Of a stretch of DNA of 64,000 nucleotides, positions 1-64,000 are shown piece after piece. The stretch covers positions 248,001-312,000 of the forward strand of contig NZ_JADKYP010000003.1 of NCBI RefSeq assembly GCF_015354405.1, read 5' to 3'. This DNA comes from Nocardia sp. BSTN01 (lineage in GTDB: Bacteria; Actinomycetota; Actinomycetes; Mycobacteriales; Mycobacteriaceae). A program made the translations under genes and the position numbers. The notes under the pieces were generated by a model. It did no database searches. It was not told where the DNA came from and saw only the letters and a list, made by a program, of their open reading frames with translations. Within the stretch, counting starts at the first letter, position 1. Each line of letters begins with the position of its first letter.

Positions 1-650
1 AACGCCGCGTACAGCGTCGGCGCGCCCTTGGGTTCGACGCCGATCACCCGCGACCGTGGACCGAGCGCGATGGCGATACCGGCCATCAGTCCCCCGCCGC
101 CGACCGCCATCAGCACCGGCGGCCGCCCGCGCACCTGGCGTTCGATCTCGAGTCCGACCACACCGGCCCCGGCGACCACCGCGGGCAGATCGTAGGCGTG
201 CAGTTGCAGCGCGTTGCGCTCCGCGGTCACCGCGTCGGCGTGGCGTTTGGATTCGGCATAGGTCGTTCCGTGCCACAGCACTTCCGCGCCGTATCCCCAC
301 ATCGCCGCGACCTTGGTGTGCGGTGCGGTTTCCGGGACGACGACGGTACAGGGGCGCCCGCGCAGCGCACAGGCCAGCGCCGCGGCGATACCGGCATTAC
401 CACCCGAGGCGATCACCACCGGCCGGCCGTCGTCCGCCGACTGCAGCAGCGCGTTCAGGCTGCCCCGCAGCTTGAACGTGCCGCCGTGCTGCAGATGTTC
501 GAGCTTCAGAGTGACCTTGACCGGCCCCCCGGGACCGGCCACCTCGGTGTGGAACACGGGCGTGACCCGCACGTCGTTACCCAGCCGCTCGCGGGCGGCC
601 CGGATGTCGGCGCGAAACAAGCGCGGAATCCGCGCGGGCGCCTCGGTCAC
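1..650 (-). CDS. PLP-dependent serine/threonine dehydratase-like protein (3' end outside window)
   Basis: Reading from a GTG at 650 toward base 1 gives about 216 residues with no stop, so the C-terminus lies off the left edge. The visible protein is a fold-type II PLP enzyme. It has a TFKLRG motif whose Lys would form the Schiff base, an SGGNAG phosphate/substrate loop and a GGGGLMAG glycine loop for the PLP phosphate. This family deaminates L-Ser/L-Thr or acts on related amino acids; the exact substrate cannot be read. The start codon overlaps the stop of the upstream CopD-CtaG gene (GTGA), which indicates translational coupling on the minus strand. Family confidence is high and substrate confidence is low. 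Confidence 0.8.
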   Translation of the reverse strand, partial: MTEAPARIPRLFRADIRAARERLGNDVRVTPVFHTEVAGPGGPVKVTLKLEHLQHGGTFKLRGSLNALLQSADDGRPVVIASGGNAGIAAALACALRGRPCTVVVPETAPHTKVAAMWGYGAEVLWHGTTYAESKRHADAVTAERNALQLHAYDLPAVVAGAGVVGLEIERQVRGRPPVLMAVGGGGLMAGIAIALGPRSRVIGVEPKGAPTLYAA

Positions 651-2683
651 GGCTTCACCTCGCGGTCGCGTTTCGCCAGTTCGGCGAACATGGCGTTGTG
701 CGCGGCGAGGGCGGCGTCGTGGTCGCGCTCGGCGGCCCGGTCGAAGCGTTTGGCCGTGCGGTCGTCGCTGCGCGACCACTGCACCAGCAGGGCCAGCATC
801 ACGAGGACCAGTGGAATCTCACCGCTGGCCCAGGCCAGACCGCCGCCGGTGCGCTGATCGCCGAGCAGATCGGTATTCCAGCTCAATCCGAGCCCGCGAT
901 AGAACCACTCGCCCATCACCGTGGTCATGCTCATCAGGGCGACGCCGAAGAACGCGTGGAACGGAAGCGATCCGAACACCATGCCGACCTTCGTGAGCGG
1001 CTGCACCTGGCGTGGTTTGGGGTCGATACCGAGAACGACCCAGTAGAACAGGTAGCCCGAGACCAGGAAGTGCAGATTCATCGCCAGGTGGGCGCCGTGC
1101 TCGCCGACCACCGCATCGAAGATGCCGCCCAGGTACAGCGCGTAGAAGCCGAGGATGAACAACGCCGCAGCGACGGCCGGCTGAGTCAGGAAACGGGACA
1201 CCGGATTGTGCACCGCGGCCAGCACCCATTCACGCGGTCCGGGCGGTGCGTCCCGACCGGCGGCGGGCAGGGCGCGCAGGGCCAGCAGCACCGGTCCACC
1301 CAGTGCGAACAGCACCGGCGCCAGCATCGACAGCAGCATGTGCTGGGCCATGTGCACGCTGAACATGGCCGGGGCGTAGCGGCCCACCCCGGAACTGGTG
1401 GCGATCAGCAGCACCGCGCAGCCGCACAGCCACGCGACGGTCCGGCCGACCGGCCAGGCGTCGCCGCGGGCGCGCAGTCGGCGCACGCCCACCAGATACA
1501 GCACCGCCAGCACAATGGCGAGCGTGCCGAACATGATGTCGAACCGCCAGTCGAACAGGATGCGGGCGGCGGTCGGCGGCCCGGCGAGGTTGTAGCCGAG
1601 TTCCACCTCCGCGGGCGAGGGCACCCGTTTCAGATCCGGCGGCGGGGTGCGGCCCAGTCCGACGGCCAGTCCGATCGTGGCCGCGAAGATCAGCACCTCG
1701 ACTCCGGCATAGCTGATCAGGGCCGAGCGGTCACGAGGATTGTCGGCCAGCGCGGGAAGAGCGCGGCGGCGCTGCAGGAAGCCCGCGATACCGAGCAGGC
1801 AGAGTGCGACCGTCTTCGCGATCACCAGCCGGCCGTAGGTGGTGGTGAACAGTTCGTCCCACGGCACCCGCACCCAGGCATTGAGCACGCCCGAGACCGC
1901 GACGACCGCGAACGCGCACGTCGCGACCAAGGAGAATCGCCGGGCGGCGAGACCGGTGTATTTTCCGCCTCGCATGGCGTAGGCGAGTACCGCGAACAGG
2001 CCGCCGACCCACACCGCCATGCCGACCAGATGCAGAATCAGGCTGTTCGTCGCGACGTCGTGGGCGCCACCCGACGACGAATGTCCGGTCAGCGCAACCG
2101 GAATCAGGCACAGCAGCGACCAGGCGAACAACACCGGCGTCCAGCCCCAGCGCAACGCCAGCCGGCATCCGATGGCGAGCAGGATCGCCATGATCGCCGT
2201 GGCCCGCCAGGATCCCGCGACATCGACCTTGCCGATGGCATGCCAGATCTGATCGGGCCGCAACACCGAGCCCACGGGCTGGCCGGTGGTGTCCGACAGC
2301 GTCAACGGCACCAGCAGCGCCGAGGTCACCGCCCAGGCCAGCGCCGCGATACCGGCGCGACGAAGAGCCCGGTAACCGCCGACATCCAGCAGGCCGTCGC
2401 GCTGCGGCGGGCACAGGAACGCCGCGAAGAGCAGCGATCCGACCGCGATCGCCGCCGAGAAATCGGCCAGCGCCCGCACCGCGGGCAGTCCGTAGGTGGT
2501 CAGCGGTCCAGGGTCGGGAATGCCGAGCAGCGTCAATGCCTGAGCCGCGGACAGACTGACCACGATCGGCGCGACCAGGGCGGTCAGACCGACAGCGACC
2601 ACCGCCAGCACCGGGAACGCCGTCGCCTCCGGCCGCGCGGCCTGGGGGTCGGAATCGGCGGGCGGGTCCTGCGGTGACGACAT
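647..2683 (-). CDS. CopD domain - CtaG (cytochrome c oxidase assembly) fusion membrane protein
   Basis: This is a 678-residue polytopic membrane protein. The N-terminal half resembles CopD copper-resistance proteins, with hydrophobic segments and a His-containing stretch GHSSSGGAHD near residue 200 followed by HLVGMAVWVGG. The C-terminal half carries the caa3-type CtaG signature around residue 445 (MAQHMLLSMLAPVLF) and further helices. The architecture matches the mycobacterial Rv0102-type fusion, thought to act in copper delivery to the respiratory oxidase or in copper uptake. It is the first gene of a two-gene minus-strand unit with the PLP enzyme, which it overlaps by 4 nt. The function is inferred from domains only. 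Confidence 0.85.
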   Translation of the reverse strand: MSSPQDPPADSDPQAARPEATAFPVLAVVAVGLTALVAPIVVSLSAAQALTLLGIPDPGPLTTYGLPAVRALADFSAAIAVGSLLFAAFLCPPQRDGLLDVGGYRALRRAGIAALAWAVTSALLVPLTLSDTTGQPVGSVLRPDQIWHAIGKVDVAGSWRATAIMAILLAIGCRLALRWGWTPVLFAWSLLCLIPVALTGHSSSGGAHDVATNSLILHLVGMAVWVGGLFAVLAYAMRGGKYTGLAARRFSLVATCAFAVVAVSGVLNAWVRVPWDELFTTTYGRLVIAKTVALCLLGIAGFLQRRRALPALADNPRDRSALISYAGVEVLIFAATIGLAVGLGRTPPPDLKRVPSPAEVELGYNLAGPPTAARILFDWRFDIMFGTLAIVLAVLYLVGVRRLRARGDAWPVGRTVAWLCGCAVLLIATSSGVGRYAPAMFSVHMAQHMLLSMLAPVLFALGGPVLLALRALPAAGRDAPPGPREWVLAAVHNPVSRFLTQPAVAAALFILGFYALYLGGIFDAVVGEHGAHLAMNLHFLVSGYLFYWVVLGIDPKPRQVQPLTKVGMVFGSLPFHAFFGVALMSMTTVMGEWFYRGLGLSWNTDLLGDQRTGGGLAWASGEIPLVLVMLALLVQWSRSDDRTAKRFDRAAERDHDAALAAHNAMFAELAKRDREVKP

Positions 2684-2806
2684 ACTATTCAGCGTAGTTG
2701 GCGGTCCACCTCACAGCCTTCCGGCCCCGAGTCGGACCGCTCACTGTGACGAGGCCGACAGTCGCGCACGGCGTTGTCGATGACCAGCACGGATCTGGAC
2801 GCTCGC

Positions 2807-2812
2807 TATAAT
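2807..2812 (+). promoter_or_regulatory. Candidate -10 element for tRNA-Arg
   Basis: A perfect TATAAT hexamer lies 53 nt upstream of the mature tRNA-Arg 5' end, in a 181-bp gap with no other gene. A -35 is not convincing: TGACCA at 2781-2786 would give a 20-bp spacer. The position fits a stable-RNA promoter. Confidence 0.45.
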
Positions 2813-2864
2813 CAACTCGCTGGACACGCTGCCTCAAACCGGGCATGGTGTTTGGTACTGCCAT

Positions 2865-2938
2865 GCCTCCGTAGCTCAGTTGGATAGAGCAAGGGCCTTC
2901 TAATCCCTAGGTCGCAGGTTCGATTCCTGCCGGGGGCG
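2865..2938 (+). tRNA. tRNA-Arg (anticodon TCT)
   Basis: A complete cloverleaf can be drawn. The acceptor pairs GCCTCCG with CGGGGGC (one G-T pair), the D arm is GCTC/GAGC, the anticodon loop is CTTCTAA with TCT, and the T arm is GCAGG/CCTGC. The anticodon stem has a C-T mismatch next to the loop (31-39 pair). CCA is not encoded. It decodes AGA, a rare codon in high-GC genomes. Confidence 0.95.
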
Positions 2939-3252
2939 CTTTGTCGGTCCAACCTGCGCGCACTTCGGGTTGGGCTGTGGTTACCCGATTGGTTCAACGC
3001 TCAAACACACAGAAATTTCGTGGCCGATTCGGCAGGGGGCATGCTTCGAGCAGGTTGCCCCTACACCATCCACGGCTGGTCTCCGATCCCCGCCGTCGCC
3101 TGTGATCACCGGCGAACTCGCGTTAGCCAGCCGATTGACCGCTCGGCATTTCGAGCAGGTATCGGCCGCTCAGTTCCGCTTTCCCATCGGATGCCAGCTG
3201 ATAGCCTTCCCTCTAGTTGTCGCCGGGCGTTCCATTCGTGGAAGGGGATGGC
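2939..3252. other. Intergenic region between tRNA-Arg and GH15 gene
   Basis: No convincing gene is seen in these 314 bases. A weak promoter-like pair, TTGACC (3135-3140) and GGTATC (3158-3163) with 17-bp spacing, could drive the GH15 operon. No clear hairpin terminator follows the tRNA. Confidence 0.3.
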
Positions 3253-5079
3253 GTGCACGATCCCGATCCACCGTTCCGGCCGATCCGCCGGAACGACGGG
3301 TATCTCCCGCTGGAGGACTACGGTCTGATCGGAGACGGTACGACGGCCGCGCTGGTCGGGGTGGACGGTTCGATCCCGTGGCTGTGCCTGCCGCGCTTCG
3401 ATGCCCAACCGCTGTTCTGCGGGCTGCTCGACCATGCTCGCGGCGGCCACTTCACCGTCGCGCCGACCGATCCGCTGGAAGGCCGCCAGCGCTACCAACC
3501 GGACACCGGCGTACTCGAGACCGAATTACGCAGCGCCACCGGCGTTCTCCGAGTGACCGACGCCATGGTGGTGCGCCCCGGCTCGGACCTCGGCGACGAC
3601 GCGCCCGCCGCTCGCTCGGAACTGGTTCGCTCCGCGATCGTCGTGAGCGGGCACGTCCGGGTGACGGTCGAGATCGCCCCGCAGGGCGGCGCGCAGTTGC
3701 GGCCGGTGCTCAGCGGGCTGGAGATCCGGGTAGCGTCCCAGCCGAACCTGCGGCTGCATCTGCGCGCCGATCGGCCGCTGGACGGCGTGCACACCACCTT
3801 CGACCTGGTACAGGGTGAGCGGCTGGAGCTGGTGCTGTCGTGGGGACGCTTCCACCGCCACCATCGCTTCGACGCCGAGGCGATGCTGCGCCACACCGCC
3901 GACGCATGGCGCTCCTGGATGCGGACGTGCACCTACGACGGTCCCGAACAGGCACTGGTCCGGCGCTCCGCGACCACCCTCAAACTCTGCGATCACTGGG
4001 TGAGCGGATCCGTCGTCGCGGCACCCACCTCGTCGCTGCCGGCGCCGATCGGCGGGGTCCGCAACTGGGACTACCGCTATGTGTGGATCCGCGACGCCTC
4101 CTATGCCGTCTACGCCTTGCGCCGCATCGGTTTTCGCAACGAGGCCGATGCCTTCCTCGGCTGGGTGCTCGACGCGTTCGAGCGCAGCGGCGAGCCGCGC
4201 ATCATGTACGACATCGACGGTGATCCGGTTCCCGACGAGTTGATCGACACCGGCCTGGAGGGCTACCGCGCGAGCGGCCCGGTGCGCTGGGGCAACGGCG
4301 CCACCGATCAGCGCCAGCACGACGTCTACGGCGAAATCCTCGATTGCGCCGACCAATGGCTGCGCACGGGCGGTGAGCTGCAGCCGGTGCTGTGGTCGAA
4401 CCTGTCCGATCTGACCGAGGCGGCGGGGCGATCGTGGCAGGAACCGGATCAGGGAATTTGGGAAGTACGCAGCCCGGGACGGGTATTCACCTATTCCGCG
4501 GCACTGTGCCACGTGGCCCTGCATCGCGCCGCGTCGATCGGGGAACGATTCGACCTGCCCGGCCCCGTCGCGATGTGGCGCAGCACCGCGGACGAAATCC
4601 GCGAGGCGATCCTGAAGAACTCGTGGGACGAACGGGCCCAGACCCTCAGCGCCCATCTCGACGGGGGCGGCGAACTGGATGCGAGCCTGCTGGCACTGCC
4701 GTTGCGTCGCGTCGTTCCCGCCGATCATCCCCGCATGACGGCGACGACCGCGGCGGTGGCCGATCGGCTGGGCGCCGGTGACGGGCTGCTGTATCGCTAT
4801 CTGCACGACGAATCACCGGACGGTCTGCCCGGAAACGAGGGCGCGTTCCTGCTGTGCAGTTTCTGGCTGGTCGACAACCTCATCGCCCAGGGACGGCTCG
4901 AGGACGCCGAGCGGCTCTACACCTCCCTGTGCGCCCGTGCGAGCACCGTGGGCCTGCTCGCCGAGCAGATCGATCCGTCGACCGGCGCGTTCATGGGTAA
5001 CTTTCCGCAAGCGTTCAGTCATATCGGCATCATTTCCAGCGGGGTGAAACTCGCGCGAGCGAAGGCAGGTGCGTCATGA
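3253..5079 (+). CDS. Glycoside hydrolase family 15 protein (trehalase/glucoamylase-like)
   Basis: A cytoplasmic hydrolase of about 608 residues of the GH15 (alpha/alpha)6-barrel family. It shows the family blocks NWDYRYVWIRDASYA near residue 270, GNGATDQRQHDVYGE near 346 and GNFPQAFSHIG near the C-terminus. Actinobacterial homologues of this size include alpha,alpha-trehalases and glucoamylase-like enzymes, so the product is probably free glucose. I chose GTG 3253 because AAGGGG lies just upstream; in-frame starts at 3217 (TTG) and 3238 (GTG) are possible. Its stop overlaps the start of the G6PDH-like gene (ATGA), and gluconokinase follows, so the operon seems built to feed glucose into 6-phosphogluconate. 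Family is firm; trehalose as the substrate is inference. Confidence 0.85.
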   Translation: MHDPDPPFRPIRRNDGYLPLEDYGLIGDGTTAALVGVDGSIPWLCLPRFDAQPLFCGLLDHARGGHFTVAPTDPLEGRQRYQPDTGVLETELRSATGVLRVTDAMVVRPGSDLGDDAPAARSELVRSAIVVSGHVRVTVEIAPQGGAQLRPVLSGLEIRVASQPNLRLHLRADRPLDGVHTTFDLVQGERLELVLSWGRFHRHHRFDAEAMLRHTADAWRSWMRTCTYDGPEQALVRRSATTLKLCDHWVSGSVVAAPTSSLPAPIGGVRNWDYRYVWIRDASYAVYALRRIGFRNEADAFLGWVLDAFERSGEPRIMYDIDGDPVPDELIDTGLEGYRASGPVRWGNGATDQRQHDVYGEILDCADQWLRTGGELQPVLWSNLSDLTEAAGRSWQEPDQGIWEVRSPGRVFTYSAALCHVALHRAASIGERFDLPGPVAMWRSTADEIREAILKNSWDERAQTLSAHLDGGGELDASLLALPLRRVVPADHPRMTATTAAVADRLGAGDGLLYRYLHDESPDGLPGNEGAFLLCSFWLVDNLIAQGRLEDAERLYTSLCARASTVGLLAEQIDPSTGAFMGNFPQAFSHIGIISSGVKLARAKAGAS

Positions 5080-6449
5080 TCACGCGTCTGGTCGTCTTCG
5101 GCGGCACCGGCGATCTCGCCGCGCGCTACTTGTTGCCTGCCTTGGCCGCACTGTTCCAGGCCGGACATCTGGACAGCCGCTTCGAGGCGGTGTGCGCCGA
5201 TCGGAAGGGCCGCGGCGACGAAGAGTTCCACGAGTGGGTGGTGTCCCAGTTGGAACTCCATGCCGCGGAGGCGGCGCCCGAGGCGAGAAAGGCGGTCGCG
5301 GCCGCGACGCGGTACCGCCGCGCCGACATCCAGAATGCGGAGGAGGTGGCGGCGGCGATCGCCGGCGACGGTCCGGTGGCGGTCTACCTCGCCCTTCCCC
5401 CCGCGGTGTTCCCCGCCGCGATCACGACCCTGCACGAGGTGGGACTGCCCGCGGGCAGCCGGATCGTCCTCGAGAAACCGTTCGGCGAAGACCTCGAGAG
5501 TGCCGAGAACCTCAACCGGCTGCTGGCCGATCTGGTGCCCGAACGAGCCGTCTTCCGGGTCGACCACTTCCTCGCGATGACCACGGTGCAGAACCTGCTC
5601 GGCAGCAGGCTGGCCAATCGCGTCCTCGAATCCATCTGGAACAGTGCGCACATCGACAAAGTGGAGATCGTCTGGGACGAAACCCTCACCCTCGAGGGAA
5701 GGGCCGGATACTACGACCATGTCGGCGCCCTCAAGGACATGGTGCAGAACCACCTACTCCAGCTGTTGTGCCTGATCGCCATGGAACCTCCGATCACGCT
5801 GTCCGAACGTGACCTGCGCGACCGGAAGGTCGACGTGCTGCGCTCGGTGCGCCCGCTGACCGATGCCGATGTCGCCGCGCGTACACGCCGCGGGCGGTAT
5901 CTCGCGGGACGGATCGGTGATCGCGACGTTCCGTCCTACGTCGACGAGGACGGCGTCGACTCGGGTCGGCGCACCGAAACCTACGCCGAAGTCGAACTGA
6001 CACTGGACAGTTGGCGGTGGTCGGGCACGACCTTCGTGCTCCGCAGCGGGAAGGCGCTGGGGGCCGATCGCAACGAGGTCGCCGTCCACTTCCGGCCGGT
6101 TCCCCATATGCCTTTCGGCCATCAGGGGACGCCGGAGCCCAACGTGCTGCGGTTCGGGCTCGCCCCCGAAAGCCTGTCACTCGCTCTGACCACCGTCGGT
6201 GCCACCGCCGGCACCCTGGTACCACTCACGCTGACCGCTCAGGTCCAGCCGCCGGAGTTGCCGGCCTACGGCAGACTTCTGCTGGACGTCCTGAACGGTG
6301 ACCCCGCCCTCTCGATCCGCGCGGACGAGGCCGAACAGGCCTGGCGGGTCGTGACGCCGATCCTGTCGGCGTGGTCGCGTGATGTGGTGCCGCTCGAGGA
6401 GTATCCGGCCGGGTCGCAGGGTCCCGCCGGCACCGATCACAGCGGATGA
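5076..6449 (+). CDS. zwf: Glucose-6-phosphate dehydrogenase family protein (divergent substrate motif)
   Basis: A 457-residue protein of the G6PDH family. It has the NADP-binding loop FGGTGDLAARYLLPAL, the EKPFGED block with its Lys, and GYYDHVGALKDMVQNH with the catalytic His. The substrate signature, normally RIDHYLGKE, reads RVDHFLAMT, so Met168 replaces a Lys known to help bind glucose 6-phosphate in the Leuconostoc enzyme. The protein may therefore have altered affinity or use another sugar. It overlaps its neighbours by 4 nt on both sides (ATGA at each junction), inside a GH15 - G6PDH - gluconokinase operon. A canonical Zwf could lie elsewhere in the genome. The zwf symbol marks the family, not a proven reaction. 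Confidence 0.85.
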   Translation: MITRLVVFGGTGDLAARYLLPALAALFQAGHLDSRFEAVCADRKGRGDEEFHEWVVSQLELHAAEAAPEARKAVAAATRYRRADIQNAEEVAAAIAGDGPVAVYLALPPAVFPAAITTLHEVGLPAGSRIVLEKPFGEDLESAENLNRLLADLVPERAVFRVDHFLAMTTVQNLLGSRLANRVLESIWNSAHIDKVEIVWDETLTLEGRAGYYDHVGALKDMVQNHLLQLLCLIAMEPPITLSERDLRDRKVDVLRSVRPLTDADVAARTRRGRYLAGRIGDRDVPSYVDEDGVDSGRRTETYAEVELTLDSWRWSGTTFVLRSGKALGADRNEVAVHFRPVPHMPFGHQGTPEPNVLRFGLAPESLSLALTTVGATAGTLVPLTLTAQVQPPELPAYGRLLLDVLNGDPALSIRADEAEQAWRVVTPILSAWSRDVVPLEEYPAGSQGPAGTDHSG

Positions 6450-6979
6450 CCACCCGTGCCCGCGCCCAGCCGGACCGTCGGCCCTGTGTCGTCGTGACCG
6501 GGGTGTCGGGAACCGGGAAGACCACGACGGCCCGGCTGCTCGCCGCCCGGCTCAGCCTCCCGTTCGCCGACGCGGACGACTTCCATTCGCCGGACAACAT
6601 CGCCAAGATGACCGCCGGCATCGCACTGAGCGACGCCGATCGCGAACCCTGGCTGACCTCGGTGGGCCACTGGCTGCGCGATCGTCGTCTCCGGGGCGAC
6701 GGCGGCGTGATCGCCTGTTCGGCGCTCAAACGCCGCTACCGCGACACCCTGCGCTCCGCCGCGCCGGGGACCGTCTTCCTGCTGCTGATCGCCGACCGCG
6801 AACTCTTGACCGAACGCATCTCCCGCCGGCACGGCCACTACATGCCGGTGTCACTGCTCGAATCCCAGCTCGCGACGCTCGAACCGCTCGCACCCGCTGA
6901 ACGAGGCCTCACACTGCGCGCCGACCGGCTACCGGACGCCCTCGCCGACGAGGCCGTCGCCTTCCTCACAACCGGATGA
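6446..6979 (+). CDS. gntK: Gluconokinase
   Basis: A 177-residue P-loop kinase that phosphorylates D-gluconate to 6-phosphogluconate. Visible features are the Walker A loop GVSGTGKTT, the DADDFHSPDNIAKM substrate block, IACSALKRRYRD, and RISRRHGHYMPVSLLESQ, all typical of GntK (usual length about 170). It is the last gene of a three-gene overlapping operon. With the preceding hydrolase and dehydrogenase it would send glucose, directly or through gluconate, into the pentose phosphate pathway. A 14-bp hairpin terminator begins 29 nt after its stop. Confidence 0.92.
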   Translation: MTTRARAQPDRRPCVVVTGVSGTGKTTTARLLAARLSLPFADADDFHSPDNIAKMTAGIALSDADREPWLTSVGHWLRDRRLRGDGGVIACSALKRRYRDTLRSAAPGTVFLLLIADRELLTERISRRHGHYMPVSLLESQLATLEPLAPAERGLTLRADRLPDALADEAVAFLTTG

Positions 6980-7007
6980 TCTCCAAGGGGGCACCCCGGA
7001 ACGCCTG

Positions 7008-7038
7008 CGGCCCACCACATCCGTGATGTGGTGGGCCG
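7008..7038. terminator. Bidirectional hairpin terminator
   Basis: A perfect 14-bp stem (7008-7021 with 7025-7038) has a 3-nt loop CGT. It lies 29 nt after gntK on the plus strand and 20 nt after a short minus-strand peptide gene, so it could serve both. No strong U-tract follows. Confidence 0.7.
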
Positions 7039-7057
7039 GGGTGTGTCGTGATGGTGG

Positions 7058-7123
7058 TCAGGCCGCGCTACCGCTGGCCCCCAGCGCAGCCAACATGTCC
7101 ACGAGCACAGTCAGAAAGTCCAT
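7058..7123 (-). CDS. Putative 21-residue hydrophobic peptide
   Basis: The minus strand encodes MDFLTVLVDMLAALGASGSA plus a final Ala. An SD-like GAAAGG lies about 11 nt upstream of the ATG and a strong hairpin 20 nt downstream of the stop. The first 14 residues would form an amphipathic or hydrophobic helix (Leu/Val/Met with two Asp), followed by a small Gly/Ala/Ser tail. There is no signal peptide. It is too short for family assignment. Style and size recall the tiny helical envelope peptides of Corynebacteriales (PorA/PorH type) and the 38-residue peptide at 48919-49035, but no homology is claimed. It could also be chance; RBS, composition and terminator placement are the only support. Confidence 0.4.
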   Translation of the reverse strand: MDFLTVLVDMLAALGASGSAA

Positions 7124-7260
7124 TCGGGTTCGTACCTTTCGATTCAGCGGAGGGTGCCAGCATGCATGTCGAATGTTGCCGCAAGGTTATGCGCCGGTGA
7201 AGTCGAATCGGCCCCGACAAGAACCGAATATCCAAAAATGGAGATTGCTATTCTTCCAGA

Positions 7261-8076
7261 ATGAGCGATGATCTCGGTGCGGCGGGGCTGCGATTCGAGC
7301 GCGACGGCGTGATCGGCTGGTGCGTGATCGACCGGCCCGCGGCGCGCAACGCGCTGACGCCGGCGATGTATTTCGGCATCAAACGCGCTGTCCACCTGGT
7401 CAATTCGGATCCTGATCTGGCGGCATTGATCATCACGGGCACCGGTGACGTGTTCGCGCCGGGCGGCGACCTGGGCGGGCGCGCCGACCCCGGTGACGCC
7501 TTGCCGCCGGAGCTGTCCGGCCAGGATGTGCTGCCCTTCCTCGCCATCCGGGACAGTCGCGCCCCGGTGGTGTCGGCGGTGAACGGGATCTGCCAGGCGG
7601 GCGGTCTGCTCATCGCGATGATGTCCGATATCGCGGTCGCCAGTGAGCGGGCGGTGTTCCGGGTGCCGGAGTTGTTGCGCGGCATTCCCGACGCCACCTA
7701 CGCCGCGGTGCTGCCCGCCCACGTCGGCGTGGCGGTGGCTCGCGACCTGCTGTTGTCGGCGCGGCGATTCGATGCCGCCGAGGCGCAGCGACTCGGCGTC
7801 GTCAGCCGGGTGGTGGCACACGAACGGCTGCGCACGGAGGCCGTCGCGGCCGTCACCGAGATCCTGCAGACCGCACCGCAGGCCCGCGCCCAGGTGAAGC
7901 GCATGCTGAACGAGCGCTACGGCAGCATCGACTACCAGACCATGTTCCTGGCCCTGGAAACCTCGCCGGAACCGCGGGAGGGCATGCGCGCCTTCATGGA
8001 AATGCGCGCGCCGCAATGGATTCCCGAGGCGCTACCCACTTCCGGAGATCGCCGTCGTCAGGGCAGCATGCCGTAG
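7261..8076 (+). CDS. Enoyl-CoA hydratase/isomerase family protein
   Basis: A 271-residue crotonase-fold protein. It contains the oxyanion-hole segments LIITGTGDVFAPGGDLGG and SAVNGICQAGGLLIAMMSD, then RVPELLRGIPDATYAAVLP, as in enoyl-CoA hydratases. The usual second catalytic Glu position is not clearly conserved (PELLRGIPD), so hydration, isomerisation or hydrolysis are all possible. It stands alone, reading toward a minus-strand F420/PPOX gene with which its 3' end overlaps by 19 nt. No SD sequence is obvious close to the ATG. No nearby gene fixes the substrate. Confidence 0.85.
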   Translation: MSDDLGAAGLRFERDGVIGWCVIDRPAARNALTPAMYFGIKRAVHLVNSDPDLAALIITGTGDVFAPGGDLGGRADPGDALPPELSGQDVLPFLAIRDSRAPVVSAVNGICQAGGLLIAMMSDIAVASERAVFRVPELLRGIPDATYAAVLPAHVGVAVARDLLLSARRFDAAEAQRLGVVSRVVAHERLRTEAVAAVTEILQTAPQARAQVKRMLNERYGSIDYQTMFLALETSPEPREGMRAFMEMRAPQWIPEALPTSGDRRRQGSMP

Positions 8077-8477
8077 GCGCGGGTGGGATGCAGGCGCGCG
8101 ATCACGCGGCGGTCGGCGACCATCGCGCGGCGGTAGTCCGCCCAGTCCGGATGCTCGCCGCTGAGCGCGCGGTAGTAGGCGATCAGCTCCTCCACCGTGG
8201 CGTCGTCGGTGCTCGCGGCCACCGGGGTCAGTTCGACATCGGCCTCCAGCACGGCATAGGCCCAGAAGTCGTCGCGCGTGACGTGCAGGGCCGCCCACGG
8301 CTCCCGGCGCAGATTGGCGTACTTGGCCCGGTCCGCGGTGATGGAGATCCGGACGATGCCGTCGGGCGCGATCCAGTGTGTGACGTTGGACAGCTGCGGG
8401 CGGCCGTTGCGGCGCACGGTGGTCAGGACGGACCGCGAGGTGGTACGGGCGAAGTCGAGCGCGGTGTCGAGTTCCAT
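8058..8477 (-). CDS. PPOX-class F420-dependent protein (Rv1155-like)
   Basis: A 139-residue split-beta-barrel flavin/F420-binding protein. The order VLTTVRRNGRPQLSNV, SITADRAKYANLRREP, DDFWAYAVLEADVELTP, ALSGEHPDWADYRRAMV follows M. tuberculosis Rv1155 closely across the whole length. Rv1155-type proteins bind coenzyme F420 rather than acting as true pyridoxamine-phosphate oxidases, and probably reduce F420-dependent substrates. It is a single gene convergent with the enoyl-CoA hydratase. Family assignment is strong; the physiological substrate is unknown. Confidence 0.88.
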   Translation of the reverse strand: MELDTALDFARTTSRSVLTTVRRNGRPQLSNVTHWIAPDGIVRISITADRAKYANLRREPWAALHVTRDDFWAYAVLEADVELTPVAASTDDATVEELIAYYRALSGEHPDWADYRRAMVADRRVIARLHPTRAYGMLP

Positions 8478-8526
8478 ACGGGCTGCAACCCGGGGTGGTC
8501 AGGCACTGTTCCCGAACGGCCGCAGG

Positions 8527-9087
8527 TCATTCCGAGGGCGACGCGGCCGGCGGCGCCGAGTCGGGCAGATGGACCAGCACCAGTCCCACCCCGGCGATCA
8601 GGAAGTTCTGCAACGCCGCCGACGACGCGTTGACCTCCTTGTTCGCCCACATCCGGAACCACTCCCCGCCGACGGTCAGGAACGCCCCAGCGAACAGCAG
8701 CACTGCCATCGTCCAGCCGATACTGGACAACGTCGCCGCGGTGCCGGGCCGCACCGGCACCCGGCGTGGCCGTCCGCTCAGCTCCCGCAGCCAGCAGGCC
8801 GCGGCGACCAGCAGCACGAGGGCGATCGAGAACTCCCAGATCACCACGAGGATGTAGACGACGAGCGCGATGTTGCCGCTGGTGATCGCGCGCCAGTCGG
8901 TGCCCGGATTGTGGATGGTGGCCCGCATCGACAGCACGGCGGCCACACCCCGGCGATTGGTGACGGTATCGGTGCAGTTGGTGATCGCGACGAACAGGTA
9001 GTAGAAGCCCGTGATCGTCGCCAGCGCCGCCACCGCCGTCCGGCGGCTACCGAGCACGTCGAGAATTCCCGCACCGCCGATTCGCAT
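8527..9087 (-). CDS. DUF2165 family small integral membrane protein
   Basis: A 186-residue membrane protein with about four hydrophobic segments: near residues 17-36 (TAVAALATITGFYYLFVAI), 71-98, 120-142 and 162-178. The GEWFRMWANKEVNASS motif after the third segment is characteristic of the DUF2165 family. The function is unknown in the family. The gene lies on the minus strand 49 nt upstream of the F420/PPOX gene, so the two could share a transcript. The spacer of 111 bp to the next gene (P450) shows no obvious element. Confidence 0.75.
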   Translation of the reverse strand: MRIGGAGILDVLGSRRTAVAALATITGFYYLFVAITNCTDTVTNRRGVAAVLSMRATIHNPGTDWRAITSGNIALVVYILVVIWEFSIALVLLVAAACWLRELSGRPRRVPVRPGTAATLSSIGWTMAVLLFAGAFLTVGGEWFRMWANKEVNASSAALQNFLIAGVGLVLVHLPDSAPPAASPSE

Positions 9088-9198
9088 GCTGCTCAGCTAA
9101 ACGGTTCGGCGAAACCGCGTCAACCGCAGCGGCTTCCCAGCGGCGACCATGTGCGAGCGGGCTTTTCGCCACCACGAACCACCCGCCGCCGCGCCGAT

Positions 9199-10428
9199 CT
9201 AGCTCGCGGTGCGATCCGGTTCGCGAGCCACGAAGGTGATCGGCAGGCTCAGCGGCGAACGGGTGAGACCGGCGTGATATCGAATCTCCGCCCCGTCCGG
9301 GATGGCGATCCGATCCATGCGTTGCACGATCTCCTCCAGCGCCACCCGTAGGTTCAACCGGGCGAGGTTGGAGCCCGCACAGCGGTGCGGGCCCGCACCG
9401 AAGGCGAAGTGGCGGTTACGAGTTCGATTCGGATCGAATCGGTCCGGATCCGGGAATTCGCCGGCGTCGCGATTGGCCGAGGCCCAGTGGATGAGCATCT
9501 TGTCGCCGGATTCGATGGCGTGTCCGGCCAATTCGGTCTCGCGGACCGCGGTGCGGCCCACCGAGACGAACGGTGAATCCAGCCGCAGCAGTTCCTCGAC
9601 GGCCTTCGGCATGAGCTCGGGGCGCTCGCGCAGCAACTGCGGAATCTCGGGCTCGCGGCAGAACCGCTCCACCATCAGTCCGAGTGCGCCGGCGGTGGTT
9701 TCGAGTCCGCCGAGAATGAGAAGCTGTACCGCGCCGATGGTTTCGTCCTCGGTCAGTGGTACGCCGTCGATCTCGGCGGCCAGCACCGCGTCGACCACAT
9801 CCCCGCGCGGCGGTTGTTCACGCCGGGCGGCGAGGAAGCCTTTGACCCAGGCGTACAGGCCCTTCCAGCATTCGCGGGACTCGGGATGATTGGGGATCGA
9901 CGACCGCGAGGCCAGCCGCGACACGGTGTCGAGTTCGTCGGCGGGCGCGCCGATGGCGAGCTCGAAGAACGCCAGACTGGGCAGCGGCCGGGCGAAGGCG
10001 TCCATGAATTCACACTGTCCGTCGGCGAGGAAATCATCGAGCAGGCGGGTGACCAGATGGCGCGTCGGCTGTTCCCAGTCGGCGACCGCCGCGGGTGTGA
10101 AGTACGGGGTGATGAGGCTCTTGTAGGCGCGCTGTTCGGGCGGGTCCACCTCGACGGGCAGATTGCGCACCACGCCCTTGGTGCCGGTGACCGACAGGCC
10201 GTGCGCGGAGCTGAACACCGACCAGTTCTGCGCGACGCTCAGCACCTCCTCGTATCCGGAGGCAACCCAGAATCCGCCGTATCGGTCGCTGTGGGCCACC
10301 GGACACAGCTCGCGCATGCGGGCCATCGTCTCGGGCAGTGTGGCGGCGAGTTCGGGCGAGAGGTGGTCGAACCGGCGCAGACACCAATCATCGGGCAGGC
10401 GTACGCCGTTGGGCGTTGTCTTCTCCAT
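9199..10428 (-). CDS. Cytochrome P450
   Basis: A soluble bacterial P450 of 409 residues. The I-helix oxygen-binding segment reads LGGLETTAG, the K-helix ExxR is EELLR, and the heme-ligand loop near residue 345 is FGAGPHRCAGSNLARL with the axial Cys. ATG 10428 is chosen because AGGGGA stands 5 nt upstream; a GTG 24 nt earlier is possible. It would hydroxylate a hydrophobic substrate using ferredoxin electrons. The nearest candidate donor is the 3Fe-4S ferredoxin at 20380-20568. It is divergent from an aldehyde dehydrogenase, and the shared promoter carries two copies of the island operator-like motif, so I place it as the left edge of the catabolic regulon. Confidence 0.93.
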   Translation of the reverse strand: MEKTTPNGVRLPDDWCLRRFDHLSPELAATLPETMARMRELCPVAHSDRYGGFWVASGYEEVLSVAQNWSVFSSAHGLSVTGTKGVVRNLPVEVDPPEQRAYKSLITPYFTPAAVADWEQPTRHLVTRLLDDFLADGQCEFMDAFARPLPSLAFFELAIGAPADELDTVSRLASRSSIPNHPESRECWKGLYAWVKGFLAARREQPPRGDVVDAVLAAEIDGVPLTEDETIGAVQLLILGGLETTAGALGLMVERFCREPEIPQLLRERPELMPKAVEELLRLDSPFVSVGRTAVRETELAGHAIESGDKMLIHWASANRDAGEFPDPDRFDPNRTRNRHFAFGAGPHRCAGSNLARLNLRVALEEIVQRMDRIAIPDGAEIRYHAGLTRSPLSLPITFVAREPDRTAS

Positions 10429-10482
10429 GGTTTCCCCTGGCTGCTCGGGCACCGAGTGGGCGCCAACTCACAGTAACAGGGT

Positions 10483-10546
10483 AAGTGATCACTTTCTAGC
10501 AGACGATGGGAAGCGGTGACCTACCATGGGTTAGTAAGTTCTTACT
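10483..10546. promoter_or_regulatory. Two operator-like palindromes between P450 and ALDH genes
   Basis: AAGTGATCACTT (10483-10494) is a perfect 12-bp palindrome. AGTAAGTTCTTACT (10533-10546) is an inverted repeat of AGTAAG around TT. Both share the CTTACT/AGTAAG half seen at most other promoters of the island and lie 54-118 bp from the two divergent start codons. Confidence 0.55.
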
Positions 10547-10599
10547 CACAATCTGTCCGGCTCGGCCCGCTCGATGCGCCGTGGTCAGGAAGGATTTCC

Positions 10600-12099
10600 A
10601 TGTCGACAAGCACCGGAGCACTCGCCTCGCTGCCCGCATTCCTCGACGGCCGCACCAAGCGCCTGCTGATCGGCGGCCGGTGGGAAGCCGCGGCGGCGGG
10701 GCGTACCTTCACGAGCATCGACCCCTCCACCGGCGCGGTGATCGCCGAACTGGCCGCCGCCGACGCCGTCGACGCCGACCGCGCGGTCACCGCGGCCCGC
10801 GCGGCGCTGGTGGGCCCCTGGCAGCGGTTCTCCCCGCGCGATCGTCAGGCCCTGCTGTGGGCGTTCGCGGACAAGGTGCAAGAGCACTTCGACGAACTGC
10901 GTCTGCTCGAATCGCTCGATATGGGGTCGCCGCTGGGCCGCCGCCGCCCGGGTTCGCGGGCCTGGGAGGCCGAGGTACTGCGGTACTACGCGGGCTGGGC
11001 GACCAAGATTCACGGTGAGACACTGCCGAATTCGATTCCCGGCTCGGTGTTCAGCTATACGGTCAAGGAGCCGGTCGGGGTCGTCGCCGCGATCGTGCCG
11101 TGGAATCGCCCCGTCGCCAACGCGGTGTGGAAGATCGCTCCGGTGCTGGCCACCGGCTGCACCCTGGTCCTCAAACCCGCCGAGGAGGCGAGCCTGGCCG
11201 CGCTGCGGCTCGGAGAATTGTTGAGCGAGACCGGAATTCCCGACGGAGTGGTGAATATCGTGACCGGCGACGGCCAATCCGTCGGGGCCGCGCTGACCAC
11301 ACATCCGGGCGTGGACAAGATCGCCTTCACCGGCTCGACCGCGGTGGGGCGCGAGATCATCCGCTCCTCCGCCGACACCCTCAAGCGCGTCTCGGTGGAA
11401 CTGGGCGGCAAATCTCCCGATGTGATCTTCGCCGATGCCGATCTGGACAAGGCGGTTCCGGGCGCCGGCATGGGCGTGTTCTCGAATTCGGGCCAGACCT
11501 GTTGTGCCGGGACGCGCATTTTCGTCGAGCGGCCCGTCTACGACGAATTCGTCGAGCGTCTCTCGGATTTCGCGCGTTCGCTCCCCGTCGGCAACAGCCT
11601 GGACCCGCGGACCCGGATCGGCCCGCTGGTCTCCCAGCAGCAGCTGACCCGGGTATGCGAATACCTGGCAGCGGGCCCGGACGAGGGCGCGCGCACCACC
11701 GCCGGTGGGGCCCGCATCGACACCGGTGATCTCGCCACCGGCTATTTCGTGGAACCCACGGTCTTCGCGGATGTGTGCGACGAGATGCGGATCGCGCGCG
11801 AGGAGATTTTCGGTCCGGTCGCCTGTGTGCTGCCGTTCGACACTCTCGACGAGGTGGCCGAACGGGCCAACGATTCCGATTACGGTCTGGCGGGCGGAAT
11901 CTGGACCCGCGACATCAGCACCGCACACCGGCTGGCGGGGCGATTGCGGACTGGCACCGTGTGGGTCAACACGATGCTGCTGTTCGATCCGGCGGTGCCG
12001 TTCGGCGGATACAAGATGAGCGGATACGGACGCGAGATGGGCCCGCATTCGCTGGAGGAATACCTCGAGGTCAAATCCGTGTGGATCGACACGGATTGA
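10600..12099 (+). CDS. NAD(P)-dependent aldehyde dehydrogenase
   Basis: A 499-residue ALDH-superfamily enzyme oxidising an aldehyde to a carboxylic acid. It has VPWNRPVANAVWK and the Rossmann loop FTGSTAVGREI, the general-base Glu in ELGGKSPD (about residue 267), the catalytic Cys in SGQTCCAGTR (about 300) and the EEIFGPV block. The start ATG 10600 follows GGAAGG at good spacing. The closest visible relatives are betaine/phenylacetaldehyde-type ALDHs, but the substrate cannot be read. It is a single-gene unit divergent from the P450. Together they could take a hydroxylated side chain to an acid. Confidence 0.92.
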   Translation: MSTSTGALASLPAFLDGRTKRLLIGGRWEAAAAGRTFTSIDPSTGAVIAELAAADAVDADRAVTAARAALVGPWQRFSPRDRQALLWAFADKVQEHFDELRLLESLDMGSPLGRRRPGSRAWEAEVLRYYAGWATKIHGETLPNSIPGSVFSYTVKEPVGVVAAIVPWNRPVANAVWKIAPVLATGCTLVLKPAEEASLAALRLGELLSETGIPDGVVNIVTGDGQSVGAALTTHPGVDKIAFTGSTAVGREIIRSSADTLKRVSVELGGKSPDVIFADADLDKAVPGAGMGVFSNSGQTCCAGTRIFVERPVYDEFVERLSDFARSLPVGNSLDPRTRIGPLVSQQQLTRVCEYLAAGPDEGARTTAGGARIDTGDLATGYFVEPTVFADVCDEMRIAREEIFGPVACVLPFDTLDEVAERANDSDYGLAGGIWTRDISTAHRLAGRLRTGTVWVNTMLLFDPAVPFGGYKMSGYGREMGPHSLEEYLEVKSVWIDTD

Positions 12100-12130
12100 T
12101 CGCAACCGGTGCTGCGCACCGAATGCCGAA

Positions 12131-12154
12131 GGGCCGCGCGGTATTCCGCGGCCC
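12131..12154. terminator. Hairpin between convergent genes
   Basis: GGGCCGCG (12131-12138) pairs with CGCGGCCC (12147-12154) around an 8-nt loop, between the stops of the plus-strand ALDH and the minus-strand amidohydrolase. It probably acts in both directions. Confidence 0.55.
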
Positions 12155-12189
12155 CCACGGCGCGCCGGTCGGTCCGCAACCGTGGTCGA

Positions 12190-13830
12190 TCAACTGCGCA
12201 GCAGCCGTCCCGCCGCCGTATCGGCCACATCCACTCCGTCACGGCGCGTCTGAACGCCGTTGACCCACATGTGCTCGACTCCGGTGCTGCGCACGACGAG
12301 CCGATCCGCTCCCCCGGGCTGATCGTGCACCCGCTCGATCGGAGTCGTGCCGACCGTCGTGGGATCGAAGGCCACCAGGTCGGCGAAATACCCCTCGCGG
12401 ATCAGCCCGCGCTCGCGGATGCGGAAGGCGTGGGCGGGCTGGCCGGTCAGGCGCCACACCGCGTCTTCCAGTCCGACGGCCTTGCGCTCGCGCACCCAAT
12501 GCCCCAGCAGATGGGTGGAATAGCAGGCGTCGCAGAGCTGACTGGCGTGCGCGCCGGCGTCGGACAGGCCCAGGATCGTGCGCTTGTCGGCGAGCAGATC
12601 GCCGATCTCGTCGTCACCGTCGTTGTCCAGAACCACGCGGAAGCGCGTCGACATCCCGTCGGCGAGCGCGACGTCGAGCATCAGATCGAAGGCGGTGGTG
12701 CCGCGTTCGGCGGCCAAGCGGTCCAGGGGAATTCCCACCGCGTCCGGATCGGCGACGGTCTCCTCCACGGCGACCTTGGGCCACCGATGCGCCCATGCGG
12801 CCAGCGTCGCCGGGCGGGCCCGTTCCCGCCATGCCGCGTCGCGGTAGAGCTCGGCGCGCTCCTCCCGCGGCCGGGCGAGCACTTCCTTCCACTCGTCGAT
12901 CTCCCCCAGCGGGGTGGGATCGGCGAGGCTGACCTGCATGACGATGGGCCGGCAGGCGATCTGCGGGTACACCTCACCCGGCAGCGCACCGCCGCGCTCC
13001 ACCGTGCGCATCGCCGCGCCGGGTTTGTCGGCGCGCGCCACCAGCGCGGTCCAGGTGACCGGAATGCCGTAGCGCAAGGACAGATCCGAGAACTGATCGA
13101 CGAACATGCCGGGTCCGATCGACACCTGCAGGATGCCCTTGCCGACCGCACCCAGTTCCGCGGCCAGCGCGTCGACCTCGTCGACCTCGGCGAAGCGGCT
13201 GGGTACCGGGCGGCCGAACGCACCCTGATGGGCCGGTTGGCGCGAGGTGGACAGTCCGACCGCACCGGCCGTCACCGCCTCTCGCACCAGCGCGCGCATG
13301 GTGTCGACCTCCGCGGAGGTCGCGGCGCGTTCCTCACCGCCCAGGACGAACAGCCGCAGCGGCGTATGTCCCAGGAACGCACCGACATTGAGCCGCTTGC
13401 GGCGCCGCTCCAACGCGTCGAGATACTGCGGGAAGGTCTCGAAACACCAGTCGATGCCGGCGTTCAGCGCCTCCATCGACATGCCCTCGACGTTTTCCAG
13501 TGTGCGCACGATGATTTCGCGATGCGGCGGCCGGGTCGGCGCCACCCCGAAACCACAGTTGCCCATGATCACGGTGGTGACGCCGTGCCAGCAGGAAGGT
13601 GTGAGATCACCGTCCCAGAGGATCTGCGCGTCGTAGTGGGTGTGGATGTCGATGAAACCGGGTGTGAGCGTGAGCCCGTCGAGATCGACGACGCGTGTGT
13701 CCGGGCCCGGCGTCACCTCGCCGGGGGCGCCGACGGCGGTGATGCGGTCACCGGTGATCCCCACCTCGGCGGACCTTCCGGGTGCCCCGCTTCCGTCGAC
13801 CAGCCAGGCGCGGCGCAGCAACAGATCCAT
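12190..13830 (-). CDS. D-aminoacylase-like amidohydrolase (copy 1)
   Basis: A 546-residue metal-dependent amidohydrolase of the N-acyl-D-amino-acid deacylase group. The first metal box is GFIDIHTHYDAQ (HxH), the bridging Cys lies in MGNCGFGVAP, and the late Asp in LGLSDAGAH. Such enzymes hydrolyse amides or cyclic ureas/imides; the natural substrate here is unknown. ATG 13830 follows GGGAGG. It is downstream of the Rieske oxygenase gene by 44 nt in the same operon. A paralogue with the same architecture lies at 17667-19373, so the pathway may handle two related amide or lactam intermediates. Family is certain, chemistry is inferred. Confidence 0.85.
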   Translation of the reverse strand: MDLLLRRAWLVDGSGAPGRSAEVGITGDRITAVGAPGEVTPGPDTRVVDLDGLTLTPGFIDIHTHYDAQILWDGDLTPSCWHGVTTVIMGNCGFGVAPTRPPHREIIVRTLENVEGMSMEALNAGIDWCFETFPQYLDALERRRKRLNVGAFLGHTPLRLFVLGGEERAATSAEVDTMRALVREAVTAGAVGLSTSRQPAHQGAFGRPVPSRFAEVDEVDALAAELGAVGKGILQVSIGPGMFVDQFSDLSLRYGIPVTWTALVARADKPGAAMRTVERGGALPGEVYPQIACRPIVMQVSLADPTPLGEIDEWKEVLARPREERAELYRDAAWRERARPATLAAWAHRWPKVAVEETVADPDAVGIPLDRLAAERGTTAFDLMLDVALADGMSTRFRVVLDNDGDDEIGDLLADKRTILGLSDAGAHASQLCDACYSTHLLGHWVRERKAVGLEDAVWRLTGQPAHAFRIRERGLIREGYFADLVAFDPTTVGTTPIERVHDQPGGADRLVVRSTGVEHMWVNGVQTRRDGVDVADTAAGRLLRS

Positions 13831-13874
13831 GGGTCCTCCCGGAAAGTGCGAATCAGCAAGGTGGTCAGGAATTC

Positions 13875-15032
13875 TCACGCCCGGCGGACGGCCGCCAGCG
13901 CGTCGTCGAAACCGCGGTGCAGATGCTGCGGTGCGGGCTCGTTGCGGCCGAAGACGATGGTGCCGAGCACGCCGGCCCGGATGCCGGGTTCGGTCCGGGC
14001 CGCCACCCAGAAGTCCTCCCCGTCCACCACGGTCTCGCAGATCCAGGGGGCCATCTCCACCGCTTTGGCCCGTTCGGACTCGCTCAGGCCGGGGCGCAGA
14101 TATGTGCTGTGCACGACCTCGGAGGAGTTCGCGTCGACCGGGACGATCTGCCACAGCTCCACGTGGCGGCTGTCGAAGGTGAGGCTGGTATTCGGAAACA
14201 GCGCGTACTGCAGGCTGATATGGCTCATCACGTCGCCCCACTGCTCGTCGGGCACCTCGCGCAGTTCGTCGATCGTGCGCAGTGCCGAGCAGTTGCGCAG
14301 ATGCCGGCCGAACGGGTCGAAGGTCAGCACGCCGCCGTAGGCGTATTTCGCCAGGGTCCGGCGATGCAGGAAGCGGAAGTGGTAGTTCTCGCGGAAGGTG
14401 TCGAGCGTGACCTTCCAGTTGGCCCCCACGGGATGGACATGCGGCTCGCCGTACAACTCCCAGTCCGCGAACTCGAGCACCGCGAGTTCGTCCGCCAGGC
14501 CGGGGCCGAGATATTCATCGATATCCAGGGCGGGCCCGGGACGCAGCGATCCGACGATCAGCCCGTACCCCTCACTGACGGGCAGTTCGACAAGTCCCTT
14601 GCGCTCCAGGCACATTCCGGTGAAGGCGTCCGCCACCGGAACGGCGACGAGGCGACCGTCCAGATCGTAGGTCCACGAGTGGAACGGACAGGCGAATCGG
14701 CTGCGGGCGCCGCCACCGTCGGCCACCCGCACGCCACGATGGCGGCAGGCGTTGGCGAAGGCGCGAACGCGGCCTTCGTCGTTGCGGGTCAACAGAATCG
14801 GAACGCCGCACAGGTCGACGGTGCGGTAGGTGCCCGCATGCGGGAGCGCGCCGGACAGGCACAACACCAGCGGGTGGCTGCGAAACAGGACGTCGAATTC
14901 CTCGGCGTGCCGCTGCGTCGAATAGATATCGGTCGGCAATTCGAGGATGTCCGGCGCCAGATCGGTGGTGCCCGCGTCGATGTGGTCGAGCAATCGGCGC
15001 GCGAGGCTGTGTTCCAGCGCTTGCCTGTCCAT
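13875..15032 (-). CDS. Rieske non-heme iron oxygenase, large (alpha) subunit
   Basis: A 385-residue ring-hydroxylating oxygenase alpha subunit. The Rieske [2Fe-2S] ligands are in ACRHRG (Cys96, His98) and CPFHSW (Cys115, His118). The mononuclear iron His ligands lie in ENYHFRFLH (His218, His223). These enzymes hydroxylate or demethylate aromatic and alicyclic substrates. No beta subunit is adjacent, and no dedicated reductase is seen in the island. ATG 15032 is preferred over an in-frame upstream start at 15044, with GGTGGAG before it. It is the first gene of an operon with D-aminoacylase copy 1, and its promoter faces the TetR gene across a motif site. Confidence 0.92.
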   Translation of the reverse strand: MDRQALEHSLARRLLDHIDAGTTDLAPDILELPTDIYSTQRHAEEFDVLFRSHPLVLCLSGALPHAGTYRTVDLCGVPILLTRNDEGRVRAFANACRHRGVRVADGGGARSRFACPFHSWTYDLDGRLVAVPVADAFTGMCLERKGLVELPVSEGYGLIVGSLRPGPALDIDEYLGPGLADELAVLEFADWELYGEPHVHPVGANWKVTLDTFRENYHFRFLHRRTLAKYAYGGVLTFDPFGRHLRNCSALRTIDELREVPDEQWGDVMSHISLQYALFPNTSLTFDSRHVELWQIVPVDANSSEVVHSTYLRPGLSESERAKAVEMAPWICETVVDGEDFWVAARTEPGIRAGVLGTIVFGRNEPAPQHLHRGFDDALAAVRRA

Positions 15033-15083
15033 AACACACTCCACCCGAAACTCCGGACCCGAAGGACGGTCGACTGCGAGCTT

Positions 15084-15101
15084 AGTAGGTGATTACTTAC
15101 T
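15084..15101. promoter_or_regulatory. Operator-like inverted repeat between Rieske and tetR genes
   Basis: AGTAGGTGATTACTTACT is an inverted repeat (AGTAGGT / ACTTACT) with 4-nt spacing, 52 bp upstream of the Rieske start and 154 bp upstream of the TetR start. It matches the island-wide CTTACT motif and is the best placed site for autoregulation by the TetR protein. Confidence 0.6.
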
Positions 15102-15254
15102 CCGCAAGGAATTGCGAGAACCCAGTTCTACCTGGAGAGATCGACGTCATCACGCCGATGGCGTGGATGCCGTCGCGGGCGCACTAGGATAAAGTGTGTA
15201 CCCACTAACAAACGCCGATCGGCGCCGGCGCCGGCGCGGAAACGAGGAGGACTC

Positions 15255-15965
15255 GTGGCCAGAACCACGACGAACGGGAGTTCCACGATCCCGTCCACCC
15301 CTGCCACCGGCGCACCGCCGGTGCGGCGCCGGCTCACCGCCGAGGCCCGCAAGAGTTCGATTCTGGCCGCCGCGCGCCGCGCCTTCAGCGAGACCGGCGA
15401 TATGAACGGCACCACGGTCAAGATGATCGCCGAGCACAGCGGGATCAGCGAGGGAATCATCTACCGGCACTTCGAAAGTAAGGATCAGCTGTTCTTCGAG
15501 GCGGTGGTGGAACCGCTCAAGTCGGCCGTCGACGATCTGGTGGCCGCGACCGCCGTGGTCGACCGCGATCAGCCGCTGACCCCGCAGCGCCAGCTGGAGA
15601 CCCTCAAAGGTCTCTACCGCCAACTGATTTCGACACTCGACGAGGTGCTGCCGCTGCTGGGACTGGTGCTGTTCGGCGATCCACAGGTGGCCCGGCGGTT
15701 CTATCGCGAGAATTTCGCGGTCGCCATGGACCGGCTGGCCGAGGCGTGGCGCGAGGTCGAGGATCGTTACGGATTCCCGTTCGAATCGCCCGACATCTCC
15801 GCCCGCGCGGTGATGGGCATGGCGCTGATGCAGGCGTTGGAGACCCGGCACGGCACCGCCAAGAAGGCCGACCGCGACCGGGCCGTCACCTTGATCAGCG
15901 AGGGCACGGTCAAGGGATTCTTCCCGGTGATCGAGGGAGCCGAATCCGATGACCGCACAGCCTGA
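15255..15965 (+). CDS. TetR-family transcriptional regulator (likely island regulator)
   Basis: A 236-residue TetR protein. The N-terminal helix-turn-helix spans roughly residues 28-75 (RKSSILAAARRAF ... MIAEHSGISEGIIYRHFESK), followed by an all-helical ligand domain. GTG 15255 is chosen for the AGGAGG 6-7 nt upstream. It is the only regulator encoded in the 9-41 kb island, sits in its midst, and is preceded by one of the shared operator-like repeats. I infer that it is a ligand-responsive repressor of the whole island. The 3' end overlaps the SnoaL-like gene by 17 nt. Regulator family is certain; target set is inference. Confidence 0.92.
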   Translation: MARTTTNGSSTIPSTPATGAPPVRRRLTAEARKSSILAAARRAFSETGDMNGTTVKMIAEHSGISEGIIYRHFESKDQLFFEAVVEPLKSAVDDLVAATAVVDRDQPLTPQRQLETLKGLYRQLISTLDEVLPLLGLVLFGDPQVARRFYRENFAVAMDRLAEAWREVEDRYGFPFESPDISARAVMGMALMQALETRHGTAKKADRDRAVTLISEGTVKGFFPVIEGAESDDRTA

Positions 15966-16377
15966 TTCGCGGCACGACTCGCCCGCGCTCGGCGGCCTGG
16001 AGATCGTGACGGAGTTGTCGCGCCGCTTCGCCGCCGGTGACGGCGCGGGGGCGCTGGCGCTGTTCCACCCCGACATCCGGATCGAACAGCCGGCCTCCCT
16101 GCCGCACGGCGGCAGCTACCACGGACATGCGGGGGTGGCCGCCATGGGCGAATCGTTCGGACGGTACTGGGAGCGCAGTATCGACAATCCGCGCATCTTC
16201 GGCTCGAAGGATTCGGTCGTGCAACTGACCACCCAAACCTGGACGGCCCGGGTATCGGGGCGGCACGCCACGGTCGACGTGGTGGAGCTGTTCTCCTTCG
16301 CCGACGGGATGGTTCGCGAGATCCGGGTGTTCCAGCAGGACACCCACGCCCTGCTGAAAACCCTCGAACCTCGGTGA
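15949..16377 (+). CDS. SnoaL/NTF2-like protein
   Basis: A 142-residue single-domain protein of the cystatin-like NTF2/SnoaL fold: an N-terminal helical start (LEIVTELSRRFAAGDGAGAL), FHPDIRIEQPASLPHGG, a YHGHAGVAAMGESFGRYW segment, then beta strands ending VVELFSFADGMVREIRVF. Members include small-molecule cyclases, isomerases and ligand-binding proteins; nothing in the sequence fixes the activity. It overlaps the end of the TetR gene by 17 nt and so is translated with it. It may act on, or bind, a pathway intermediate. Confidence 0.75.
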   Translation: MTAQPDSRHDSPALGGLEIVTELSRRFAAGDGAGALALFHPDIRIEQPASLPHGGSYHGHAGVAAMGESFGRYWERSIDNPRIFGSKDSVVQLTTQTWTARVSGRHATVDVVELFSFADGMVREIRVFQQDTHALLKTLEPR

Positions 16378-16387
16378 GGACCTGACC

Positions 16388-17566
16388 TCAGGGCACGTCG
16401 ACCACGACCGCCGTGCCCATCCCACCGCCCGCGCACATCGCCGCGACGCCGACCCCGCCGCCGCGGCGCCGCAGTTCGTGCACCAGGCTCAACACCATCC
16501 GGGTTCCCGTCATCGCCACGGGATGTCCCAGACTGCAACCACTTCCGAGGACATTGACCTTCTCCTCGTCGAGTCCGAGCGCGCGGGTCGCGGCGACCGC
16601 GACCGAGGCGAAGGCCTCGTTGATCTCCCAGAGCGCCACATCGGCCACCGCCAGTCCGGCGCGCGCGAGTACCTTCTCGATCGCGGGGGCGGGCGCCAGT
16701 CCGGTGTCCGCGGGCGGCACGCCCACCGAGGCCCACGCCCGGACCACGGCCAGCGGCTCGATGCCGCGCTCGCGGGCCACCTCACGATCCGCGACCACCA
16801 GCGCACCGGCGGCGTCGTTGATGCCGGCGGCATTTCCCGCGGTGATGCCGAAGCTCTCGATCTCCGGATGCAGCGGTTTCAACGACGACAGTTTCTCCAG
16901 AGACGAGGTGCGCCGGGGATGTTCGTCGACGGCGAAGGTGACCGTATTGCCGTCGCGGCGGGTCACCTCGATCGGCACGATCTCCTCGGTGAAGCTGCCG
17001 GCGTCGATCGCGGCCACCGCGCGCTGATGCGAACGCAACGCCCACTCGTCCATCTGCGCGCGTGTGATCCCGGCCTTCACCGCCGCATTCCATCCGACCG
17101 TGATCGACATATCGCGCACGGGTGCGTCGGGGGTTTCGCGGTGGCTCGGCGCGAGCCAGTCCTCCTCCCATTCCTCCGAGCCCGGAATGCGCCGATTCAC
17201 CGTCGGTGCGGTCGAACTCGACTGCACGCCACCGGCCACCACGATCCGGTCCATCCCGGCGATGATCGAGGCGGCCGCGCTCTGCAGCGTGGACAACCCG
17301 GAGGCGCAGTGCCGGTTGTGCGCGATACCGGGCGCATTCACCAATCCGGCCTCGATGGCCACGTAACGGCCGATCGCCCCGCCGCCGTACAGCGATTCTC
17401 CGAGAATGACGTCGTCGACCAGTTCCGGTTCGACCCCCGCGCGGCGCACCGCCGCGGCGACGGCCACCGTTCCCAGCGTGAAGGCGTCGGTTTCGGTCAG
17501 CGATCCCTTGTATGCCGTCCCGATCGCCGTGCGCGCGCCCGAAATGATCACGGCCTCATGGCTCAT
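16388..17566 (-). CDS. Thiolase (acetyl-CoA acyltransferase)
   Basis: A 392-residue degradative thiolase. The nucleophile Cys87 is in NRHCASGLSTLQ, NEAFA is present, His348 is in SLGHPVAMTG, and the second Cys378 is in AMCAGGGMG, so all catalytic residues are kept. It would cleave a 3-ketoacyl-CoA in the last step of a beta-oxidation round. ATG 17566 is preferred; an in-frame TTG at 17587 is possible. It is a single minus-strand unit with an operator-like repeat immediately upstream, convergent with the SnoaL-like gene. No FadE or FadD partner is visible nearby. Confidence 0.93.
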   Translation of the reverse strand: MSHEAVIISGARTAIGTAYKGSLTETDAFTLGTVAVAAAVRRAGVEPELVDDVILGESLYGGGAIGRYVAIEAGLVNAPGIAHNRHCASGLSTLQSAAASIIAGMDRIVVAGGVQSSSTAPTVNRRIPGSEEWEEDWLAPSHRETPDAPVRDMSITVGWNAAVKAGITRAQMDEWALRSHQRAVAAIDAGSFTEEIVPIEVTRRDGNTVTFAVDEHPRRTSSLEKLSSLKPLHPEIESFGITAGNAAGINDAAGALVVADREVARERGIEPLAVVRAWASVGVPPADTGLAPAPAIEKVLARAGLAVADVALWEINEAFASVAVAATRALGLDEEKVNVLGSGCSLGHPVAMTGTRMVLSLVHELRRRGGGVGVAAMCAGGGMGTAVVVDVP

Positions 17567-17589
17567 GGGTGCCACCCCGATTCTCAACT

Positions 17590-17609
17590 AAGTAAGTGTT
17601 CTCTAACTT
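17590..17609. promoter_or_regulatory. Operator-like repeat upstream of thiolase
   Basis: AAGTAAG (17590-17596) and CTAACTT (17603-17609) form a near-perfect inverted repeat with a 6-nt spacer, 24 bp upstream of the thiolase ATG. The AGTAAG half is shared with the other island promoters. Confidence 0.5.
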
Positions 17610-17666
17610 CGTTATCGTAACGGCGGCTCGGCGCAGGGGCAACGGCGGGTCGAGCACACGAGGTTC

Positions 17667-19373
17667 TCAGCGCGCGGTGACCAACCGCCCGGGAACCGCG
17701 CCGGTCGTTTCGTCGTGGTCGACGAGCACGCGTCCGTTGACCAGCGTGTAGTCGTAACCGCGTGCCCGCTGCACGAATCGCTGTGCGCCCAAGGGGAAAT
17801 CGGCGGCCATCACCGGGGCGAACAGATCGAGATTCGCCAGATCGATGACGTTCACATCGGCGTACGCGCCCGGTGCGAGCACGCCGCGGTCGGCGATACC
17901 GAACAGGTTGGCGGCATCGACGGTCAGCCGCCGGATCGCCGGACCGATCCCCAGCAGCGCCCGATCGCGCACCCAGTGCCGCAGGAAATAGGTCGAATTG
18001 CCGGCATCCATGGTGAGCGCGACATGCGCACCCGCATCCGCGACCCCCAGAACGACGTCGGGATTGGTGATCATTCGCGCGACCGCGTCCAGATCCTGGT
18101 TGAGCACCGGGTAATACAGCAGTCCACGTCCGCCCGTCTCGAGCGTGTAGTCGATGAAGGCGGCCGCGGCACCGACCCCGCGCCGCCGCGCCTCGGCGGC
18201 CAGGCTGTTGTCCGCCCCCACGTCGTAGGCAGCCGAACCCGGCGGCAGCAGATACATTTTCGCCGGATCCTTCGGCGCCAGCGGACCCGATGGCTGCGAG
18301 GGCAGCTCGGCCTCGGCGATCAGACGGTCGCGCACATCCCCACGCGACAGCAGTTCGAGCCGCGCGGCGGCCGGTTCGGCCATCACATCGGACCAGGGGG
18401 GCAGTGCGTCGTACGGGGTGCGCCCGGCGATCCCGTAGACGATCGCGCTGCCGCGCACCGCGGTCATCGGGCGCAGATCGGCGCCCCGCGCGCGGGCCCC
18501 GGCCGTCTGTTCCATCACCCAGGACCACAGCCCGGGACGCCGGTCGCTCTGCATGATCGAAAAAGTCAGGGGCCGCGCGGAATTCAGGCTCACCTGTTCC
18601 ATCCACGCCATCTCGGCGCGGGAATTGGCACGGTCGGCGCCGTCGCGCTCGCCGATGCGCGGGACCACCTGGAAGGTGCCACGTCCGCGTTCGGCGAGGA
18701 CGCCGGCGATCACCGACAGCTCCTCGACGTCGGCGAAAGTGCCCGGTACCGGCCGCCCGTCCGGCACGGTGTGCATATAGGTCCGGGAGGTCGAGAAGCC
18801 CAGCGCGCCGGCGTCGACGGCCTCGCCGACCAATTCCGCCATCGCGGCGCGGTCCTCGGCGGTGGCGGGCGCCTCGTCGAGACTGCGCTCCCCCATCACG
18901 TAGTAGCGCAGGGCGGCGTGACCGATCAGCCCGCCGACGTTCACTCCGAGTTCGCGGTCGCCCAGGGTTTTCAGATAGTCGCCGTAGGTCTGCCAGCCCC
19001 AGTCCAATCCGGCCATGATCGTGTCGGCGGGGATGTCTTCCACCGACTCCATCATCGCCGCCAGGTAGCCCTCCTGCCCCGGCCGTACCGGCGCGAAGGT
19101 GACCCCGCAATTGCCCATCACCACCGTGCTCACCCCCTGATAGCACGAGGGTGTGGCAAGCGGATCCCAGAACAGCTGGGCATCCAGATGGGTGTGCACG
19201 TCGATGAACCCGGGCGTCACATACCGGCCCGACGCATCGATCACCCGGCGCCCGGAGCCGACCGTGGAAGCGACGTCGGTGATCCGGTCCCCGTCGATCG
19301 CCACCTCCGCCCGACGCGGCGGCGCACCCGTTCCGTCGACCACGTCCCCACCGCGAATCACGATGTCATGCAT
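17667..19373 (-). CDS. D-aminoacylase-like amidohydrolase (copy 2)
   Basis: A 568-residue amidohydrolase of the same group as the 12190-13830 protein. It has GFIDVHTHLDAQLFWD with HxH, the metal-bridging Cys in MGNCGVTFAP, and the Asp in LGVADAGAH. The C-terminal part contains GAYADVNVIDLANLDLF, typical of the small beta-domain that closes the barrel. It is about 20 residues longer than copy 1 and differs through the central region, which points to a different substrate. It is transcribed alone, 100 bp upstream of the thiolase gene on the same strand, from a promoter region that bears two motif sites. Confidence 0.85.
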   Translation of the reverse strand: MHDIVIRGGDVVDGTGAPPRRAEVAIDGDRITDVASTVGSGRRVIDASGRYVTPGFIDVHTHLDAQLFWDPLATPSCYQGVSTVVMGNCGVTFAPVRPGQEGYLAAMMESVEDIPADTIMAGLDWGWQTYGDYLKTLGDRELGVNVGGLIGHAALRYYVMGERSLDEAPATAEDRAAMAELVGEAVDAGALGFSTSRTYMHTVPDGRPVPGTFADVEELSVIAGVLAERGRGTFQVVPRIGERDGADRANSRAEMAWMEQVSLNSARPLTFSIMQSDRRPGLWSWVMEQTAGARARGADLRPMTAVRGSAIVYGIAGRTPYDALPPWSDVMAEPAAARLELLSRGDVRDRLIAEAELPSQPSGPLAPKDPAKMYLLPPGSAAYDVGADNSLAAEARRRGVGAAAAFIDYTLETGGRGLLYYPVLNQDLDAVARMITNPDVVLGVADAGAHVALTMDAGNSTYFLRHWVRDRALLGIGPAIRRLTVDAANLFGIADRGVLAPGAYADVNVIDLANLDLFAPVMAADFPLGAQRFVQRARGYDYTLVNGRVLVDHDETTGAVPGRLVTAR

Positions 19374-19414
19374 GGTTTTCCATCCTTCCCGGCGCGGGCT
19401 GCCCGAGCATAAAT

Positions 19415-19430
19415 AAGCAGGTACTCACTC
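19415..19430. promoter_or_regulatory. Island operator-like site (AH copy 2 side)
   Basis: AAGCAGGTACTCACTC is a degenerate form of the 16-bp motif, 42 bp upstream of the D-aminoacylase copy 2 start and 45 bp from the stronger site at 19475. Confidence 0.5.
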
Positions 19431-19474
19431 AACATAACCCTCGAAACGCTCGCATATCACCGGGTACCGTGAGA

Positions 19475-19490
19475 AAGTAGGTACTTACTT
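19475..19490. promoter_or_regulatory. Best copy of the island operator-like motif
   Basis: AAGTAGGTACTTACTT is palindromic at 14 of 16 positions (AAGTA-GT-AC-TACTT) and lies 55 bp upstream of the plus-strand SDR gene. It is the most symmetrical copy and the basis for the proposed TetR consensus. Confidence 0.6.
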
Positions 19491-19544
19491 GCTAGACCGC
19501 CTGCTCCGGCGGCCCGTTCCGGAGCGCACAGCGCAGGAGTCGAC

Positions 19545-20354
19545 GTGGGATCGATGGACGGCCGGACCGCAATAGTCACCGGCGCGAGCCGCGGCATCGG
19601 GCGGCGGATCGCCGAGCGCTTCGCCGCCGAGGGCGCGGCAGTGGCGGTGGTGGCTCGCACCGCCGAACCGGGCACCTCGGCCCTCCCCGGTTCCATCGAA
19701 GAGGTCGTAGCGGATATTCGCGATCACGGCGGCCGGGCAGCGGCGATCCGCGCCGATCTGACGGTTCCCGCAGAAGTCGAGACGGTCGTGGCGCGCGCCG
19801 AAGCACTGCTCGGCCCGGTCGACACCCTCGTCAACAATGCCGGGGTGAACTTCTACGGCCCGGCGCTCGACATTCGCCCCCACCGCTACGGCCTGATGTT
19901 CCAGATGATGGTGCACACACCGTTTCGCCTGTGCCAGTTGGCGATTCCCGGAATGATCGAACGCGGGCGCGGCTGGATCCTCAACATCACCTCCAAACAG
20001 GCGCGCCATCCCCTCGGCCCGCCCTATCCGGACTGGGCCGCCGACGGCTGCGTGCCCTACGGCATGTGCAAATCCGCGCTCGATCGCCTGACCACCGGCC
20101 TGGCGGCCGAGGTGTACGGCACCGGCGTGCGGATCAACTGCCTGGGCACCTCCGGTCTGGTCATGACCCCCGGCGTCGCCGTCGTCTCCCCGCACACCCC
20201 GGACAACACCCCGGTCGAACCGGACGACGCCATGGCCGAAGCCGCTGTGCTGCTGTGCACTTCGCGTGAGGACACCGGACGCATCGCCTACAGTATGGAG
20301 CTGCTGGGGCGTCCGTTCCCCGACGGCCCGTGGGCCCTGTCGGCCACCTACTGA
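19545..20354 (+). CDS. Short-chain dehydrogenase/reductase
   Basis: A 269-residue classical SDR. It has the NAD(P)-binding TGASRGIG motif, NNAGV, a catalytic Ser in NITSKQ and the YxxxK pair in YGMCKSA. The region after the active site has an unusual insertion (RHPLGPPYPDWAADG) between the Ser and Tyr. The start GTG 19545 follows AGGAG at 5-nt spacing. It heads an operon with a 3Fe-4S ferredoxin 25 nt downstream. It probably oxidises or reduces a hydroxyl/keto group on a pathway intermediate. Confidence 0.88.
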   Translation: MGSMDGRTAIVTGASRGIGRRIAERFAAEGAAVAVVARTAEPGTSALPGSIEEVVADIRDHGGRAAAIRADLTVPAEVETVVARAEALLGPVDTLVNNAGVNFYGPALDIRPHRYGLMFQMMVHTPFRLCQLAIPGMIERGRGWILNITSKQARHPLGPPYPDWAADGCVPYGMCKSALDRLTTGLAAEVYGTGVRINCLGTSGLVMTPGVAVVSPHTPDNTPVEPDDAMAEAAVLLCTSREDTGRIAYSMELLGRPFPDGPWALSATY

Positions 20355-20379
20355 ATCGCCCCGACCCCGGAGGACAGTC

Positions 20380-20568
20380 ATGCACGTATCCGTCGACCCC
20401 GACCGCTGCCAGGGCCACGCCCGCTGCTGGGAGATCTGCCCGGAGGTCTTCGACCTCGACGACGAAGGCCACGGCCGCGCAACGGTTTCCGAGATACCGG
20501 CCGAACTCCGCGAGCGCACCCGCGAGGCCGCCGACAACTGCCCGGAACGGGCCATCGTACTGAGCTGA
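20380..20568 (+). CDS. [3Fe-4S]/[4Fe-4S]-type ferredoxin
   Basis: A 62-residue ferredoxin of the P450-partner kind. The Cys pattern is Cys10, Cys16, Cys20 (CQGHARCWEIC) and Cys54 before Pro (NCPERAI). Most 3Fe-4S relatives have only three of these Cys; the fourth at position 20 could allow a 4Fe-4S cluster or simply be free. ATG 20380 has GGAGG 6 nt upstream. It follows the SDR gene and ends at a perfect palindromic terminator. It is the only small ferredoxin in the island, so it may feed the P450 and possibly the Rieske oxygenase or accept electrons from the 2-oxoacid oxidoreductase. Confidence 0.9.
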   Translation: MHVSVDPDRCQGHARCWEICPEVFDLDDEGHGRATVSEIPAELRERTREAADNCPERAIVLS

Positions 20569-20618
20569 TCCCCCACCCTCCGCTGCGTTCGCACGAGCGC
20601 AGGGATTCCGAAACGCGA

Positions 20619-20646
20619 AGGTCCGCCCACCATGGTGGGCGGACCT
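20619..20646. terminator. Perfect palindromic bidirectional terminator
   Basis: A 28-nt inverted repeat has 13-bp arms (20619-20631 and 20634-20646) around AT. It lies between the convergent ferredoxin (+) and amidohydrolase (-) genes and has no role in either coding region. Confidence 0.7.
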
Positions 20647-20680
20647 CGGCATTTGCGGACCGTCACCGGCCCGCGACAGG

Positions 20681-21889
20681 TCACGACTCGGGAATCGAGG
20701 CCGGATCGGCGGGGGTGAAGTCGTAGACCCGCGAGGCGTTGCCGACGGTGATCTTGTCCTGCACGTCCTGCGGGAGATGACCGAGCCACTTGCCGGCCAT
20801 CCGGACGGTATCCGGCCAGGTGGAATCCGAATGCGGATAGTCGCATTCGAGCATTACGTTGTCCTCACCGATGATGTCCAGCAGCCGTATTCCCGCCTGG
20901 TCCTCGATGAAGGTGCCGTACACGTGGTCGCGGAAGAGGCGCCGGATATCGGTATCGAGATCGAAGGTCGCCGCGCCCTTCCGCTCGCCGCGCTCGTGCG
21001 TGGCATTCATGCTGATATCGAACCGCGAGGCCCAGAACCGCTGTTTGTCGACCACCTGCTCGGCACGTTCGAGGAAGTACGGAATCCAGCCGATGGACCC
21101 CTCGGAGAGCGCGATCTTGAGGTTCGAGTACTTCACGAAATTGCCGCTGAACAACCAATCCAGCAGTGTCCCAGCCTGATTCGCGGCCGCCGAGTACGCC
21201 ATGAAGGCCAGCGTCGGCATGTCCTCGGAGGTCCGGATCATATTGGACGACGATCCGACGTGCATCGAGATCACGAATCCGGTGTCGTCGCAGGCGCGCA
21301 AGACCGGGTCCCAGAAGTCGGTGTGGATCGACGGCAGGCCGAGTTTGGTCGGATTCTCGGAGAAGGCAACGGATTTCGCGCCCAGCGCGGCAGTGCGTTC
21401 GATTTCGGCCGCGGCGGCGACCGGATCCCACAGCGGAATGATCATCATCGGGATGAAGCGGCCGGGATAGGCCTGGGCGAATTCCTCGAGGATGAAATCG
21501 TTCCAGGCCCGCACGCACAGCAGGGCGAGCTCCTTGTCCTTCGCCTCGTGGAAGATCTGGCCGCAGTAGCGCGGAAGCGAGGGGAACAGCATCGACGACA
21601 GCACATGTCCCTGGTTCATATCGGCCACCCGCGCCGCCGGGTCGTAGCAGCCGAGCCGCATCTCCTCGTAGGTGATGGGTTCGGGGGAGAATTCCTCACG
21701 CTTTTTCCCGGCGACGGCGTTGAGGCCGGTGGTGACGATCTGGCGATCCTCGTAGACCCAGAATTCGGACTTGCCCTCGCGGACGATCCGGGGCCCGGTC
21801 TCGCGCCACTTCTCCGGCAACCGCTCCTGCCACAGCCGCGCCGGCTCGATGAGATGGTCATCAACCGATATGAACCAGCTGAACGACAT
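20681..21889 (-). CDS. Amidohydrolase-2 family protein (ACMSD-like TIM barrel), copy 1
   Basis: A 402-residue metal-dependent hydrolase/decarboxylase of the Amidohydrolase_2 family. It starts with VDDHLIEPARLW, where a DxxH...E box stands in place of the usual HxH. It continues with a His in ISMHVGSSSNM, a Glu in ALSEGSIGW and a final Asp in ECDYPHSDS. Relatives include ACMSD-type decarboxylases and ring-fission hydrolases; most actinobacterial members have no assigned reaction. ATG 21889 has GGGAG upstream. It is a separate minus-strand unit with a motif site 24 bp upstream. Two more members of this subfamily lie at 23354 and 30856. Confidence 0.85.
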   Translation of the reverse strand: MSFSWFISVDDHLIEPARLWQERLPEKWRETGPRIVREGKSEFWVYEDRQIVTTGLNAVAGKKREEFSPEPITYEEMRLGCYDPAARVADMNQGHVLSSMLFPSLPRYCGQIFHEAKDKELALLCVRAWNDFILEEFAQAYPGRFIPMMIIPLWDPVAAAAEIERTAALGAKSVAFSENPTKLGLPSIHTDFWDPVLRACDDTGFVISMHVGSSSNMIRTSEDMPTLAFMAYSAAANQAGTLLDWLFSGNFVKYSNLKIALSEGSIGWIPYFLERAEQVVDKQRFWASRFDISMNATHERGERKGAATFDLDTDIRRLFRDHVYGTFIEDQAGIRLLDIIGEDNVMLECDYPHSDSTWPDTVRMAGKWLGHLPQDVQDKITVGNASRVYDFTPADPASIPES

Positions 21890-21912
21890 GGGATCTCCCA
21901 ACTCCGGTAACA

Positions 21913-21928
21913 AAGCGAATACTTACAT
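21913..21928. promoter_or_regulatory. Island operator-like site upstream of amidohydrolase-2 copy 1
   Basis: AAGCGAATACTTACAT keeps the TACTTAC core and the AAGCGA left half seen at 23150 and 39461. It is 24 bp from the ATG at 21889, in the promoter region. Confidence 0.5.
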
Positions 21929-22009
21929 ACAAGGTAGCGGGATGCCGGGTCGGGCGCCAGGGTTGCCGGCGATTCGTTGCGAGGTCGCGCCGGGTCGGCG
22001 GCGCTCACC

Positions 22010-23089
22010 TCATCCGACGATGACCGTGCGCACCCCTTCGGCCCGCGAGAGCAGGTCCACACCCTTGTTGATCTCGTCGAGCGAAATGCGATGGGTGATC
22101 ATCGATTCCAGATCCAGGCGTCCCGCCTCCGCGAGCCGGATGAAGCGCGGGAAGTCACGCAGGATCTGCGCACCGCCGACCACCGATCCGGCGATCCGCT
22201 TGCCGGAGAACACCGTCGAGATCGCGGGCAGTGTCAGCACATCCGTGGTCGACGGCATGCCGACCAGCGTCACCACCCCTTCCACCCGGGCCATATCGAT
22301 GGCCTGGGTGACCAGTTCGGGACGGCCGACCACCTCGAAGGTGAAGTCGGCGCCGCGCCCGCCGGTCAATTCCCGCACCTGCGCGACCGGATCTCCGGCC
22401 TGCGGGTCGACGGTATGGGTGGCGCCCACCCCGATGCTCGCCTCCCGGCGGCCCGGCATGGGATCGACGGCGACGATCGTGGCGGCCCCGGCGATATGCG
22501 CCCCCTGAATCACCGATTGCCCCACTCCGCCGCAACCGATCACCGCCACCGACGAGCCCGGCGTGACGGCGGCGGTGTTGAGCGCGGCGCCGAGACCCGT
22601 GGTGACTCCGCAGCCGAGCAGGGCGAGTTGCTCATCGGCCAGATCGGTCTGCACCGCGACCACCGACGCCTCGTGCACGACCATCGCCTCGGCGAAGGTT
22701 CCACAGCCGCACACCGCCGCGGCCGAACGGCCGTCGGCGAGGCGGAAGCGTTGCCGCCGTTTGACTTCCGCGTTCAGCTCACAATGGTTCGACATACCGT
22801 TGACGCACGACCAGCACCGTCCGCAGGCCGGTGTCACCGAGGCGAGCACCCGATCACCCACGCGCACCCGGCGCACCTCGGCGCCCACCTCCTCCACCAC
22901 CCCGCAGCCCTCGTGGCCGGGCACGATCGGCAGCGGCAGCGGCGAGAGCCCGTTGATGACGGTGAGGTCGGTATGACAGATGCCGCTGGCGCTCAGGCGC
23001 ACCACCACATCATGGGGACCGGGCGCCGGCAGGGGCAGATCTTCGATTTCGAGGGGCCGGCCGACCTCGTAGGCGACAACAACTTTCAC
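22010..23089 (-). CDS. Zinc-dependent alcohol dehydrogenase
   Basis: A 359-residue medium-chain dehydrogenase. The catalytic Zn site is formed by Cys in SGICHTD and His in GHEGCGVVEEVG. The structural Zn loop is CGRCWSCVNGMSNHC with four Cys. The NAD-binding loop is GCGGVGQSVIQG. It belongs to the class III-like group that oxidises aryl or long-chain alcohols, sometimes mycothiol adducts. Start is GTG 23089 with AGAGGT upstream. It is transcribed alone from a promoter with the motif at 23150. It could act between the P450 (alcohol) and the aldehyde dehydrogenases. Confidence 0.92.
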   Translation of the reverse strand: MKVVVAYEVGRPLEIEDLPLPAPGPHDVVVRLSASGICHTDLTVINGLSPLPLPIVPGHEGCGVVEEVGAEVRRVRVGDRVLASVTPACGRCWSCVNGMSNHCELNAEVKRRQRFRLADGRSAAAVCGCGTFAEAMVVHEASVVAVQTDLADEQLALLGCGVTTGLGAALNTAAVTPGSSVAVIGCGGVGQSVIQGAHIAGAATIVAVDPMPGRREASIGVGATHTVDPQAGDPVAQVRELTGGRGADFTFEVVGRPELVTQAIDMARVEGVVTLVGMPSTTDVLTLPAISTVFSGKRIAGSVVGGAQILRDFPRFIRLAEAGRLDLESMITHRISLDEINKGVDLLSRAEGVRTVIVG

Positions 23090-23149
23090 TGCGTACCTCT
23101 ATCGATTCGGATGCGCCGCAGAACGAACCGCCGCATCATCCCGGTTGTC

Positions 23150-23165
23150 AAGCGAGTGCTTACTC
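23150..23165. promoter_or_regulatory. Island operator-like site upstream of ADH
   Basis: AAGCGAGTGCTTACTC matches the 39461 site at 13 of 16 positions. It lies 60 bp upstream of the ADH start, in the divergent ADH/amidohydrolase region. Confidence 0.55.
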
Positions 23166-23277
23166 ATATTAGGAGCGGGCTCGCGGTCCCGGCGCCGAAT
23201 CACCACACCCACCCTCAGCCCCCGCAGAACACCGCACGACCTTGACATCCTCTACTACCGGTGCGAAGTTAGTAACT

Positions 23278-23293
23278 GTGCGCTCACTTACTC
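23278..23293. promoter_or_regulatory. Island operator-like half-site upstream of amidohydrolase-2 copy 2
   Basis: GTGCGCTCACTTACTC has the conserved CACTTACTC right half but a weak left half. It is 60 bp upstream of the ATG at 23354, the mirror position of the ADH site. Confidence 0.45.
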
Positions 23294-23353
23294 ATGTGCC
23301 ACTGCTCGGAGCGCACTGTCCTGTCCGCGGGCGATCCCGGAGGTAGCGCAGCG

Positions 23354-24529
23354 ATGGAATACGGGTTGATCGACGCCGACGGGCATTACTACGAACCCGA
23401 CGACTGCTTCTCGCGCCACATCGAGTCGCGCTTCGCCGATCGCACCATCCGGGTGGAGCGCGGCACGGACGGGCTGGGCCGCATCTTCCTGCGCGGGCAG
23501 CGCACCTTCATGAGTGTGATGCCCGGCGACTACGCCTCGGCGCCGGGTGCGTTGCAGGGACTGTTCGTCGGGGGCGTCGCGGACGGATTCACCCATCGCG
23601 AGGTGGTGACCTCGCGCGACCATCCGGAATTCGCCGACCGCGGTGCGCGTTTGGCCGTTCTCGACCGGCAGGGCGTGGAGGCCACGATCATGCTGCCGAC
23701 GCTCGGTGTCGCCGTCGAATACGACCTGCGTGACGATGTGGACCTCACCTACGCGAGCCTGCGGGCCTTCAACCGCTGGCTCGAGGAGGACTGGGGGTAC
23801 GGCGCGGACGGGCGGCTGTTCGGCGTACCGATGCTGTCGCTGCTCGATATCGACCAGGGGGTGCGGGAACTGCACCGGGTGCTCGACGCCGGTGCGCGGA
23901 TGGTGCACCTGTGCCCCGGTCCGATCGCGGGCCGCTCCCCCGCCGATCCGATATTCGATCCGTTCTGGGCCACCGTGTCCGATGCCGGAATTCCGGTGGC
24001 GTTCCACGTATCCAACAGCGGCTACCAGCATTTCTACGGCACACACTGGTCGGAGAACCCGGACAACCCGTCGCATCAGCAGTCACCGTTGCAATGGGCA
24101 CTGTGTAATACCGAACGCCCGGTGGTCGACACCTTGGTCGCGCTCACGCTGCACAACCTCTTCGGCCGCCACCCCGGCGTGAAGATCGTCTCGATCGAGA
24201 ACGGCTCGAATTGGCTTCGGCCCCTGTTCAAAACGATCGACAAGGCCGCGGCACTCGGCCGACGCGGCCCGATGATCGGCGGCAAACTCCCGCCCCGCCC
24301 GAGCGAAGCGCTGGCCGAACACCTCTGGGTCTGCCCGTTCCCCGAGGACGATGTGCACGACCTGATCGACGCCATCGGCGCCGACCACGTCCTGTTCGGC
24401 TCCGACTTCCCCCACCCCGAGGGCCTGCGCGAACCACGCGACTACCTCCCCCGGCTGGAATCCTGCGACCCCACGGTCCGCCACCAGGTACTGCGCGGGA
24501 ACACCGCCGGACTCCTCGGATTGAACTGA
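23354..24529 (+). CDS. Amidohydrolase-2 family protein, copy 2
   Basis: A 391-residue member of the Amidohydrolase_2/ACMSD-like family. The N-terminal box is DADGHYYEPDDCF, then VAFHVSNSGYQHF (His), VSIENGSNWLRPL (Glu) and FGSDFPHPEG (Asp), which follow the same order as the other two copies. ATG 23354 is preceded by GGAGGT at 9-nt spacing. It is the most divergent of the three: it lacks the DLW motif after the first box and carries a longer insertion before the second His. It probably hydrolyses or decarboxylates a ring-cleavage type intermediate. It is convergent with the CoA-transferase gene. Confidence 0.85.
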   Translation: MEYGLIDADGHYYEPDDCFSRHIESRFADRTIRVERGTDGLGRIFLRGQRTFMSVMPGDYASAPGALQGLFVGGVADGFTHREVVTSRDHPEFADRGARLAVLDRQGVEATIMLPTLGVAVEYDLRDDVDLTYASLRAFNRWLEEDWGYGADGRLFGVPMLSLLDIDQGVRELHRVLDAGARMVHLCPGPIAGRSPADPIFDPFWATVSDAGIPVAFHVSNSGYQHFYGTHWSENPDNPSHQQSPLQWALCNTERPVVDTLVALTLHNLFGRHPGVKIVSIENGSNWLRPLFKTIDKAAALGRRGPMIGGKLPPRPSEALAEHLWVCPFPEDDVHDLIDAIGADHVLFGSDFPHPEGLREPRDYLPRLESCDPTVRHQVLRGNTAGLLGLN

Positions 24530-24586
24530 CCCAGCGGGACCCGCTACAACGTGGGCGGGCCCAACGCTCGTCGCTGCTGAACCAAT

Positions 24587-24642
24587 CGTGCAAACCTCGC
24601 CGCACACCGCGGTTTTCCGCGATTTTCCGCGAGGTTTGCACG
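24587..24642. terminator. Long stem-loop between convergent genes
   Basis: Perfect 14-nt arms (24587-24600 and 24629-24642) contain the core GTGCAAACCTCGC and its complement, and imperfect pairing continues outward. A second small CCGCG hairpin lies in the loop. It sits between amidohydrolase-2 copy 2 (+) and the CoA-transferase (-). Confidence 0.65.
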
Positions 24643-24689
24643 GTCAGTTCAGCCAGCAGCGGACCCGGCCATGAGGCGGGCCGGTCGCG

Positions 24690-26978
24690 TCAGTCCATTT
24701 GGCGCGCGACCTTCGTGGCGAGCAACTCGTCCACCTGGGCGTCATCGAATCCCAGCTCGCCCAACACCTCCGCGGTGTGCTCGCCGACGCCCGGAATCAT
24801 CAGCCGCGGGCCACCGATGACCTCGGGGCCCGTGCGCAGCAGGGGGCCGATCTGTTCGAAGTAGCCCCAGTCGGCGGTGCGGTAGCCGACGACGCGGCCG
24901 AGTTGGCGGTTGACCGGATCGTCCAGGACGGCGTGGCGGAAGCGGTTGCGGTTCATCGGTTCGATGAGTTCGGCGTGTATGCCGAGTTCGCGTAGCTGTC
25001 GCACCCAATCGGCGGCGGGGGCGGTCGCGAAGATGGATTCGAGCTTCGCCTCGGCGGCACGGGCGGCGCTGTCGTCGTGGCCGTTGCGCAGCGGGACGTA
25101 GTCGCCCAAGCCCGAGCTCGGGCCACCGGAATGGGCAGTGACGAATTCGTCCAGTTTCCACCAGGATTCGGGGTCGGCGATCACCAGGGCGAACCATTCT
25201 CCGTCGGAGCCCTCGTAGATGCGGTAGCCGGGTCCGTACCCGGTCTGCCGCTCATCGAGTGCCGGGCCCGCGACGAGTTCGCCGTCGCGCACGAATACGC
25301 CGCAGTGCATGAGCATTCCGGCGCCGAGCAGGCTGGTGATCACCTGCTGGCCGCGCTGCTGGGTGGCCCGGGCGTAGAGACCCAGCGCGATGCCGGCGGC
25401 GGCGACCCAGCCACCGGCCATATCGATCGGTATCCAGGTCGCGGCCAGCGGCTCGTTGCCCGCGCCTCCTATCGCGCGCTCGAAACCGGTCAGCGCCTGC
25501 ATCAAGGCGTCGTTGCCCGGATACGCCGCCCGCGGGCCGGTGGCGCCGAAGGCACTGGCGTGGCAGTACACCGCGTTCGGATTCAGGCGGGCCACGGTGT
25601 CGGCGTCGATGCCGAGCCGTTCCGCCACGCCGACCCGGAAGTTGTGCAGCACCACATCGGCGGAAGCGAGCAGCTTCTCGACCACCGGCCGCGCCTCGGG
25701 AGCGTTGATATCCAGTGCGAGACTGCGTTTTCCGCGTTGACAGGCCGCCACCGCATAAGCGGCGGCACGCATGGCCTCACCGCCCGGCGGTTCCACCTTG
25801 ATCACGTCCGCACCGAGGTCCGCCAGCACCTCGGCGGCCAGTGGACCGGCGACGAACGCCGAGAAGTCCACAACACGAAGACCATCGAAAAGGCTTGCGG
25901 CAGAACGTGTTCGTGCGGCGACGGGCGCATCGGGAGCCGGCCGCAGCGGACGGATCTCGAACGGCGAGCCGATCATCAGGTCCTGGTGGCCGCGCTCGGA
26001 ACGCGTGACGGCCATGCCGGTGTCGGCGGTGTGCGGATCACGCAGCACCTCCCCCGGCCCCAGCACCGGCTCGCAGGCCACCCCGGCGGCGCGCAGCCGC
26101 TCCACCCACACCTCGCGCGGCTCGGTGGCGAAGAACGATGTCCACCGCTGGGCCCGCGCCCGCAGTTTTCCGGTGGTCTGGTCGGTGTAGTACCCGTCCG
26201 GACTGGGTTCGTCGCCGAGTACCTCGATCACCGCCTGGTACATACCCTTACCGCCGAACCACACCTGCAGCAGTTCGCCGTCGGCGCAGCGGTAGAGGAA
26301 GTTCGGGAAGGTCGAGCCGTGCTCCCAATAGGATTCGACTTCGGGCGCGGCGCGTTCGGACCGGCCGATCATGCAGCCGAGGGTGGCCAGCATTCCGTCG
26401 TAGAGCGAGGTTTCGCTCCATCCGCCCGTGCCGGTGCCGACGCGCCGACGCAGCAGCGCGAACACCGAGGTGAGCAGCAGGAAGGCAGCCCCCGTGCCGG
26501 ACGCACGCACCTCGGGGAAGATCGGTCCGGGACGATGCCCCCGCAGTTGCGTGCAGAAGCCGGCCCGCGCCTCGACCAGCAGTCCGAAATCCTCGACCGT
26601 TCCGGCTTCGGTGCGGCTCGGCCGGCAGCGGGCGTAGACGAGCGCGGGATTCGTTGCGGCACAATCACGAAACCCCAGTCCGCGTGCCTCGACGAGTTCC
26701 TCCGCGCCGTAGACCAGCGCGACATCGGCCGTTCGCAGTAACGCGGAGATTTCGGCCGCGCCGGTGGTGGTGACGATGCGCTTGTCGCGATGCCAGACGC
26801 GACCCCACGGCACATCGGTGTCGATCGGCACGGCCTCCCCGACCACCCGGATCACGCTCGCACCGAGATCGGCCAGCAGCATGCCCGGCAGCCCACCGGC
26901 CAACCCGAGCCCGAGATCGCTGATCCCCACCGCGATTTCGACCACGGTCAGATCCGCGCAGGGACGTTCGCTACTCAT
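24690..26978 (-). CDS. Two-domain class III (CaiB/BaiF) CoA-transferase
   Basis: A 762-residue protein made of two tandem CaiB/BaiF domains, about residues 5-370 and 385-760. Each half keeps the start block (DLTVVEIAVGISDLG...LADLGASVIRV; GLRVVDFSAFVAGPLAAEVLADLGADVIKVEPP) and an Asp at the expected place of the catalytic aspartate (EDFGLLVEA; GNDALMQAL). Ordinary members are single domains of about 400 residues that dimerise, so this is a fused pseudo-dimer. It would activate a carboxylic acid by transferring CoA from another thioester, without ATP. ATG 26978 is the chosen start. It follows the LLM gene by 154 bp and probably shares its transcript. Confidence 0.88.
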   Translation of the reverse strand: MSSERPCADLTVVEIAVGISDLGLGLAGGLPGMLLADLGASVIRVVGEAVPIDTDVPWGRVWHRDKRIVTTTGAAEISALLRTADVALVYGAEELVEARGLGFRDCAATNPALVYARCRPSRTEAGTVEDFGLLVEARAGFCTQLRGHRPGPIFPEVRASGTGAAFLLLTSVFALLRRRVGTGTGGWSETSLYDGMLATLGCMIGRSERAAPEVESYWEHGSTFPNFLYRCADGELLQVWFGGKGMYQAVIEVLGDEPSPDGYYTDQTTGKLRARAQRWTSFFATEPREVWVERLRAAGVACEPVLGPGEVLRDPHTADTGMAVTRSERGHQDLMIGSPFEIRPLRPAPDAPVAARTRSAASLFDGLRVVDFSAFVAGPLAAEVLADLGADVIKVEPPGGEAMRAAAYAVAACQRGKRSLALDINAPEARPVVEKLLASADVVLHNFRVGVAERLGIDADTVARLNPNAVYCHASAFGATGPRAAYPGNDALMQALTGFERAIGGAGNEPLAATWIPIDMAGGWVAAAGIALGLYARATQQRGQQVITSLLGAGMLMHCGVFVRDGELVAGPALDERQTGYGPGYRIYEGSDGEWFALVIADPESWWKLDEFVTAHSGGPSSGLGDYVPLRNGHDDSAARAAEAKLESIFATAPAADWVRQLRELGIHAELIEPMNRNRFRHAVLDDPVNRQLGRVVGYRTADWGYFEQIGPLLRTGPEVIGGPRLMIPGVGEHTAEVLGELGFDDAQVDELLATKVARQMD

Positions 26979-27132
26979 CGTCAGAGTCCTTTCGCCCAAC
27001 GATCCGAAGTCGCCGTTCCTGCCGGGCAGGCCCGTGCAGGCCGGTGTCGCGCCGCTGTCGCAGAGATCCGACGCACTCGCAGTGACTGCCTGTCGCGCAC
27101 CGGAAAACCCTCGGTACCAGCACATTCGGAGT

Positions 27133-28086
27133 TCATTGCCCGACCCGGACCGGAAGTTCCAATCTCGGCAACACCTCTTCGGCGGCCAGCCGAACCACGT
27201 TCAGCGTGTCCGACCGCGTAGCGGGTGCGATGACGAAGTGCCGCACGCCGGCATCGACGTAATCCTGCAGCCGCACCGCGACTTCGTCCGGCGTCCCGGC
27301 CGGCGCGATTCGCTGCAGCATGTCGCCGGGTTTGTCGCCGTAGGCGCCACCGAGGAAATCGGCCACCTCGGCGCGGGCGCGCTCACCGTCGCGGCGGATC
27401 GAGCAGTACAGATACATCGTCCACTCGAAGCCGGTGAGGTCGCGGCCGATCGCCGCCGCCTCCTGCCGGATCGCGGTGACGGAGCGGGCGTAGGCGGACG
27501 GCGACATCAGGTACGGCATCCAGCCGTCACCTCGGCGCGCGGCCCGACGCATCGCGGGGCCTTTGCGTCCGGACACGATCAGCGGCGGGCCGCCGGGCCG
27601 CATGGCGGAACCGTCGGGACCGCGGACCGGGCGCAGGTGCAGATCGCGCAATCGGAAGAACCGGCCCTCGTGATCGACCGGTTCGTCGCGCCACAGCGCG
27701 CGCAGCACATCCATCGCCTCGTCGGTGCGCGGGCCGCGTTCGGGCAGCGGCACACCGACGGCCTCGAATTCGTGCCGGAACTCCCCGCCGACCCCGAGAC
27801 CGACCGACACCCGCCCACCGGAGCGGGCATCCAGATCGGCGAGCTGTTTGGCCACGATCACCGGCTGATAGAGCGGCAGCAGCAGCGTCGCGGTTCCGAC
27901 CCGCACGCGTTCGGTCCATGCGACCATCAGCGACAGACGGGTGACGGCCTCACCGGTAGGACTCGGCGGCAAGATGTGGCCGCCCTGCCAGACGGATTCG
28001 ATGGGCAGGCGTTCGGCAGCGGCCAGCCAGTCTCGATCCGGTTCCGGCATCGCGGCTGCCCCGAAGACGATGCGGTCGGCGGACAT
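27133..28086 (-). CDS. LLM-class (probably F420-dependent) oxidoreductase
   Basis: A 317-residue luciferase-like TIM-barrel flavin/F420 protein. Typical blocks are RVRVGTATLLLPLYQPVIVAKQ, DLDARSGGRVSVGLGVGG, RGPRTDEAMDVLRALW and GPPLIVSGRKGPAMRRAARRGDGW. ATG 28086 is preferred for the GAAGGAG just upstream, which trims 17 residues from the longest reading frame. In actinomycetes these enzymes usually use coenzyme F420 for hydride transfer or act as monooxygenases. It is the first gene of the operon leading to the CoA-transferase. The promoter region shared with the divergent DUF35 gene contains a weak motif copy. Confidence 0.87.
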   Translation of the reverse strand: MSADRIVFGAAAMPEPDRDWLAAAERLPIESVWQGGHILPPSPTGEAVTRLSLMVAWTERVRVGTATLLLPLYQPVIVAKQLADLDARSGGRVSVGLGVGGEFRHEFEAVGVPLPERGPRTDEAMDVLRALWRDEPVDHEGRFFRLRDLHLRPVRGPDGSAMRPGGPPLIVSGRKGPAMRRAARRGDGWMPYLMSPSAYARSVTAIRQEAAAIGRDLTGFEWTMYLYCSIRRDGERARAEVADFLGGAYGDKPGDMLQRIAPAGTPDEVAVRLQDYVDAGVRHFVIAPATRSDTLNVVRLAAEEVLPRLELPVRVGQ

Positions 28087-28146
28087 CCGACTCCTTCGGC
28101 GAGCAGTGCGTCGGGGCCCGATCGGCACCGACCACACGAAGATAGC

Positions 28147-28162
28147 AAATGCTCACTTATCA
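28147..28162. promoter_or_regulatory. Weak island operator-like site between LLM and DUF35 genes
   Basis: AAATGCTCACTTATCA keeps the CACTTA core but departs at the outer bases. It is about equidistant (60 and 44 bp) from the two divergent starts. Confidence 0.35.
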
Positions 28163-28205
28163 TGATAGTGGTTATAGGCAGCAACGACTCGCTCCTGGAG
28201 GCCGG

Positions 28206-28664
28206 ATGAACGCGATACCGGGTATCCCGCCGATGGTCACCGAGGAGACCGAGCCCTTCTGGACCGGCGCCGCCGCCGGCCGATTGCTGGTCGAGCACTG
28301 CCCCGCCTGCGGCGCCGATTCCTTCCCACCCCGCGGCATCTGCCGACGATGTCGCCGCCGCAATCCCGAGTTCGCCGAAATCACCGGTCCCGGAACGGTT
28401 TACAGCTTCACCGTGAACCACCAGCGCTGGCTCCCCGACCTCGAGGTGCCCTACACGATCGTGCTGGTGGAATTCCCGGATCGCCCCGGCGTGCGAATTC
28501 CCGGACGGGTGCGCGGCTGCGAGCCGGACGAGGTGGCGATCGGCATGCGAGTCGACGTCGGATTCGAGCCGGGCCCGGGCGGATACGCCGTACCCAGCTT
28601 CCTCGCCCGCGCCGGAGCGGCGGACTGCACGCCCCGCGACGGCGCGACCGGGGTCGGCCGATGA
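28206..28664 (+). CDS. DUF35 OB-fold / zinc-ribbon protein (partner of Ltp2-like aldolase)
   Basis: A 152-residue DUF35 protein. The N-terminal rubredoxin-like zinc ribbon has CPACG and CRRC pairs, followed by an OB-fold domain with GTVYSFTVNHQRW and VLVEFPDRPGVRIPGRVRG. DUF35 proteins pair with thiolase-like lipid-transfer proteins; in steroid side-chain degradation the ChsH2 DUF35 domain is needed by the retro-aldolase Ltp2. ATG 28206 has GGAGG 5 nt upstream. Its stop overlaps the start of the Ltp2-like gene (ATGA), which fits a 1:1 complex. The last 20 residues are probably disordered. Confidence 0.88.
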   Translation: MNAIPGIPPMVTEETEPFWTGAAAGRLLVEHCPACGADSFPPRGICRRCRRRNPEFAEITGPGTVYSFTVNHQRWLPDLEVPYTIVLVEFPDRPGVRIPGRVRGCEPDEVAIGMRVDVGFEPGPGGYAVPSFLARAGAADCTPRDGATGVGR

Positions 28665-29842
28665 GTACGGACCTGTTCGAGCATCGCGCCGTGATATCCG
28701 GCATCGGTCAATCCGCGATCGCCCGCCGGCTCGACCGCTCCGGCCTGCAACTGACCCTCGACGCCATCCTCGCCGCGGTCGCCGACGCCGGCCTGACCGT
28801 CGACGATATCGACGGCCTCGCCATGTTCCCCGGCGGTGGTGTCGCCAATGTGCCCGGCTACGCAGGCGGCAATCTCTACGAGGTTCAGGACGCCCTGCGT
28901 ATCACGACCCGCTGGCGCCAGGGCCTCGTCGAGGGCATGGCGCTTCCGTTCTACGGTCCGGCCCAGGCGATCGCCACCGGTCAGGCGCGCCACGTGGTGA
29001 TCTGGCGGACCGTGAAGGAAGGCAGCGCCGCCCGCGCCGCCGGTGGGCGCCCGGCCTACGGATCCACCAAACCCGCCGCCGAAGGCCCGCAGGCATGGCT
29101 GCTGCCGATCGGCATGCTGTCCCCGGTGTGCCAGATCGCCCCTTTCGCCACCCGCTATATGCACGAATTCGGCCTCACCCGTGCGCAATTGGCTTGGATT
29201 CCGGTCACCCAGCGCGCAAGCGCCGCCCACAATCCCGACGCCGTCTACCGTTCACCGCTCACCGTCGACGATTATCTGGCCGCACGGATGATCTCTTCCC
29301 CGCTGTGTCTGTTCGACTGCGACGTCCCCGCCGACGGTGCCACCGCGATCGTGGTGTCAGCGGCCGAGACCACCCCCGATCTGCGCGCACCGGTCCGCAT
29401 CGAGGCGATGGCCGGCGTGGTGGACGGGCGCCCGGCATGGGACCAGTGGGAGGACATGGGCCGGGTGGGTTACGCGACCGCCGCGGCCCTGTGGGCGCGG
29501 ACCGAGCTGACCCCCGCCGATGTGGACACCGCCCAGCTCTACGACGGTTTCAGCATCGAGGCGGTGTGGTGGCTCGAGGCGATGGGCTTCTGCGGCACCG
29601 GCGAGGCCGGGGATTTCATCGACGGTGGCAAGCACATCGCCCTGGGCGGCGAGCTGCCGCTCAACACCTGGGGCGGTCAGCTCTCGGGTGGACGCCTGCA
29701 TGCCGGATTCGGCCACACCGCCGAGGCGGTGCGGCAGCTGCGCGGCGAGGCGGGCGCCCGCCAGGTGGCCGGCGCCGAGGTCGCGGCGGTGACCAATGTC
29801 GGCGGAATCGAGTCCGGCGCAGCACTTTTGACGCGCTGGTGA
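28661..29842 (+). CDS. Thiolase-fold lipid-transfer protein, Ltp2-like retro-aldolase
   Basis: A 393-residue thiolase-superfamily protein. The usual nucleophilic Cys segment is replaced by WRQGLVEGMALPFYG, and the second Cys of thiolases is missing (VTNVGGIES), so it should not be a thiolase. The blocks QLYDGFSIEAVWWLEAMG and LNTWGGQLSGGRLHAGFG resemble Ltp2, the steroid side-chain retro-aldolase. With the overlapping DUF35 gene it should cleave a beta-hydroxyacyl-CoA to a ketone or aldehyde plus acyl-CoA. The substrate is not known. An SDR gene follows in the same operon 36 nt downstream. Confidence 0.85.
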   Translation: MSTDLFEHRAVISGIGQSAIARRLDRSGLQLTLDAILAAVADAGLTVDDIDGLAMFPGGGVANVPGYAGGNLYEVQDALRITTRWRQGLVEGMALPFYGPAQAIATGQARHVVIWRTVKEGSAARAAGGRPAYGSTKPAAEGPQAWLLPIGMLSPVCQIAPFATRYMHEFGLTRAQLAWIPVTQRASAAHNPDAVYRSPLTVDDYLAARMISSPLCLFDCDVPADGATAIVVSAAETTPDLRAPVRIEAMAGVVDGRPAWDQWEDMGRVGYATAAALWARTELTPADVDTAQLYDGFSIEAVWWLEAMGFCGTGEAGDFIDGGKHIALGGELPLNTWGGQLSGGRLHAGFGHTAEAVRQLRGEAGARQVAGAEVAAVTNVGGIESGAALLTRW

Positions 29843-29878
29843 GCCAGCAGTACCGGTGACGGCGAAGGAGAGATGATC

Positions 29879-30751
29879 ATGGTGGAGCGTCCAGGACGCG
29901 TGGACGGCAAGGTGGCAATCGTGACGGGTGCGGGATCGACCCCCGGGCCCGGGATCGGCACCGGGAAGGCGACCGCGGTGGCATTGGCACGCGAGGGTGC
30001 GGCCGTGCTGCTGGTGGACCGTTACGGCGAACGCGCCGAACAAACCCTGCGGATGATCGAGGACGAGGGCGGCAAGGCCGCGGTCTTCGCGGCCGACCTG
30101 ACCGAGGCGGCGGCGTGCGAGGCCATGGTGCGCACCGCCGTCGACTCCTTCGGCGGACTGGACATCCTCGTCAACAACATCGGCCTGGCCGCGGTCGGCA
30201 CGGTCGTCGACGTCTCCGAAGCCGACTGGGACCGCTCCTTCGACATCAATCTGCGCACCGCATTTCTCGCCTCGAAGTACGCGGTACCCGCATTGACCGA
30301 ACGCGGCGGCGGATCGATCGTGAACATCTCCTCGATCTCGGCGCTGCGCGGCGACGGAACCGTCGCCTACTCCGCGGCCAAGGGCGGACTGCTCGCGATG
30401 ACGGTCGACATGGCGTATTCACACGGCCGCCAAGGGATTCGGGTCAATGCCATCGCACCCGGGCACATCACGACGCCGATGGTGCTCTCGGTGTCGGCGC
30501 CCGGCCCGCGCGCGGAATTCATGAACACGATGCGGTCGGAGGCGGGTCTGCTCGGCACCCCGGGCGACGGCTGGGACGTGGCGTGGGCGGCGACCTTCCT
30601 GGCCAGCGACGAAGCCCGCTGGATCACCGGTATCACCCTGCCGGTGGAATCGGGCGTGCTGAGTGTGACGCCGTTGATGATGGCGCCGCACCTGCGCGCG
30701 GTCCCCGAACCCGCCCCGGCCGAGCCACCGGCGCCGGAATCCGCGCACTGA
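29879..30751 (+). CDS. Short-chain dehydrogenase/reductase
   Basis: A 290-residue SDR. It has an expanded cofactor loop (TGAGSTPGPGIGTGKA), the NNIG motif, catalytic Ser in NISSISALRG and the pair YSAAKGG. I chose ATG 29879 because AAGGAG is 8 nt upstream, although an in-frame ATG at 29873 exists. The C-terminus carries a Pro/Ala-rich tail (PEPAPAEPPAPES) not typical of the family. It is the third gene of the DUF35 - Ltp2-like operon and probably forms the hydroxyl substrate for, or reduces the product of, the aldol cleavage. Confidence 0.88.
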   Translation: MVERPGRVDGKVAIVTGAGSTPGPGIGTGKATAVALAREGAAVLLVDRYGERAEQTLRMIEDEGGKAAVFAADLTEAAACEAMVRTAVDSFGGLDILVNNIGLAAVGTVVDVSEADWDRSFDINLRTAFLASKYAVPALTERGGGSIVNISSISALRGDGTVAYSAAKGGLLAMTVDMAYSHGRQGIRVNAIAPGHITTPMVLSVSAPGPRAEFMNTMRSEAGLLGTPGDGWDVAWAATFLASDEARWITGITLPVESGVLSVTPLMMAPHLRAVPEPAPAEPPAPESAH

Positions 30752-30800
30752 ACTCCGATCCGCCGCGGCAGACGGTTGTACATCGCCCGGCCGATCTCTA

Positions 30801-30820
30801 GAGTAAGTAAGTAAACACTC
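30801..30820. promoter_or_regulatory. Island operator-like repeats upstream of amidohydrolase-2 copy 3
   Basis: Two overlapping AGTAAG cores (30802-30807 and 30806-30811) make GAGTAAGTAAGTAAAC and run on to ACTC. On the minus strand this reads GAGTGTTTACTTACTT, matching the motif. It lies 36 bp upstream of the ATG at 30856. Confidence 0.55.
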
Positions 30821-30855
30821 TCATGTTAATCTTCCTGGTACAGAAGGAGTTCGGG

Positions 30856-32058
30856 ATGGCTGACCCCGATGGCGCCGGAGCCGCCCTGTGTGAGCGATAT
30901 GCGGTCGCCGATGTCGACTCCCACATCATCGAACCGGCCGATCTGTGGACCTCGCGGATCTCGAAGAAGTGGGGCGATCTGGTTCCGCACGTCCGCTTCC
31001 ACGAACGCCGGCAAGAGGACTACTGGTACATCGGCGACAAGAAGCTCTACGGCGTGGGCGCGTTCGCACAGGCCAAATGGCCGGAATTCCCGCCCTCACA
31101 TCCGAAGAAACTCTCCGAGGCCTTCCCCGCCGCGCTCGATGCCGAGGCACGGCTCGCCTATATGGACGAGGTCGGCATCTACTACCAGGTGATGTATCCG
31201 AACATTCTCGGCTTCCACAGTCACGTCTTCTTGAACCAGATGCCGCACGAGCTGGCCACCGAATGCGTTCGCGCATACAACGACTGGCTGGTCGAGTGGT
31301 GTTCGGCGGATTCGCGCCGGCTGGTCCCGATGATGATGCTGCCCTTCTGGGATATCGACGAAGCGGTCACCGAGATGAAGCGGGCCTACGAATTGGGCCA
31401 CAAGGGTGTGCTCTTCGCCGCGCGCTACGACAAGGTCGGCCTGCCCCGCCTGGTCGACGACTACTGGGAGCCGCTGCTCGGCCAGGCCCAGGACATGGGA
31501 CTGTCGATGAACTTCCACGTCGGCTTCCTCAACTCCCCCGACGATCTCAAGGGTGCGGTCGACCAGTCGCAGAAACTCGACTTCACCAAGGAGAGCGCGC
31601 TGGTGTTGCTCGGCAATGCGCAAAACATCGCCGAGGTGGTGGTCAGCGGCGTCTGCCATCGCTATCCGGAGTTGAATTTCGTCTCGGTGGAGAACGGTGC
31701 CGGCTGGCTGCCGTTCCTGGGCGAGAGTATGGATTGGCAGTGGCTCAATGTCGGTGCGCACCACGAATATCCGGATCGGCTGCTGCCTAGTGAATATATG
31801 CGCCGCCAGATCTACGGCATGTACTGGTTCGAAAACCGTTCACTGCGACCGGTGATCGGCGAACTGGCCGACAATCTGATGTTCGAAACCGATTTCCCGC
31901 ATGCCACGAGCCTCTCTCCGGGACCGGCCTCGGAATCACCGAGCCCGCGCGACATCATCGATCGATCGCTGACCGGGATTCCGGACGAGACGGTCGCGAA
32001 GGTCCTGCAGCACACCGCGACCCGGCTCTATCACCTGGACCCGCCGCAGCGGAACTGA
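30856..32058 (+). CDS. Amidohydrolase-2 family protein, copy 3
   Basis: A 400-residue protein of the same subfamily as 20681-21889; the two share their order of blocks. The N-terminal box is DVDSHIIEPADLW, the mid His is in NFHVGFLNSPDD, Glu in VSVENGAGWLPFL and Asp in FETDFPHATS. The long N-terminal half (RRQEDYWYIGDKKLY) parallels the other copy (GKSEFWVYEDRQIV). ATG 30856 has GAAGGAG upstream. It opens an operon with an ALDH and a hypothetical gene, so its product may be, or give rise to, an aldehyde. Confidence 0.86.
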   Translation: MADPDGAGAALCERYAVADVDSHIIEPADLWTSRISKKWGDLVPHVRFHERRQEDYWYIGDKKLYGVGAFAQAKWPEFPPSHPKKLSEAFPAALDAEARLAYMDEVGIYYQVMYPNILGFHSHVFLNQMPHELATECVRAYNDWLVEWCSADSRRLVPMMMLPFWDIDEAVTEMKRAYELGHKGVLFAARYDKVGLPRLVDDYWEPLLGQAQDMGLSMNFHVGFLNSPDDLKGAVDQSQKLDFTKESALVLLGNAQNIAEVVVSGVCHRYPELNFVSVENGAGWLPFLGESMDWQWLNVGAHHEYPDRLLPSEYMRRQIYGMYWFENRSLRPVIGELADNLMFETDFPHATSLSPGPASESPSPRDIIDRSLTGIPDETVAKVLQHTATRLYHLDPPQRN

Positions 32059-32128
32059 CCGAACGACACGACATCGGAGGGCGGCGTGACGGCGACCGAT
32101 CACGCCGGATACGAATGCAGGAGGCGGC

Positions 32129-33604
32129 GTGACCGATCGGCTGATGTACCGGCGTGAGTTCTACGTCGGAGGCCAGTGGGTGCCACCGGACGGTGACGAA
32201 CGCTTCGCGGTGATCTCGCCGTCCACCGAGGAGGCGGTCGGCGAGGTGCCGGTGGCCCGCGCCGCCGATATCGATCGGGCCGTCGCGGCCGCGCGCACCG
32301 CCTTCGACGACGGCGCGTGGCCCCGGCTGTCACCCGGCGAGCGGGCCGACACACTGGCTCGCGCCGCCGAACTGCTCCGCAAGCGCGAGTCCGATATCGC
32401 GGCCGTGACGGTCGACGAAATCGGCTGTCCGGTCGGCCAATCCAGACAGGCACAGACCGGTATGGTCGCGGCCCTGTTCGACTACTACGCGGAGCTGATC
32501 CGCGGCTTCGACTTCGAGCACACCGTCACCGCCGGCGACCGGTCCGGCCTGGTCACCAGGGAACCGGTCGGCGTCGTCGCGGCCGTGGTGCCGTGGAACG
32601 CCCCGGTGACCCTGGCGGCGTGGAAGACCGCACCGGCACTGGCCGCGGGATGCACGGTGGTGATCAAACCGCCGCCGGAGTCTCCGCTGAGCAACTTCGT
32701 CCTGGCCGAAGCACTGGACGAGGCCGGAATACCTTCCGGCGCAGTCAATATCGTGCCCGGCGATCGAGCGGTCGGTGAGTATCTGGTCACCCACCCGGGC
32801 ACCGACAAGGTGGCCTTCACCGGGTCGACCGCCGCGGGCAAACGCATCATGAGCGTGTGCGGTGAACGAGTGCGGCGGGTATCGCTGGAGCTGGGTGGCA
32901 AGTCCGCGGCGGTCGTCACCGACGACGCCGATATCGCGACCGTGCTGCCCGCGATCGTCAAGGGCGCGATGCATATGTCCGGTCAGGTCTGCGGTGCGCA
33001 CACCCGGGTCCTGGTGCCGCGCACCCGTTACGCCGAGGCGGTCGAGGCCGCAGCGGCGGCAGCGGCAGCGGTCCGGGTCGGCGATCCGCACGATCCGGCG
33101 ACCCTGGTCGGTCCGCTGGTGGCCCAGCGTCAGCGCACCCGTGTCGAGCACTACATCGCCCTCGCCCGCGAGGCCGGTGCCCGGGTCGTGACCGGCGGTG
33201 GCCGCCCCGCCGGGCTGTCGAGAGGCTGGTACGTGGAGCCGACGATCCTGGCCGAGGTCGACAACGCGATGCGGGTGGCGCGGGAGGAGATCTTCGGTCC
33301 CGTGCTGTGCCTGATCCCGCACGACGGTGACGACGACGCCGTGCGCCTCGCCAACGACTCGCCCTACGGCCTCTCCGGCGGGGTGTGGTCCGCCGATGCC
33401 GAGCGCGGCCTGGCGATCGCCCGGCGGCTGCGCACCGGCAGCATCGCGATCAACGGCACCTATCCGCCGTTTCCGCGGGTGCCGTTCGGCGGCTTCAAGG
33501 AATCCGGGCTCGGTCGCGAACTGGGCCCGGAAGGGCTGCACGGTTTCCTCGAACCCAGAAGTATCGGACTACCGGCCGCCTTGCGCCGGGATGCCGGAAA
33601 CTGA
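32129..33604 (+). CDS. Aldehyde dehydrogenase
   Basis: A 491-residue ALDH. It has VPWNAPVTLAAWK, FTGSTAAGKRI, the Glu in ELGGKSA (about residue 254), the catalytic Cys in SGQVCGAHT (about 285), EEIFGPVL, and the C-terminal PFGGFKESGLGRE. GTG 32129 with AGGAGG is the start. It differs clearly from the ALDH at 10600 (different substrate-tunnel blocks, SGQVC versus SGQTCC), so the island uses two aldehydes. It lies 70 bp behind amidohydrolase-2 copy 3 in the same direction. Confidence 0.92.
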   Translation: MTDRLMYRREFYVGGQWVPPDGDERFAVISPSTEEAVGEVPVARAADIDRAVAAARTAFDDGAWPRLSPGERADTLARAAELLRKRESDIAAVTVDEIGCPVGQSRQAQTGMVAALFDYYAELIRGFDFEHTVTAGDRSGLVTREPVGVVAAVVPWNAPVTLAAWKTAPALAAGCTVVIKPPPESPLSNFVLAEALDEAGIPSGAVNIVPGDRAVGEYLVTHPGTDKVAFTGSTAAGKRIMSVCGERVRRVSLELGGKSAAVVTDDADIATVLPAIVKGAMHMSGQVCGAHTRVLVPRTRYAEAVEAAAAAAAAVRVGDPHDPATLVGPLVAQRQRTRVEHYIALAREAGARVVTGGGRPAGLSRGWYVEPTILAEVDNAMRVAREEIFGPVLCLIPHDGDDDAVRLANDSPYGLSGGVWSADAERGLAIARRLRTGSIAINGTYPPFPRVPFGGFKESGLGRELGPEGLHGFLEPRSIGLPAALRRDAGN

Positions 33605-33655
33605 ACGGCCACAGCGTCGTTCGGCAGTTGTTTTGCGCGAAGGAAGTGGTGTCCG

Positions 33656-34003
33656 ATGCGAACCGGATCACGGGTGTGCGGTGCGGCGTTCGACGGCGAG
33701 TTGTTCGTCCGCGCCACGGTCGAATCGGTCGGGCCGTGTCCGGCGCGCGCGGACTACATCGAAATCTGTTTCTCGACCACCGAGGGCCGCTGGAAGTGGT
33801 GCTTCCCGGAACCGGAACCGTCGGAGTGCCCCGCGGAGCCCACCACCGACCTCGCGTTCACCCTGGACAACTACGGCGCCCAGGCACATCCGATCGTCGA
33901 CGGACGCATCCAGCCGGCGATCCTGAGCGCGGCCGCGCTACCGATGGTGCTGGCCGGGACCCCGGTGCACATCTCCCGGCGCCTCGTGGTGATGTGCCGC
34001 TGA
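33656..34003 (+). CDS. Hypothetical protein
   Basis: A 115-residue protein I do not recognise. It has no signal peptide and no membrane segment. Visible features are five Cys, an aromatic acidic stretch WKWCFPEPEPSECPAEPTTD, and a region DGRIQPAILSAAALPM. GAAGGAAG stands 9 nt before the ATG. It follows the ALDH by 51 nt and is convergent with the EthD-like gene, so it could be the last gene of that operon. Codon-position GC looks like that of its neighbours. A small NTF2-like or ligand-binding fold is possible but not shown. Confidence 0.55.
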   Translation: MRTGSRVCGAAFDGELFVRATVESVGPCPARADYIEICFSTTEGRWKWCFPEPEPSECPAEPTTDLAFTLDNYGAQAHPIVDGRIQPAILSAAALPMVLAGTPVHISRRLVVMCR

Positions 34004-34027
34004 CCGGTCCGGCGTGCACTTGTCCGC

Positions 34028-34720
34028 TCAGCCGGACAGCACCACCTCCCGGGCGGCGAGAAACCACGAACGTTCGAACAAGCCGTCCGGCCCGGAGGGG
34101 CCGTTGTCGCGGAACCAGTCGATGCGCGTGCGCAGGCCGGTGACATCGTCGAAGTAGACCTCGTTCACCGCGTCGTAGGCGGTGCGAGTCGCCGCCACCG
34201 GATGATTCTGGACATAGGCACGACCACGAGCGGCGTCGGGTATCGCCACCGTCGCGGCGCCCGGTCGCCGCACCGTACCCGCATGCGCCGTCCACCGTGT
34301 CGCGAACTCTTCGGCTGTCAGATTCGCCGCCCGCACCGCGACCGCCATATGTTTGAGCCGATCGCCACCGTCGTCCCACCGATGTTCCAGCCATTCGCCG
34401 CCACGCAGAACATGTTCGCGGGCAATCACTTCCGCCGCTCTCTCCGGCAGCGTCACCACATCGCCCGCGTCGTCGCTTCCCGATCGCCAGCGATCGTGGC
34501 GACGCAGATGCCGGATATCGCGAAACCATTCGACCACCACACCGTCGTGCCGGGGTCCCGGCCCGGTGAGATCGGGTAGGACGGTACAGACCGTCACCCG
34601 CACCGGTCGCAGTCCGCTGGGCGCGTCCGCCGCCGCGGCACACAGCAGCGGCCACTGCCGGGCGAAAGTGTCGAAGGACAGCTGCGGTGACCGAGTGACG
34701 AAACGCAGACGTTTGATCAC
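34028..34720 (-). CDS. EthD-like (dimeric alpha-beta barrel) protein, two-repeat
   Basis: A 230-residue protein with an internal duplication of an EthD/ferredoxin-like half: RLRFVTRSPQLSFDTFARQW at the N-terminus and HMAVAVRAANLTAEEFATRW from about residue 118, each followed by a His/Arg-rich segment. EthD-type proteins accompany P450 or ring-degrading systems, but their role is unclear. The start GTG (34720) overlaps the stop of the large oxidoreductase gene as GTGA, which shows translational coupling and is strong support for this start rather than any upstream one. It is the last gene of the three-gene operon. Confidence 0.75.
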   Translation of the reverse strand: MIKRLRFVTRSPQLSFDTFARQWPLLCAAAADAPSGLRPVRVTVCTVLPDLTGPGPRHDGVVVEWFRDIRHLRRHDRWRSGSDDAGDVVTLPERAAEVIAREHVLRGGEWLEHRWDDGGDRLKHMAVAVRAANLTAEEFATRWTAHAGTVRRPGAATVAIPDAARGRAYVQNHPVAATRTAYDAVNEVYFDDVTGLRTRIDWFRDNGPSGPDGLFERSWFLAAREVVLSG

Positions 34721-37700
34721 GGCAGCGCCCCACTCGCCTCGGAAATCGTTGCGGCCGAGGGGTGTTCGAGCCGCCATGCCGCGATCCCGGCGCGCCACTG
34801 CTCGATGCTGCGTTCCTTGATCGGTCCGTACCCCGTGATCGCGGCCGCCGAGGCCGCCAGCTCGACCTGCCGGTCGTAGGGCAGCTCCGCGCCGGCTTCG
34901 GTGATCTCGGCGACGAGCCGCGCGTACTCCACGATCACCGCGCGTTCGGCGCGCCGGTCGCGGTCCCATCCGAACGGGTCGAACGGTGTGCCGCGCAGCC
35001 GTTTCATCCGCCGCAGCACGCGAAAGGCCAGCGCGTAGGTCCGGCCCGCCGGCAGCTTCCGCGCCATCCCCAGGCGCCGCAAGATCGGTGGATGCAGGTG
35101 ATAGGTCAGCGCGTAGGCGCCGTCGAGACCGAGTTCGGCGGCCACCGCGTCGTAGTCCGCGGCGAGATGCAGACGCGCGACCTCGTATTCGTCCTTGTAG
35201 GTCAGCAGGGCGAACCACGACTCGGCCACGGTGCGGGTCAGTTCCCACTCCCGCGCGGCCTCGTCGCGCGCGGCCGCGTATTCGACGAGTTCGAGATACC
35301 GGCGGGCGCGGCCCACGCTCTGATAGTCGATCACCTGGGCGGTCCGGCGAACCAGCCGGTCGTGGAGCTCGATCGGGAACGCCCTGTGCGCCACAAGCCT
35401 TTCCGCTGTCGCACCGGCCGCTGCCGTCGGCTCGTACCCGCGCGCGGTGGACGCCACGCGCTCGTCCCCCAGAGCCGCCGCGACGGCCGCGCGGTCGTGC
35501 ACGAGCCAGCGCCCCCATTCGAAGGCGAGCCGGTTGTCCGCCGCCGACCGGCCGCGTCCGGCCAGCGCCCGCGCCATATCGGCCGCCGACACCGGCACGC
35601 CGCCCAGCTGAAATGCCGCACCCAGCAACACCACATTCGCGGGCAGGTGATCGGCGAAGACCCGCTCCGCGACGCGTCGCGCATCGATCACCGACGTCCG
35701 CCGCGCGCCGATCCGATCGGCGATCGCGGCTTCCAACGAAGCCACATCGGGGGCCGCGGTGTGGCTCTGCAACATCGCCGCAGTCGGCGTGACGTTCCGA
35801 TCGACCACCGCGATCGCTTGCCCCGCACGGGCTTTCGCCAAATGGTCGGCGGAGGCGGCCTGCAGGATATCCCCGGACAGGTACAGATCCGCGCCGCCGC
35901 CGCTCACCGCCGCCGCGGTCAATCCTGCGCGATCGGCCGCCAGGTGCAGATGTGACACCACGGCCCCCGCCTTCTGCGAGAGCCCGGTCTGATCCATACC
36001 GCCGACCACCCAGCCCGCCGCCTCGGCGGCCCGCACGAGGATCCGGTTGGCGGTGACGATCCCCGTGCCGCCGATCCCGGTGAAGTAGATGCTGTAGCGC
36101 TCGCCGACCGCGGGTTGCGCCGGCTCCGGCAACGATCCCGCCGGAAGGCGCGGACGCTCACGCCGCGCCCGATTCCGCCGGCGGCCACCGGTTGTCGGTT
36201 CGATGGTGACGAACGACGGGCAGTCACCGTCCAGGCAGGTGTAGTCGCGATTGCACGAGGAATCGTGGATACGCCGCTTCGTGCCGAATTCGGTCTCCAT
36301 CGGCAGCACCGACAGACAGTTGCTCTTGGTTCCGCAGTCGCCGCAGCCTTCACAGACGGCCTCGTTGATGACGACCCGCCGCGGCGGCTCCGGCAGCAGT
36401 CCGCGTTTACGCAGCCGCCGCGCCTCGGCCGCACACCGCTGGTCGTAGATGATCACCGTCACGCCCGGCACCGTCCGCAGCCGCTGCTGCACCTGCGCCA
36501 GCCGATCGCGGCCCAGCACCTCGACACCCCGCGCCCACCGCGCGCGCCGGCCGTAGCGGCCGGGATCCTCGGCGCACACCACGATCTCGCGCACCCCCTC
36601 GGCCTGCAGTTCCCGGGTGAGGGCCGGCACGTCTCGCAGTCCGGTCACCTCCTGGCCGCCGGTCATGGCGACCGCCGCGTTGTAGAGGATCTTGAAGGTG
36701 ATGTCGGTTCCGGCGGCCACACTCGCGCGGATGGCGAGCGTGCCGGAATGGGTCAGCGTGCCGTCACCGAGATTCTGAATCAGGTGGGGCGCCTCGACGA
36801 ACGGGGACAATCCGATCCACGGCACCCCTTCGGCACCCATCGGCGTCGGCGGCAACGTCGTCAGATCGCGGTTGCGGGCCTCGAAATACATGATGCCGTG
36901 ACAGCCGACACCGCCGCCGACCAGCGCATCCTCCGGTGCAACCGTGGACCGATTGTGCGGGCAGCCACTGCAATACGCGGGCGCGCGGGCCGGCGTCACC
37001 AGCAGGGGCAGCTCCAGCCGCGGCGGTGTCGCCGGGCGCAGCGCCGGAAGAACACGGTCGAGTATCTCGCCCACGGACTTCGGATCGAGTACCCCGGAAC
37101 CGGGCACCAAGGGCTCTCTTTCACGATCCCGCTTGCCCAGCACCGGAATTCGACGCTCCGCCTCGTGCAGCACCGCGCGCAGCTGCGTCTCGACGAATGG
37201 CCGCTTCTCCTCCACGACCAGTAACCGCCGCACCGAATCCGCGAACTCGACCGCGGTCTCCTCGACCAGCGGGTAGGTCATACCGAGCCGCAGGATGCGC
37301 ACACCCGCCGCCGCGAGATCGGTGATCCGGACGCCGCGCTCCGACAACGCCTGCACCACATCGAAATACGTCGCGCCCGCGCAGACGATGCCGAGCTCGG
37401 CGGTGTCCGGACCGACCGTCCGGTCGAGGCCGTTGTGCCGGGCATAGGCGCGGGCCGCTCGCAACCGATGCTCGTTGATCAGCTCTTCCTGGCTGGGCAC
37501 CGCATGCGGGCCGATGGTCGCCTGCGGTCTGTGCGTCCAGATCCGCCCTCCGATGGTCACCTGCGGTTCGGCGGGGCGGTGTCGTCCGAGATCCGGATCC
37601 ACCGTGCCTATTCCGTCGGCGACGGCGGTGACGATCTTCAGGCCGACCCAGCATCCGGCATACCGCGACATCCGGAAGGCGTGGATCCCCAGGTCGAGAA

Positions 37701-38190
37701 CGTCCTGCTGATCCCCCGGAAACAGCACCGGAATCCCGGCGTCGGCGAAGGTGTACTGGCTGTCACAGGCCAGCGTGGACGATTTCGCGGCCGGATCGTC
37801 ACCACAGAAGGCCACCGCCCCGCCGCCCGGACCGGCCCCCATCGCATTGGCGTGTTTGAGCACATCGCCCGAGCGATCCAGTCCTGGCCCCTTGCCGTAC
37901 CAGGCACCCACCACGCCGTCGACACCGTCGTAGGCGAGGGCGGCGCCCATCTGGCTGCCCCAGACGGTGGCCGCCGCGAGCTCCTCGTTGAGTCCGGGCC
38001 GGTGCACGATGCGATGCCGCTGCGGTTCGTGCCGTTCCAGTTCCAGATCGAAACCACCCAGCGGCGATCCCGGATATCCGGAGACCATGGTGGCGGTGGT
38101 CGTTCCGTCGCGAAGGTCGAGTTCGTGGCGCAGCTCGAGCAGACGCACCAGCGTCTGCACTCCCGACAGCACCGGCGTCGGAGCCGTCAC
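34717..38190 (-). CDS. Indolepyruvate/2-oxoacid:ferredoxin oxidoreductase fusion
   Basis: A 1157-residue enzyme joining the alpha/beta (IorA-like) and gamma (IorB-like) parts. The N-terminal domain has GYPGSPLGGFD and NEELAAATVWG. CSGCPH lies at 407-412, and the TPP/Mg motif begins GDGTLTH near 475 and ends at LYNAAVA. Iron-sulfur ligands sit in CEGCGDCGTKSNC (about 613-625) and SSCNRDYTC (about 646-652). The gamma domain starts near 700 with TGIGGTGIV. It would oxidatively decarboxylate a 2-oxoacid to acyl-CoA with ferredoxin as acceptor. GTG 38190 overlaps the upstream amidohydrolase stop (GTGA). The substrate in this aerobic pathway is unknown. Confidence 0.9.
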   Translation of the reverse strand: MTAPTPVLSGVQTLVRLLELRHELDLRDGTTTATMVSGYPGSPLGGFDLELERHEPQRHRIVHRPGLNEELAAATVWGSQMGAALAYDGVDGVVGAWYGKGPGLDRSGDVLKHANAMGAGPGGGAVAFCGDDPAAKSSTLACDSQYTFADAGIPVLFPGDQQDVLDLGIHAFRMSRYAGCWVGLKIVTAVADGIGTVDPDLGRHRPAEPQVTIGGRIWTHRPQATIGPHAVPSQEELINEHRLRAARAYARHNGLDRTVGPDTAELGIVCAGATYFDVVQALSERGVRITDLAAAGVRILRLGMTYPLVEETAVEFADSVRRLLVVEEKRPFVETQLRAVLHEAERRIPVLGKRDREREPLVPGSGVLDPKSVGEILDRVLPALRPATPPRLELPLLVTPARAPAYCSGCPHNRSTVAPEDALVGGGVGCHGIMYFEARNRDLTTLPPTPMGAEGVPWIGLSPFVEAPHLIQNLGDGTLTHSGTLAIRASVAAGTDITFKILYNAAVAMTGGQEVTGLRDVPALTRELQAEGVREIVVCAEDPGRYGRRARWARGVEVLGRDRLAQVQQRLRTVPGVTVIIYDQRCAAEARRLRKRGLLPEPPRRVVINEAVCEGCGDCGTKSNCLSVLPMETEFGTKRRIHDSSCNRDYTCLDGDCPSFVTIEPTTGGRRRNRARRERPRLPAGSLPEPAQPAVGERYSIYFTGIGGTGIVTANRILVRAAEAAGWVVGGMDQTGLSQKAGAVVSHLHLAADRAGLTAAAVSGGGADLYLSGDILQAASADHLAKARAGQAIAVVDRNVTPTAAMLQSHTAAPDVASLEAAIADRIGARRTSVIDARRVAERVFADHLPANVVLLGAAFQLGGVPVSAADMARALAGRGRSAADNRLAFEWGRWLVHDRAAVAAALGDERVASTARGYEPTAAAGATAERLVAHRAFPIELHDRLVRRTAQVIDYQSVGRARRYLELVEYAAARDEAAREWELTRTVAESWFALLTYKDEYEVARLHLAADYDAVAAELGLDGAYALTYHLHPPILRRLGMARKLPAGRTYALAFRVLRRMKRLRGTPFDPFGWDRDRRAERAVIVEYARLVAEITEAGAELPYDRQVELAASAAAITGYGPIKERSIEQWRAGIAAWRLEHPSAATISEASGALP

Positions 38191-39443
38191 GGATAGACCT
38201 CGGGATCGACGTAGGCGACGACGCCGCCTTTGATCACCGTCCGCAGCTTCGAATGATCCTGCAGCACAGTGATATCCGCCGTCGGGTCGCCGTCGACGAC
38301 GATCAGGTCGGCCAGCAGTCCGGCCCGGACCTCACCGGTGTCCAGGCGCGCCGCCGGGCCCATGTTCCGGGTGGCGGTGTGGATGGCCTCGATCGGTGAC
38401 ATGTCGATCAACTCGACATAGCGCTGCAATTCCGCCGCATAGGTGCCGTGCCGGGTCCACTGATGCCCGAAGTCGCCACCGGACAGGATCGGAATGCCGG
38501 CGGCCTTCAGCTTGTGCAATCCGTCTATCTGAGCGCGCAATTCGTCGCGATAGCCGGACGCCTCGACCTGTTCCCCACTGATCCCCCACTCCTGCGCGCG
38601 GCCCGAGACCACGGCGTACAGATAGTGCAGACCCGGACATACCCAGACATCGTCGCGCCGCGCCTCCAGCGCACTCAATGCCTCGTCGTCGAGGAAGCAG
38701 GCGTGATGGATGATGCGGACGCCGCTGCGCGCGGCCATCGCCACGCTGGCCGCACCGCGTGCGTGCACCGTGACGAAGGCGCCGTAGCTGTCCGCGACTT
38801 CGACTGCCGCCGAAAGCATCTCGTCGTTCATGTAGACGTCCTCGGACGGGTGGGCGGGCACCACACCGTCGCCGGAGATGAACAGTTTGAGCGAACGCAC
38901 GCCGCTGTCGCACTGCCGCGCGACGACCTCGCGGATATCGCGGACACCGTCCACGACCTCCATCAGGCCGCCCTCCTCGCCGCCGAGACCGCCGCGCTCG
39001 GCGATCATCGCCCCGCAGGGGATCAGGCGCGGCCCCGCGATCAGCCCTCGCTCCACCGCGTCGTGGATGAGCAGATCGTCCTGCGGCTGCGTGGCTCCCG
39101 CGCCGATCAGCAGGGTGTAGCCGCTGTGCAGATAGGTCTTCGCCACGGCGGCGACGTCGAGGATGTGCCGCCCCGGCGGCGTCGCGGCGACGGCCGCGTG
39201 GTCGAAGACGAAATCCAGCGGCCAACTGATATGCGTGTGCGCGTCACCGAGGCCGGGCAGCACCGTGGCGCCGCGCAGATCCACCACCCGCACAGCACCC
39301 GGATCGACGTCGATATCCGCACCGATACTGACCTCGGCGATCCGATCCCTCTCGACGAGTACCGATCCCGCGCGCGGGCGTTCGGCGAGATCACCCCCGC
39401 AGGTCAGGATCCGCCCATTGGTCAGCAGCATTCGCTCTGTCAT
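38187..39443 (-). CDS. Imidazolonepropionase/prolidase-like amidohydrolase
   Basis: A 418-residue amidohydrolase of a third subfamily. It has the GLGDAHTHISWP metal box (HxH), LKLFISGDG with a Lys, VTVHARG and IIHHACFLDD with His ligands, and GGDFGHQW with the catalytic Asp. Relatives hydrolyse cyclic amides, imidazolones and Xaa-Pro or carbamate bonds. ATG 39443 is preceded by GGAGG at 6-nt spacing and by an operator-like motif. It begins the operon that continues into the 2-oxoacid oxidoreductase and EthD-like gene, linked by GTGA overlaps, so its product may be converted into the oxoacid. Confidence 0.87.
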   Translation of the reverse strand: MTERMLLTNGRILTCGGDLAERPRAGSVLVERDRIAEVSIGADIDVDPGAVRVVDLRGATVLPGLGDAHTHISWPLDFVFDHAAVAATPPGRHILDVAAVAKTYLHSGYTLLIGAGATQPQDDLLIHDAVERGLIAGPRLIPCGAMIAERGGLGGEEGGLMEVVDGVRDIREVVARQCDSGVRSLKLFISGDGVVPAHPSEDVYMNDEMLSAAVEVADSYGAFVTVHARGAASVAMAARSGVRIIHHACFLDDEALSALEARRDDVWVCPGLHYLYAVVSGRAQEWGISGEQVEASGYRDELRAQIDGLHKLKAAGIPILSGGDFGHQWTRHGTYAAELQRYVELIDMSPIEAIHTATRNMGPAARLDTGEVRAGLLADLIVVDGDPTADITVLQDHSKLRTVIKGGVVAYVDPEVYP

Positions 39444-39460
39444 CAGCGACCTCCAGTACT

Positions 39461-39476
39461 GAGCGAGTACTTACTT
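39461..39476. promoter_or_regulatory. Island operator-like site upstream of amidohydrolase operon
   Basis: GAGCGAGTACTTACTT is one of the clearest copies of the motif (RAGCGAGTACTTACTY), 18 bp upstream of the ATG at 39443. Confidence 0.6.
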
Positions 39477-39499
39477 TATCACCGGCGTCACAGCGCGAG

Positions 39500-39515
39500 A
39501 GTCGAATTCTTACTT
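39500..39515. promoter_or_regulatory. Second operator-like site in the same promoter region
   Basis: AGTCGAATTCTTACTT shares CTTACTT and the CGAAT of the 21913 site. It lies between the amidohydrolase operon (-) and the disulfide oxidoreductase (+, start 39663). It sits 148 bp before the latter and 57 bp before the former. Confidence 0.45.
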
Positions 39516-39662
39516 TCGAGAATCATCCATCCGCCCGCGGGCTCGCGCAACGGAACGCCACGATCCGCACCTGTCGATCCCCCACCGGCGGCGTCCCAGC
39601 TGTCACCATGGTCTGCGGGACCCCGCCGTCCCCACCGAGTCGAATCAGAGGAGCGTGATCGC

Positions 39663-41048
39663 ATGCCCGCCGAAACCCCGGCGACCGAATCCGTGGATGC
39701 CGTCGTCATCGGCATGGGGCCCGGCGGCGAGGCCGTGGCGACCGAATTGGCGCGTGCCGGGCTCGCGGTGGTCGGCGTCGAAGGCCGGCTGCTGGGCGGC
39801 GAATGCCCCTACTACGCCTGCGTGCCGACCAAGATGATGGTGCGCGCCGCCGAGACCCTCGCCGAGGCACGACGTGTGGGCACCCTCGCGGGAAGCGTCC
39901 GGGCGCAGGCGGATTGGACGCCGGTGGCGAAGCGGATCCGCGACGAGGCGACCGACAACTGGGACGACAAGGTCGCGGTCGAACGGTTCGAATCCGCGGG
40001 CGGCACCTTCGTGCGGGGCTGGGGGCGCATCACCGGTCCGGGCCAGGTCCGCGTCGATACCGCCGACGGACCGCGCGAATTCCGCGCCCTGCGCGCGATC
40101 GTGCTGAATCCCGGCACCGCCCCGTCCGTACCGCCGATCGAGGGCTTGGCCGACACCCCGTACTGGACCAACCGCGAGGCGGTGACCACCACCGAGGCGC
40201 CCGAATCCCTGATCGTCCTCGGCGGCGGACCGGTCGGCGCGGAATTCGCGCAGATCTTCTCCCGGTTCGGAGCCGAGGTGACGATGGTCGTACGCAGCCG
40301 CCTGCTGCCGCGCGCCGAGCCCGAGGCCGCCGACATGCTGGCGAAAATCTTTGCCGAAGAGGGGATTTCGGTCCGCACCGGCGTCGAGGCCACCCGCATC
40401 GACCACGACGGCAGCTATTTCACCGTCCGGCTGAGCAACGGCGATCCGATCCGCGCCCAGCGCCTGCTGGTCGCCGCCGGCCGCAACACCGACCTGTCCG
40501 CACTGGGCGTCGGCGCCATCGGCCTGGACGAGCAGGCGCACGGCATCCGGGTCGACGACCGGCTACGCGCCGCCGAGGGAGTCTGGGCGATCGGTGACGT
40601 CACCGGGCACGGCGCCTTCACCCACATGTCGATGTATCAGGCGTGCATCGCCGCCGCGGATATCCTCGGCTCCCCCGGCGAACCCGCGCGGTATCACGCG
40701 GTTCCCAATGTCACCTTCACCGAACCGGAGGTGGGCGCGGTCGGGATGACGGAGTCGCAGGCCCGCGAGGCCGGACTGAGCGTCTGGACCGGCCGGGCCG
40801 AGGTTCCGGATTCGACCCGAGGCTGGATTCACGGGCCCGGCAACGCCGGCTTCGTCAAGCTGGTCGCCGACGCCGATCGCGGCATTCTGGTCGGCGCCAC
40901 CTCGGTCGGCCCGGTCGGCGGCGAGGTGCTGAGCGCCTTGGCCGTCGCGGTGCACGCCCGGGTCCCGGTCACCACATTGCGGGAGATGATCTACGCCTAT
41001 CCCACCTTCCACCGCGCGATCGAGGCCGCCCTCGCCGATCTCGGCTAG
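39663..41048 (+). CDS. FAD-dependent pyridine nucleotide-disulfide oxidoreductase
   Basis: A 461-residue class I flavoprotein of the dihydrolipoamide dehydrogenase/mercuric reductase group. The FAD loop is VVIGMGPGGEAVA, the redox-active pair is Cys48/Cys53 in GGECPYYACVPTK, and the NAD loop is VLGGGPVGAEFA. The C-terminal HPTxxE His of lipoamide dehydrogenase is replaced in YAYPTFHRAIE, so a disulfide substrate other than lipoamide is likely. ATG 39663 follows AGAGGAG. It stands at the right edge of the island, and its 3' neighbour is an MmcQ-type gene 57 bp downstream. Confidence 0.88.
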   Translation: MPAETPATESVDAVVIGMGPGGEAVATELARAGLAVVGVEGRLLGGECPYYACVPTKMMVRAAETLAEARRVGTLAGSVRAQADWTPVAKRIRDEATDNWDDKVAVERFESAGGTFVRGWGRITGPGQVRVDTADGPREFRALRAIVLNPGTAPSVPPIEGLADTPYWTNREAVTTTEAPESLIVLGGGPVGAEFAQIFSRFGAEVTMVVRSRLLPRAEPEAADMLAKIFAEEGISVRTGVEATRIDHDGSYFTVRLSNGDPIRAQRLLVAAGRNTDLSALGVGAIGLDEQAHGIRVDDRLRAAEGVWAIGDVTGHGAFTHMSMYQACIAAADILGSPGEPARYHAVPNVTFTEPEVGAVGMTESQAREAGLSVWTGRAEVPDSTRGWIHGPGNAGFVKLVADADRGILVGATSVGPVGGEVLSALAVAVHARVPVTTLREMIYAYPTFHRAIEAALADLG

Positions 41049-41105
41049 CCGGCCCATCTCGCCGAACCGGCCGCGACGACGCGGATTCGGCCGCATAATC
41101 GGCCC

Positions 41106-41447
41106 ATGGCCGATGCCGACGACGTCCGGCGGATAGCGCTGGGACTACCCGAGTCCACCGAAGCGCCACATTTCGACATGCCGTCGTTCCGCGTCCGCAA
41201 GGCGATCTTCGCGACGCTGCCCGATCCCGCGCACGCCCACGTGATGGCGAGTGAAGCCGATATCCGGGAGGCGGTCGCGGAATATCCGGACTGCTGCGCG
41301 GAGAAGTGGTGGGGCAAGCGTCTGTCGGCGGTCCGCGTCGACCTCGGCTCCGCCGACACCGGCCTACTGAGCGAGTTGCTCACCGACGCCTGGCGACACA
41401 AGGCGCCGCGCACGCTGGTGCGCGCCTTCGACGCGGCTTCCGAATAG
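41106..41447 (+). CDS. MmcQ/YjbR family protein
   Basis: A 113-residue single-domain protein. The start DADDVRRIALGLPESTEAPH, FRVRKAIFATLPD and EKWWGKRLSAVRVDLGS follow the MmcQ/YjbR (cyaY-like fold) family. Members are putative DNA-binding or small-ligand proteins with no settled role. It is independent of the catabolic genes by content, and its upstream gap is 57 bp with no visible motif, so it may be transcribed with the oxidoreductase. Confidence 0.8.
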   Translation: MADADDVRRIALGLPESTEAPHFDMPSFRVRKAIFATLPDPAHAHVMASEADIREAVAEYPDCCAEKWWGKRLSAVRVDLGSADTGLLSELLTDAWRHKAPRTLVRAFDAASE

Positions 41448-41484
41448 CCCGCATCGTCGCCGAGCCGCTACCACTGGAGGACAT

Positions 41485-41928
41485 ATGCTGTCGCTGCAAG
41501 AGATTTCGGATCGGATCGAGATCGAGGATCTGATGGTCCGTTACTCCCATGCCGTGGACACCCAGCAGTGGGATCTGCTCGACGACCTCTTCACCGCGGA
41601 CGCGCACATCGACTATTCCGCCATGGGCGGCGCCAGCGGCGGACTGCCCGAGATCAAGAAGTTCCTCGCCACGGTGATGCCGAACTTCCCCGCCTTCCAG
41701 CATCTGATCAGCAACTCCTCGATCACCGTCGACGGTGACACCGCCACCGGCCGCACCATGTGCCACAACCCGATGCTCCTCGGCGGAGCGGAGGGGCAGC
41801 AGAACCTCATGCTGTGCGGCCTGTGGTACCTGGACACCTTCACCCGCGTCGACGGCGCGTGGCGCATCGCGCGGCGGGTCGAGGAGAAGAGTTACATGTT
41901 CCTGGCGGCCACCCCCGGCTCCCAGTAA
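41485..41928 (+). CDS. SnoaL-like (nuclear transport factor 2 fold) protein
   Basis: A 147-residue protein of the SnoaL_4-type group. The usual N-terminal IEDLMVRYSHAVDTQQWDLL is followed by FTADAHIDYSAMGG, then a strand-rich core that ends with YLDTFTRVDGAWRIARRVEEK. This family includes hydroxylases, cyclases and dehydratases; no catalytic residue set can be assigned here. ATG 41485 follows GGAGG by 6 nt. It lies 37 bp behind the MmcQ gene and before DUF445. It could be the last gene of the disulfide oxidoreductase transcript. Confidence 0.8.
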   Translation: MLSLQEISDRIEIEDLMVRYSHAVDTQQWDLLDDLFTADAHIDYSAMGGASGGLPEIKKFLATVMPNFPAFQHLISNSSITVDGDTATGRTMCHNPMLLGGAEGQQNLMLCGLWYLDTFTRVDGAWRIARRVEEKSYMFLAATPGSQ

Positions 41929-42036
41929 GCGCCTCGCTAGAACCTGTTACTGTTCGCGGGTGCGGCTCGACACCTCTCCATCCCGGCGCTGTTCGCCGAA
42001 TCACCGCTGTGCACCGAATTCCCGCCGGGCGGACGC

Positions 42037-43251
42037 GTGATCGCCGATTTCACCGAGCACTGGTTGCTCTACTGCTCGATTCCGGTGATCGCCGCGTTCA
42101 TCGGCTGGACCACCAAACTCGTCGCCGTCGAAATGCTGTGCCGCCCGCTGGAATTCCGCGGCATCCCGCCCTGGCTCGGCTGGCAGGGCGTGATCCCCAA
42201 GGCGGCGCCGCGGATGGCGACGATCGCGGTGGACCTGATGTTCTCCCGGTTGATCGATCCGCAGGAGATCCTCGACCGCATCGACGTCGCCGAACTCACC
42301 ACCACCCTGCGCGAACCGCTCGACGACGCCGTCGCGCACACCGTCGACGAGCTCATGATGCGCTACGAACCGCGGCTGTGGGTGACCATGCCGCAGTTCG
42401 CCCGCGAGGCGATGATCCGCCGCGTCCAGCGCGATGTCCCCGACCTCATCGACGAGATCGTCACCGACCTGCGGACCAACCTCGACCAGATCATGGATCT
42501 GCGGTCCATAGCCATCGACACCCTGGTCAACGACAAGGCGTTGCTGGTGGAGATGGTGCGCCGGGTGGGCCATCACGAGTTGCGCTTCATCGTGCGCTCC
42601 GGCCTGTTGTTCGGCACCCTGCTGGGCTTCGTGCAGATGGTCACCTGGGCCTTCACCCACTCCTCCTGGCTGATGCCGCTGTTCGGCGGATTCACCGGCC
42701 TGGTCACCGACTGGCTGGCGCTGCAGATGATCTTCCGGCCCGTGCGGCCGTGGCGGATCTTCGGCCGCATCGGCTGGCAAGGGCTGTTCCACAAGCGCCG
42801 CGAACAGGTCTGCGTCGACTACGGCGATCTGATCGCCACCGAAATCCTCACCCCGGCCAAGATGCTCGAGGCGGTCCTCAACGGAGAGCGCTCGGACCGG
42901 CTGGCGTCGATCCTGGCGCGGCGCATGGACGAATTCATCGATACCCAGTCCGCACCCGCGCGACCGCTGGTGATGCTGGTCGCCGGCGACTCCATCACCC
43001 GGGTCAAACGCGAGATCGTCCCCGAGATGCTGGCCTATATCCGCAGTGCCGCAGCCGGATTCGAAGACCATGCGATGCGCACGCTGGATCTGCGCAACCT
43101 GGTGATCGAGAAGACCCGCCAGCTCACCGACGACGAATACGAAGGGCTGCTGCGCCCGGCGTTCAAACAGGACGAGTGGAAACTGGTCGCCATCGGCGGT
43201 GTACTCGGCTTCCTGGTGGGTGAATTGCAGGTCCACCTCCTGCTCAGCTGA
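42037..43251 (+). CDS. DUF445 family membrane-associated protein
   Basis: A 404-residue protein of the DUF445 (YheB-like) family. An N-terminal membrane segment near residues 10-30 (YCSIPVIAAFIGWTTKLVAV) is followed by PWLGWQGVIPKAAPRMA, a mostly helical middle, two further hydrophobic stretches (RSGLLFGTLLGFVQMVTWAF; LMPLFGGFTGLVTDWLALQM) and a C-terminal segment AIGGVLGFLVGELQVHLLL. The repeat of GWQGxxxK around the membrane segments is typical. The function is unknown. Start codon is GTG; no clear SD. It is a stand-alone gene before tRNA-Gly. Confidence 0.83.
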   Translation: MIADFTEHWLLYCSIPVIAAFIGWTTKLVAVEMLCRPLEFRGIPPWLGWQGVIPKAAPRMATIAVDLMFSRLIDPQEILDRIDVAELTTTLREPLDDAVAHTVDELMMRYEPRLWVTMPQFAREAMIRRVQRDVPDLIDEIVTDLRTNLDQIMDLRSIAIDTLVNDKALLVEMVRRVGHHELRFIVRSGLLFGTLLGFVQMVTWAFTHSSWLMPLFGGFTGLVTDWLALQMIFRPVRPWRIFGRIGWQGLFHKRREQVCVDYGDLIATEILTPAKMLEAVLNGERSDRLASILARRMDEFIDTQSAPARPLVMLVAGDSITRVKREIVPEMLAYIRSAAAGFEDHAMRTLDLRNLVIEKTRQLTDDEYEGLLRPAFKQDEWKLVAIGGVLGFLVGELQVHLLLS

Positions 43252-43339
43252 GGCCCGATACGCAGCGCGCTGACCTGCGGATTCGCGGTTGCGCGCCGCT
43301 ATCGGCTATTGTTTTTCTCGCACCGCCGCGAGGCGGGAT

Positions 43340-43415
43340 GCGGATGTAGCGCAGTTGGTAGCGCATCACCTTGCCAAGGTGAGGGTCGCGGGTTCGAATC
43401 CCGTCATCCGCTCCA
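43340..43415 (+). tRNA. tRNA-Gly (anticodon GCC)
   Basis: A full cloverleaf: acceptor GCGGATG/CATCCGC, D arm GCGC/GCGC, anticodon loop TTGCCAA with GCC, and T arm GCGGG/CCCGT with TTCGAAT loop. Discriminator T43412 is followed by an encoded CCA (43413-43415). It is flanked by DUF445 and a prenyltransferase gene. Confidence 0.96.
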
Positions 43416-43696
43416 CGAAAGCACCGGACCGCCACGAAAGTATCGGCCCGGTAGCGCCATTTTCTCGCTCGAGCGCATTCGATGTCCGCTTCCCGAGCGC
43501 TCACCCTTCCTTGTTCGGCACATTCCGATCCGGCAGGCTCCCAGCAGCGGGCAGTCGACCGAAGTCGTGTGATGCCATCTCTCCGTAAAATCCTGTGCGC
43601 GTTCCGCATTCGATTCCGCCGGGCACGACTCACTGCCCGGCCGTCGTCTCGTCGAGACCGTGATGTTGTTCGTAGCACCCCTCTCAGGAAGGACGC

Positions 43697-44617
43697 ATGT
43701 CCACCACTACCGAATCCGCGCTGGACGATCTGTATGTGGCCATCGAGAAATCCGCGCGGCTGGCGAACGTCCCCTGCACCCGAGACGCGGTATCGCCGGT
43801 CCTGACCGCATTCGGCACGATGCTCACGCAATCGGTGATCTCGTTCCGAGTCGTCACCGAGGCCCGTCGTGCGGGAGACCTCGACTATCGCTTCCTCACG
43901 CTGCCCAACGACATCGACCCCTACGACATCGCGCGCTCGAACGGACTGCTCCCGCAGACCGATCATCCGATCGGATCCCTGCTGGACCAGGTCCGGAAAC
44001 ACTGCCCCGTCGACAGCTACGGCATCGATATCGGCGTCGCCGGCGGCTTCAAGAAGATCTGGCCGTTCTTTCCCACGGACGCCGTCCAGAACGTGACGGA
44101 ACTCGCCGCACTCCCGTCCATGCCGGCCGGCCTCGCCGACCACATCGACATGTTCGCCCGGCACGGCTTGGCGGACAAGGTCGGCCTGCTGGGCATCGAC
44201 TACCACGACAAGACGATGAACGTGTACTTCCCCGGACTGCCCGCCGAGCACTTCGCACCCGAGGCCGTCGCCGCACTGCATCGGGACGCCGGATTTCCGG
44301 AACCGAGCGCGCAATTTCTCGCCCTCACCGCGAAGGCATTCGACATATACGCCACGTTCGGCTGGGAATCCTCCCGCATCGAGCGACTGTGCTTCCCGGT
44401 GATCACACCGGATCCGGGCACGCTCCCGATTCCGATCGAGCCGCGCTTCCGGGAACTCGCCGACAAGGCCCCGTTCGCCACGAACGATCGCCGATTCACC
44501 TTTGCCGCCACCTCGTCGCCCGCCGGAGAATCCTACAAATTCAGCTGGTTCTACCAGTGGCAGCCCAGAATCCTGGACAAGATGAAGACATCCGATTCGC
44601 AACCGTCCGATTCGTAG
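43697..44617 (+). CDS. NphB-like ABBA aromatic prenyltransferase
   Basis: A 306-residue soluble prenyltransferase of the NphB/CloQ (PT-barrel) family. Blocks match NphB in order: LYVAIEKSARLANVPCTRDAV, LDYRFLTLPNDIDPY (Mg-binding Asp), HPIGSLLDQVRKHCP, GGFKKIWPFFPTD, LAALPSMPAGLADHIDMFARHG, DYHDKTMNVYF (pyrophosphate Lys) and ERLCFPVIT (pyrophosphate Arg). These enzymes attach a dimethylallyl, geranyl or farnesyl group to a phenol or indole. GGAAGG precedes ATG 43697. No polyketide or phenazine genes surround it, so the acceptor is unknown. It is convergent with EctB. Confidence 0.9.
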   Translation: MSTTTESALDDLYVAIEKSARLANVPCTRDAVSPVLTAFGTMLTQSVISFRVVTEARRAGDLDYRFLTLPNDIDPYDIARSNGLLPQTDHPIGSLLDQVRKHCPVDSYGIDIGVAGGFKKIWPFFPTDAVQNVTELAALPSMPAGLADHIDMFARHGLADKVGLLGIDYHDKTMNVYFPGLPAEHFAPEAVAALHRDAGFPEPSAQFLALTAKAFDIYATFGWESSRIERLCFPVITPDPGTLPIPIEPRFRELADKAPFATNDRRFTFAATSSPAGESYKFSWFYQWQPRILDKMKTSDSQPSDS

Positions 44618-44679
44618 TCGTCCGCGGCGCACCCGAAGGTGCGGGACCGGGTCCCGCAGCGGGAACCCGGCCCCGCGGT

Positions 44680-44706
44680 CGGCTGCCGGGTGTGGGTCGG
44701 CAGCCG
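44680..44706. terminator. Hairpin between prenyltransferase and EctB
   Basis: CGGCTGCCG (44680-44688) pairs with CGGCAGCCG (44698-44706) around a 9-nt loop, in a 103-bp convergent gap. A second imperfect GCGGGACCGGGT / ACCCGGCCCCGC stem (44641-44676) precedes it. Confidence 0.6.
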
Positions 44707-44720
44707 ACGGTCCGATCCCC

Positions 44721-45977
44721 CTAGCCGCGCCTGCCGCAGACGATATCGACGGCGCGCGCGAGTATTTCGAGCCCGTGATCCAACTCCGAATCCGAGATCG
44801 TCAGCGGCGGAAGCAGTTTCACGACCTCGTCACAGGCGCCCGAGGTCTCCACGAGCAGTCCCTCCTCGAAGGCGACCCGGCTCACCTTGCCCGCCTCGGA
44901 GGCATCATCGAAGACCAGGCCGTGCACCAGACCCCTTCCCCGCGTGGACAATCCGCCGACCGAGTCGGCGATGCCGGTCAGCGCCCGCCGCACCCGTTCA
45001 CCGCGGGCGAGGGTCGCCAGTTCGAGCCGGTCGTCGCTCCAATACCGGGTCAAGGCCGCCCGTGCCGTGACGAAGGCGGGATTGTTGCCGCGGAACGTCC
45101 CGTTGTGCTCTCCGGGCGCCCACTGGTCGAGTTCCCGCTTCATCAGCACCAGCGCCATCGGCAGGCCGTAGCCACCGATCGACTTCGACAACACCACGAT
45201 GTCGGGAACAATGCCGGCGGTCTCGAAGGAGAAGAACGGGCCGGTGCGCCCACAGCCCATCTGCACATCGTCGACGATCAGCAGGATGCCGCGCGCCGCC
45301 ACCAGCTCCGCCAACCGGCGCAGCCACTGCACGCCCGCGACATTGACCCCGCCCTCTCCTTGAATGGTCTCCACGATCACCGCGGCGGGCCGGTCGACCC
45401 CGGAGGACGTGTCGTCGAGAATGCGCTCCGCCCAGACCCATTCGTCGACTCCATCACCGAGGTAGCCGTCGTAGGGCAGCGGCTGGGCATGGGTCAGCGG
45501 CACCCCCGCACCGGCGCGTTTGGCGGCGTTGCCGGTCACCGCCAAGGCGCCCAGGGTCATCCCGTGAAAGGCGTTGGTGAAGTTCAGCACGGTGGTGCGA
45601 CCGGTGACCTTGCGCGCCAGCTTGAGCGCCGCCTCCACCGCGTTCGCCCCGGTCGGACCCGGGAATTGCACCTTGTAGTCGAGACCGCGGGGAGCCAGGA
45701 TCAGATCGCGCAACGTCTCGAGTAGATCGCGTTTGGCCACCGTAGCCATGTCCAGGGCATGCGTCAGCCCGTCCCGCGCGATGTAGTCGATGAGCGCCGC
45801 TTTGAGCAGCGGATTGTTGTGCCCGTAGTTGAGCGCGCCGGCGCCGGCGAAGAAATCGAGGTATTCACGGCCCTGCTCGTCGCGGAGCCAGGCGCCGCGG
45901 GCGGTGTCGAAGACCGTCGGCCAGACCCGGCAGTATCCGCGCACATCCGATTCCAGCGTTTCGAAAACGGTGGTCAT
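44721..45977 (-). CDS. ectB: Diaminobutyrate-2-oxoglutarate aminotransferase (EctB-like), orphan
   Basis: A 418-residue class III PLP aminotransferase that matches EctB, which forms L-2,4-diaminobutyrate from aspartate semialdehyde. Signature blocks are FFAGAGALNYGHNNP, VQFPGPTGANAVEAALK, HGMTLGALAVTG, VETIQGEGGVN, DDVQMGCGRTG and the PLP Lys in VLSKSIGGYGLPMA. No ectA, ectC or ectD is adjacent, which is unusual as ectABC are normally together. Diaminobutyrate could instead serve a siderophore or peptide product, or the ectoine genes may lie elsewhere. ATG 45977 has GAGGA at good spacing. A dyad lies in its promoter. Confidence 0.88.
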   Translation of the reverse strand: MTTVFETLESDVRGYCRVWPTVFDTARGAWLRDEQGREYLDFFAGAGALNYGHNNPLLKAALIDYIARDGLTHALDMATVAKRDLLETLRDLILAPRGLDYKVQFPGPTGANAVEAALKLARKVTGRTTVLNFTNAFHGMTLGALAVTGNAAKRAGAGVPLTHAQPLPYDGYLGDGVDEWVWAERILDDTSSGVDRPAAVIVETIQGEGGVNVAGVQWLRRLAELVAARGILLIVDDVQMGCGRTGPFFSFETAGIVPDIVVLSKSIGGYGLPMALVLMKRELDQWAPGEHNGTFRGNNPAFVTARAALTRYWSDDRLELATLARGERVRRALTGIADSVGGLSTRGRGLVHGLVFDDASEAGKVSRVAFEEGLLVETSGACDEVVKLLPPLTISDSELDHGLEILARAVDIVCGRRG

Positions 45978-46015
45978 AGGCGGTCCTCAGGGGCGGGAGT
46001 CACCGCGGCGACCCC

Positions 46016-46043
46016 AGTGTGAAACATGACTGTTTCTAACACT
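46016..46043. promoter_or_regulatory. Dyad in the EctB promoter region
   Basis: AGTGT-GAAAC ... GTTTC-TA-ACACT forms an inverted repeat (46016-46025 and 46032-46043) with a 6-nt spacer and 2-nt bulge. It lies 39 bp upstream of the ectB ATG, a position fit for an operator. Confidence 0.4.
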
Positions 46044-46266
46044 GCAATGGAGGTCGCGGCAAGGTTTCGCGCAAATCCACATCGGCCCCGGCAACGGCCG
46101 GGACATCGCCCCGGCGGGCCGCGACGGGCGGCTCCGGCAACCATCGAGCATCCGAGCCGGCCCGGCCATCGGGTGCGACGACCATACCGACCGCTCGGAC
46201 TTCCCCACTCCGGTTCTTCGAAATTCGCTCGCCGCGTGGGCGACCACGTCGTATTCTGGACAACTT

Positions 46267-47073
46267 GTGCGCGCACTCTCGGGGGTTTATTCACGTCTGT
46301 TCGGCGCCGGTTTCCGACGCCAATGGAATTACCGGTCGGCCGTCTTCGCGGGCCTGGCCGCCAATGTCGTCTTCGGCCTCATCCGCGCCGCGGTGATGAT
46401 CGCGGCGGCGCGCTCCACGCCGGGCTTCGGCGGCTACACCGGTGCGTCGATCGGCGCCTACGTGTGGCTGTCGCAGGCCATGCTGGGCGCCCTGCGGGTG
46501 ATGGGACCGCCGCACGATATCGCCGAACGGGTGCGCACCGGCGATGTGGCAGTCGATCTGCAACGCCCCATCGATATCCAATTCTTCTATCTGGCGACCG
46601 ATCTCGGCAGCTCGTCGTGCACACTGGCGCTGCGCGGCCTGCCGTCGGTCGCCACCGGTCTGATCACGGCGCAGCTGGTGTTGCCCGGCACCTTCGCGCC
46701 GTATCTGCTCGGCGCCGTCAGTGTCGTTGCGGCCGTGACTCTTTCGCTGCTACTGCTGTTCGCGGTGAGCCTGCTGGGCTTCTGGCTGATCGAGACGCGC
46801 GGAATCCGGATGCTCTATCAGATCCTGTCCACGTTCTTCGCCGGGCTCTACGTACCCATCCACCTGTTTCCGGCGCCGCTGGCCACCGCCGCGCGGCTGA
46901 CCCCGTTCCCCTGGCTACTGCAGGGGCCGGTCGACGTGTTGTCCGGTCGGGCGACGGGTTCGGCGGCCTGGTCGATCATCGGCATGCAGGTGTTGTGGAT
47001 CGCCATCGCGATCGGCCTCGGCCGGACGCTGATCGCGGCGGGCCGGCGCAAACTGGAGGTGCAGGGTGGCTGA
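46267..47073 (+). CDS. ABC-2 exporter permease (subunit 1)
   Basis: A 268-residue membrane protein with six likely helices, of the ABC-2 type 6 permease family (formerly DUF990). The N-terminal GFRRQWNYRSAVFAGLAANV and the C-terminal GPVDVLSGRATGSAAW are family blocks. It forms a three-gene operon with a second permease (overlap of 8 nt) and an ATPase, a heterodimeric exporter with unknown cargo. The SD before GTG 46267 is weak. The upstream 289-bp gap is shared with ectB and lacks another gene. Confidence 0.85.
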   Translation: MRALSGVYSRLFGAGFRRQWNYRSAVFAGLAANVVFGLIRAAVMIAAARSTPGFGGYTGASIGAYVWLSQAMLGALRVMGPPHDIAERVRTGDVAVDLQRPIDIQFFYLATDLGSSSCTLALRGLPSVATGLITAQLVLPGTFAPYLLGAVSVVAAVTLSLLLLFAVSLLGFWLIETRGIRMLYQILSTFFAGLYVPIHLFPAPLATAARLTPFPWLLQGPVDVLSGRATGSAAWSIIGMQVLWIAIAIGLGRTLIAAGRRKLEVQGG

Positions 47074-47887
47074 ACTCGCACCGTACGGCAGCAGGCTCAC
47101 ACCCTATGTGGCCGTGCTGCGTTCACGGATGCGCTCACAGCGCGCCTATCCGCTCTCCTTCGCCACCGACCTGTTCTCCTCCCTGCTGATCGGCGTGGTC
47201 GAATTCGCGGAGATGTGGCTGATCTACCACAACGTCACGGCGCTGGGCGGCCTGAACTCGACCCAGATGCTGTTGCTGTTCGGCCTGTCCAACCTGAGTT
47301 TCGCGCTCGCGCAGATCGCCGTCGGCCACACCGACACCCTCGCGACCTACATTCGGATGGGCACCCTCGACGCCTTCCACCTGCGACCCCAGCCCCTGCT
47401 GCTCCAGCTGATCACCAGCGATGTGTCGCTGCGGCGTCTGTCGCGGGCCACCGTCGCGGCGGTGGCCCTGATCGCCGGCCTGATCGGCAACGATATCGAC
47501 TGGAGCCCAACGCATATCGCGCTGGCGGTGAGCAGCACACTGAGCGGGATCGCCATTTTCGCCGGGCTGTTCGTCTGCGCCGCGGGCCTGCAATTCCACC
47601 TGGTGGACGGTTCGGAACTCACCAACAGCTTCACCTACGGCGGATCCTTCGCCGCCCAGCAGCCGAGTTCGGTGTTCTCCGGCCCGCTGCGGGCACTGTT
47701 CGGGTTCGCGATACCGGTGTCGTTCGTCGCCTATCTGCCCACGATCGCCCTCCTCGGCCTCCCCGGACCGCCGTGGCTGCCCGCCGGGCTGGCGTGGTTC
47801 GGACCCCTTGCGGCGCTGTGGGTTTGGATAATGGCGTCGACGCTCTGGCATATCGGGGTACGCCACTACCAGGGAGGGGGCGGATGA
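47066..47887 (+). CDS. ABC-2 exporter permease (subunit 2)
   Basis: A 273-residue permease of the same family with six hydrophobic segments. It starts LAPYGSRLTPYVAVLRSRM, has FHLRPQPLLLQLITSDVSLR after the third helix and PSSVFSGPLRALFGFAIPVS in the last third. Members of the second type usually carry these blocks. It overlaps subunit 1 by 8 nt and the ATPase gene by 4 nt (ATGA), so the three proteins are made in fixed ratio. The cargo is unknown; lipids, polysaccharide or peptides are possible. Confidence 0.85.
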   Translation: MAELAPYGSRLTPYVAVLRSRMRSQRAYPLSFATDLFSSLLIGVVEFAEMWLIYHNVTALGGLNSTQMLLLFGLSNLSFALAQIAVGHTDTLATYIRMGTLDAFHLRPQPLLLQLITSDVSLRRLSRATVAAVALIAGLIGNDIDWSPTHIALAVSSTLSGIAIFAGLFVCAAGLQFHLVDGSELTNSFTYGGSFAAQQPSSVFSGPLRALFGFAIPVSFVAYLPTIALLGLPGPPWLPAGLAWFGPLAALWVWIMASTLWHIGVRHYQGGGG

Positions 47888-49053
47888 ACACCGTCGAAGT
47901 ATCGGAACTGACCAGGCAATTCGTGCTCCGGCGCAGCCGCCGGGGCCGGCGCGGGCACGTGCGCGAGGTGCTCACCGCCGTCGACTCGATGAGCTTTCGC
48001 ATCGAATCCGGTTCGGCCGTCGGCTATATCGGCGCCAACGGGGCCGGGAAATCCACCACGATCAAAATGCTCACCGGCATCCTCGTGCCGACCTCCGGCA
48101 CCGTGCGCACCTGCGGGCTCGACCCGGTGCGCCGGCGGCGCGAACTGGCCGGGCGGATCGGCGTGGTGTTCGGACAGCGGTCACAGCTGTGGTGGGATCT
48201 GCCGCTGCGCGAATCGTTCACCATTCTGGCCGCCATCCACCGCCTGGAACCGGGCGCGGCGCGCCGCCGCACGGACGAACTGGTCGAACAGCTCGAGATG
48301 GGCAACACCCTCGACACCCCGGTGCGTCAGCTCTCCCTCGGCCAGCGGATGCGCGCCGAAATCGCCGCGGCACTCCTGCATCGTCCGGAGCTGCTGATTC
48401 TCGACGAGCCGACCATCGGCCTCGATGTGCTGTCCAAACAGCGGCTGCGGGAATTCCTGCGCCGGGAACGGGCGGAAAGCGGCACCACGCTGCTGCTCAC
48501 CACCCACGATATGGGCGATATCGAGCGCCTCTGCGAACGGGTACTGGTGGTCGACCACGGCCGCCTCGCCTACGACGGCACGCTGCCGGGCCTGGCGCGC
48601 ACCGTCGGCGCGCGCCGCGTCCTCGTGGTGGATCTGGCCCGGCCCGGCGACGATCTCACCGGCCTCGCGGGGGCGACACTGCTGACGGCCGAGGCCGACG
48701 GCATGCGGCAGCGGCTGGCCTTCGATCCCGAAATCACCACCGCCGCACAGCTTCTCGCCGCCATCTCGAACCGGGTCGAGGTGCGCGACCTGTCCATCGA
48801 GGAACCCGATATCGAGGATGTGGTGCGCCGCATCTACTCCGCCGGAGACGGCACCGCCCCGGCGCTCTCGAACGCCGGGGCAGTGGCCCGGGGCACCATC
48901 CCCGGGGGCGAGCCGGAATCAGCCGCCGAACGACCCGGTGAACAGGGTGTTCAGGACGCCGCTGAGGGCGGCGCTGCCGGTGTCGAGGATGCCGCTCAGT
49001 GCGGCGCTACCGGTGTCGATGATGACCGGAATCATGCTTCTACCTCTCTGTAG
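47884..49053 (+). CDS. ABC-2 exporter ATP-binding protein
   Basis: A 389-residue ATPase. Walker A is GANGAGKST near residue 52, the signature is LSLGQRMR, Walker B is LLILDEPTIGLD and the switch is TTHDMGD. The conserved ATPase is over by about residue 320 (PDIEDVVRRIYS). The remaining 65 residues are an Ala/Gly/Glu-rich tail (AEGGAAGVEDAAQCG) unlike the family. This tail lies antisense to a short repeat-peptide gene and a hairpin, so it may be a read-through extension and not a functional domain. ATG 47884 overlaps the permease stop. Confidence 0.88.
   Translation: MNTVEVSELTRQFVLRRSRRGRRGHVREVLTAVDSMSFRIESGSAVGYIGANGAGKSTTIKMLTGILVPTSGTVRTCGLDPVRRRRELAGRIGVVFGQRSQLWWDLPLRESFTILAAIHRLEPGAARRRTDELVEQLEMGNTLDTPVRQLSLGQRMRAEIAAALLHRPELLILDEPTIGLDVLSKQRLREFLRRERAESGTTLLLTTHDMGDIERLCERVLVVDHGRLAYDGTLPGLARTVGARRVLVVDLARPGDDLTGLAGATLLTAEADGMRQRLAFDPEITTAAQLLAAISNRVEVRDLSIEEPDIEDVVRRIYSAGDGTAPALSNAGAVARGTIPGGEPESAAERPGEQGVQDAAEGGAAGVEDAAQCGATGVDDDRNHASTSL
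48856..48881 (-). terminator. Hairpin downstream of the 38-residue peptide gene
   Basis: GCCCCGGCG (48856-48864) pairs with CGCCGGGGC (48873-48881) over an 8-nt loop. It lies 38 nt after the peptide stop on the minus strand and inside the tail region of the ATPase reading frame. Confidence 0.45.
48919..49035 (-). CDS. Putative 38-residue repeat peptide
   Basis: The minus strand encodes a 38-residue peptide that begins MIPVII and then has DTGSAALSGIL and DTGSAALSGVL in tandem, ending NTLFTGSFGG. The SD AGAGAGG is 8-9 nt before ATG 49035, and a hairpin follows the stop. Each 11-residue repeat is hydrophobic with small residues and could form a membrane-active helix. No signal peptide is visible. 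It overlaps the ATPase tail on the other strand, so either the tail or this peptide may be spurious. I favour the peptide for its RBS, repeat and terminator. Confidence 0.45.
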   Translation of the reverse strand: MIPVIIDTGSAALSGILDTGSAALSGVLNTLFTGSFGG

Positions 49054-49152
49054 GGGGCACAGGCCGTCGACCCCCGTGCCGGGCGATCGACCAGAACCCA
49101 CCCTGCTGGCCGGAACTTAATCGCCGCTGGCCGGTAGCTGAGAGGGACGTAA

Positions 49153-49174
49153 GAGACACTGTGCGGAGTGTCTC
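49153..49174. terminator. Perfect dyad after the 49211-49543 gene
   Basis: GAGACACT (49153-49160) and AGTGTCTC (49167-49174) form an 8-bp stem with a 6-nt loop, 37 bp downstream of the minus-strand gene that ends at 49211. It also sits 118 bp upstream of the peptide ATG, so an operator role is possible. Confidence 0.4.
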
Positions 49175-49210
49175 CGTAACGAAAACCTGTGTGCCGGCGA
49201 TGGGAAAGCG

Positions 49211-49543
49211 TCACTGCCGCTTGTCGTCTGGGCGATTGCTGTCCGCCGAGTACAAGCTGACCTCACCGCCCTCGCCCAGAAAAGCGTTGACCAGCATGAT
49301 CCGCTCGGCCTGCATGGCGTCGGCGTCCGGTGCGGCGGTGGTGATCGAAATCTGCGGAATGGCAGCCCAGTTCACGACATAACGTTCCGGCGGACCGGCC
49401 GCGCCGGAGACGTGCGCCAGACGGAAGACCGAGACCGTGCGACGCTCCATCAGATTTCGCACCACCTCGGCGATTCGCTCGGGATCTTCCAGAGCGAACA
49501 GGAAGCCGAAGGTCAGCTCCGGCGAAGAGATATAGGCGGGCAC
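49211..49543 (-). CDS. Hypothetical protein
   Basis: A 110-residue protein that I do not recognise. Features are a start region TFGFLFALEDPERIAEVVRN, a strand VSVFRLAHVSG, VVNWAAIPQIS and an ending ERIMLVNAFLGEGGEVSLYS. Composition looks like a compact alpha/beta fold with no membrane segment or signal. The start is GTG 49543 with GAGGA close upstream. It stands alone between the peptide gene and a 358-bp gap. Confidence 0.5.
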   Translation of the reverse strand: MPAYISSPELTFGFLFALEDPERIAEVVRNLMERRTVSVFRLAHVSGAAGPPERYVVNWAAIPQISITTAAPDADAMQAERIMLVNAFLGEGGEVSLYSADSNRPDDKRQ

Positions 49544-49901
49544 AAATCCTCAGGCTAGCCATCCGCAACCGGTAGCGCAGGCGCCGCGCCGCCGATGGTG
49601 GATCTTCGCGATCATGTGATCCCGGCGTGATGCATATAACGATTGTCCGGCACCTTGGGTGTTCGGCGCGTCAACCGTTGCATGGCAAGTCAGGACACGC
49701 TTTCCTGAATATGTCCCCGCATTCGGACACGCCTATCGCATCGTCGCGGATATCCCGGTTCGTACACCCGTGAGCAGTGCGACCGAACAGCCGGCGTCCG
49801 ATTCCGCGGGACTACGCCGGAGCCGAGGGGAGCCCCTCCCCGAAAACCTCCTCGGCCCTGGCGTAACCAGATTCCGACCGCTGAGACGAGGGTGGGAGAC
49901 G
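49544..49901. other. Gap between hypothetical and DUF4254 genes
   Basis: No gene is supported in these 358 bases. It contains a small GAGGGG-AG-CCCCTC hairpin (49825-49838). The reading frame of the DUF4254 gene is open back to 49659, but those residues are low-complexity and no relative is known to extend there. Confidence 0.3.
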
Positions 49902-50444
49902 ATGGCGACCGCATACGCCGGTGACAACGACGCGACCGGCGCACTTCCGTCGGTATCTGCGCTGCTGCGCGCATTCCGGTCCACCACACCGCCACCCGGC
50001 GACCATCCGGTGCTCGAGGTGGCCCGGGAGCTGGTCCGCTGCCACGAATTGCGCCGGCACGCCTACCGGGAGGCGCAGGCGCCGAAGGCCTCCAGCGCCC
50101 GCGTGGCCGGCGCCAGCCGACTCGTCGACCACATCGATCGCGACCGCACCCGGCTGATCGAATGTATCGACGTCTGGGTCGCCGACAACATCGCGCACCG
50201 CGAGGGCGCCTCGCTGCACACCGAAACCCTCGGCGCGGTCATCGACCGGATGGCCGGAAAATGGGTCGCCGCCCACCATGCGCTCGGTCTGCCCGCCTCG
50301 AACTATCCGGCGGACGAGCTCCCCGCCTCCACACCGGACGGCGAGGCACACCTGCACTGGGTGCGCCTCGCCGAACTGGCCGACGGCTACAAGGACCTGA
50401 TCACCGATATCGCCGAGCACCGGCGCCGGCTGCCGGTGTTCTGA
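49902..50444 (+). CDS. DUF4254 domain protein
   Basis: A 180-residue mostly helical protein. RLVDHIDRDRTRLIECIDVWV and ETLGAVIDRMAGKWVAAHHA are the typical blocks of DUF4254, a family of unknown function found in Corynebacteriales and other bacteria. ATG 49902 has GGGAG close upstream. It is convergent with the minus-strand desaturase operon (6 bp between stops), and its tail has no hairpin. Confidence 0.72.
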   Translation: MATAYAGDNDATGALPSVSALLRAFRSTTPPPGDHPVLEVARELVRCHELRRHAYREAQAPKASSARVAGASRLVDHIDRDRTRLIECIDVWVADNIAHREGASLHTETLGAVIDRMAGKWVAAHHALGLPASNYPADELPASTPDGEAHLHWVRLAELADGYKDLITDIAEHRRRLPVF

Positions 50445-50450
50445 TCCCGC

Positions 50451-50771
50451 TCAGCGTTTCGGATCGACGATTTCCACATCGGCATCGATGAAGGGCTGGG
50501 CCGCATTCACATTCGGCGCCGGCTCGGGCTCGTCGACCAGCACATCGGGCTGGTCGCGCCCGGCGTTCACGTCGGCCGCCGCCTCCCGATCACGGTGTGC
50601 CGCAGCCGCGGCCTCCCGCATCTCGATGGCATCGGTGATCCAGTCACCGATTTCGCGCGTCACTTCCGAAACCGTGCCGGTAATGATCGTTGCGATATTG
50701 CCGACGTGCCGTGCCCCGGAGGATGTCAGCTCCTGGATCAGATCCTTGTTGCTCTCGAATTTTCCGATCAT
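50451..50771 (-). CDS. Small helical protein of the desaturase operon
   Basis: A 106-residue protein of unknown function. The N-terminal half is an amphipathic helix set (NKDLIQELTSSGARHVGNIATIITGTVSEVTREIGDWITDAIEM, read as short blocks), and the C-terminal half is acidic and disordered. Its ATG touches the stop of the desaturase gene with no gap, so it must be co-translated. A role as an accessory or regulatory peptide of the desaturase is inferred from position only. Confidence 0.6.
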   Translation of the reverse strand: MIGKFESNKDLIQELTSSGARHVGNIATIITGTVSEVTREIGDWITDAIEMREAAAAAHRDREAAADVNAGRDQPDVLVDEPEPAPNVNAAQPFIDADVEIVDPKR

Positions 50772-51926
50772 CTACCCGCCCACCTCGCTCGGCTCGACCT
50801 GCCGCTCTCGCATCACGATAACACCAGGCTGCGAGCCTTTCCCGACGATGGCCGGGGGAAGGGCGAGCTTGCAGATCTTGAGCCACACCGAGCCGACCTG
50901 TTTGCTGAACCGGCCGGTGTTGTAGGGCAGGCCGTACTTCTCGCACAGCGCGCGGACCTCGGGCGCGATCTCCGGATACCGGTTGGCCGGCAGATCCGGG
51001 AACAGGTGGTGTTCGATCTGGTGGGACAGGTTGCCCGACAGGATGTGGAACAGTTTGCTGCCGCTGATGTTGGCCGAACCGAGCATCTGCCGCACGTACC
51101 ACTCGCCGCGGGTCTCGTTCTCGGTCTCCTCTTCGGTGAACGTCTGTACGCCCGATGGGAAGTGTCCGCAGAAGATGATCGAGTACGCCCAGACGTTGCG
51201 CACCAGGTTGGCGGTCACGTTGCCGGCCAGGGTGGAGACGAACAGCGGGCCGCTCAGCAGCGGGAAGACGATGTAGTCCTTGAGCACCTGCCGGCCGGCC
51301 TTGCGGATCTGCCCCTTGGCGAGGCGTTTGATATCGGCCCACTTCCGCTTGCCCTTGACGATGTTGTCGGCCTCGAGATCGTGCAGCATCACGCCCCATT
51401 CGAACAACAGCATCAGCGCCAGCGCGTACACCGGGTTGCCCAGGTAGTACGGATTCCACTGCTGGCTCTCGTCGATGCGCAGCACGCCGTAGCCGATGTC
51501 GCGGTCGCGGCCGTGGATGTTGGTGTAGGTGTGGTGCATGTAGTTGTGCGAATGCTTCCACTGATCGGCCGGGCACACCGTATCCCATTCGAACACACGG
51601 GAATTCAGGCCCGGTTCACGCATCCAGTCCCACTGGCCGTGCATGACGTTGTGGCCGATCTCCATATTGTCCAGAATCTTGGACAGGCTCAGCGCCGCCA
51701 CCCCGGCCAGCCAGAACGGCGGGAGGAAGCCCAGGTACATCAGGCCGCGCCCGGCGATCTCGAAACCGCGCTGCGCCTTGATGATCGAGTAGATGTATTC
51801 GCGGTCGCGCTCCCCCAGATCGGCGGTGATGCGGTCGCGCAGTGCGTCCAGTTCCCGGCCGATCTCGGCGACCTGTTCCGGTGACAGGACCAGCGGCCCG
51901 TTCTCGGTTTCGGTGAGTATGGTCAT
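50772..51926 (-). CDS. desA3: Fatty acid/acyl-CoA desaturase (DesA3-like)
   Basis: A 384-residue membrane di-iron desaturase of the mycobacterial DesA3 type (stearoyl-CoA Delta9). The three His boxes are GHNVMHGQW, HSHNYMHHTYTN and HQIEHHLFP, and hydrophobic segments lie between them. It receives electrons from the reductase encoded directly upstream (51971), as in the M. tuberculosis Rv3229c-Rv3230c pair. ATG 51926 follows AGGGGAG. The long upstream in-frame extension is dropped because it overlaps the end of the reductase gene. Confidence 0.92.
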   Translation of the reverse strand: MTILTETENGPLVLSPEQVAEIGRELDALRDRITADLGERDREYIYSIIKAQRGFEIAGRGLMYLGFLPPFWLAGVAALSLSKILDNMEIGHNVMHGQWDWMREPGLNSRVFEWDTVCPADQWKHSHNYMHHTYTNIHGRDRDIGYGVLRIDESQQWNPYYLGNPVYALALMLLFEWGVMLHDLEADNIVKGKRKWADIKRLAKGQIRKAGRQVLKDYIVFPLLSGPLFVSTLAGNVTANLVRNVWAYSIIFCGHFPSGVQTFTEEETENETRGEWYVRQMLGSANISGSKLFHILSGNLSHQIEHHLFPDLPANRYPEIAPEVRALCEKYGLPYNTGRFSKQVGSVWLKICKLALPPAIVGKGSQPGVIVMRERQVEPSEVGG

Positions 51927-51970
51927 AGCTGTTCTCCCCTTTCGAATTTCGGTGCGACTTTCGGTGCGAC

Positions 51971-53080
51971 TCAGATCTCGATGTCGACGTCGCCGACCGC
52001 GGCGCTGACGCACAGCTGGATCGGCTGGTCGGGATCGCTGTCCAGTTCGCCACTGCGCAGGTTGCGGGTGCAGCCGGACCGCTTGACCGCCGTGCAGGAG
52101 AAGCAGATGCCCATCCGGCATCCGAACTCCGGCGTCAAACCGGCCGATTCGGCCTGCTCGAGCAGACTCGCACCGGTGTTCTCCGACTGCGCGCCACTCA
52201 CCGAGAAGGTGGTGACGCCCTCGACGTCGGTGGTGTCGGCCGGCGCGGCGGTGAGGACGAATTCCTCACTGTGCAAGCGGTCGTCGAGATCCTCGGCCTG
52301 GTAGATGCGACGCACGGACTCCATCAGCGGCGGCGGGCCGCAGACGTAGGTCTGCGCCGTCGCGAAGAACGGCGCGATGCGTGACAGCTCGTCGTAGTCG
52401 AGGAACTTCGCGCCGGGCACGACCGCACAGCTCCACGGCGCGCCGTCCAGCCGCTCCGACCGGGCGAGTTCGGGATAACCGAGCACGACGTCGACGTTGT
52501 CGTGGCGACGGGCGATATCCGCGAGCAGTTCCCGGTGCGGCACCTCCTCGGGCGAGCGGGCATAGTGCAGAAACACCACGTCGCCGCGGTACCCCTCGGC
52601 CACGAGCGTGGACAGCATCGACAGCACCGGCGTGATACCGCTACCACCGCTGATCAGCACCACCTTGTCCGGCCGCTGTTCCGGCAGCCGGAACACTCCG
52701 GAAGCGGGCGCGAGGTCCACGACCATCCCCCGCTTCGCGTGCCGGTGCAGATACCGCGACACCAGCCCCTCCGGATGCGCCTTCACGGTCAGCGTGAGGG
52801 TGCGGCGCGGTCCGGCCTCGGCATCGATCGGCGAATAGCACCGGGTGTGCTTCACCCCGTCGATCACCACGCCGACCTGCACGAACTGGCCGGCCTCGTG
52901 GCCGGCCCACTGCCGGGTCGGACGGAGTGTGAGGGTCACCGAACCGGGCACCGACCGATCCACGCCGATGATCTCGGCCCGCATATCGCGCAGCGTCAGT
53001 GTCGGTCGCACCAACTCCAGATACCGGTCGAGCGGGTGCGGCGAGGTCAGTGTCTGGACCAGATCGAGCAGTCCCACCAT
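51971..53080 (-). CDS. Ferredoxin-NAD(P)H oxidoreductase for desaturase (Rv3230c-like)
   Basis: A 369-residue flavoprotein. The FAD loop is RCYSPIDAE, the NAD(P) loop is GGSGITPVLSML, CGPPPLM follows, and the C-terminal plant-type [2Fe-2S] ferredoxin domain has the CRMGICFSC and later Cys pattern. It moves electrons from NADPH through FAD and 2Fe-2S to the DesA3 di-iron centre. ATG 53080 has GGGGAG upstream; 18 extra residues are possible from an earlier start. It opens the operon reductase - desaturase - small protein, divergent from a TetR gene. Confidence 0.92.
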   Translation of the reverse strand: MVGLLDLVQTLTSPHPLDRYLELVRPTLTLRDMRAEIIGVDRSVPGSVTLTLRPTRQWAGHEAGQFVQVGVVIDGVKHTRCYSPIDAEAGPRRTLTLTVKAHPEGLVSRYLHRHAKRGMVVDLAPASGVFRLPEQRPDKVVLISGGSGITPVLSMLSTLVAEGYRGDVVFLHYARSPEEVPHRELLADIARRHDNVDVVLGYPELARSERLDGAPWSCAVVPGAKFLDYDELSRIAPFFATAQTYVCGPPPLMESVRRIYQAEDLDDRLHSEEFVLTAAPADTTDVEGVTTFSVSGAQSENTGASLLEQAESAGLTPEFGCRMGICFSCTAVKRSGCTRNLRSGELDSDPDQPIQLCVSAAVGDVDIEI

Positions 53081-53113
53081 GCGGTTCTCCCCAGCCTTCG
53101 TCGTTTGATCGCG

Positions 53114-53153
53114 TGCACCTTTTTCGGTGCACATCTGTACACTGAACTAGTGT
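53114..53153. promoter_or_regulatory. Two dyads in the desaturase/tetR divergent promoter
   Basis: TGCACC (53114-53119) and GGTGCA (53126-53131) flank TTTTTC. ACACT (53139-53143) and AGTGT (53149-53153) flank GAACT. Both lie between the two divergent starts and are candidate operators for the TetR protein. Confidence 0.45.
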
Positions 53154-53225
53154 GCCTGGCGGTACCGCAATAGTTCAACCTGCATCTGGTGTGACCGATG
53201 CAACATCTCCCCGAATGGACCCATC

Positions 53226-53867
53226 GTGAACGGATGTATGCTCAGCGAGATGAGCGAGCAGGCCGAAACCCGAGTCGAGCGCAAGGAGCGCACGCGGCGA
53301 GCGCTGCTGGACGGCACGCTGGCCCTGGCTGCCGAGCGCGGATTCGCGGCACTGAGCCTGCGTGAGGTCGCCCGCTCGGCCGGGATCGTGCCCACCGCCT
53401 TCTATCGCCACTTCGATTCCCTCGACGAATTGGGAACCACCCTGGTCGACGAGGGTGTGCGCCAGCTGCGCCTGGCGCTGCGGCACTTGCGCCGCACCCC
53501 GGACGCGCGCCTGGCCGAAACGGTGCGATTCGTCTTCGCGCAGATCGCCGGCCGCGAGGACCTCTACGGCTTCCTGATCCGCGAACGCCACGGCGGCGCA
53601 CCGGCGCTACGCACCGCGATCGCCTCCGAAATGCAGTTGATCACAAGGGAATTGGTGGTCGACATGTCGCGAATCCCCGCACTGGACGCCTGGCCGACCG
53701 ATGATCTGGAACTGGCCGCCGACCTGATCGTCTCCACCGTCGCCGACCACATCGCCGACTTCGTCGCCGCCCCGCTACGCGAGCGCCCCCTCGTCGTCGA
53801 CCGCACCGTCGGCCAGGTCCGAATGATCGCCCTCGGCATGGCCGCCTGGAAACCCCACACCGCCTGA
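53226..53867 (+). CDS. TetR-family regulator, likely of the desaturase operon
   Basis: A 213-residue TetR protein with HTH around residues 22-68 (RTRRALLDGTLALAAERGFA, SLREVARSAGIVPTAFYRHF). It is divergent from the desaturase operon, as in the FabR/DesT-type regulators of unsaturated fatty acid synthesis. It may sense acyl-CoA. In-frame starts at 53226 (GTG), 53238 and 53250 are all possible, as none has a good SD. Direct regulation of the desaturase operon is inference. Confidence 0.87.
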   Translation: MNGCMLSEMSEQAETRVERKERTRRALLDGTLALAAERGFAALSLREVARSAGIVPTAFYRHFDSLDELGTTLVDEGVRQLRLALRHLRRTPDARLAETVRFVFAQIAGREDLYGFLIRERHGGAPALRTAIASEMQLITRELVVDMSRIPALDAWPTDDLELAADLIVSTVADHIADFVAAPLRERPLVVDRTVGQVRMIALGMAAWKPHTA

Positions 53868-54020
53868 ACGCCCCTCATACAGAAGGACGCCCCGCGGGCC
53901 TCGCGGCCGTGCGAGGCGCCCTTCCCGTATCCGAGATAGTGCAGAGCACCGCGGGTGATGATACAGAAAACGGCACGTGCTCACAGGGTTCTCGCAGTTC
54001 CGGCTCCCCTGGGCGGGAAT

Positions 54021-54036
54021 ATGCACCACGTTGCAT
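54021..54036. promoter_or_regulatory. Candidate PadR operator
   Basis: ATGC-N8-GCAT (ATGCACCACGTTGCAT) has the 4+8+4 geometry of known PadR operators (ATGT-N8-ACAT). It lies 30 bp upstream of the padR start, which suits autoregulation. Confidence 0.5.
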
Positions 54037-54066
54037 AGTACAGCGGGTATCGGTTAACCTCACGGC

Positions 54067-56724
<2,658 letters not shown>

Positions 56725-56725
<1 letters not shown>

Positions 56726-57327
56726 TGGCGATCCTCACCCGGCTCGGTTTACCCGGCGACGAGAAAGCCTGGGCCGCATTGGGTTTCGTGGCCGAGAACC
56801 AGATGATGCGAATCGGGCGGATCTCCTGCACGCTCGGAGTCGGCACCGGCTGGGGGTTCGAGGGCATCGAGGCCGACGCGGCGACACTGGGTGTGCCGGA
56901 ACTGCTGCACGATGTGGAGACCGAGTCGGCCCATCCCAACGGGGTGACGTTCGTCGATCACGTCGTCTACTGGGTGCCGGATCTGGACGAATCCGTCGCC
57001 GCACTGAACGCCGTACTGGGAACCGGCCCGCGGCGGCGCTTCCACCCGCGCGGCCCGGAAGGCCCGGAAATGGCCTTCTACCGGGTCGACGAGGCGTTCC
57101 TGGAGGTCGTTTCCGCCCCCATCGAGCGGCCCGCGCTGGTCGGCGTCGCCTTCGGCACTCCGGATCTCGACGCCACGGTGGCCGCGGTCCGTGCGGCCGG
57201 TGGCCCGGTCGGTGATCCGAAGCCGGCGGTGCAGGGCGGACGAATCGCCGGGGTGTGGCACGGGCATATCGACTGGGGTGTCGCCTTCCTCGAGCCCAAG
57301 CCCCGCGGCGAGGCGAAGTCCGGCTAG
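56725..57327 (+). CDS. VOC/glyoxalase-like protein
   Basis: A 200-residue protein with a vicinal-oxygen-chelate-like half in residues 72-200: VDHVVYWVPDLDESVAALNAV, MAFYRVDEAFLEVVS, GVAFGTPDLDATVAAVRAAGG, WGVAFLEPKP. The first 70 residues do not match any motif I know. It is translationally coupled to fadH (TGATG) and may handle a dienoyl-CoA derivative. Metal ligands are not clear, so catalysis is not assigned. Confidence 0.7.
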
Positions 57328-57338
57328 GCTCGGCGACC

Positions 57339-58130
57339 GTGAGCTTGCCTGCACCCACTGCCGACAACCGTGCCGTCGTCACCGGAGCATCCTCCGGAAT
57401 CGGAACCGCTCTGGCCGAGGAGCTCGCCAAACGGGGCTATTCGGTCATCCTGGTCGCCCGGCGTGGCGATCTGCTCGCCGAGCTGGCGCAGCGACTGACC
57501 GACACCTACGGGGTGACCGCCGAGGTTCGCGCGGTGGACCTGTCCGATCGTGAACAGCGCTCCCCGCTGGTGGCCGAGTTGGCCGGTCGTGAGATCGCCA
57601 TCCTGTGCAACAACGCCGGTGTCGCCACCTTCGGCGCCGTCGCCGACCTGGACGCCGACGTCGAACGCTCGGTGATGGAACTGAACGCGGTCGCGGTCCA
57701 CGATCTGACCCTGGCGGTGCTGCCCGGCATGCTCGCCCGCGGCGGCGGCATCCTGATCACCGGTTCGGCGGCCGGGAACATGGCCATCCCCAACAACGCC
57801 ACCTATGCCGCGACCAAGGCCTTCACCAACACCTTCTCCGAATCGCTGCGCGGCGAACTGACCGGCAGCGGCGTGCACGTCACGCTGCTCGCGCCGGGCC
57901 CGGTACGCACCGACAACCCCGATCAGGACGAGGTCGGCAGCAAGATTCCGGATTTCATCTGGGTGTCGGCCGCCTACACCGCGAAAATCTCCATCGACGC
58001 CTTGGCGCGCAACAAGATGCGCGTCGTTCCCGGCCTGATCAGCAAGGGTATGAGCGTCGCCGGCCAGTACGCGCCGCGGGCGCTCACCGCGCCGATCGTC
58101 GGCTCGTTCTACAAGAAGCTGGCGGGCTGA
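57339..58130 (+). CDS. cmrA: SDR, mycolate reductase A (CmrA)
   Basis: A 263-residue SDR that follows M. tuberculosis CmrA (Rv2509) along its whole length: VVTGASSGIGTALAEELAKR, ILCNNAGVATFGAV, NAVAVHDLTLAVLPGM, ITGSAAGNMAIPNNATYAAT, KAFTNTFSESLRGEL and RNKMRVVPGLISKGMSVA. It reduces the beta-keto group in the last step of mycolic acid synthesis, which marks the host as a mycolata. Catalytic Ser lies in SGSAAG-like TGSAAG and Tyr/Lys in YAATK. GTG 57339 is the chosen start. A PLP decarboxylase gene and then DUF853 and orn follow. Confidence 0.88.
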   Translation: MSLPAPTADNRAVVTGASSGIGTALAEELAKRGYSVILVARRGDLLAELAQRLTDTYGVTAEVRAVDLSDREQRSPLVAELAGREIAILCNNAGVATFGAVADLDADVERSVMELNAVAVHDLTLAVLPGMLARGGGILITGSAAGNMAIPNNATYAATKAFTNTFSESLRGELTGSGVHVTLLAPGPVRTDNPDQDEVGSKIPDFIWVSAAYTAKISIDALARNKMRVVPGLISKGMSVAGQYAPRALTAPIVGSFYKKLAG

Positions 58131-58275
58131 TCAGCAGGGTGTCAGGGCGGCGTCAGGATCGCGGCGCCGCCGGTCAAGACGGCGTATCGAGACGGTTCCG
58201 GCGCCTGTCACCGGCGTAGTCCTGACAGTGACCCCCGCAGTCGAGGAGAAAGCGGGGCACCACAGGAGACACGCC

Positions 58276-59619
58276 GTGACGTTGCTCGAGATCTTCCCGT
58301 CCCTGCGTTCGGGGATGGCGTCCCCGCGCCTGGACACCACCGTCTGGCCGTGCCGGACGCACTACGACGAACTGGGCCGCATCACCGTCGACGGGGTCGC
58401 CCTCGATGATGTCGCCGACCGCTACGGCACACCGACCTATGTGATCGGTGAAACCGAGATCCACACCCGCTGCCGGTCGTACCGCGCACACTTCCCGGAT
58501 GCCGAAATCGTCTACGCCGCAAAGGCTCTGCTGACCCGCACCATCGCCGGGCTGGTCGCCGACGAGGGCCTCGGCATCGACGTGTGCTCGGCCGGCGAAC
58601 TGGCGATCGCGCTGTCGGCCGGGGTGGATCCGCGGCGAATCATGCTGCACGGCAGCGGGAAACCTTTCGCCGAACTGGAATACGCGGTCGGCGCCGGTGT
58701 GGGGCGGATCGTGCTCGACTCGCTCACCGAGGTGAGTTTGCTGGGCACGGTCGTCGAGCGGCCGCAGCAAGTGCTGCTGCGCCTGACTCCCGACATCGAC
58801 GTGCACGGACGTCCGGTCGTGCGCACGGGGGTCAGCGATCAGAAATTCGGCTTCGCCCCGCACGACGGGACCACCGAGGAGGCGATCCGGGCGATCATCG
58901 ATCATCCCCTGCTGGATCTGCGCGGCTTCCACTGCCACCTCGGCTCGCAAATCCACGACCCCGACCATTACGGGGAAGCCGTGCGGCGGCTCATCGCGCG
59001 GATGGCCGAGGTCCGGCACGACTACGGCGTATTGCTGACTCAGCTCGATCTGGGCGGCGGCCATGCGGTGGCCTACCGCGCCGGCGACGCGGAACTGAAT
59101 CTGTCCGAACTGGCCGACATCATCGACGACTCCTTGGACGCGGCGTGCGCGCGACATCGCTTCCCCCGTCCGGTGATCGCGATGGAACCGGGTCGCGGCA
59201 TCGTCGCCCGCGCGGGCGTGACGATCTATCGCGTGACGGCGATCAAGCATGTCCCGGGCGGCCGGACGTTCGTGATCGTGGACGGTGGCATGAACGACAA
59301 TCCGCGGGTCGCCCTCTACGGGGCTCGCTACGACGCCGTGGTGGCGGGCCGGCACCCCACCGGTCCGACCGTCACCGCCACCGTGGCCGGACGCTACTGC
59401 GAGGCCGGTGACATCCTCGCCACCGATATCCGCCTACCCGCCGATCTGCATGTCGGTGAGCTGCTGGCCGTGCCGTGCACCGGCGCCTACCACCACAGCC
59501 TGGCCTCGGCCTACAACGGTGTGGGGCGGCCGCCGATCGTCGCGGTCCGTGACGGCCGGATGCGGGAGCTGGTGCGGCGCGAGACCGTGGAGGATCTATC
59601 GCTCCGCGATCGGGGCTGA
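58276..59619 (+). CDS. LysA-like PLP-dependent decarboxylase
   Basis: A 447-residue fold-type III PLP decarboxylase of the diaminopimelate/ornithine family. YAAKALLT has the PLP Lys, then HCHLGSQI, EPGRGIVARAG, the active-site Cys in RYCEAGDILATD (usually CESGD) and PCTGAYHHSLASAYN. GTG 58276 has AGGAG 7 nt before it. It is inserted between cmrA and the DUF853 gene, where M. tuberculosis has no such gene, and housekeeping lysA is normally next to thrA/argS. It may be a paralogue with other substrate use. Confidence 0.83.
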   Translation: MTLLEIFPSLRSGMASPRLDTTVWPCRTHYDELGRITVDGVALDDVADRYGTPTYVIGETEIHTRCRSYRAHFPDAEIVYAAKALLTRTIAGLVADEGLGIDVCSAGELAIALSAGVDPRRIMLHGSGKPFAELEYAVGAGVGRIVLDSLTEVSLLGTVVERPQQVLLRLTPDIDVHGRPVVRTGVSDQKFGFAPHDGTTEEAIRAIIDHPLLDLRGFHCHLGSQIHDPDHYGEAVRRLIARMAEVRHDYGVLLTQLDLGGGHAVAYRAGDAELNLSELADIIDDSLDAACARHRFPRPVIAMEPGRGIVARAGVTIYRVTAIKHVPGGRTFVIVDGGMNDNPRVALYGARYDAVVAGRHPTGPTVTATVAGRYCEAGDILATDIRLPADLHVGELLAVPCTGAYHHSLASAYNGVGRPPIVAVRDGRMRELVRRETVEDLSLRDRG

Positions 59620-59667
59620 GCGGCAACAAATCTCGGTGCGAGGTCGAGTACCGTCCGGCGTCGATGC

Positions 59668-61392
59668 TCAGCGTTTGCGGGTGCCGAAGAGGCTGCGGCT
59701 GATCTCGCGACCCGCGGCCGAGGCCGCCGAACGCAGGAAACTCTTCACCGCCGGATTGCTCATGATCCGTTCCGCCGCCGAGACGTCCGGCTCCGGCGCC
59801 CGTCCGCCGGAGCCCTGCGGCACCGGCTGCGGTTCCGGCTCGGCCGCAACGACTTTCGCGGCCAGCATCTCGTAGGCGGATTCCCGGTCGACGGTGCGGC
59901 CGTACTTCTCGAACAGTGGGCTCGACTGCGCGCGCGAGCGGATGCCGTCCGCGCCGATGGTGTTCATCAGCGACCGCGGCGGCCGCAGCCGGGTCCAGGC
60001 CACCGGCGTCGGCGCACCCTGTTCGGACAGCACCGTGACGATCGCCTCGCCGATACCCAGTGTGGTGAGGGCGTTTTCGAGGTCGTAGGCGGCGGTCTTC
60101 GGGTAGGTGCGCACCGTTTTCGACAGCGCCTTCTGATCGTCCGGGGTGAACGCGCGCAGTGCGTGCTGGATCCGCGCCCCCAATTGCGACAGCACCGCGT
60201 TGGGCACATCGGTGGGCAATTGGGTGCAGAAGAACACGCCGACGCCCTTGGAGCGGATCAGTTTCACCGTCTGCTCGACCTGCTCCAGGAACGCCTTGGA
60301 CGCGTCGGCGAACAGCAGATGCGCCTCGTCGAAGATGAACACCAGCTCGGGTTTGTCGACATCGCCGACTTCGGGCAGGGTCTGGAACAGGTCGGCCAGC
60401 ACCCACATGAGGAAGGTGGAGAACAGCACCGGCCGCGCCGCCTGCGATCCGAGTTCGAACAGCGTGATCACGCCCTGTCCGCCGGCGGTCCGCAACAGAT
60501 CGGCGGGGTCGAGTTCCGGCTCACCGAAGAAGGTGTCGCCGCCGTCGGCCTCCAGATTCACCAAGGCACGCAGGATCACCCCGGCCGTCGCGGCCGACAC
60601 CCCGCCGATCCCCTTCAGATCCTCCTTCCCCTCCGGACTGGTCAGATGCTGGATCACCGAACGCAGATCCTTCAGGTCCAGCAGTGCCAGTCCGCGGGTG
60701 TCGGCCCAGTGGAAGATCAGACCGAGGGTGGATTCCTGAGTCTCGTTGAGCCCCAGCACTTTAGCGAGCAGAATCGGACCGAACGAGGTGATGGTCGCGC
60801 GAATCGGCACGCCGATTCCCTCGGTGCCGAGAGAGACGAAGTCGGTCGGGAATCCGTGCGGCGCCCAGTCGGCGTCACCGGTCTGCGCGGCCCGGGCGGC
60901 GAGCTCGTCGTTCGATTCGCCCTGCTGCGCCAGCCCCGACAGATCACCCTTCACATCGGCGAGCACCACGGGGACCCCTGCCGCGGACAACTGTTCGGCG
61001 ATGCCTTGCAGGGTCTTGGTCTTACCGGTTCCGGTGGCGCCGGCGACGAGACCGTGGCGGTTCAGCGTGCGCATCGGAATCCGTACCCGCGCGGCCGGAT
61101 CGATCTCCCCGTCGACGACGACCGCGCCCAGTTCCAGCGCCGCCCCTTCGAAGGCGTAACCCGCCGCGATCTGTTGTGCGATCGAATTCGTCTCGCCGGC
61201 AAGCGGTTCCGCGTCGGCAGTCGCTGTCGGCGTAGCGGAATCGGCCGGTTTCGCAGCGGTGGCCGGTTCGGCGGCGGCTTCGGCCTCGGCCGCCTCCGCC
61301 GCGGCCGCCGCTTCGGCCGCGACCCGAGCCGCTTCCTCGGCCGCCTTGCGCGCGGCCGCCGCCTTCGCCGCTTTGTCCTCGGAACTGGTCAT
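59668..61392 (-). CDS. DUF853/HerA-like ATPase (Rv2510c-like)
   Basis: A 574-residue ATPase. The first 95 residues are Ala/Glu-rich coiled or disordered sequence. Walker A is GATGTGKT near 117, Walker B is VFIFDEAHLL near 352, and KGVGVFFCTQLPTDVPNAVL and LGARIQHALRAFTPDDQKA follow, all in the DUF853 (HerA-C-like) order. The C-terminal tail is SLFGTRKR. Rv2510c stands in the same place in M. tuberculosis. ATG 61392 follows GGAGG. A DNA-processing or replication-linked role is only implied by the HerA relationship. Confidence 0.9.
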   Translation of the reverse strand: MTSSEDKAAKAAAARKAAEEAARVAAEAAAAAEAAEAEAAAEPATAAKPADSATPTATADAEPLAGETNSIAQQIAAGYAFEGAALELGAVVVDGEIDPAARVRIPMRTLNRHGLVAGATGTGKTKTLQGIAEQLSAAGVPVVLADVKGDLSGLAQQGESNDELAARAAQTGDADWAPHGFPTDFVSLGTEGIGVPIRATITSFGPILLAKVLGLNETQESTLGLIFHWADTRGLALLDLKDLRSVIQHLTSPEGKEDLKGIGGVSAATAGVILRALVNLEADGGDTFFGEPELDPADLLRTAGGQGVITLFELGSQAARPVLFSTFLMWVLADLFQTLPEVGDVDKPELVFIFDEAHLLFADASKAFLEQVEQTVKLIRSKGVGVFFCTQLPTDVPNAVLSQLGARIQHALRAFTPDDQKALSKTVRTYPKTAAYDLENALTTLGIGEAIVTVLSEQGAPTPVAWTRLRPPRSLMNTIGADGIRSRAQSSPLFEKYGRTVDRESAYEMLAAKVVAAEPEPQPVPQGSGGRAPEPDVSAAERIMSNPAVKSFLRSAASAAGREISRSLFGTRKR

Positions 61393-61562
61393 CGCCGATC
61401 CTCCGTCGCCCTGCCCACCGCTGCCGACACCACTGGAATCACGCATACACCTGGGCAAAACTGTAGCGGGAGGTTTGCCGAAAGGCGGCTGCAACGGGCC
61501 GGATGGCGCGCATCCGGTGCGGTCGGTCCGATTCGCACCGTCCGCGCACTAAGGTTGCCGGG

Positions 61563-62201
61563 GTGTCCGACAAACTGATGGTGTGGATGGATTGCGAGAT
61601 GACCGGCCTGCGCCTGGACAGCGACAAGCTGATCGAGGTGGCCGCGCTCGTAACCGATAGCGATCTCAATATCCTCGGCGACGGCGTCGATATCGTCATC
61701 CACGCCGACGATGACGCGTTGGCGGCGATGCCGCCGGTGGTGCAGGAAATGCACGCCAAATCCGGCCTCACCGAGGAGGTGCGCCGCTCCACGGTCACCA
61801 TGGAACAGGCGCAGCAGCAGGTTCTCGACTACGTGCGCGAGTGGGTTCCCACCCCCGGCACCGTGCCGCTCGCCGGCAATTCCATCGCTACCGACCGCGG
61901 CTTCATCGCCCGCGACATGCCCGAACTCGACGCCCACCTGCACTACCGGATGATCGATGTGAGCTCCATCAAAGAACTGTGCCGGCGCTGGTATCCGCGC
62001 ATCTACTTCGGCCAGCCGGAGAAGGGCCTGGCCCACCGCGCCCTCGCCGATATCGAGGAATCCATCCGCGAGCTGCGGTACTACCGGCGGACCGCGTTCG
62101 TTGCCGCTCCCGGACCCTCGACCGCCGAGATCGCGGAGATCGCCGCGCAGGTCAGCGCCGGTTCCACCGGCACCCAGCCGCCCGCCACACCCGCCGATTA
62201 G
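61563..62201 (+). CDS. orn: Oligoribonuclease
   Basis: A 212-residue DEDDh 3'-5' exonuclease that degrades 2-5-nt RNA and pGpG to mononucleotides. Motifs: [17 protein letters not shown] (DxE), [12 protein letters not shown] (Asp), and [13 protein letters not shown] (His/Asp). The C-terminal 25 residues are a non-conserved Ala/Pro/Thr tail. GTG 61563 is the chosen start. It is divergent from the DUF853 gene and upstream of tRNA-His, the same arrangement as in mycobacteria. Confidence 0.94.
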
Positions 62202-62254
62202 GTTTCCCGGCGGTCTTCGCGCTACCATCTACCGCGCCGGTTGTTACCGGCAAT

Positions 62255-62328
62255 GGTGACCGTAGTTCAGTTGGTAGAGCACCAGGTTGTGATCCTGGCT
62301 GTCGCGGGTTCGAGTCCCGTCGGTCACC
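62255..62328 (+). tRNA. tRNA-His (anticodon GTG)
   Basis: The acceptor is GTGACCG/CGGTCAC with the extra G-1 (62255) opposite C73 (62328) that is typical of tRNA-His. The anticodon loop is TTGTGAT with GTG, and the T arm GCGGG/CCCGT carries TTCGAGT. It lies downstream of orn, as in M. tuberculosis. Confidence 0.96.
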
Positions 62329-62332
62329 CTGC

Positions 62333-62370
62333 AAGGGGCAGGTCCGGAAGAGATTCCGGACCTGCCCCTT
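62333..62370. terminator. 16-bp perfect stem-loop after tRNA-His
   Basis: Perfect 16-bp arms (62333-62348 and 62355-62370) enclose a 6-nt loop AGAGAT. It ends 62 bp before the stop of the convergent hydrolase gene, so it can end transcription in both directions. Confidence 0.8.
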
Positions 62371-62431
62371 CGTCATTGGTCCGAGTCTGTGATCCGAGTC
62401 CTCGACCTTCTGACCGGCCCGACCGGACGAC

Positions 62432-63988
62432 TCATTCGATGAGTGTGGTGGGTTGACACGTCCGGTCGTCTGCCGGGAAGTCCCCGTCCCGGAAGTAGTC
62501 GTTGGCCGTGTCGAGAATGCAGGTGCTCAGACCGGGACGCAGCACCATGTGAATCCTGGTGTCGGCCAGGGTGATCAATCGAGACCCTGACATCTGCCGA
62601 TGCAGTGCCACGGAGTGCGCATGAGGCGTCCGATTGTCGCCGGTGGCGGACAGGATCAGGGCGGGCACCGCGTTGTCGACCACGGTGGGCGGTTCCACCG
62701 GCGGCGGCCAGAACGCACAGGGCTGGACGTTGTTCGCCAGTGCGGCGAAGATCGGCTGACTCGGACGGGCCGCCTGGATCGCATTCCAATACCAGGCGGG
62801 ATCGGCGGGCATCGGTGCGTCCGCACACCAGATCTGCACCATGACCGAATCTTCGTCGTGCTCGTAGTACTCGATCTGCTGGTGCAGCTGCGGGGGCACC
62901 TCCGGTGCGCGCCCCTGCGCCGCGTCGGCAACGGCCCGCACCGATGCCGCCAGGGCGTCGTTCAAGCGCGCGTCCCGCAACATCGTCCACAGCAGATTCG
63001 GCAGCAGATGATCGTCGAAGCCGAAGCCCTCGACCACGATCGGCGACAGCGACGCCCGGCCGATCAGGGCCTCGACTCTCCGGCGCACCTCGGGCGCGGA
63101 GTCGCCGAGGTGATACTGCCCATCACGAAGCGCCACCCAGACGGCCCAGTCGTCGAAGGCCGCTTCCACCGCAGGACCCCAGTCCTGTTGCAGCCCGAGC
63201 CAATAGCGCTGCGGATCGATGGCACTGTCGAGCACCATGCGATCGGAGCGGCCGGGGAACAACTGCGCGTAGACCGCGCCGAGATACGTTCCGTAGGACA
63301 CGCCGTAATAGCTGATGCGATCCTGACCCAGCGCCGCACGGATTACATCCATATCGCGGGCGGTGTTGCGCGTGCTGAGCTGCCGCATCCAATTCCGGTC
63401 ACCTCCCACCAGGCACTCGGCGACCAGCTGTGCCTGCAGGGCAGTTTCGGTGACGAATCCGGGTAGTCCGACACCCGCCGAGCGGATCGGGGTCGCGACC
63501 GGCCATCCGCAGCGCTGGTGCCGTCCGGAGCGGGCGACGCCACGCGGGTCGAATCCGATCAGGTCGTAGCGGCTCAGCACATCCGGTTCGAGCACATCAC
63601 CGACGAGGTCGAACGCATCGAGCCCCGGCGTACCCGGCCCGCCCGAGTTGGTCAGCAGCACACCGCGACGGTGTTCTGGGTCGCTCGCCGGAATCCGCGA
63701 GACCGCGATGGGGATGCCCGGCCCCTCCGGGTCGGCGTAATCGAGTGGCACCTCGACATCCGCGCAGAGCGCGCCCTCCGCCGCCAGGGCCGCATCCTCG
63801 CACGGACGCCAGTCGAGATGTTGCTGCAGGAAGCGCGCCGGCGGATCCGCCGCTCCCGCGACCGCGATACCGGAAGCAGAGGCCATTGTCACCGCGAGAA
63901 CGGCAACGATCACCGACGTGACAACCCCGCCGACATCGCGAGGACGACGCTCAGCGGACGTCACCGCGTACCGATCTCCAACACCCAT
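62432..63988 (-). CDS. Secreted alpha/beta hydrolase, S33 aminopeptidase-like
   Basis: A 518-residue exported hydrolase. Residues 20-46 form a signal peptide (VVTSVIVAVLAVTMASASGIAV ending near AGA|AD, shown in parts) without a lipobox Cys. The catalytic Ser is in YYGVSYGTYLG, Asp in ILSATGDNRTP and His in DTRIHMVL, with the oxyanion strand LLTNSGGPGTPG. It resembles tripeptidyl aminopeptidases/proline iminopeptidases of the S33 group, such as M. tuberculosis Rv2223c/Rv2224c. The His context (RIHMV in place of GHG) differs. ATG 63988 is close to the window end; its promoter is outside. Confidence 0.85.
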   Translation of the reverse strand: MGVGDRYAVTSAERRPRDVGGVVTSVIVAVLAVTMASASGIAVAGAADPPARFLQQHLDWRPCEDAALAAEGALCADVEVPLDYADPEGPGIPIAVSRIPASDPEHRRGVLLTNSGGPGTPGLDAFDLVGDVLEPDVLSRYDLIGFDPRGVARSGRHQRCGWPVATPIRSAGVGLPGFVTETALQAQLVAECLVGGDRNWMRQLSTRNTARDMDVIRAALGQDRISYYGVSYGTYLGAVYAQLFPGRSDRMVLDSAIDPQRYWLGLQQDWGPAVEAAFDDWAVWVALRDGQYHLGDSAPEVRRRVEALIGRASLSPIVVEGFGFDDHLLPNLLWTMLRDARLNDALAASVRAVADAAQGRAPEVPPQLHQQIEYYEHDEDSVMVQIWCADAPMPADPAWYWNAIQAARPSQPIFAALANNVQPCAFWPPPVEPPTVVDNAVPALILSATGDNRTPHAHSVALHRQMSGSRLITLADTRIHMVLRPGLSTCILDTANDYFRDGDFPADDRTCQPTTLIE

Positions 63989-64000
63989 GAGGACCTGACC

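Follow-up and report, generated by a model that had tools for sequence, protein, structure and literature searches.

An apparently discrete, co-regulated catabolic island of Nocardia sp. BSTN01 with probable dinuclear oxygenases of the amidohydrolase fold

The locus described here raises the question of whether a series of neighboring genes, six of which code for proteins with amidohydrolase domains, forms a single catabolic unit, and what kind of compound such a unit would degrade. It lies in a 64,000-bp stretch of the genome of Nocardia sp. BSTN01, a member of the N. nova/cerradoensis group (contig NZ_JADKYP010000003.1, positions 248,001 to 312,000), hereafter referred to as the window, whose numbering is used throughout with the strand given as + or −. 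According to the original prediction, one coherent island at 9199–41048 would degrade a cyclic compound, either nitrogenous or with a lactone, through hydrolysis of amides or rings. The gene list compiled from gene models and Pfam/NCBIfam scans reproduced the earlier one and added to it a gene for a small ferredoxin of 62 aa (20380–20568, +), which had been overlooked.

An empty site was found with BLASTN in the sister genome G357, where about 40 bp separate the counterparts of window positions 9168 and 39544 and the long flank pieces share 90.9–92.1% nucleotide identity with the window flanks. The island unit is therefore placed at approximately 9169–39543, i.e. about 30 kb and about two dozen genes present or absent as a single block, with the island genes proper spanning 9199–39443. 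The gene at 39663–41048, found in one of the 20 orthologous regions, falls outside, and the end at 41048 had been set too far downstream. An orthologue of the CaiB-type protein is missing from G357 (best match 32%), whose relative of the 2-oxoacid:ferredoxin oxidoreductase reaches 45% only. No direct or inverted repeats of at least 9 bp are present in the approximately 110 bp checked at each border, and the G+C content is similar to that of the flanks.

Orthologues in shuffled order are found in Actinomadura, Amycolatopsis, Thermomonospora, Actinocorallia, Trujillonella, Frankia/Parafrankia and metagenome-assembled genomes of Acidimicrobiales. In 20 orthologous regions, chosen by the presence of the CaiB-type protein, 23 island families recur together. 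The original prediction would have been refuted by genes having their closest relatives in different fixed contexts, and most families instead travel together across several orders of Actinomycetota, with the amidohydrolase-fold protein AH2c and the aldehyde dehydrogenase ALDH1 each seen in just nine of the 20 regions.

A palindrome with the core AGTAAGTACTTACT is located upstream of most transcription units of the island and again in other genera. The island contains nine matches (seven non-overlapping places) with 0.03 expected, and 15 other regions contain 126 sites compared to 1.8 in shuffled sequences. Predicted operators, with their PWM scores, are paired in the P450/ALDH1 (10481–10549; 22.2 and 25.7), Rieske/TetR (15081–15209; 23.5 and 18.1), AH3b/SDR1 (19409–19492; 20.0 and 24.1) and ADH/AH2b (23148–23291; 18.4 and 18.8) promoters, and single in those of the thiolase (17588–17607; 21.3), AH2a (21907–21926; 20.3), LLM/OB (28141–28160; 19.6), AH2c (30803–30822; 25.2) and AH1-IOR-EthD (39459–39478; 21.3). 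The likely regulator acting at the palindrome is the TetR protein encoded in the island (15321–15965, +; PF00440), a proposed repressor whose own promoter carries operators at 15081 and 15190. The grouping of the genes is more than chance, as the 23 families recur jointly and share the operator at their promoters, and 9199–39443 is apparently one discrete, co-regulated catabolic island, the coherence of which is borne out by the joint families, the common operator and the empty site. Co-induction, on which the original prediction also hinged, would be expected from a common palindrome preceding most units here and in other genera.

Three proteins with PF04909 (Amidohydro_2) matches above the cutoff, AH2a (20681–21889, −), AH2b (23354–24529, +) and AH2c (30823–32058, +), had been described as ACMSD-like. 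Their best solved relatives point elsewhere: for AH2a this is DitZ (8uyr, 1.6e-66), a member of the resin-acid dit genes, for AH2b the entry 4dzi with no assigned function, followed by PtmU3 (7.7e-29), and for AH2c PtmU3 (2.8e-33) followed by DitZ (4.6e-29). Mononuclear decarboxylases of the ACMSD/LigW type possess an H-x-H (or E-x-H) site; the window proteins and the printed orthologues carry D-x-H, and this assignment was rejected. The metal ligands given for AibH2 in PMC7782822 are D25, H27, H211, E265, D337 and H340, and the six corresponding columns (D, H, H, E, D, H) are invariant across the three window paralogues. The AH2a ligands align with those of DitZ and PtmU3, the AH2c ligands with those of PtmU3, and ECDYPHSDSTWP of AH2a is identical in DitZ. 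The D-x-H, H and D-x-x-H patterns are all present in 14/14 AH2a, 13/16 AH2b and 12/12 AH2c orthologues, the three remaining AH2b sequences having no match to the H pattern, while the variable seventh position of AH2c is Thr in 12/12 as opposed to Glu in PtmU3 and Asp in AibH2.

Judging by these residues, AH2a–c are probable dinuclear oxygenases, sharing the fold and the D-x-H, H, E, D-x-x-H ligands with PtmU3, AibH2 and SfbO (PF04909) and differing from them in that three paralogues, known from sequence, occur within one catabolic island. PtmU3 is a diterpenoid hydroxylase taking CoA-linked substrates, according to PMC7782822. Within the stretch read, any one of the AH2 paralogues is lacking in 8 to 11 of the 20 regions, so none of them seems indispensable.

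The D-aminoacylase-like proteins AH3a (12190–13830, −; 19/20 regions), which has D-aminoacylase as its PDB relative, and AH3b (17667–19373, −), both with a PF07969 (Amidohydro_3) domain, had been regarded as amide hydrolases. They were examined at two further metal-binding histidines of D-aminoacylase (H220 and H250 in the Alcaligenes enzyme), both conserved throughout the three annotated D-aminoacylases used as reference. Both histidines are missing in all 35 sequences compared, being replaced by Ser/Ala and Leu in 22/22 AH3a members, the window protein included, and by Val and Ile/Met in 13/13 AH3b members over 450 aa (one shorter member was excluded). The D-aminoacylase identity of the two proteins was rejected by this measure; a fourth protein annotated as D-aminoacylase, from Novosphingobium ES2-1, also lacks both residues. 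Their loss speaks against a reaction on amides, though not on lactones. From the window sequence, the only one of the six amidohydrolases with a hydrolase-like ligand set is AH1 (38187–39443, −; PF01979, Amidohydro_1; 19/20 regions), whose PDB relatives are prolidase and Xaa-Pro dipeptidase.

Other oxidation-related proteins include a cytochrome P450 (9199–10428, −; PF00067; 18/20 regions) with CYP125MRCA, P450cin and P450cam as its best PDB matches, and an alpha-type Rieske oxygenase (13875–15032, −; PF00355 and PF00848), whose family has the Rieske motif CxH..CxxH and an iron-site-like motif ENYHFxxLH in 17/17 members each. No small Rieske ferredoxin was detected among the island Pfam matches. 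The 62-aa ferredoxin, assigned by its ORF, the CQGHARCWEIC motif and eye (14/20 regions), is encoded next to AH2a and may serve the P450 instead. There are also a zinc alcohol dehydrogenase, ADH (22010–23089, −; PF08240/PF00107), the short-chain dehydrogenases SDR1 (19545–20354, +; PF00106) and SDR2 (29900–30751, +; PF13561; 19/20 regions), the aldehyde dehydrogenases ALDH1 (10600–12099, +) and ALDH2 (32129–33604, +; 17/20 regions), both with PF00171, and a luciferase-like (LLM) oxidoreductase (27133–28086, −; PF00296; 20/20 regions). The remaining genes code for a SnoaL-like protein (15949–16377, +; PF12680; 13/20 regions), an EthD-like protein (34028–34720, −; weak PF07110 match; 14/20 regions), whose start was chosen from the overlap with its neighbor, and a small conserved protein (33674–34003, +) with no Pfam match, aligned homologues of which adjoin ALDH2 in Actinomadura and Nocardia.

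CoA chemistry is represented by a fused double CaiB/BaiF family protein, CoAT (24690–26978, −; PF02515 in two stretches; 20/20 regions, by selection), and a 2-oxoacid:ferredoxin oxidoreductase of the IOR family (34717–38190, −; PRK13030 family, 1197 bits with a cutoff of 816), matched in 30/30 genomes. The catalytic residue of type III CoA-transferases is an Asp (Asp169 in formyl-CoA transferase), at the positions of which the window CoAT has Glu in the first half (GTGGWSETSL) and Ile in the second (QQVITSL). In the first half Glu is found in all printed forms (15 members, three others being unmatched), the second-half pattern is matched in 9/28 members, three of them with Asp, and the x24 relatives keep the catalytic Asp in 12/12. 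Candidates for C–C bond cleavage are a thiolase with canonical residues (16388–17566, −; PF00108/PF02803), having the NRHCASG, INEAF and CAGG motifs in 15/15 members of at least 340 aa, and an aldolase-like, Ltp2-like thiolase-fold protein (28661–29842, +; best PDB match Ltp2, 6ok1, 2.1e-52) preceded by a DUF35/OB-fold zinc-ribbon partner (28206–28664, +; PF12172/PF01796; 15/20 regions). YDGF, in which the first Tyr is kept, is present in 27/27 Ltp2-like members, and there is no N-terminal thiolase Cys motif. Of the two catalytic tyrosines of TcLtp2, the window protein keeps just the first; Arg is aligned at the second position, which is neither Tyr344 as in TcLtp2 nor Cys304 as in CtSal. At the family level, the earlier ADH, SDR, ALDH, thiolase and Ltp2-like assignments hold.

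Neither FadD nor FadE is encoded inside the island in the host genome, as had been stated, but a FadE (acyl-CoA dehydrogenase) operon lies within the cluster in other genera and has an orthologue on contig C35 of the host. The dehydrogenases are paired, and in each pair the domain matches of one member are weaker or partial; such pairing is a hallmark of steroid CoA oxidation. The FadE-linked family x26 is present in 10/10 Nocardia genomes with CoAT and in 45/139 without it (149 genomes, Fisher p 2.7e-5, uncorrected for relatedness), and its presence in 45 island-less genomes implies that it serves other pathways too. No operator was found at the second FadE locus of four Nocardia genomes.

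The dit cluster for abietane resin acids (Pseudomonas abietaniphila, Paraburkholderia xenovorans) contains a P450, a ring-hydroxylating oxygenase and sterol-carrier-like DitF (PMC13063091), broad families that are also present in the island, where AH2a resembles DitZ, the one Dit protein aligned, via its PDB entry. In contrast to dit, the host phylum is different and the ring-cleavage dioxygenase ditC is absent among the island Pfam matches, whereas IOR, AH1 and AH3a/b are not mentioned for dit in the passages considered of PMC13063091. The steroid aldolase pairs ChsH2(DUF35)-Ltp2 and Shy-Sal likewise have DUF35 beside an Ltp2-like protein with the catalytic Tyr of YDxF; the island differs by YDGF in place of YDHF or YDCY, by the Arg at the second TcLtp2 tyrosine and by the lack of a MaoC hydratase. 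With the edc estrogen cluster the island shares an IOR-family enzyme (EdcC, compared by description rather than sequence), but the 4-hydroxyestrone 4,5-dioxygenase (extradiol) family is not found among the island Pfam matches, and among estrogen degraders EdcC is described as confined to Pseudomonadota. A Massilia putida plasmid cluster (NZ_CP019037, approximately 117–151 kb) harbors a double CaiB-type protein (32% identity), an AH2a-like protein (about 40%) and IOR (41%), along with two P450s, acyl-CoA dehydrogenases and a ferredoxin, and differs in this low identity and in its own VOC proteins, ETF and acyl-CoA ligase.

On balance, it is somewhat probable that the genes of the island make up one regulon, through which a polycyclic isoprenoid (di-/triterpenoid or steroid-like) is degraded aerobically via CoA thioesters. 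The single-unit part relies on the empty G357 site, the co-occurrence in 20 regions and the operator statistics. We infer the substrate class from the DitZ match of AH2a and the PtmU3 matches of AH2b and AH2c, the resemblance of the DUF35/Ltp2 pair to the steroid aldolase pair, the paired acyl-CoA dehydrogenases, the CYP125, cineole and camphor P450s nearest to the P450 in PDB, and the role of IOR-family EdcC in estrogen ring A breakdown (PMC12507874). Each of these clues is a remote family resemblance, which counts against the isoprenoid reading, as does the lack of a ring-cleavage dioxygenase, a terpene-specific enzyme and a MaoC-type hydratase among the island Pfam matches. Also counted against it were the Glu/Ile of CoAT, the second Ltp2 tyrosine, the operator-less FadE locus, the occurrence of x26 in 45 Nocardia genomes that have no island and the AH2 paralogues, none of which seems indispensable.

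In such a pathway, the TetR protein would keep the units repressed until it is bound by a pathway intermediate. C–H bonds would be oxygenated by the P450 with its ferredoxin and by the Rieske oxygenase, joined by as many as three dinuclear oxygenases of the amidohydrolase fold, and the alcohols would be converted to ketones and acids by ADH, SDRs and ALDHs. CoA could be attached by a ligase, the CaiB-type protein or the oxoacid:ferredoxin oxidoreductase, the latter turning a 2-oxoacid into acyl-CoA and CO2. The bulky CoA ester would then be desaturated by the heteromeric acyl-CoA dehydrogenases of the second locus, and C–C bonds would be cut by the DUF35/Ltp2-like pair and the thiolase. Only tentatively do we propose that the dinuclear oxygenases, P450 and Rieske enzyme serially hydroxylate one polycyclic CoA-bound substrate, the His-depleted amidohydrolases open rings by C–C or lactone hydrolysis, and IOR feeds fragments into CoA thioesters, all under one TetR protein and one operator across several actinobacterial orders.

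A module for the steroid side chain or rings in the strict sense, acting on sterols, bile acids or estrogens rather than on a plant terpenoid, would also account for the Ltp2/DUF35 pair, the paired dehydrogenases, the EdcC-like IOR family and CYP125 as the nearest P450 in PDB. It is nevertheless rather unlikely, given that the annotated island genes include no 4,5-dioxygenase, KstD-, KshA/KshB- or MaoC-type gene, that the Ltp2-like protein has YDGF and not YDHF, and that, according to a review, EdcC homologues are missing from estrogen-degrading Actinomycetota. SnoaL, EthD, LLM oxidoreductases and Rieske oxygenases are known from pathways for polyketide-like or polyphenolic compounds, and their presence could indicate breakdown of an alicyclic or aromatic compound of this kind; the oxygenases of the DitZ/PtmU3 type, like the DUF35/Ltp2 pair, rather indicate bulky alicyclic CoA esters, and as the island genes include no ring-cleavage dioxygenase, we consider this improbable.

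The nitrogenous or lactone-containing substrate opened by amidohydrolases was suggested by six amidohydrolase names. The Pfam domains are indeed present in six proteins, and prolidases and other amide hydrolases are among the relatives of AH1, but the six-ligand dinuclear oxygenase set of AH2a–c, the two histidines lost from AH3a and AH3b (which bears on amides, not lactones) and the absence of deaminase, ammonia-related and lactam-specific families among the island Pfam matches make it quite improbable. The similarity to PtmU3, which acts in diterpenoid antibiotic formation, would suit a biosynthetic rather than a catabolic cluster; no terpene cyclase, polyketide synthase or peptide synthetase is found among the island genes, the thiolase, two ALDHs, IOR and linked FadE operon suit breakdown, and a biosynthetic role is very unlikely.

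The island appears to be a genuine gene set under common control and of wide occurrence, serving the breakdown of a probably multi-ring compound. It is a defined unit with sharp borders, an island-free sister strain, a candidate repressor, a linked dehydrogenase operon and a 20-bp predicted operator that is also associated with these genes in distant genera. Should the substrate be a plant terpenoid or steroid, many actinobacteria would share a carbon source for which the literature searched yielded no described gene cluster, nor any publication on this one. If the oxygenase reading is true, a young enzyme family gains several paralogues that act within one catabolic route, and “amidohydrolase” labels in such clusters may hide oxygenases and enzymes with altered active sites.

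The genes between about 9169 and 39543 form one coherent catabolic unit, as the original prediction held, with borders that are corrected here and one gene added. The gene inventory drawn up earlier was reproduced by gene models, Pfam and NCBIfam, the addition being a previously overlooked 62-residue ferredoxin (20380-20568) encoded directly downstream of the short-chain dehydrogenase gene SDR1 (19545-20354). The borders were placed by nucleotide alignment of the flanks with G357, a sister genome without the island, in which position 9168 and position 39544 of the window (G000:C130:248001-312000 in the 7.79-Mb assembly) lie only about 40 bp apart, the three long flank pieces sharing 90.9-92.1% nucleotide identity. 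The flavoprotein gene at 39663-41048, which had been counted into the island, thus falls outside it and is also present in G357. No orthologue of the fused double CaiB/BaiF protein (CaiB-type, 24690-26978) was found in G357, where the top match has 32% identity, and the 2-oxoacid:ferredoxin oxidoreductase (IOR, 34717-38190) has only a 45% relative there. Judged by this island (91-95% identity in the CaiB-type protein), the window genome stands closest, among named species, to N. cerradoensis, N. aobensis and N. nova. A small protein at 33674-34003, without a Pfam match, carries a conserved CPARA motif and adjoins the aldehyde dehydrogenase ALDH2 (32129-33604) in Nocardia and Actinomadura.

The difference between the two genomes may equally reflect a gain in the window genome or a loss in G357, since two shorter parts of the left flank (about 5080-6423 and about 7218-8031) are missing from G357 as well. 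These parts hold the gene models 5076-6449 and 7261-8076 (enoyl-CoA hydratase). A mobile element was considered and rejected, as border repeats of at least 9 bp were not found and the G+C content is native (68.1% in the island vs 67.6% in the flanks); a tRNA-Gly gene at 43340 lies away from the island border.

The same gene set recurs in other actinobacteria. Scanning with the CaiB-type protein gave 35 loci, of which 33 reach at least 60% identity; they are spread over Nocardia, Actinomadura, Amycolatopsis, Thermomonospora, Actinocorallia, Frankia, Parafrankia, Pseudofrankia, Trujillonella and Acidimicrobiales or other actinobacterial MAGs, and an IOR protein match was present in all 30 genomes behind these loci. 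Twenty regions (stretches of at least 38 kb on contigs carrying both proteins, which are therefore present in 20/20 by construction) were tallied for 23 island families, the other 10 of the 30 genomes lying outside this set. The families are single-linkage clusters at 52% identity, built on gene models from a purpose-written caller, so that paralogues may have entered the P450 and SDR counts and genuine orthologues may sit in separate clusters; with this caveat, the luciferase-like oxidoreductase and the Ltp2-like protein were present in all 20 regions, the D-aminoacylase-like AH3a (12190-13830), SDR2 (29900-30751) and the Amidohydro_1 protein AH1 (38187-39443) in 19 each, P450 in 18, ALDH2 in 17, the Rieske enzyme, ADH and DUF35 in 15 each, ferredoxin, TetR and EthD in 14 each, SnoaL in 13, the Amidohydro_2 protein AH2b (23354-24529) in 12, AH2a (20681-21889), AH3b (17667-19373), SDR1 and thiolase in 11 each, and AH2c (30823-32058) and ALDH1 (10600-12099) in nine each. 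All 23 families occur together in three regions, the fewest being nine, in Parafrankia soli, and the small protein at 33674 was counted in one region, its looser homologues (x74, x82) having fallen into separate clusters. The seven genes flanking the island are present in none or one of the 20 regions. Gene order is shuffled from genus to genus, and within Nocardia the distribution is patchy, with the CaiB-type protein in 10 of 149 genomes sampled; both this genus draw and the family-level draw are samples of larger groups. Type strains with the island include those of Nocardia vermiculata, N. cerradoensis and Actinomadura physcomitrii. None of the papers listed by literature searches, which covered few subscription journals, deals with the cluster.

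The island promoters share a palindrome with the consensus GTAAGTAAGTACTTACTTAC. Its core AGTAAGTACTTACT, at up to three mismatches, has nine matches in the window (seven non-overlapping places) vs 0.03 in shuffles, each of them in an island promoter region. The 13 best island sites score at least 18 with a weight matrix that was trained on the window, so these scores are circular, and the independent test is the scan of other regions (15 of the 28 given), where 126 sites scored at least 14 vs 1.8 overall in mononucleotide-shuffled sequence. Of these, 122 are entirely non-coding, and the sites mostly precede the same gene families, often including the TetR gene itself. We infer that the TetR protein of the island binds this palindrome. 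Across the whole genome, the degenerate core at up to one mismatch, a pattern built from island sites, has seven of its 10 distinct places in the island; two of the three outside have matrix scores of 12.7 and 12.4, below the best island sites, and the third is on contig C186. A search for regulon members elsewhere in the genome gave no excess (98 matches at up to two mismatches vs 112 for a reversed-pattern control). In Actinomadura craniellae (L042, about 1639) an operator site is followed after 29 bp by a gene whose product, assigned by eye, resembles the substrate-binding protein of an ABC transporter, which hints at substrate uptake.

The amide chemistry originally proposed is mostly not borne out, as the six ligand positions of the AH2 proteins match those of dinuclear oxygenases and AH3a and AH3b lack two metal-site histidines. 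The top PDB relative of AH2a is DitZ (8uyr, E 1.6e-66), followed by PtmU3; AH2b best matches 4dzi, which has no assigned function, and then PtmU3, and AH2c matches PtmU3 and DitZ. PtmU3 belongs to the amidohydrolase superfamily and is described as a diiron hydroxylase able to use CoA-linked substrates, the metal ligands of AibH2 being listed in the same source as Asp25, His27, His211, Glu265, Asp337 and His340 (PMC7782822), and such proteins have been named amidohydrolase-related dinuclear oxygenases (PMC10811679). In alignment, the positions matching the six AibH2 ligands are invariant across the three island proteins, and a seventh position, where AibH2 and PtmU3 have Asp or Glu, is Asp in AH2a, Glu in AH2b and Thr in AH2c. 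The D-x-H, His and D-x-x-H patterns occur together in 14/14 AH2a orthologues (one short member omitted), 13/16 of AH2b, the His pattern being unmatched in three, and 12/12 of AH2c; the pattern used for the Glu ligand was too narrow for AH2a. The Rieske enzymes carry the iron-site pattern ENYHFxxLH in 17/17 members.

AH3a is a sequence relative of D-aminoacylase, but two histidines that do not vary among three annotated D-aminoacylases have given way to other residues in all 22 AH3a and all 13 AH3b members (one short AH3b omitted); both are also missing in a Novosphingobium protein annotated as D-aminoacylase and in a Sphingobium amidohydrolase. AH1, a prolidase relative, keeps motifs that appear hydrolase-like, three of five patterns being found in 22/22 members, a fourth in 21 and the fifth in just three.

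That neither FadD (CoA ligase) nor FadE (acyl-CoA dehydrogenase) is encoded holds for the island here, but a FadE set does exist inside the cluster of other genera and on contig C35 of the window genome. In other genera it consists of four or five genes (x29, x27, x42, x26, x25), with x26 in 9/20 regions; its C35 orthologues comprise two pairs of acyl-CoA dehydrogenases plus an enoyl-CoA hydratase, with 78% identity for x26 and a CoA ligase gene close by. Among the Nocardia genomes, x26 occurs in 10/10 with the CaiB-type protein vs 45/139 without it (Fisher p 2.7e-5, kinship ignored). Membership of this second locus in the same regulon is not supported for the genomes scanned, the operator being absent by matrix scan from 160 kb around four such Nocardia loci; N. 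aurantia and Nocardia sp. alder85J have further FadE-operon copies downstream of an operator-bearing ADH promoter. At about 32-58 kb (L096-L098), C35 also holds, besides these genes, a GntR gene, a CoA-transferase/hydrolase gene and an operon for an FMO-like flavoprotein, a second Rieske oxygenase, a TPP enzyme, an ALDH, a TauD dioxygenase, an SMP-30-like protein and SDRs; in Thermomonospora echinospora the CoA-transferase/hydrolase gene and that operon adjoin the island homologue, without acyl-CoA dehydrogenase genes. CoA transfer by the CaiB-type protein is putative, since Glu and Ile occupy its two catalytic Asp positions. The Ltp2-like protein carries YDGF in 27/27 members, in which the N-terminal thiolase Cys motif was not found, and compared with TcLtp2 it has the first catalytic Tyr and not the second.

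More distant analogues lie on plasmids. In the betaproteobacterium Massilia putida (NZ_CP019037.1, 105000-150000; L095) the same kinds of enzymes stand together, namely P450s, a double CaiB-type protein, a DitZ-like protein, an IOR and acyl-CoA dehydrogenases, and a looser analogue is found in Mycobacterium branderi (NZ_AP022607.1, 32854-63987; L117), where two amidohydrolase-family and two OB-fold proteins are encoded along with thiolases, a large CoA transferase and a Rieske protein.

An estrogen route, raised since the IOR family includes EdcC, was rejected because no 4,5-dioxygenase was found among the island Pfam matches and EdcC is given as absent from estrogen-degrading Actinomycetota (PMC12507874). 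Five remote resemblances, namely the DitZ/PtmU3-type oxygenases, the DUF35/Ltp2 pair, the paired acyl-CoA dehydrogenases, an IOR as in EdcC and a P450 whose closest relatives are P450s for steroids and monoterpenes, point to a polycyclic isoprenoid, which, judged from sequence, would be the substrate of the island.
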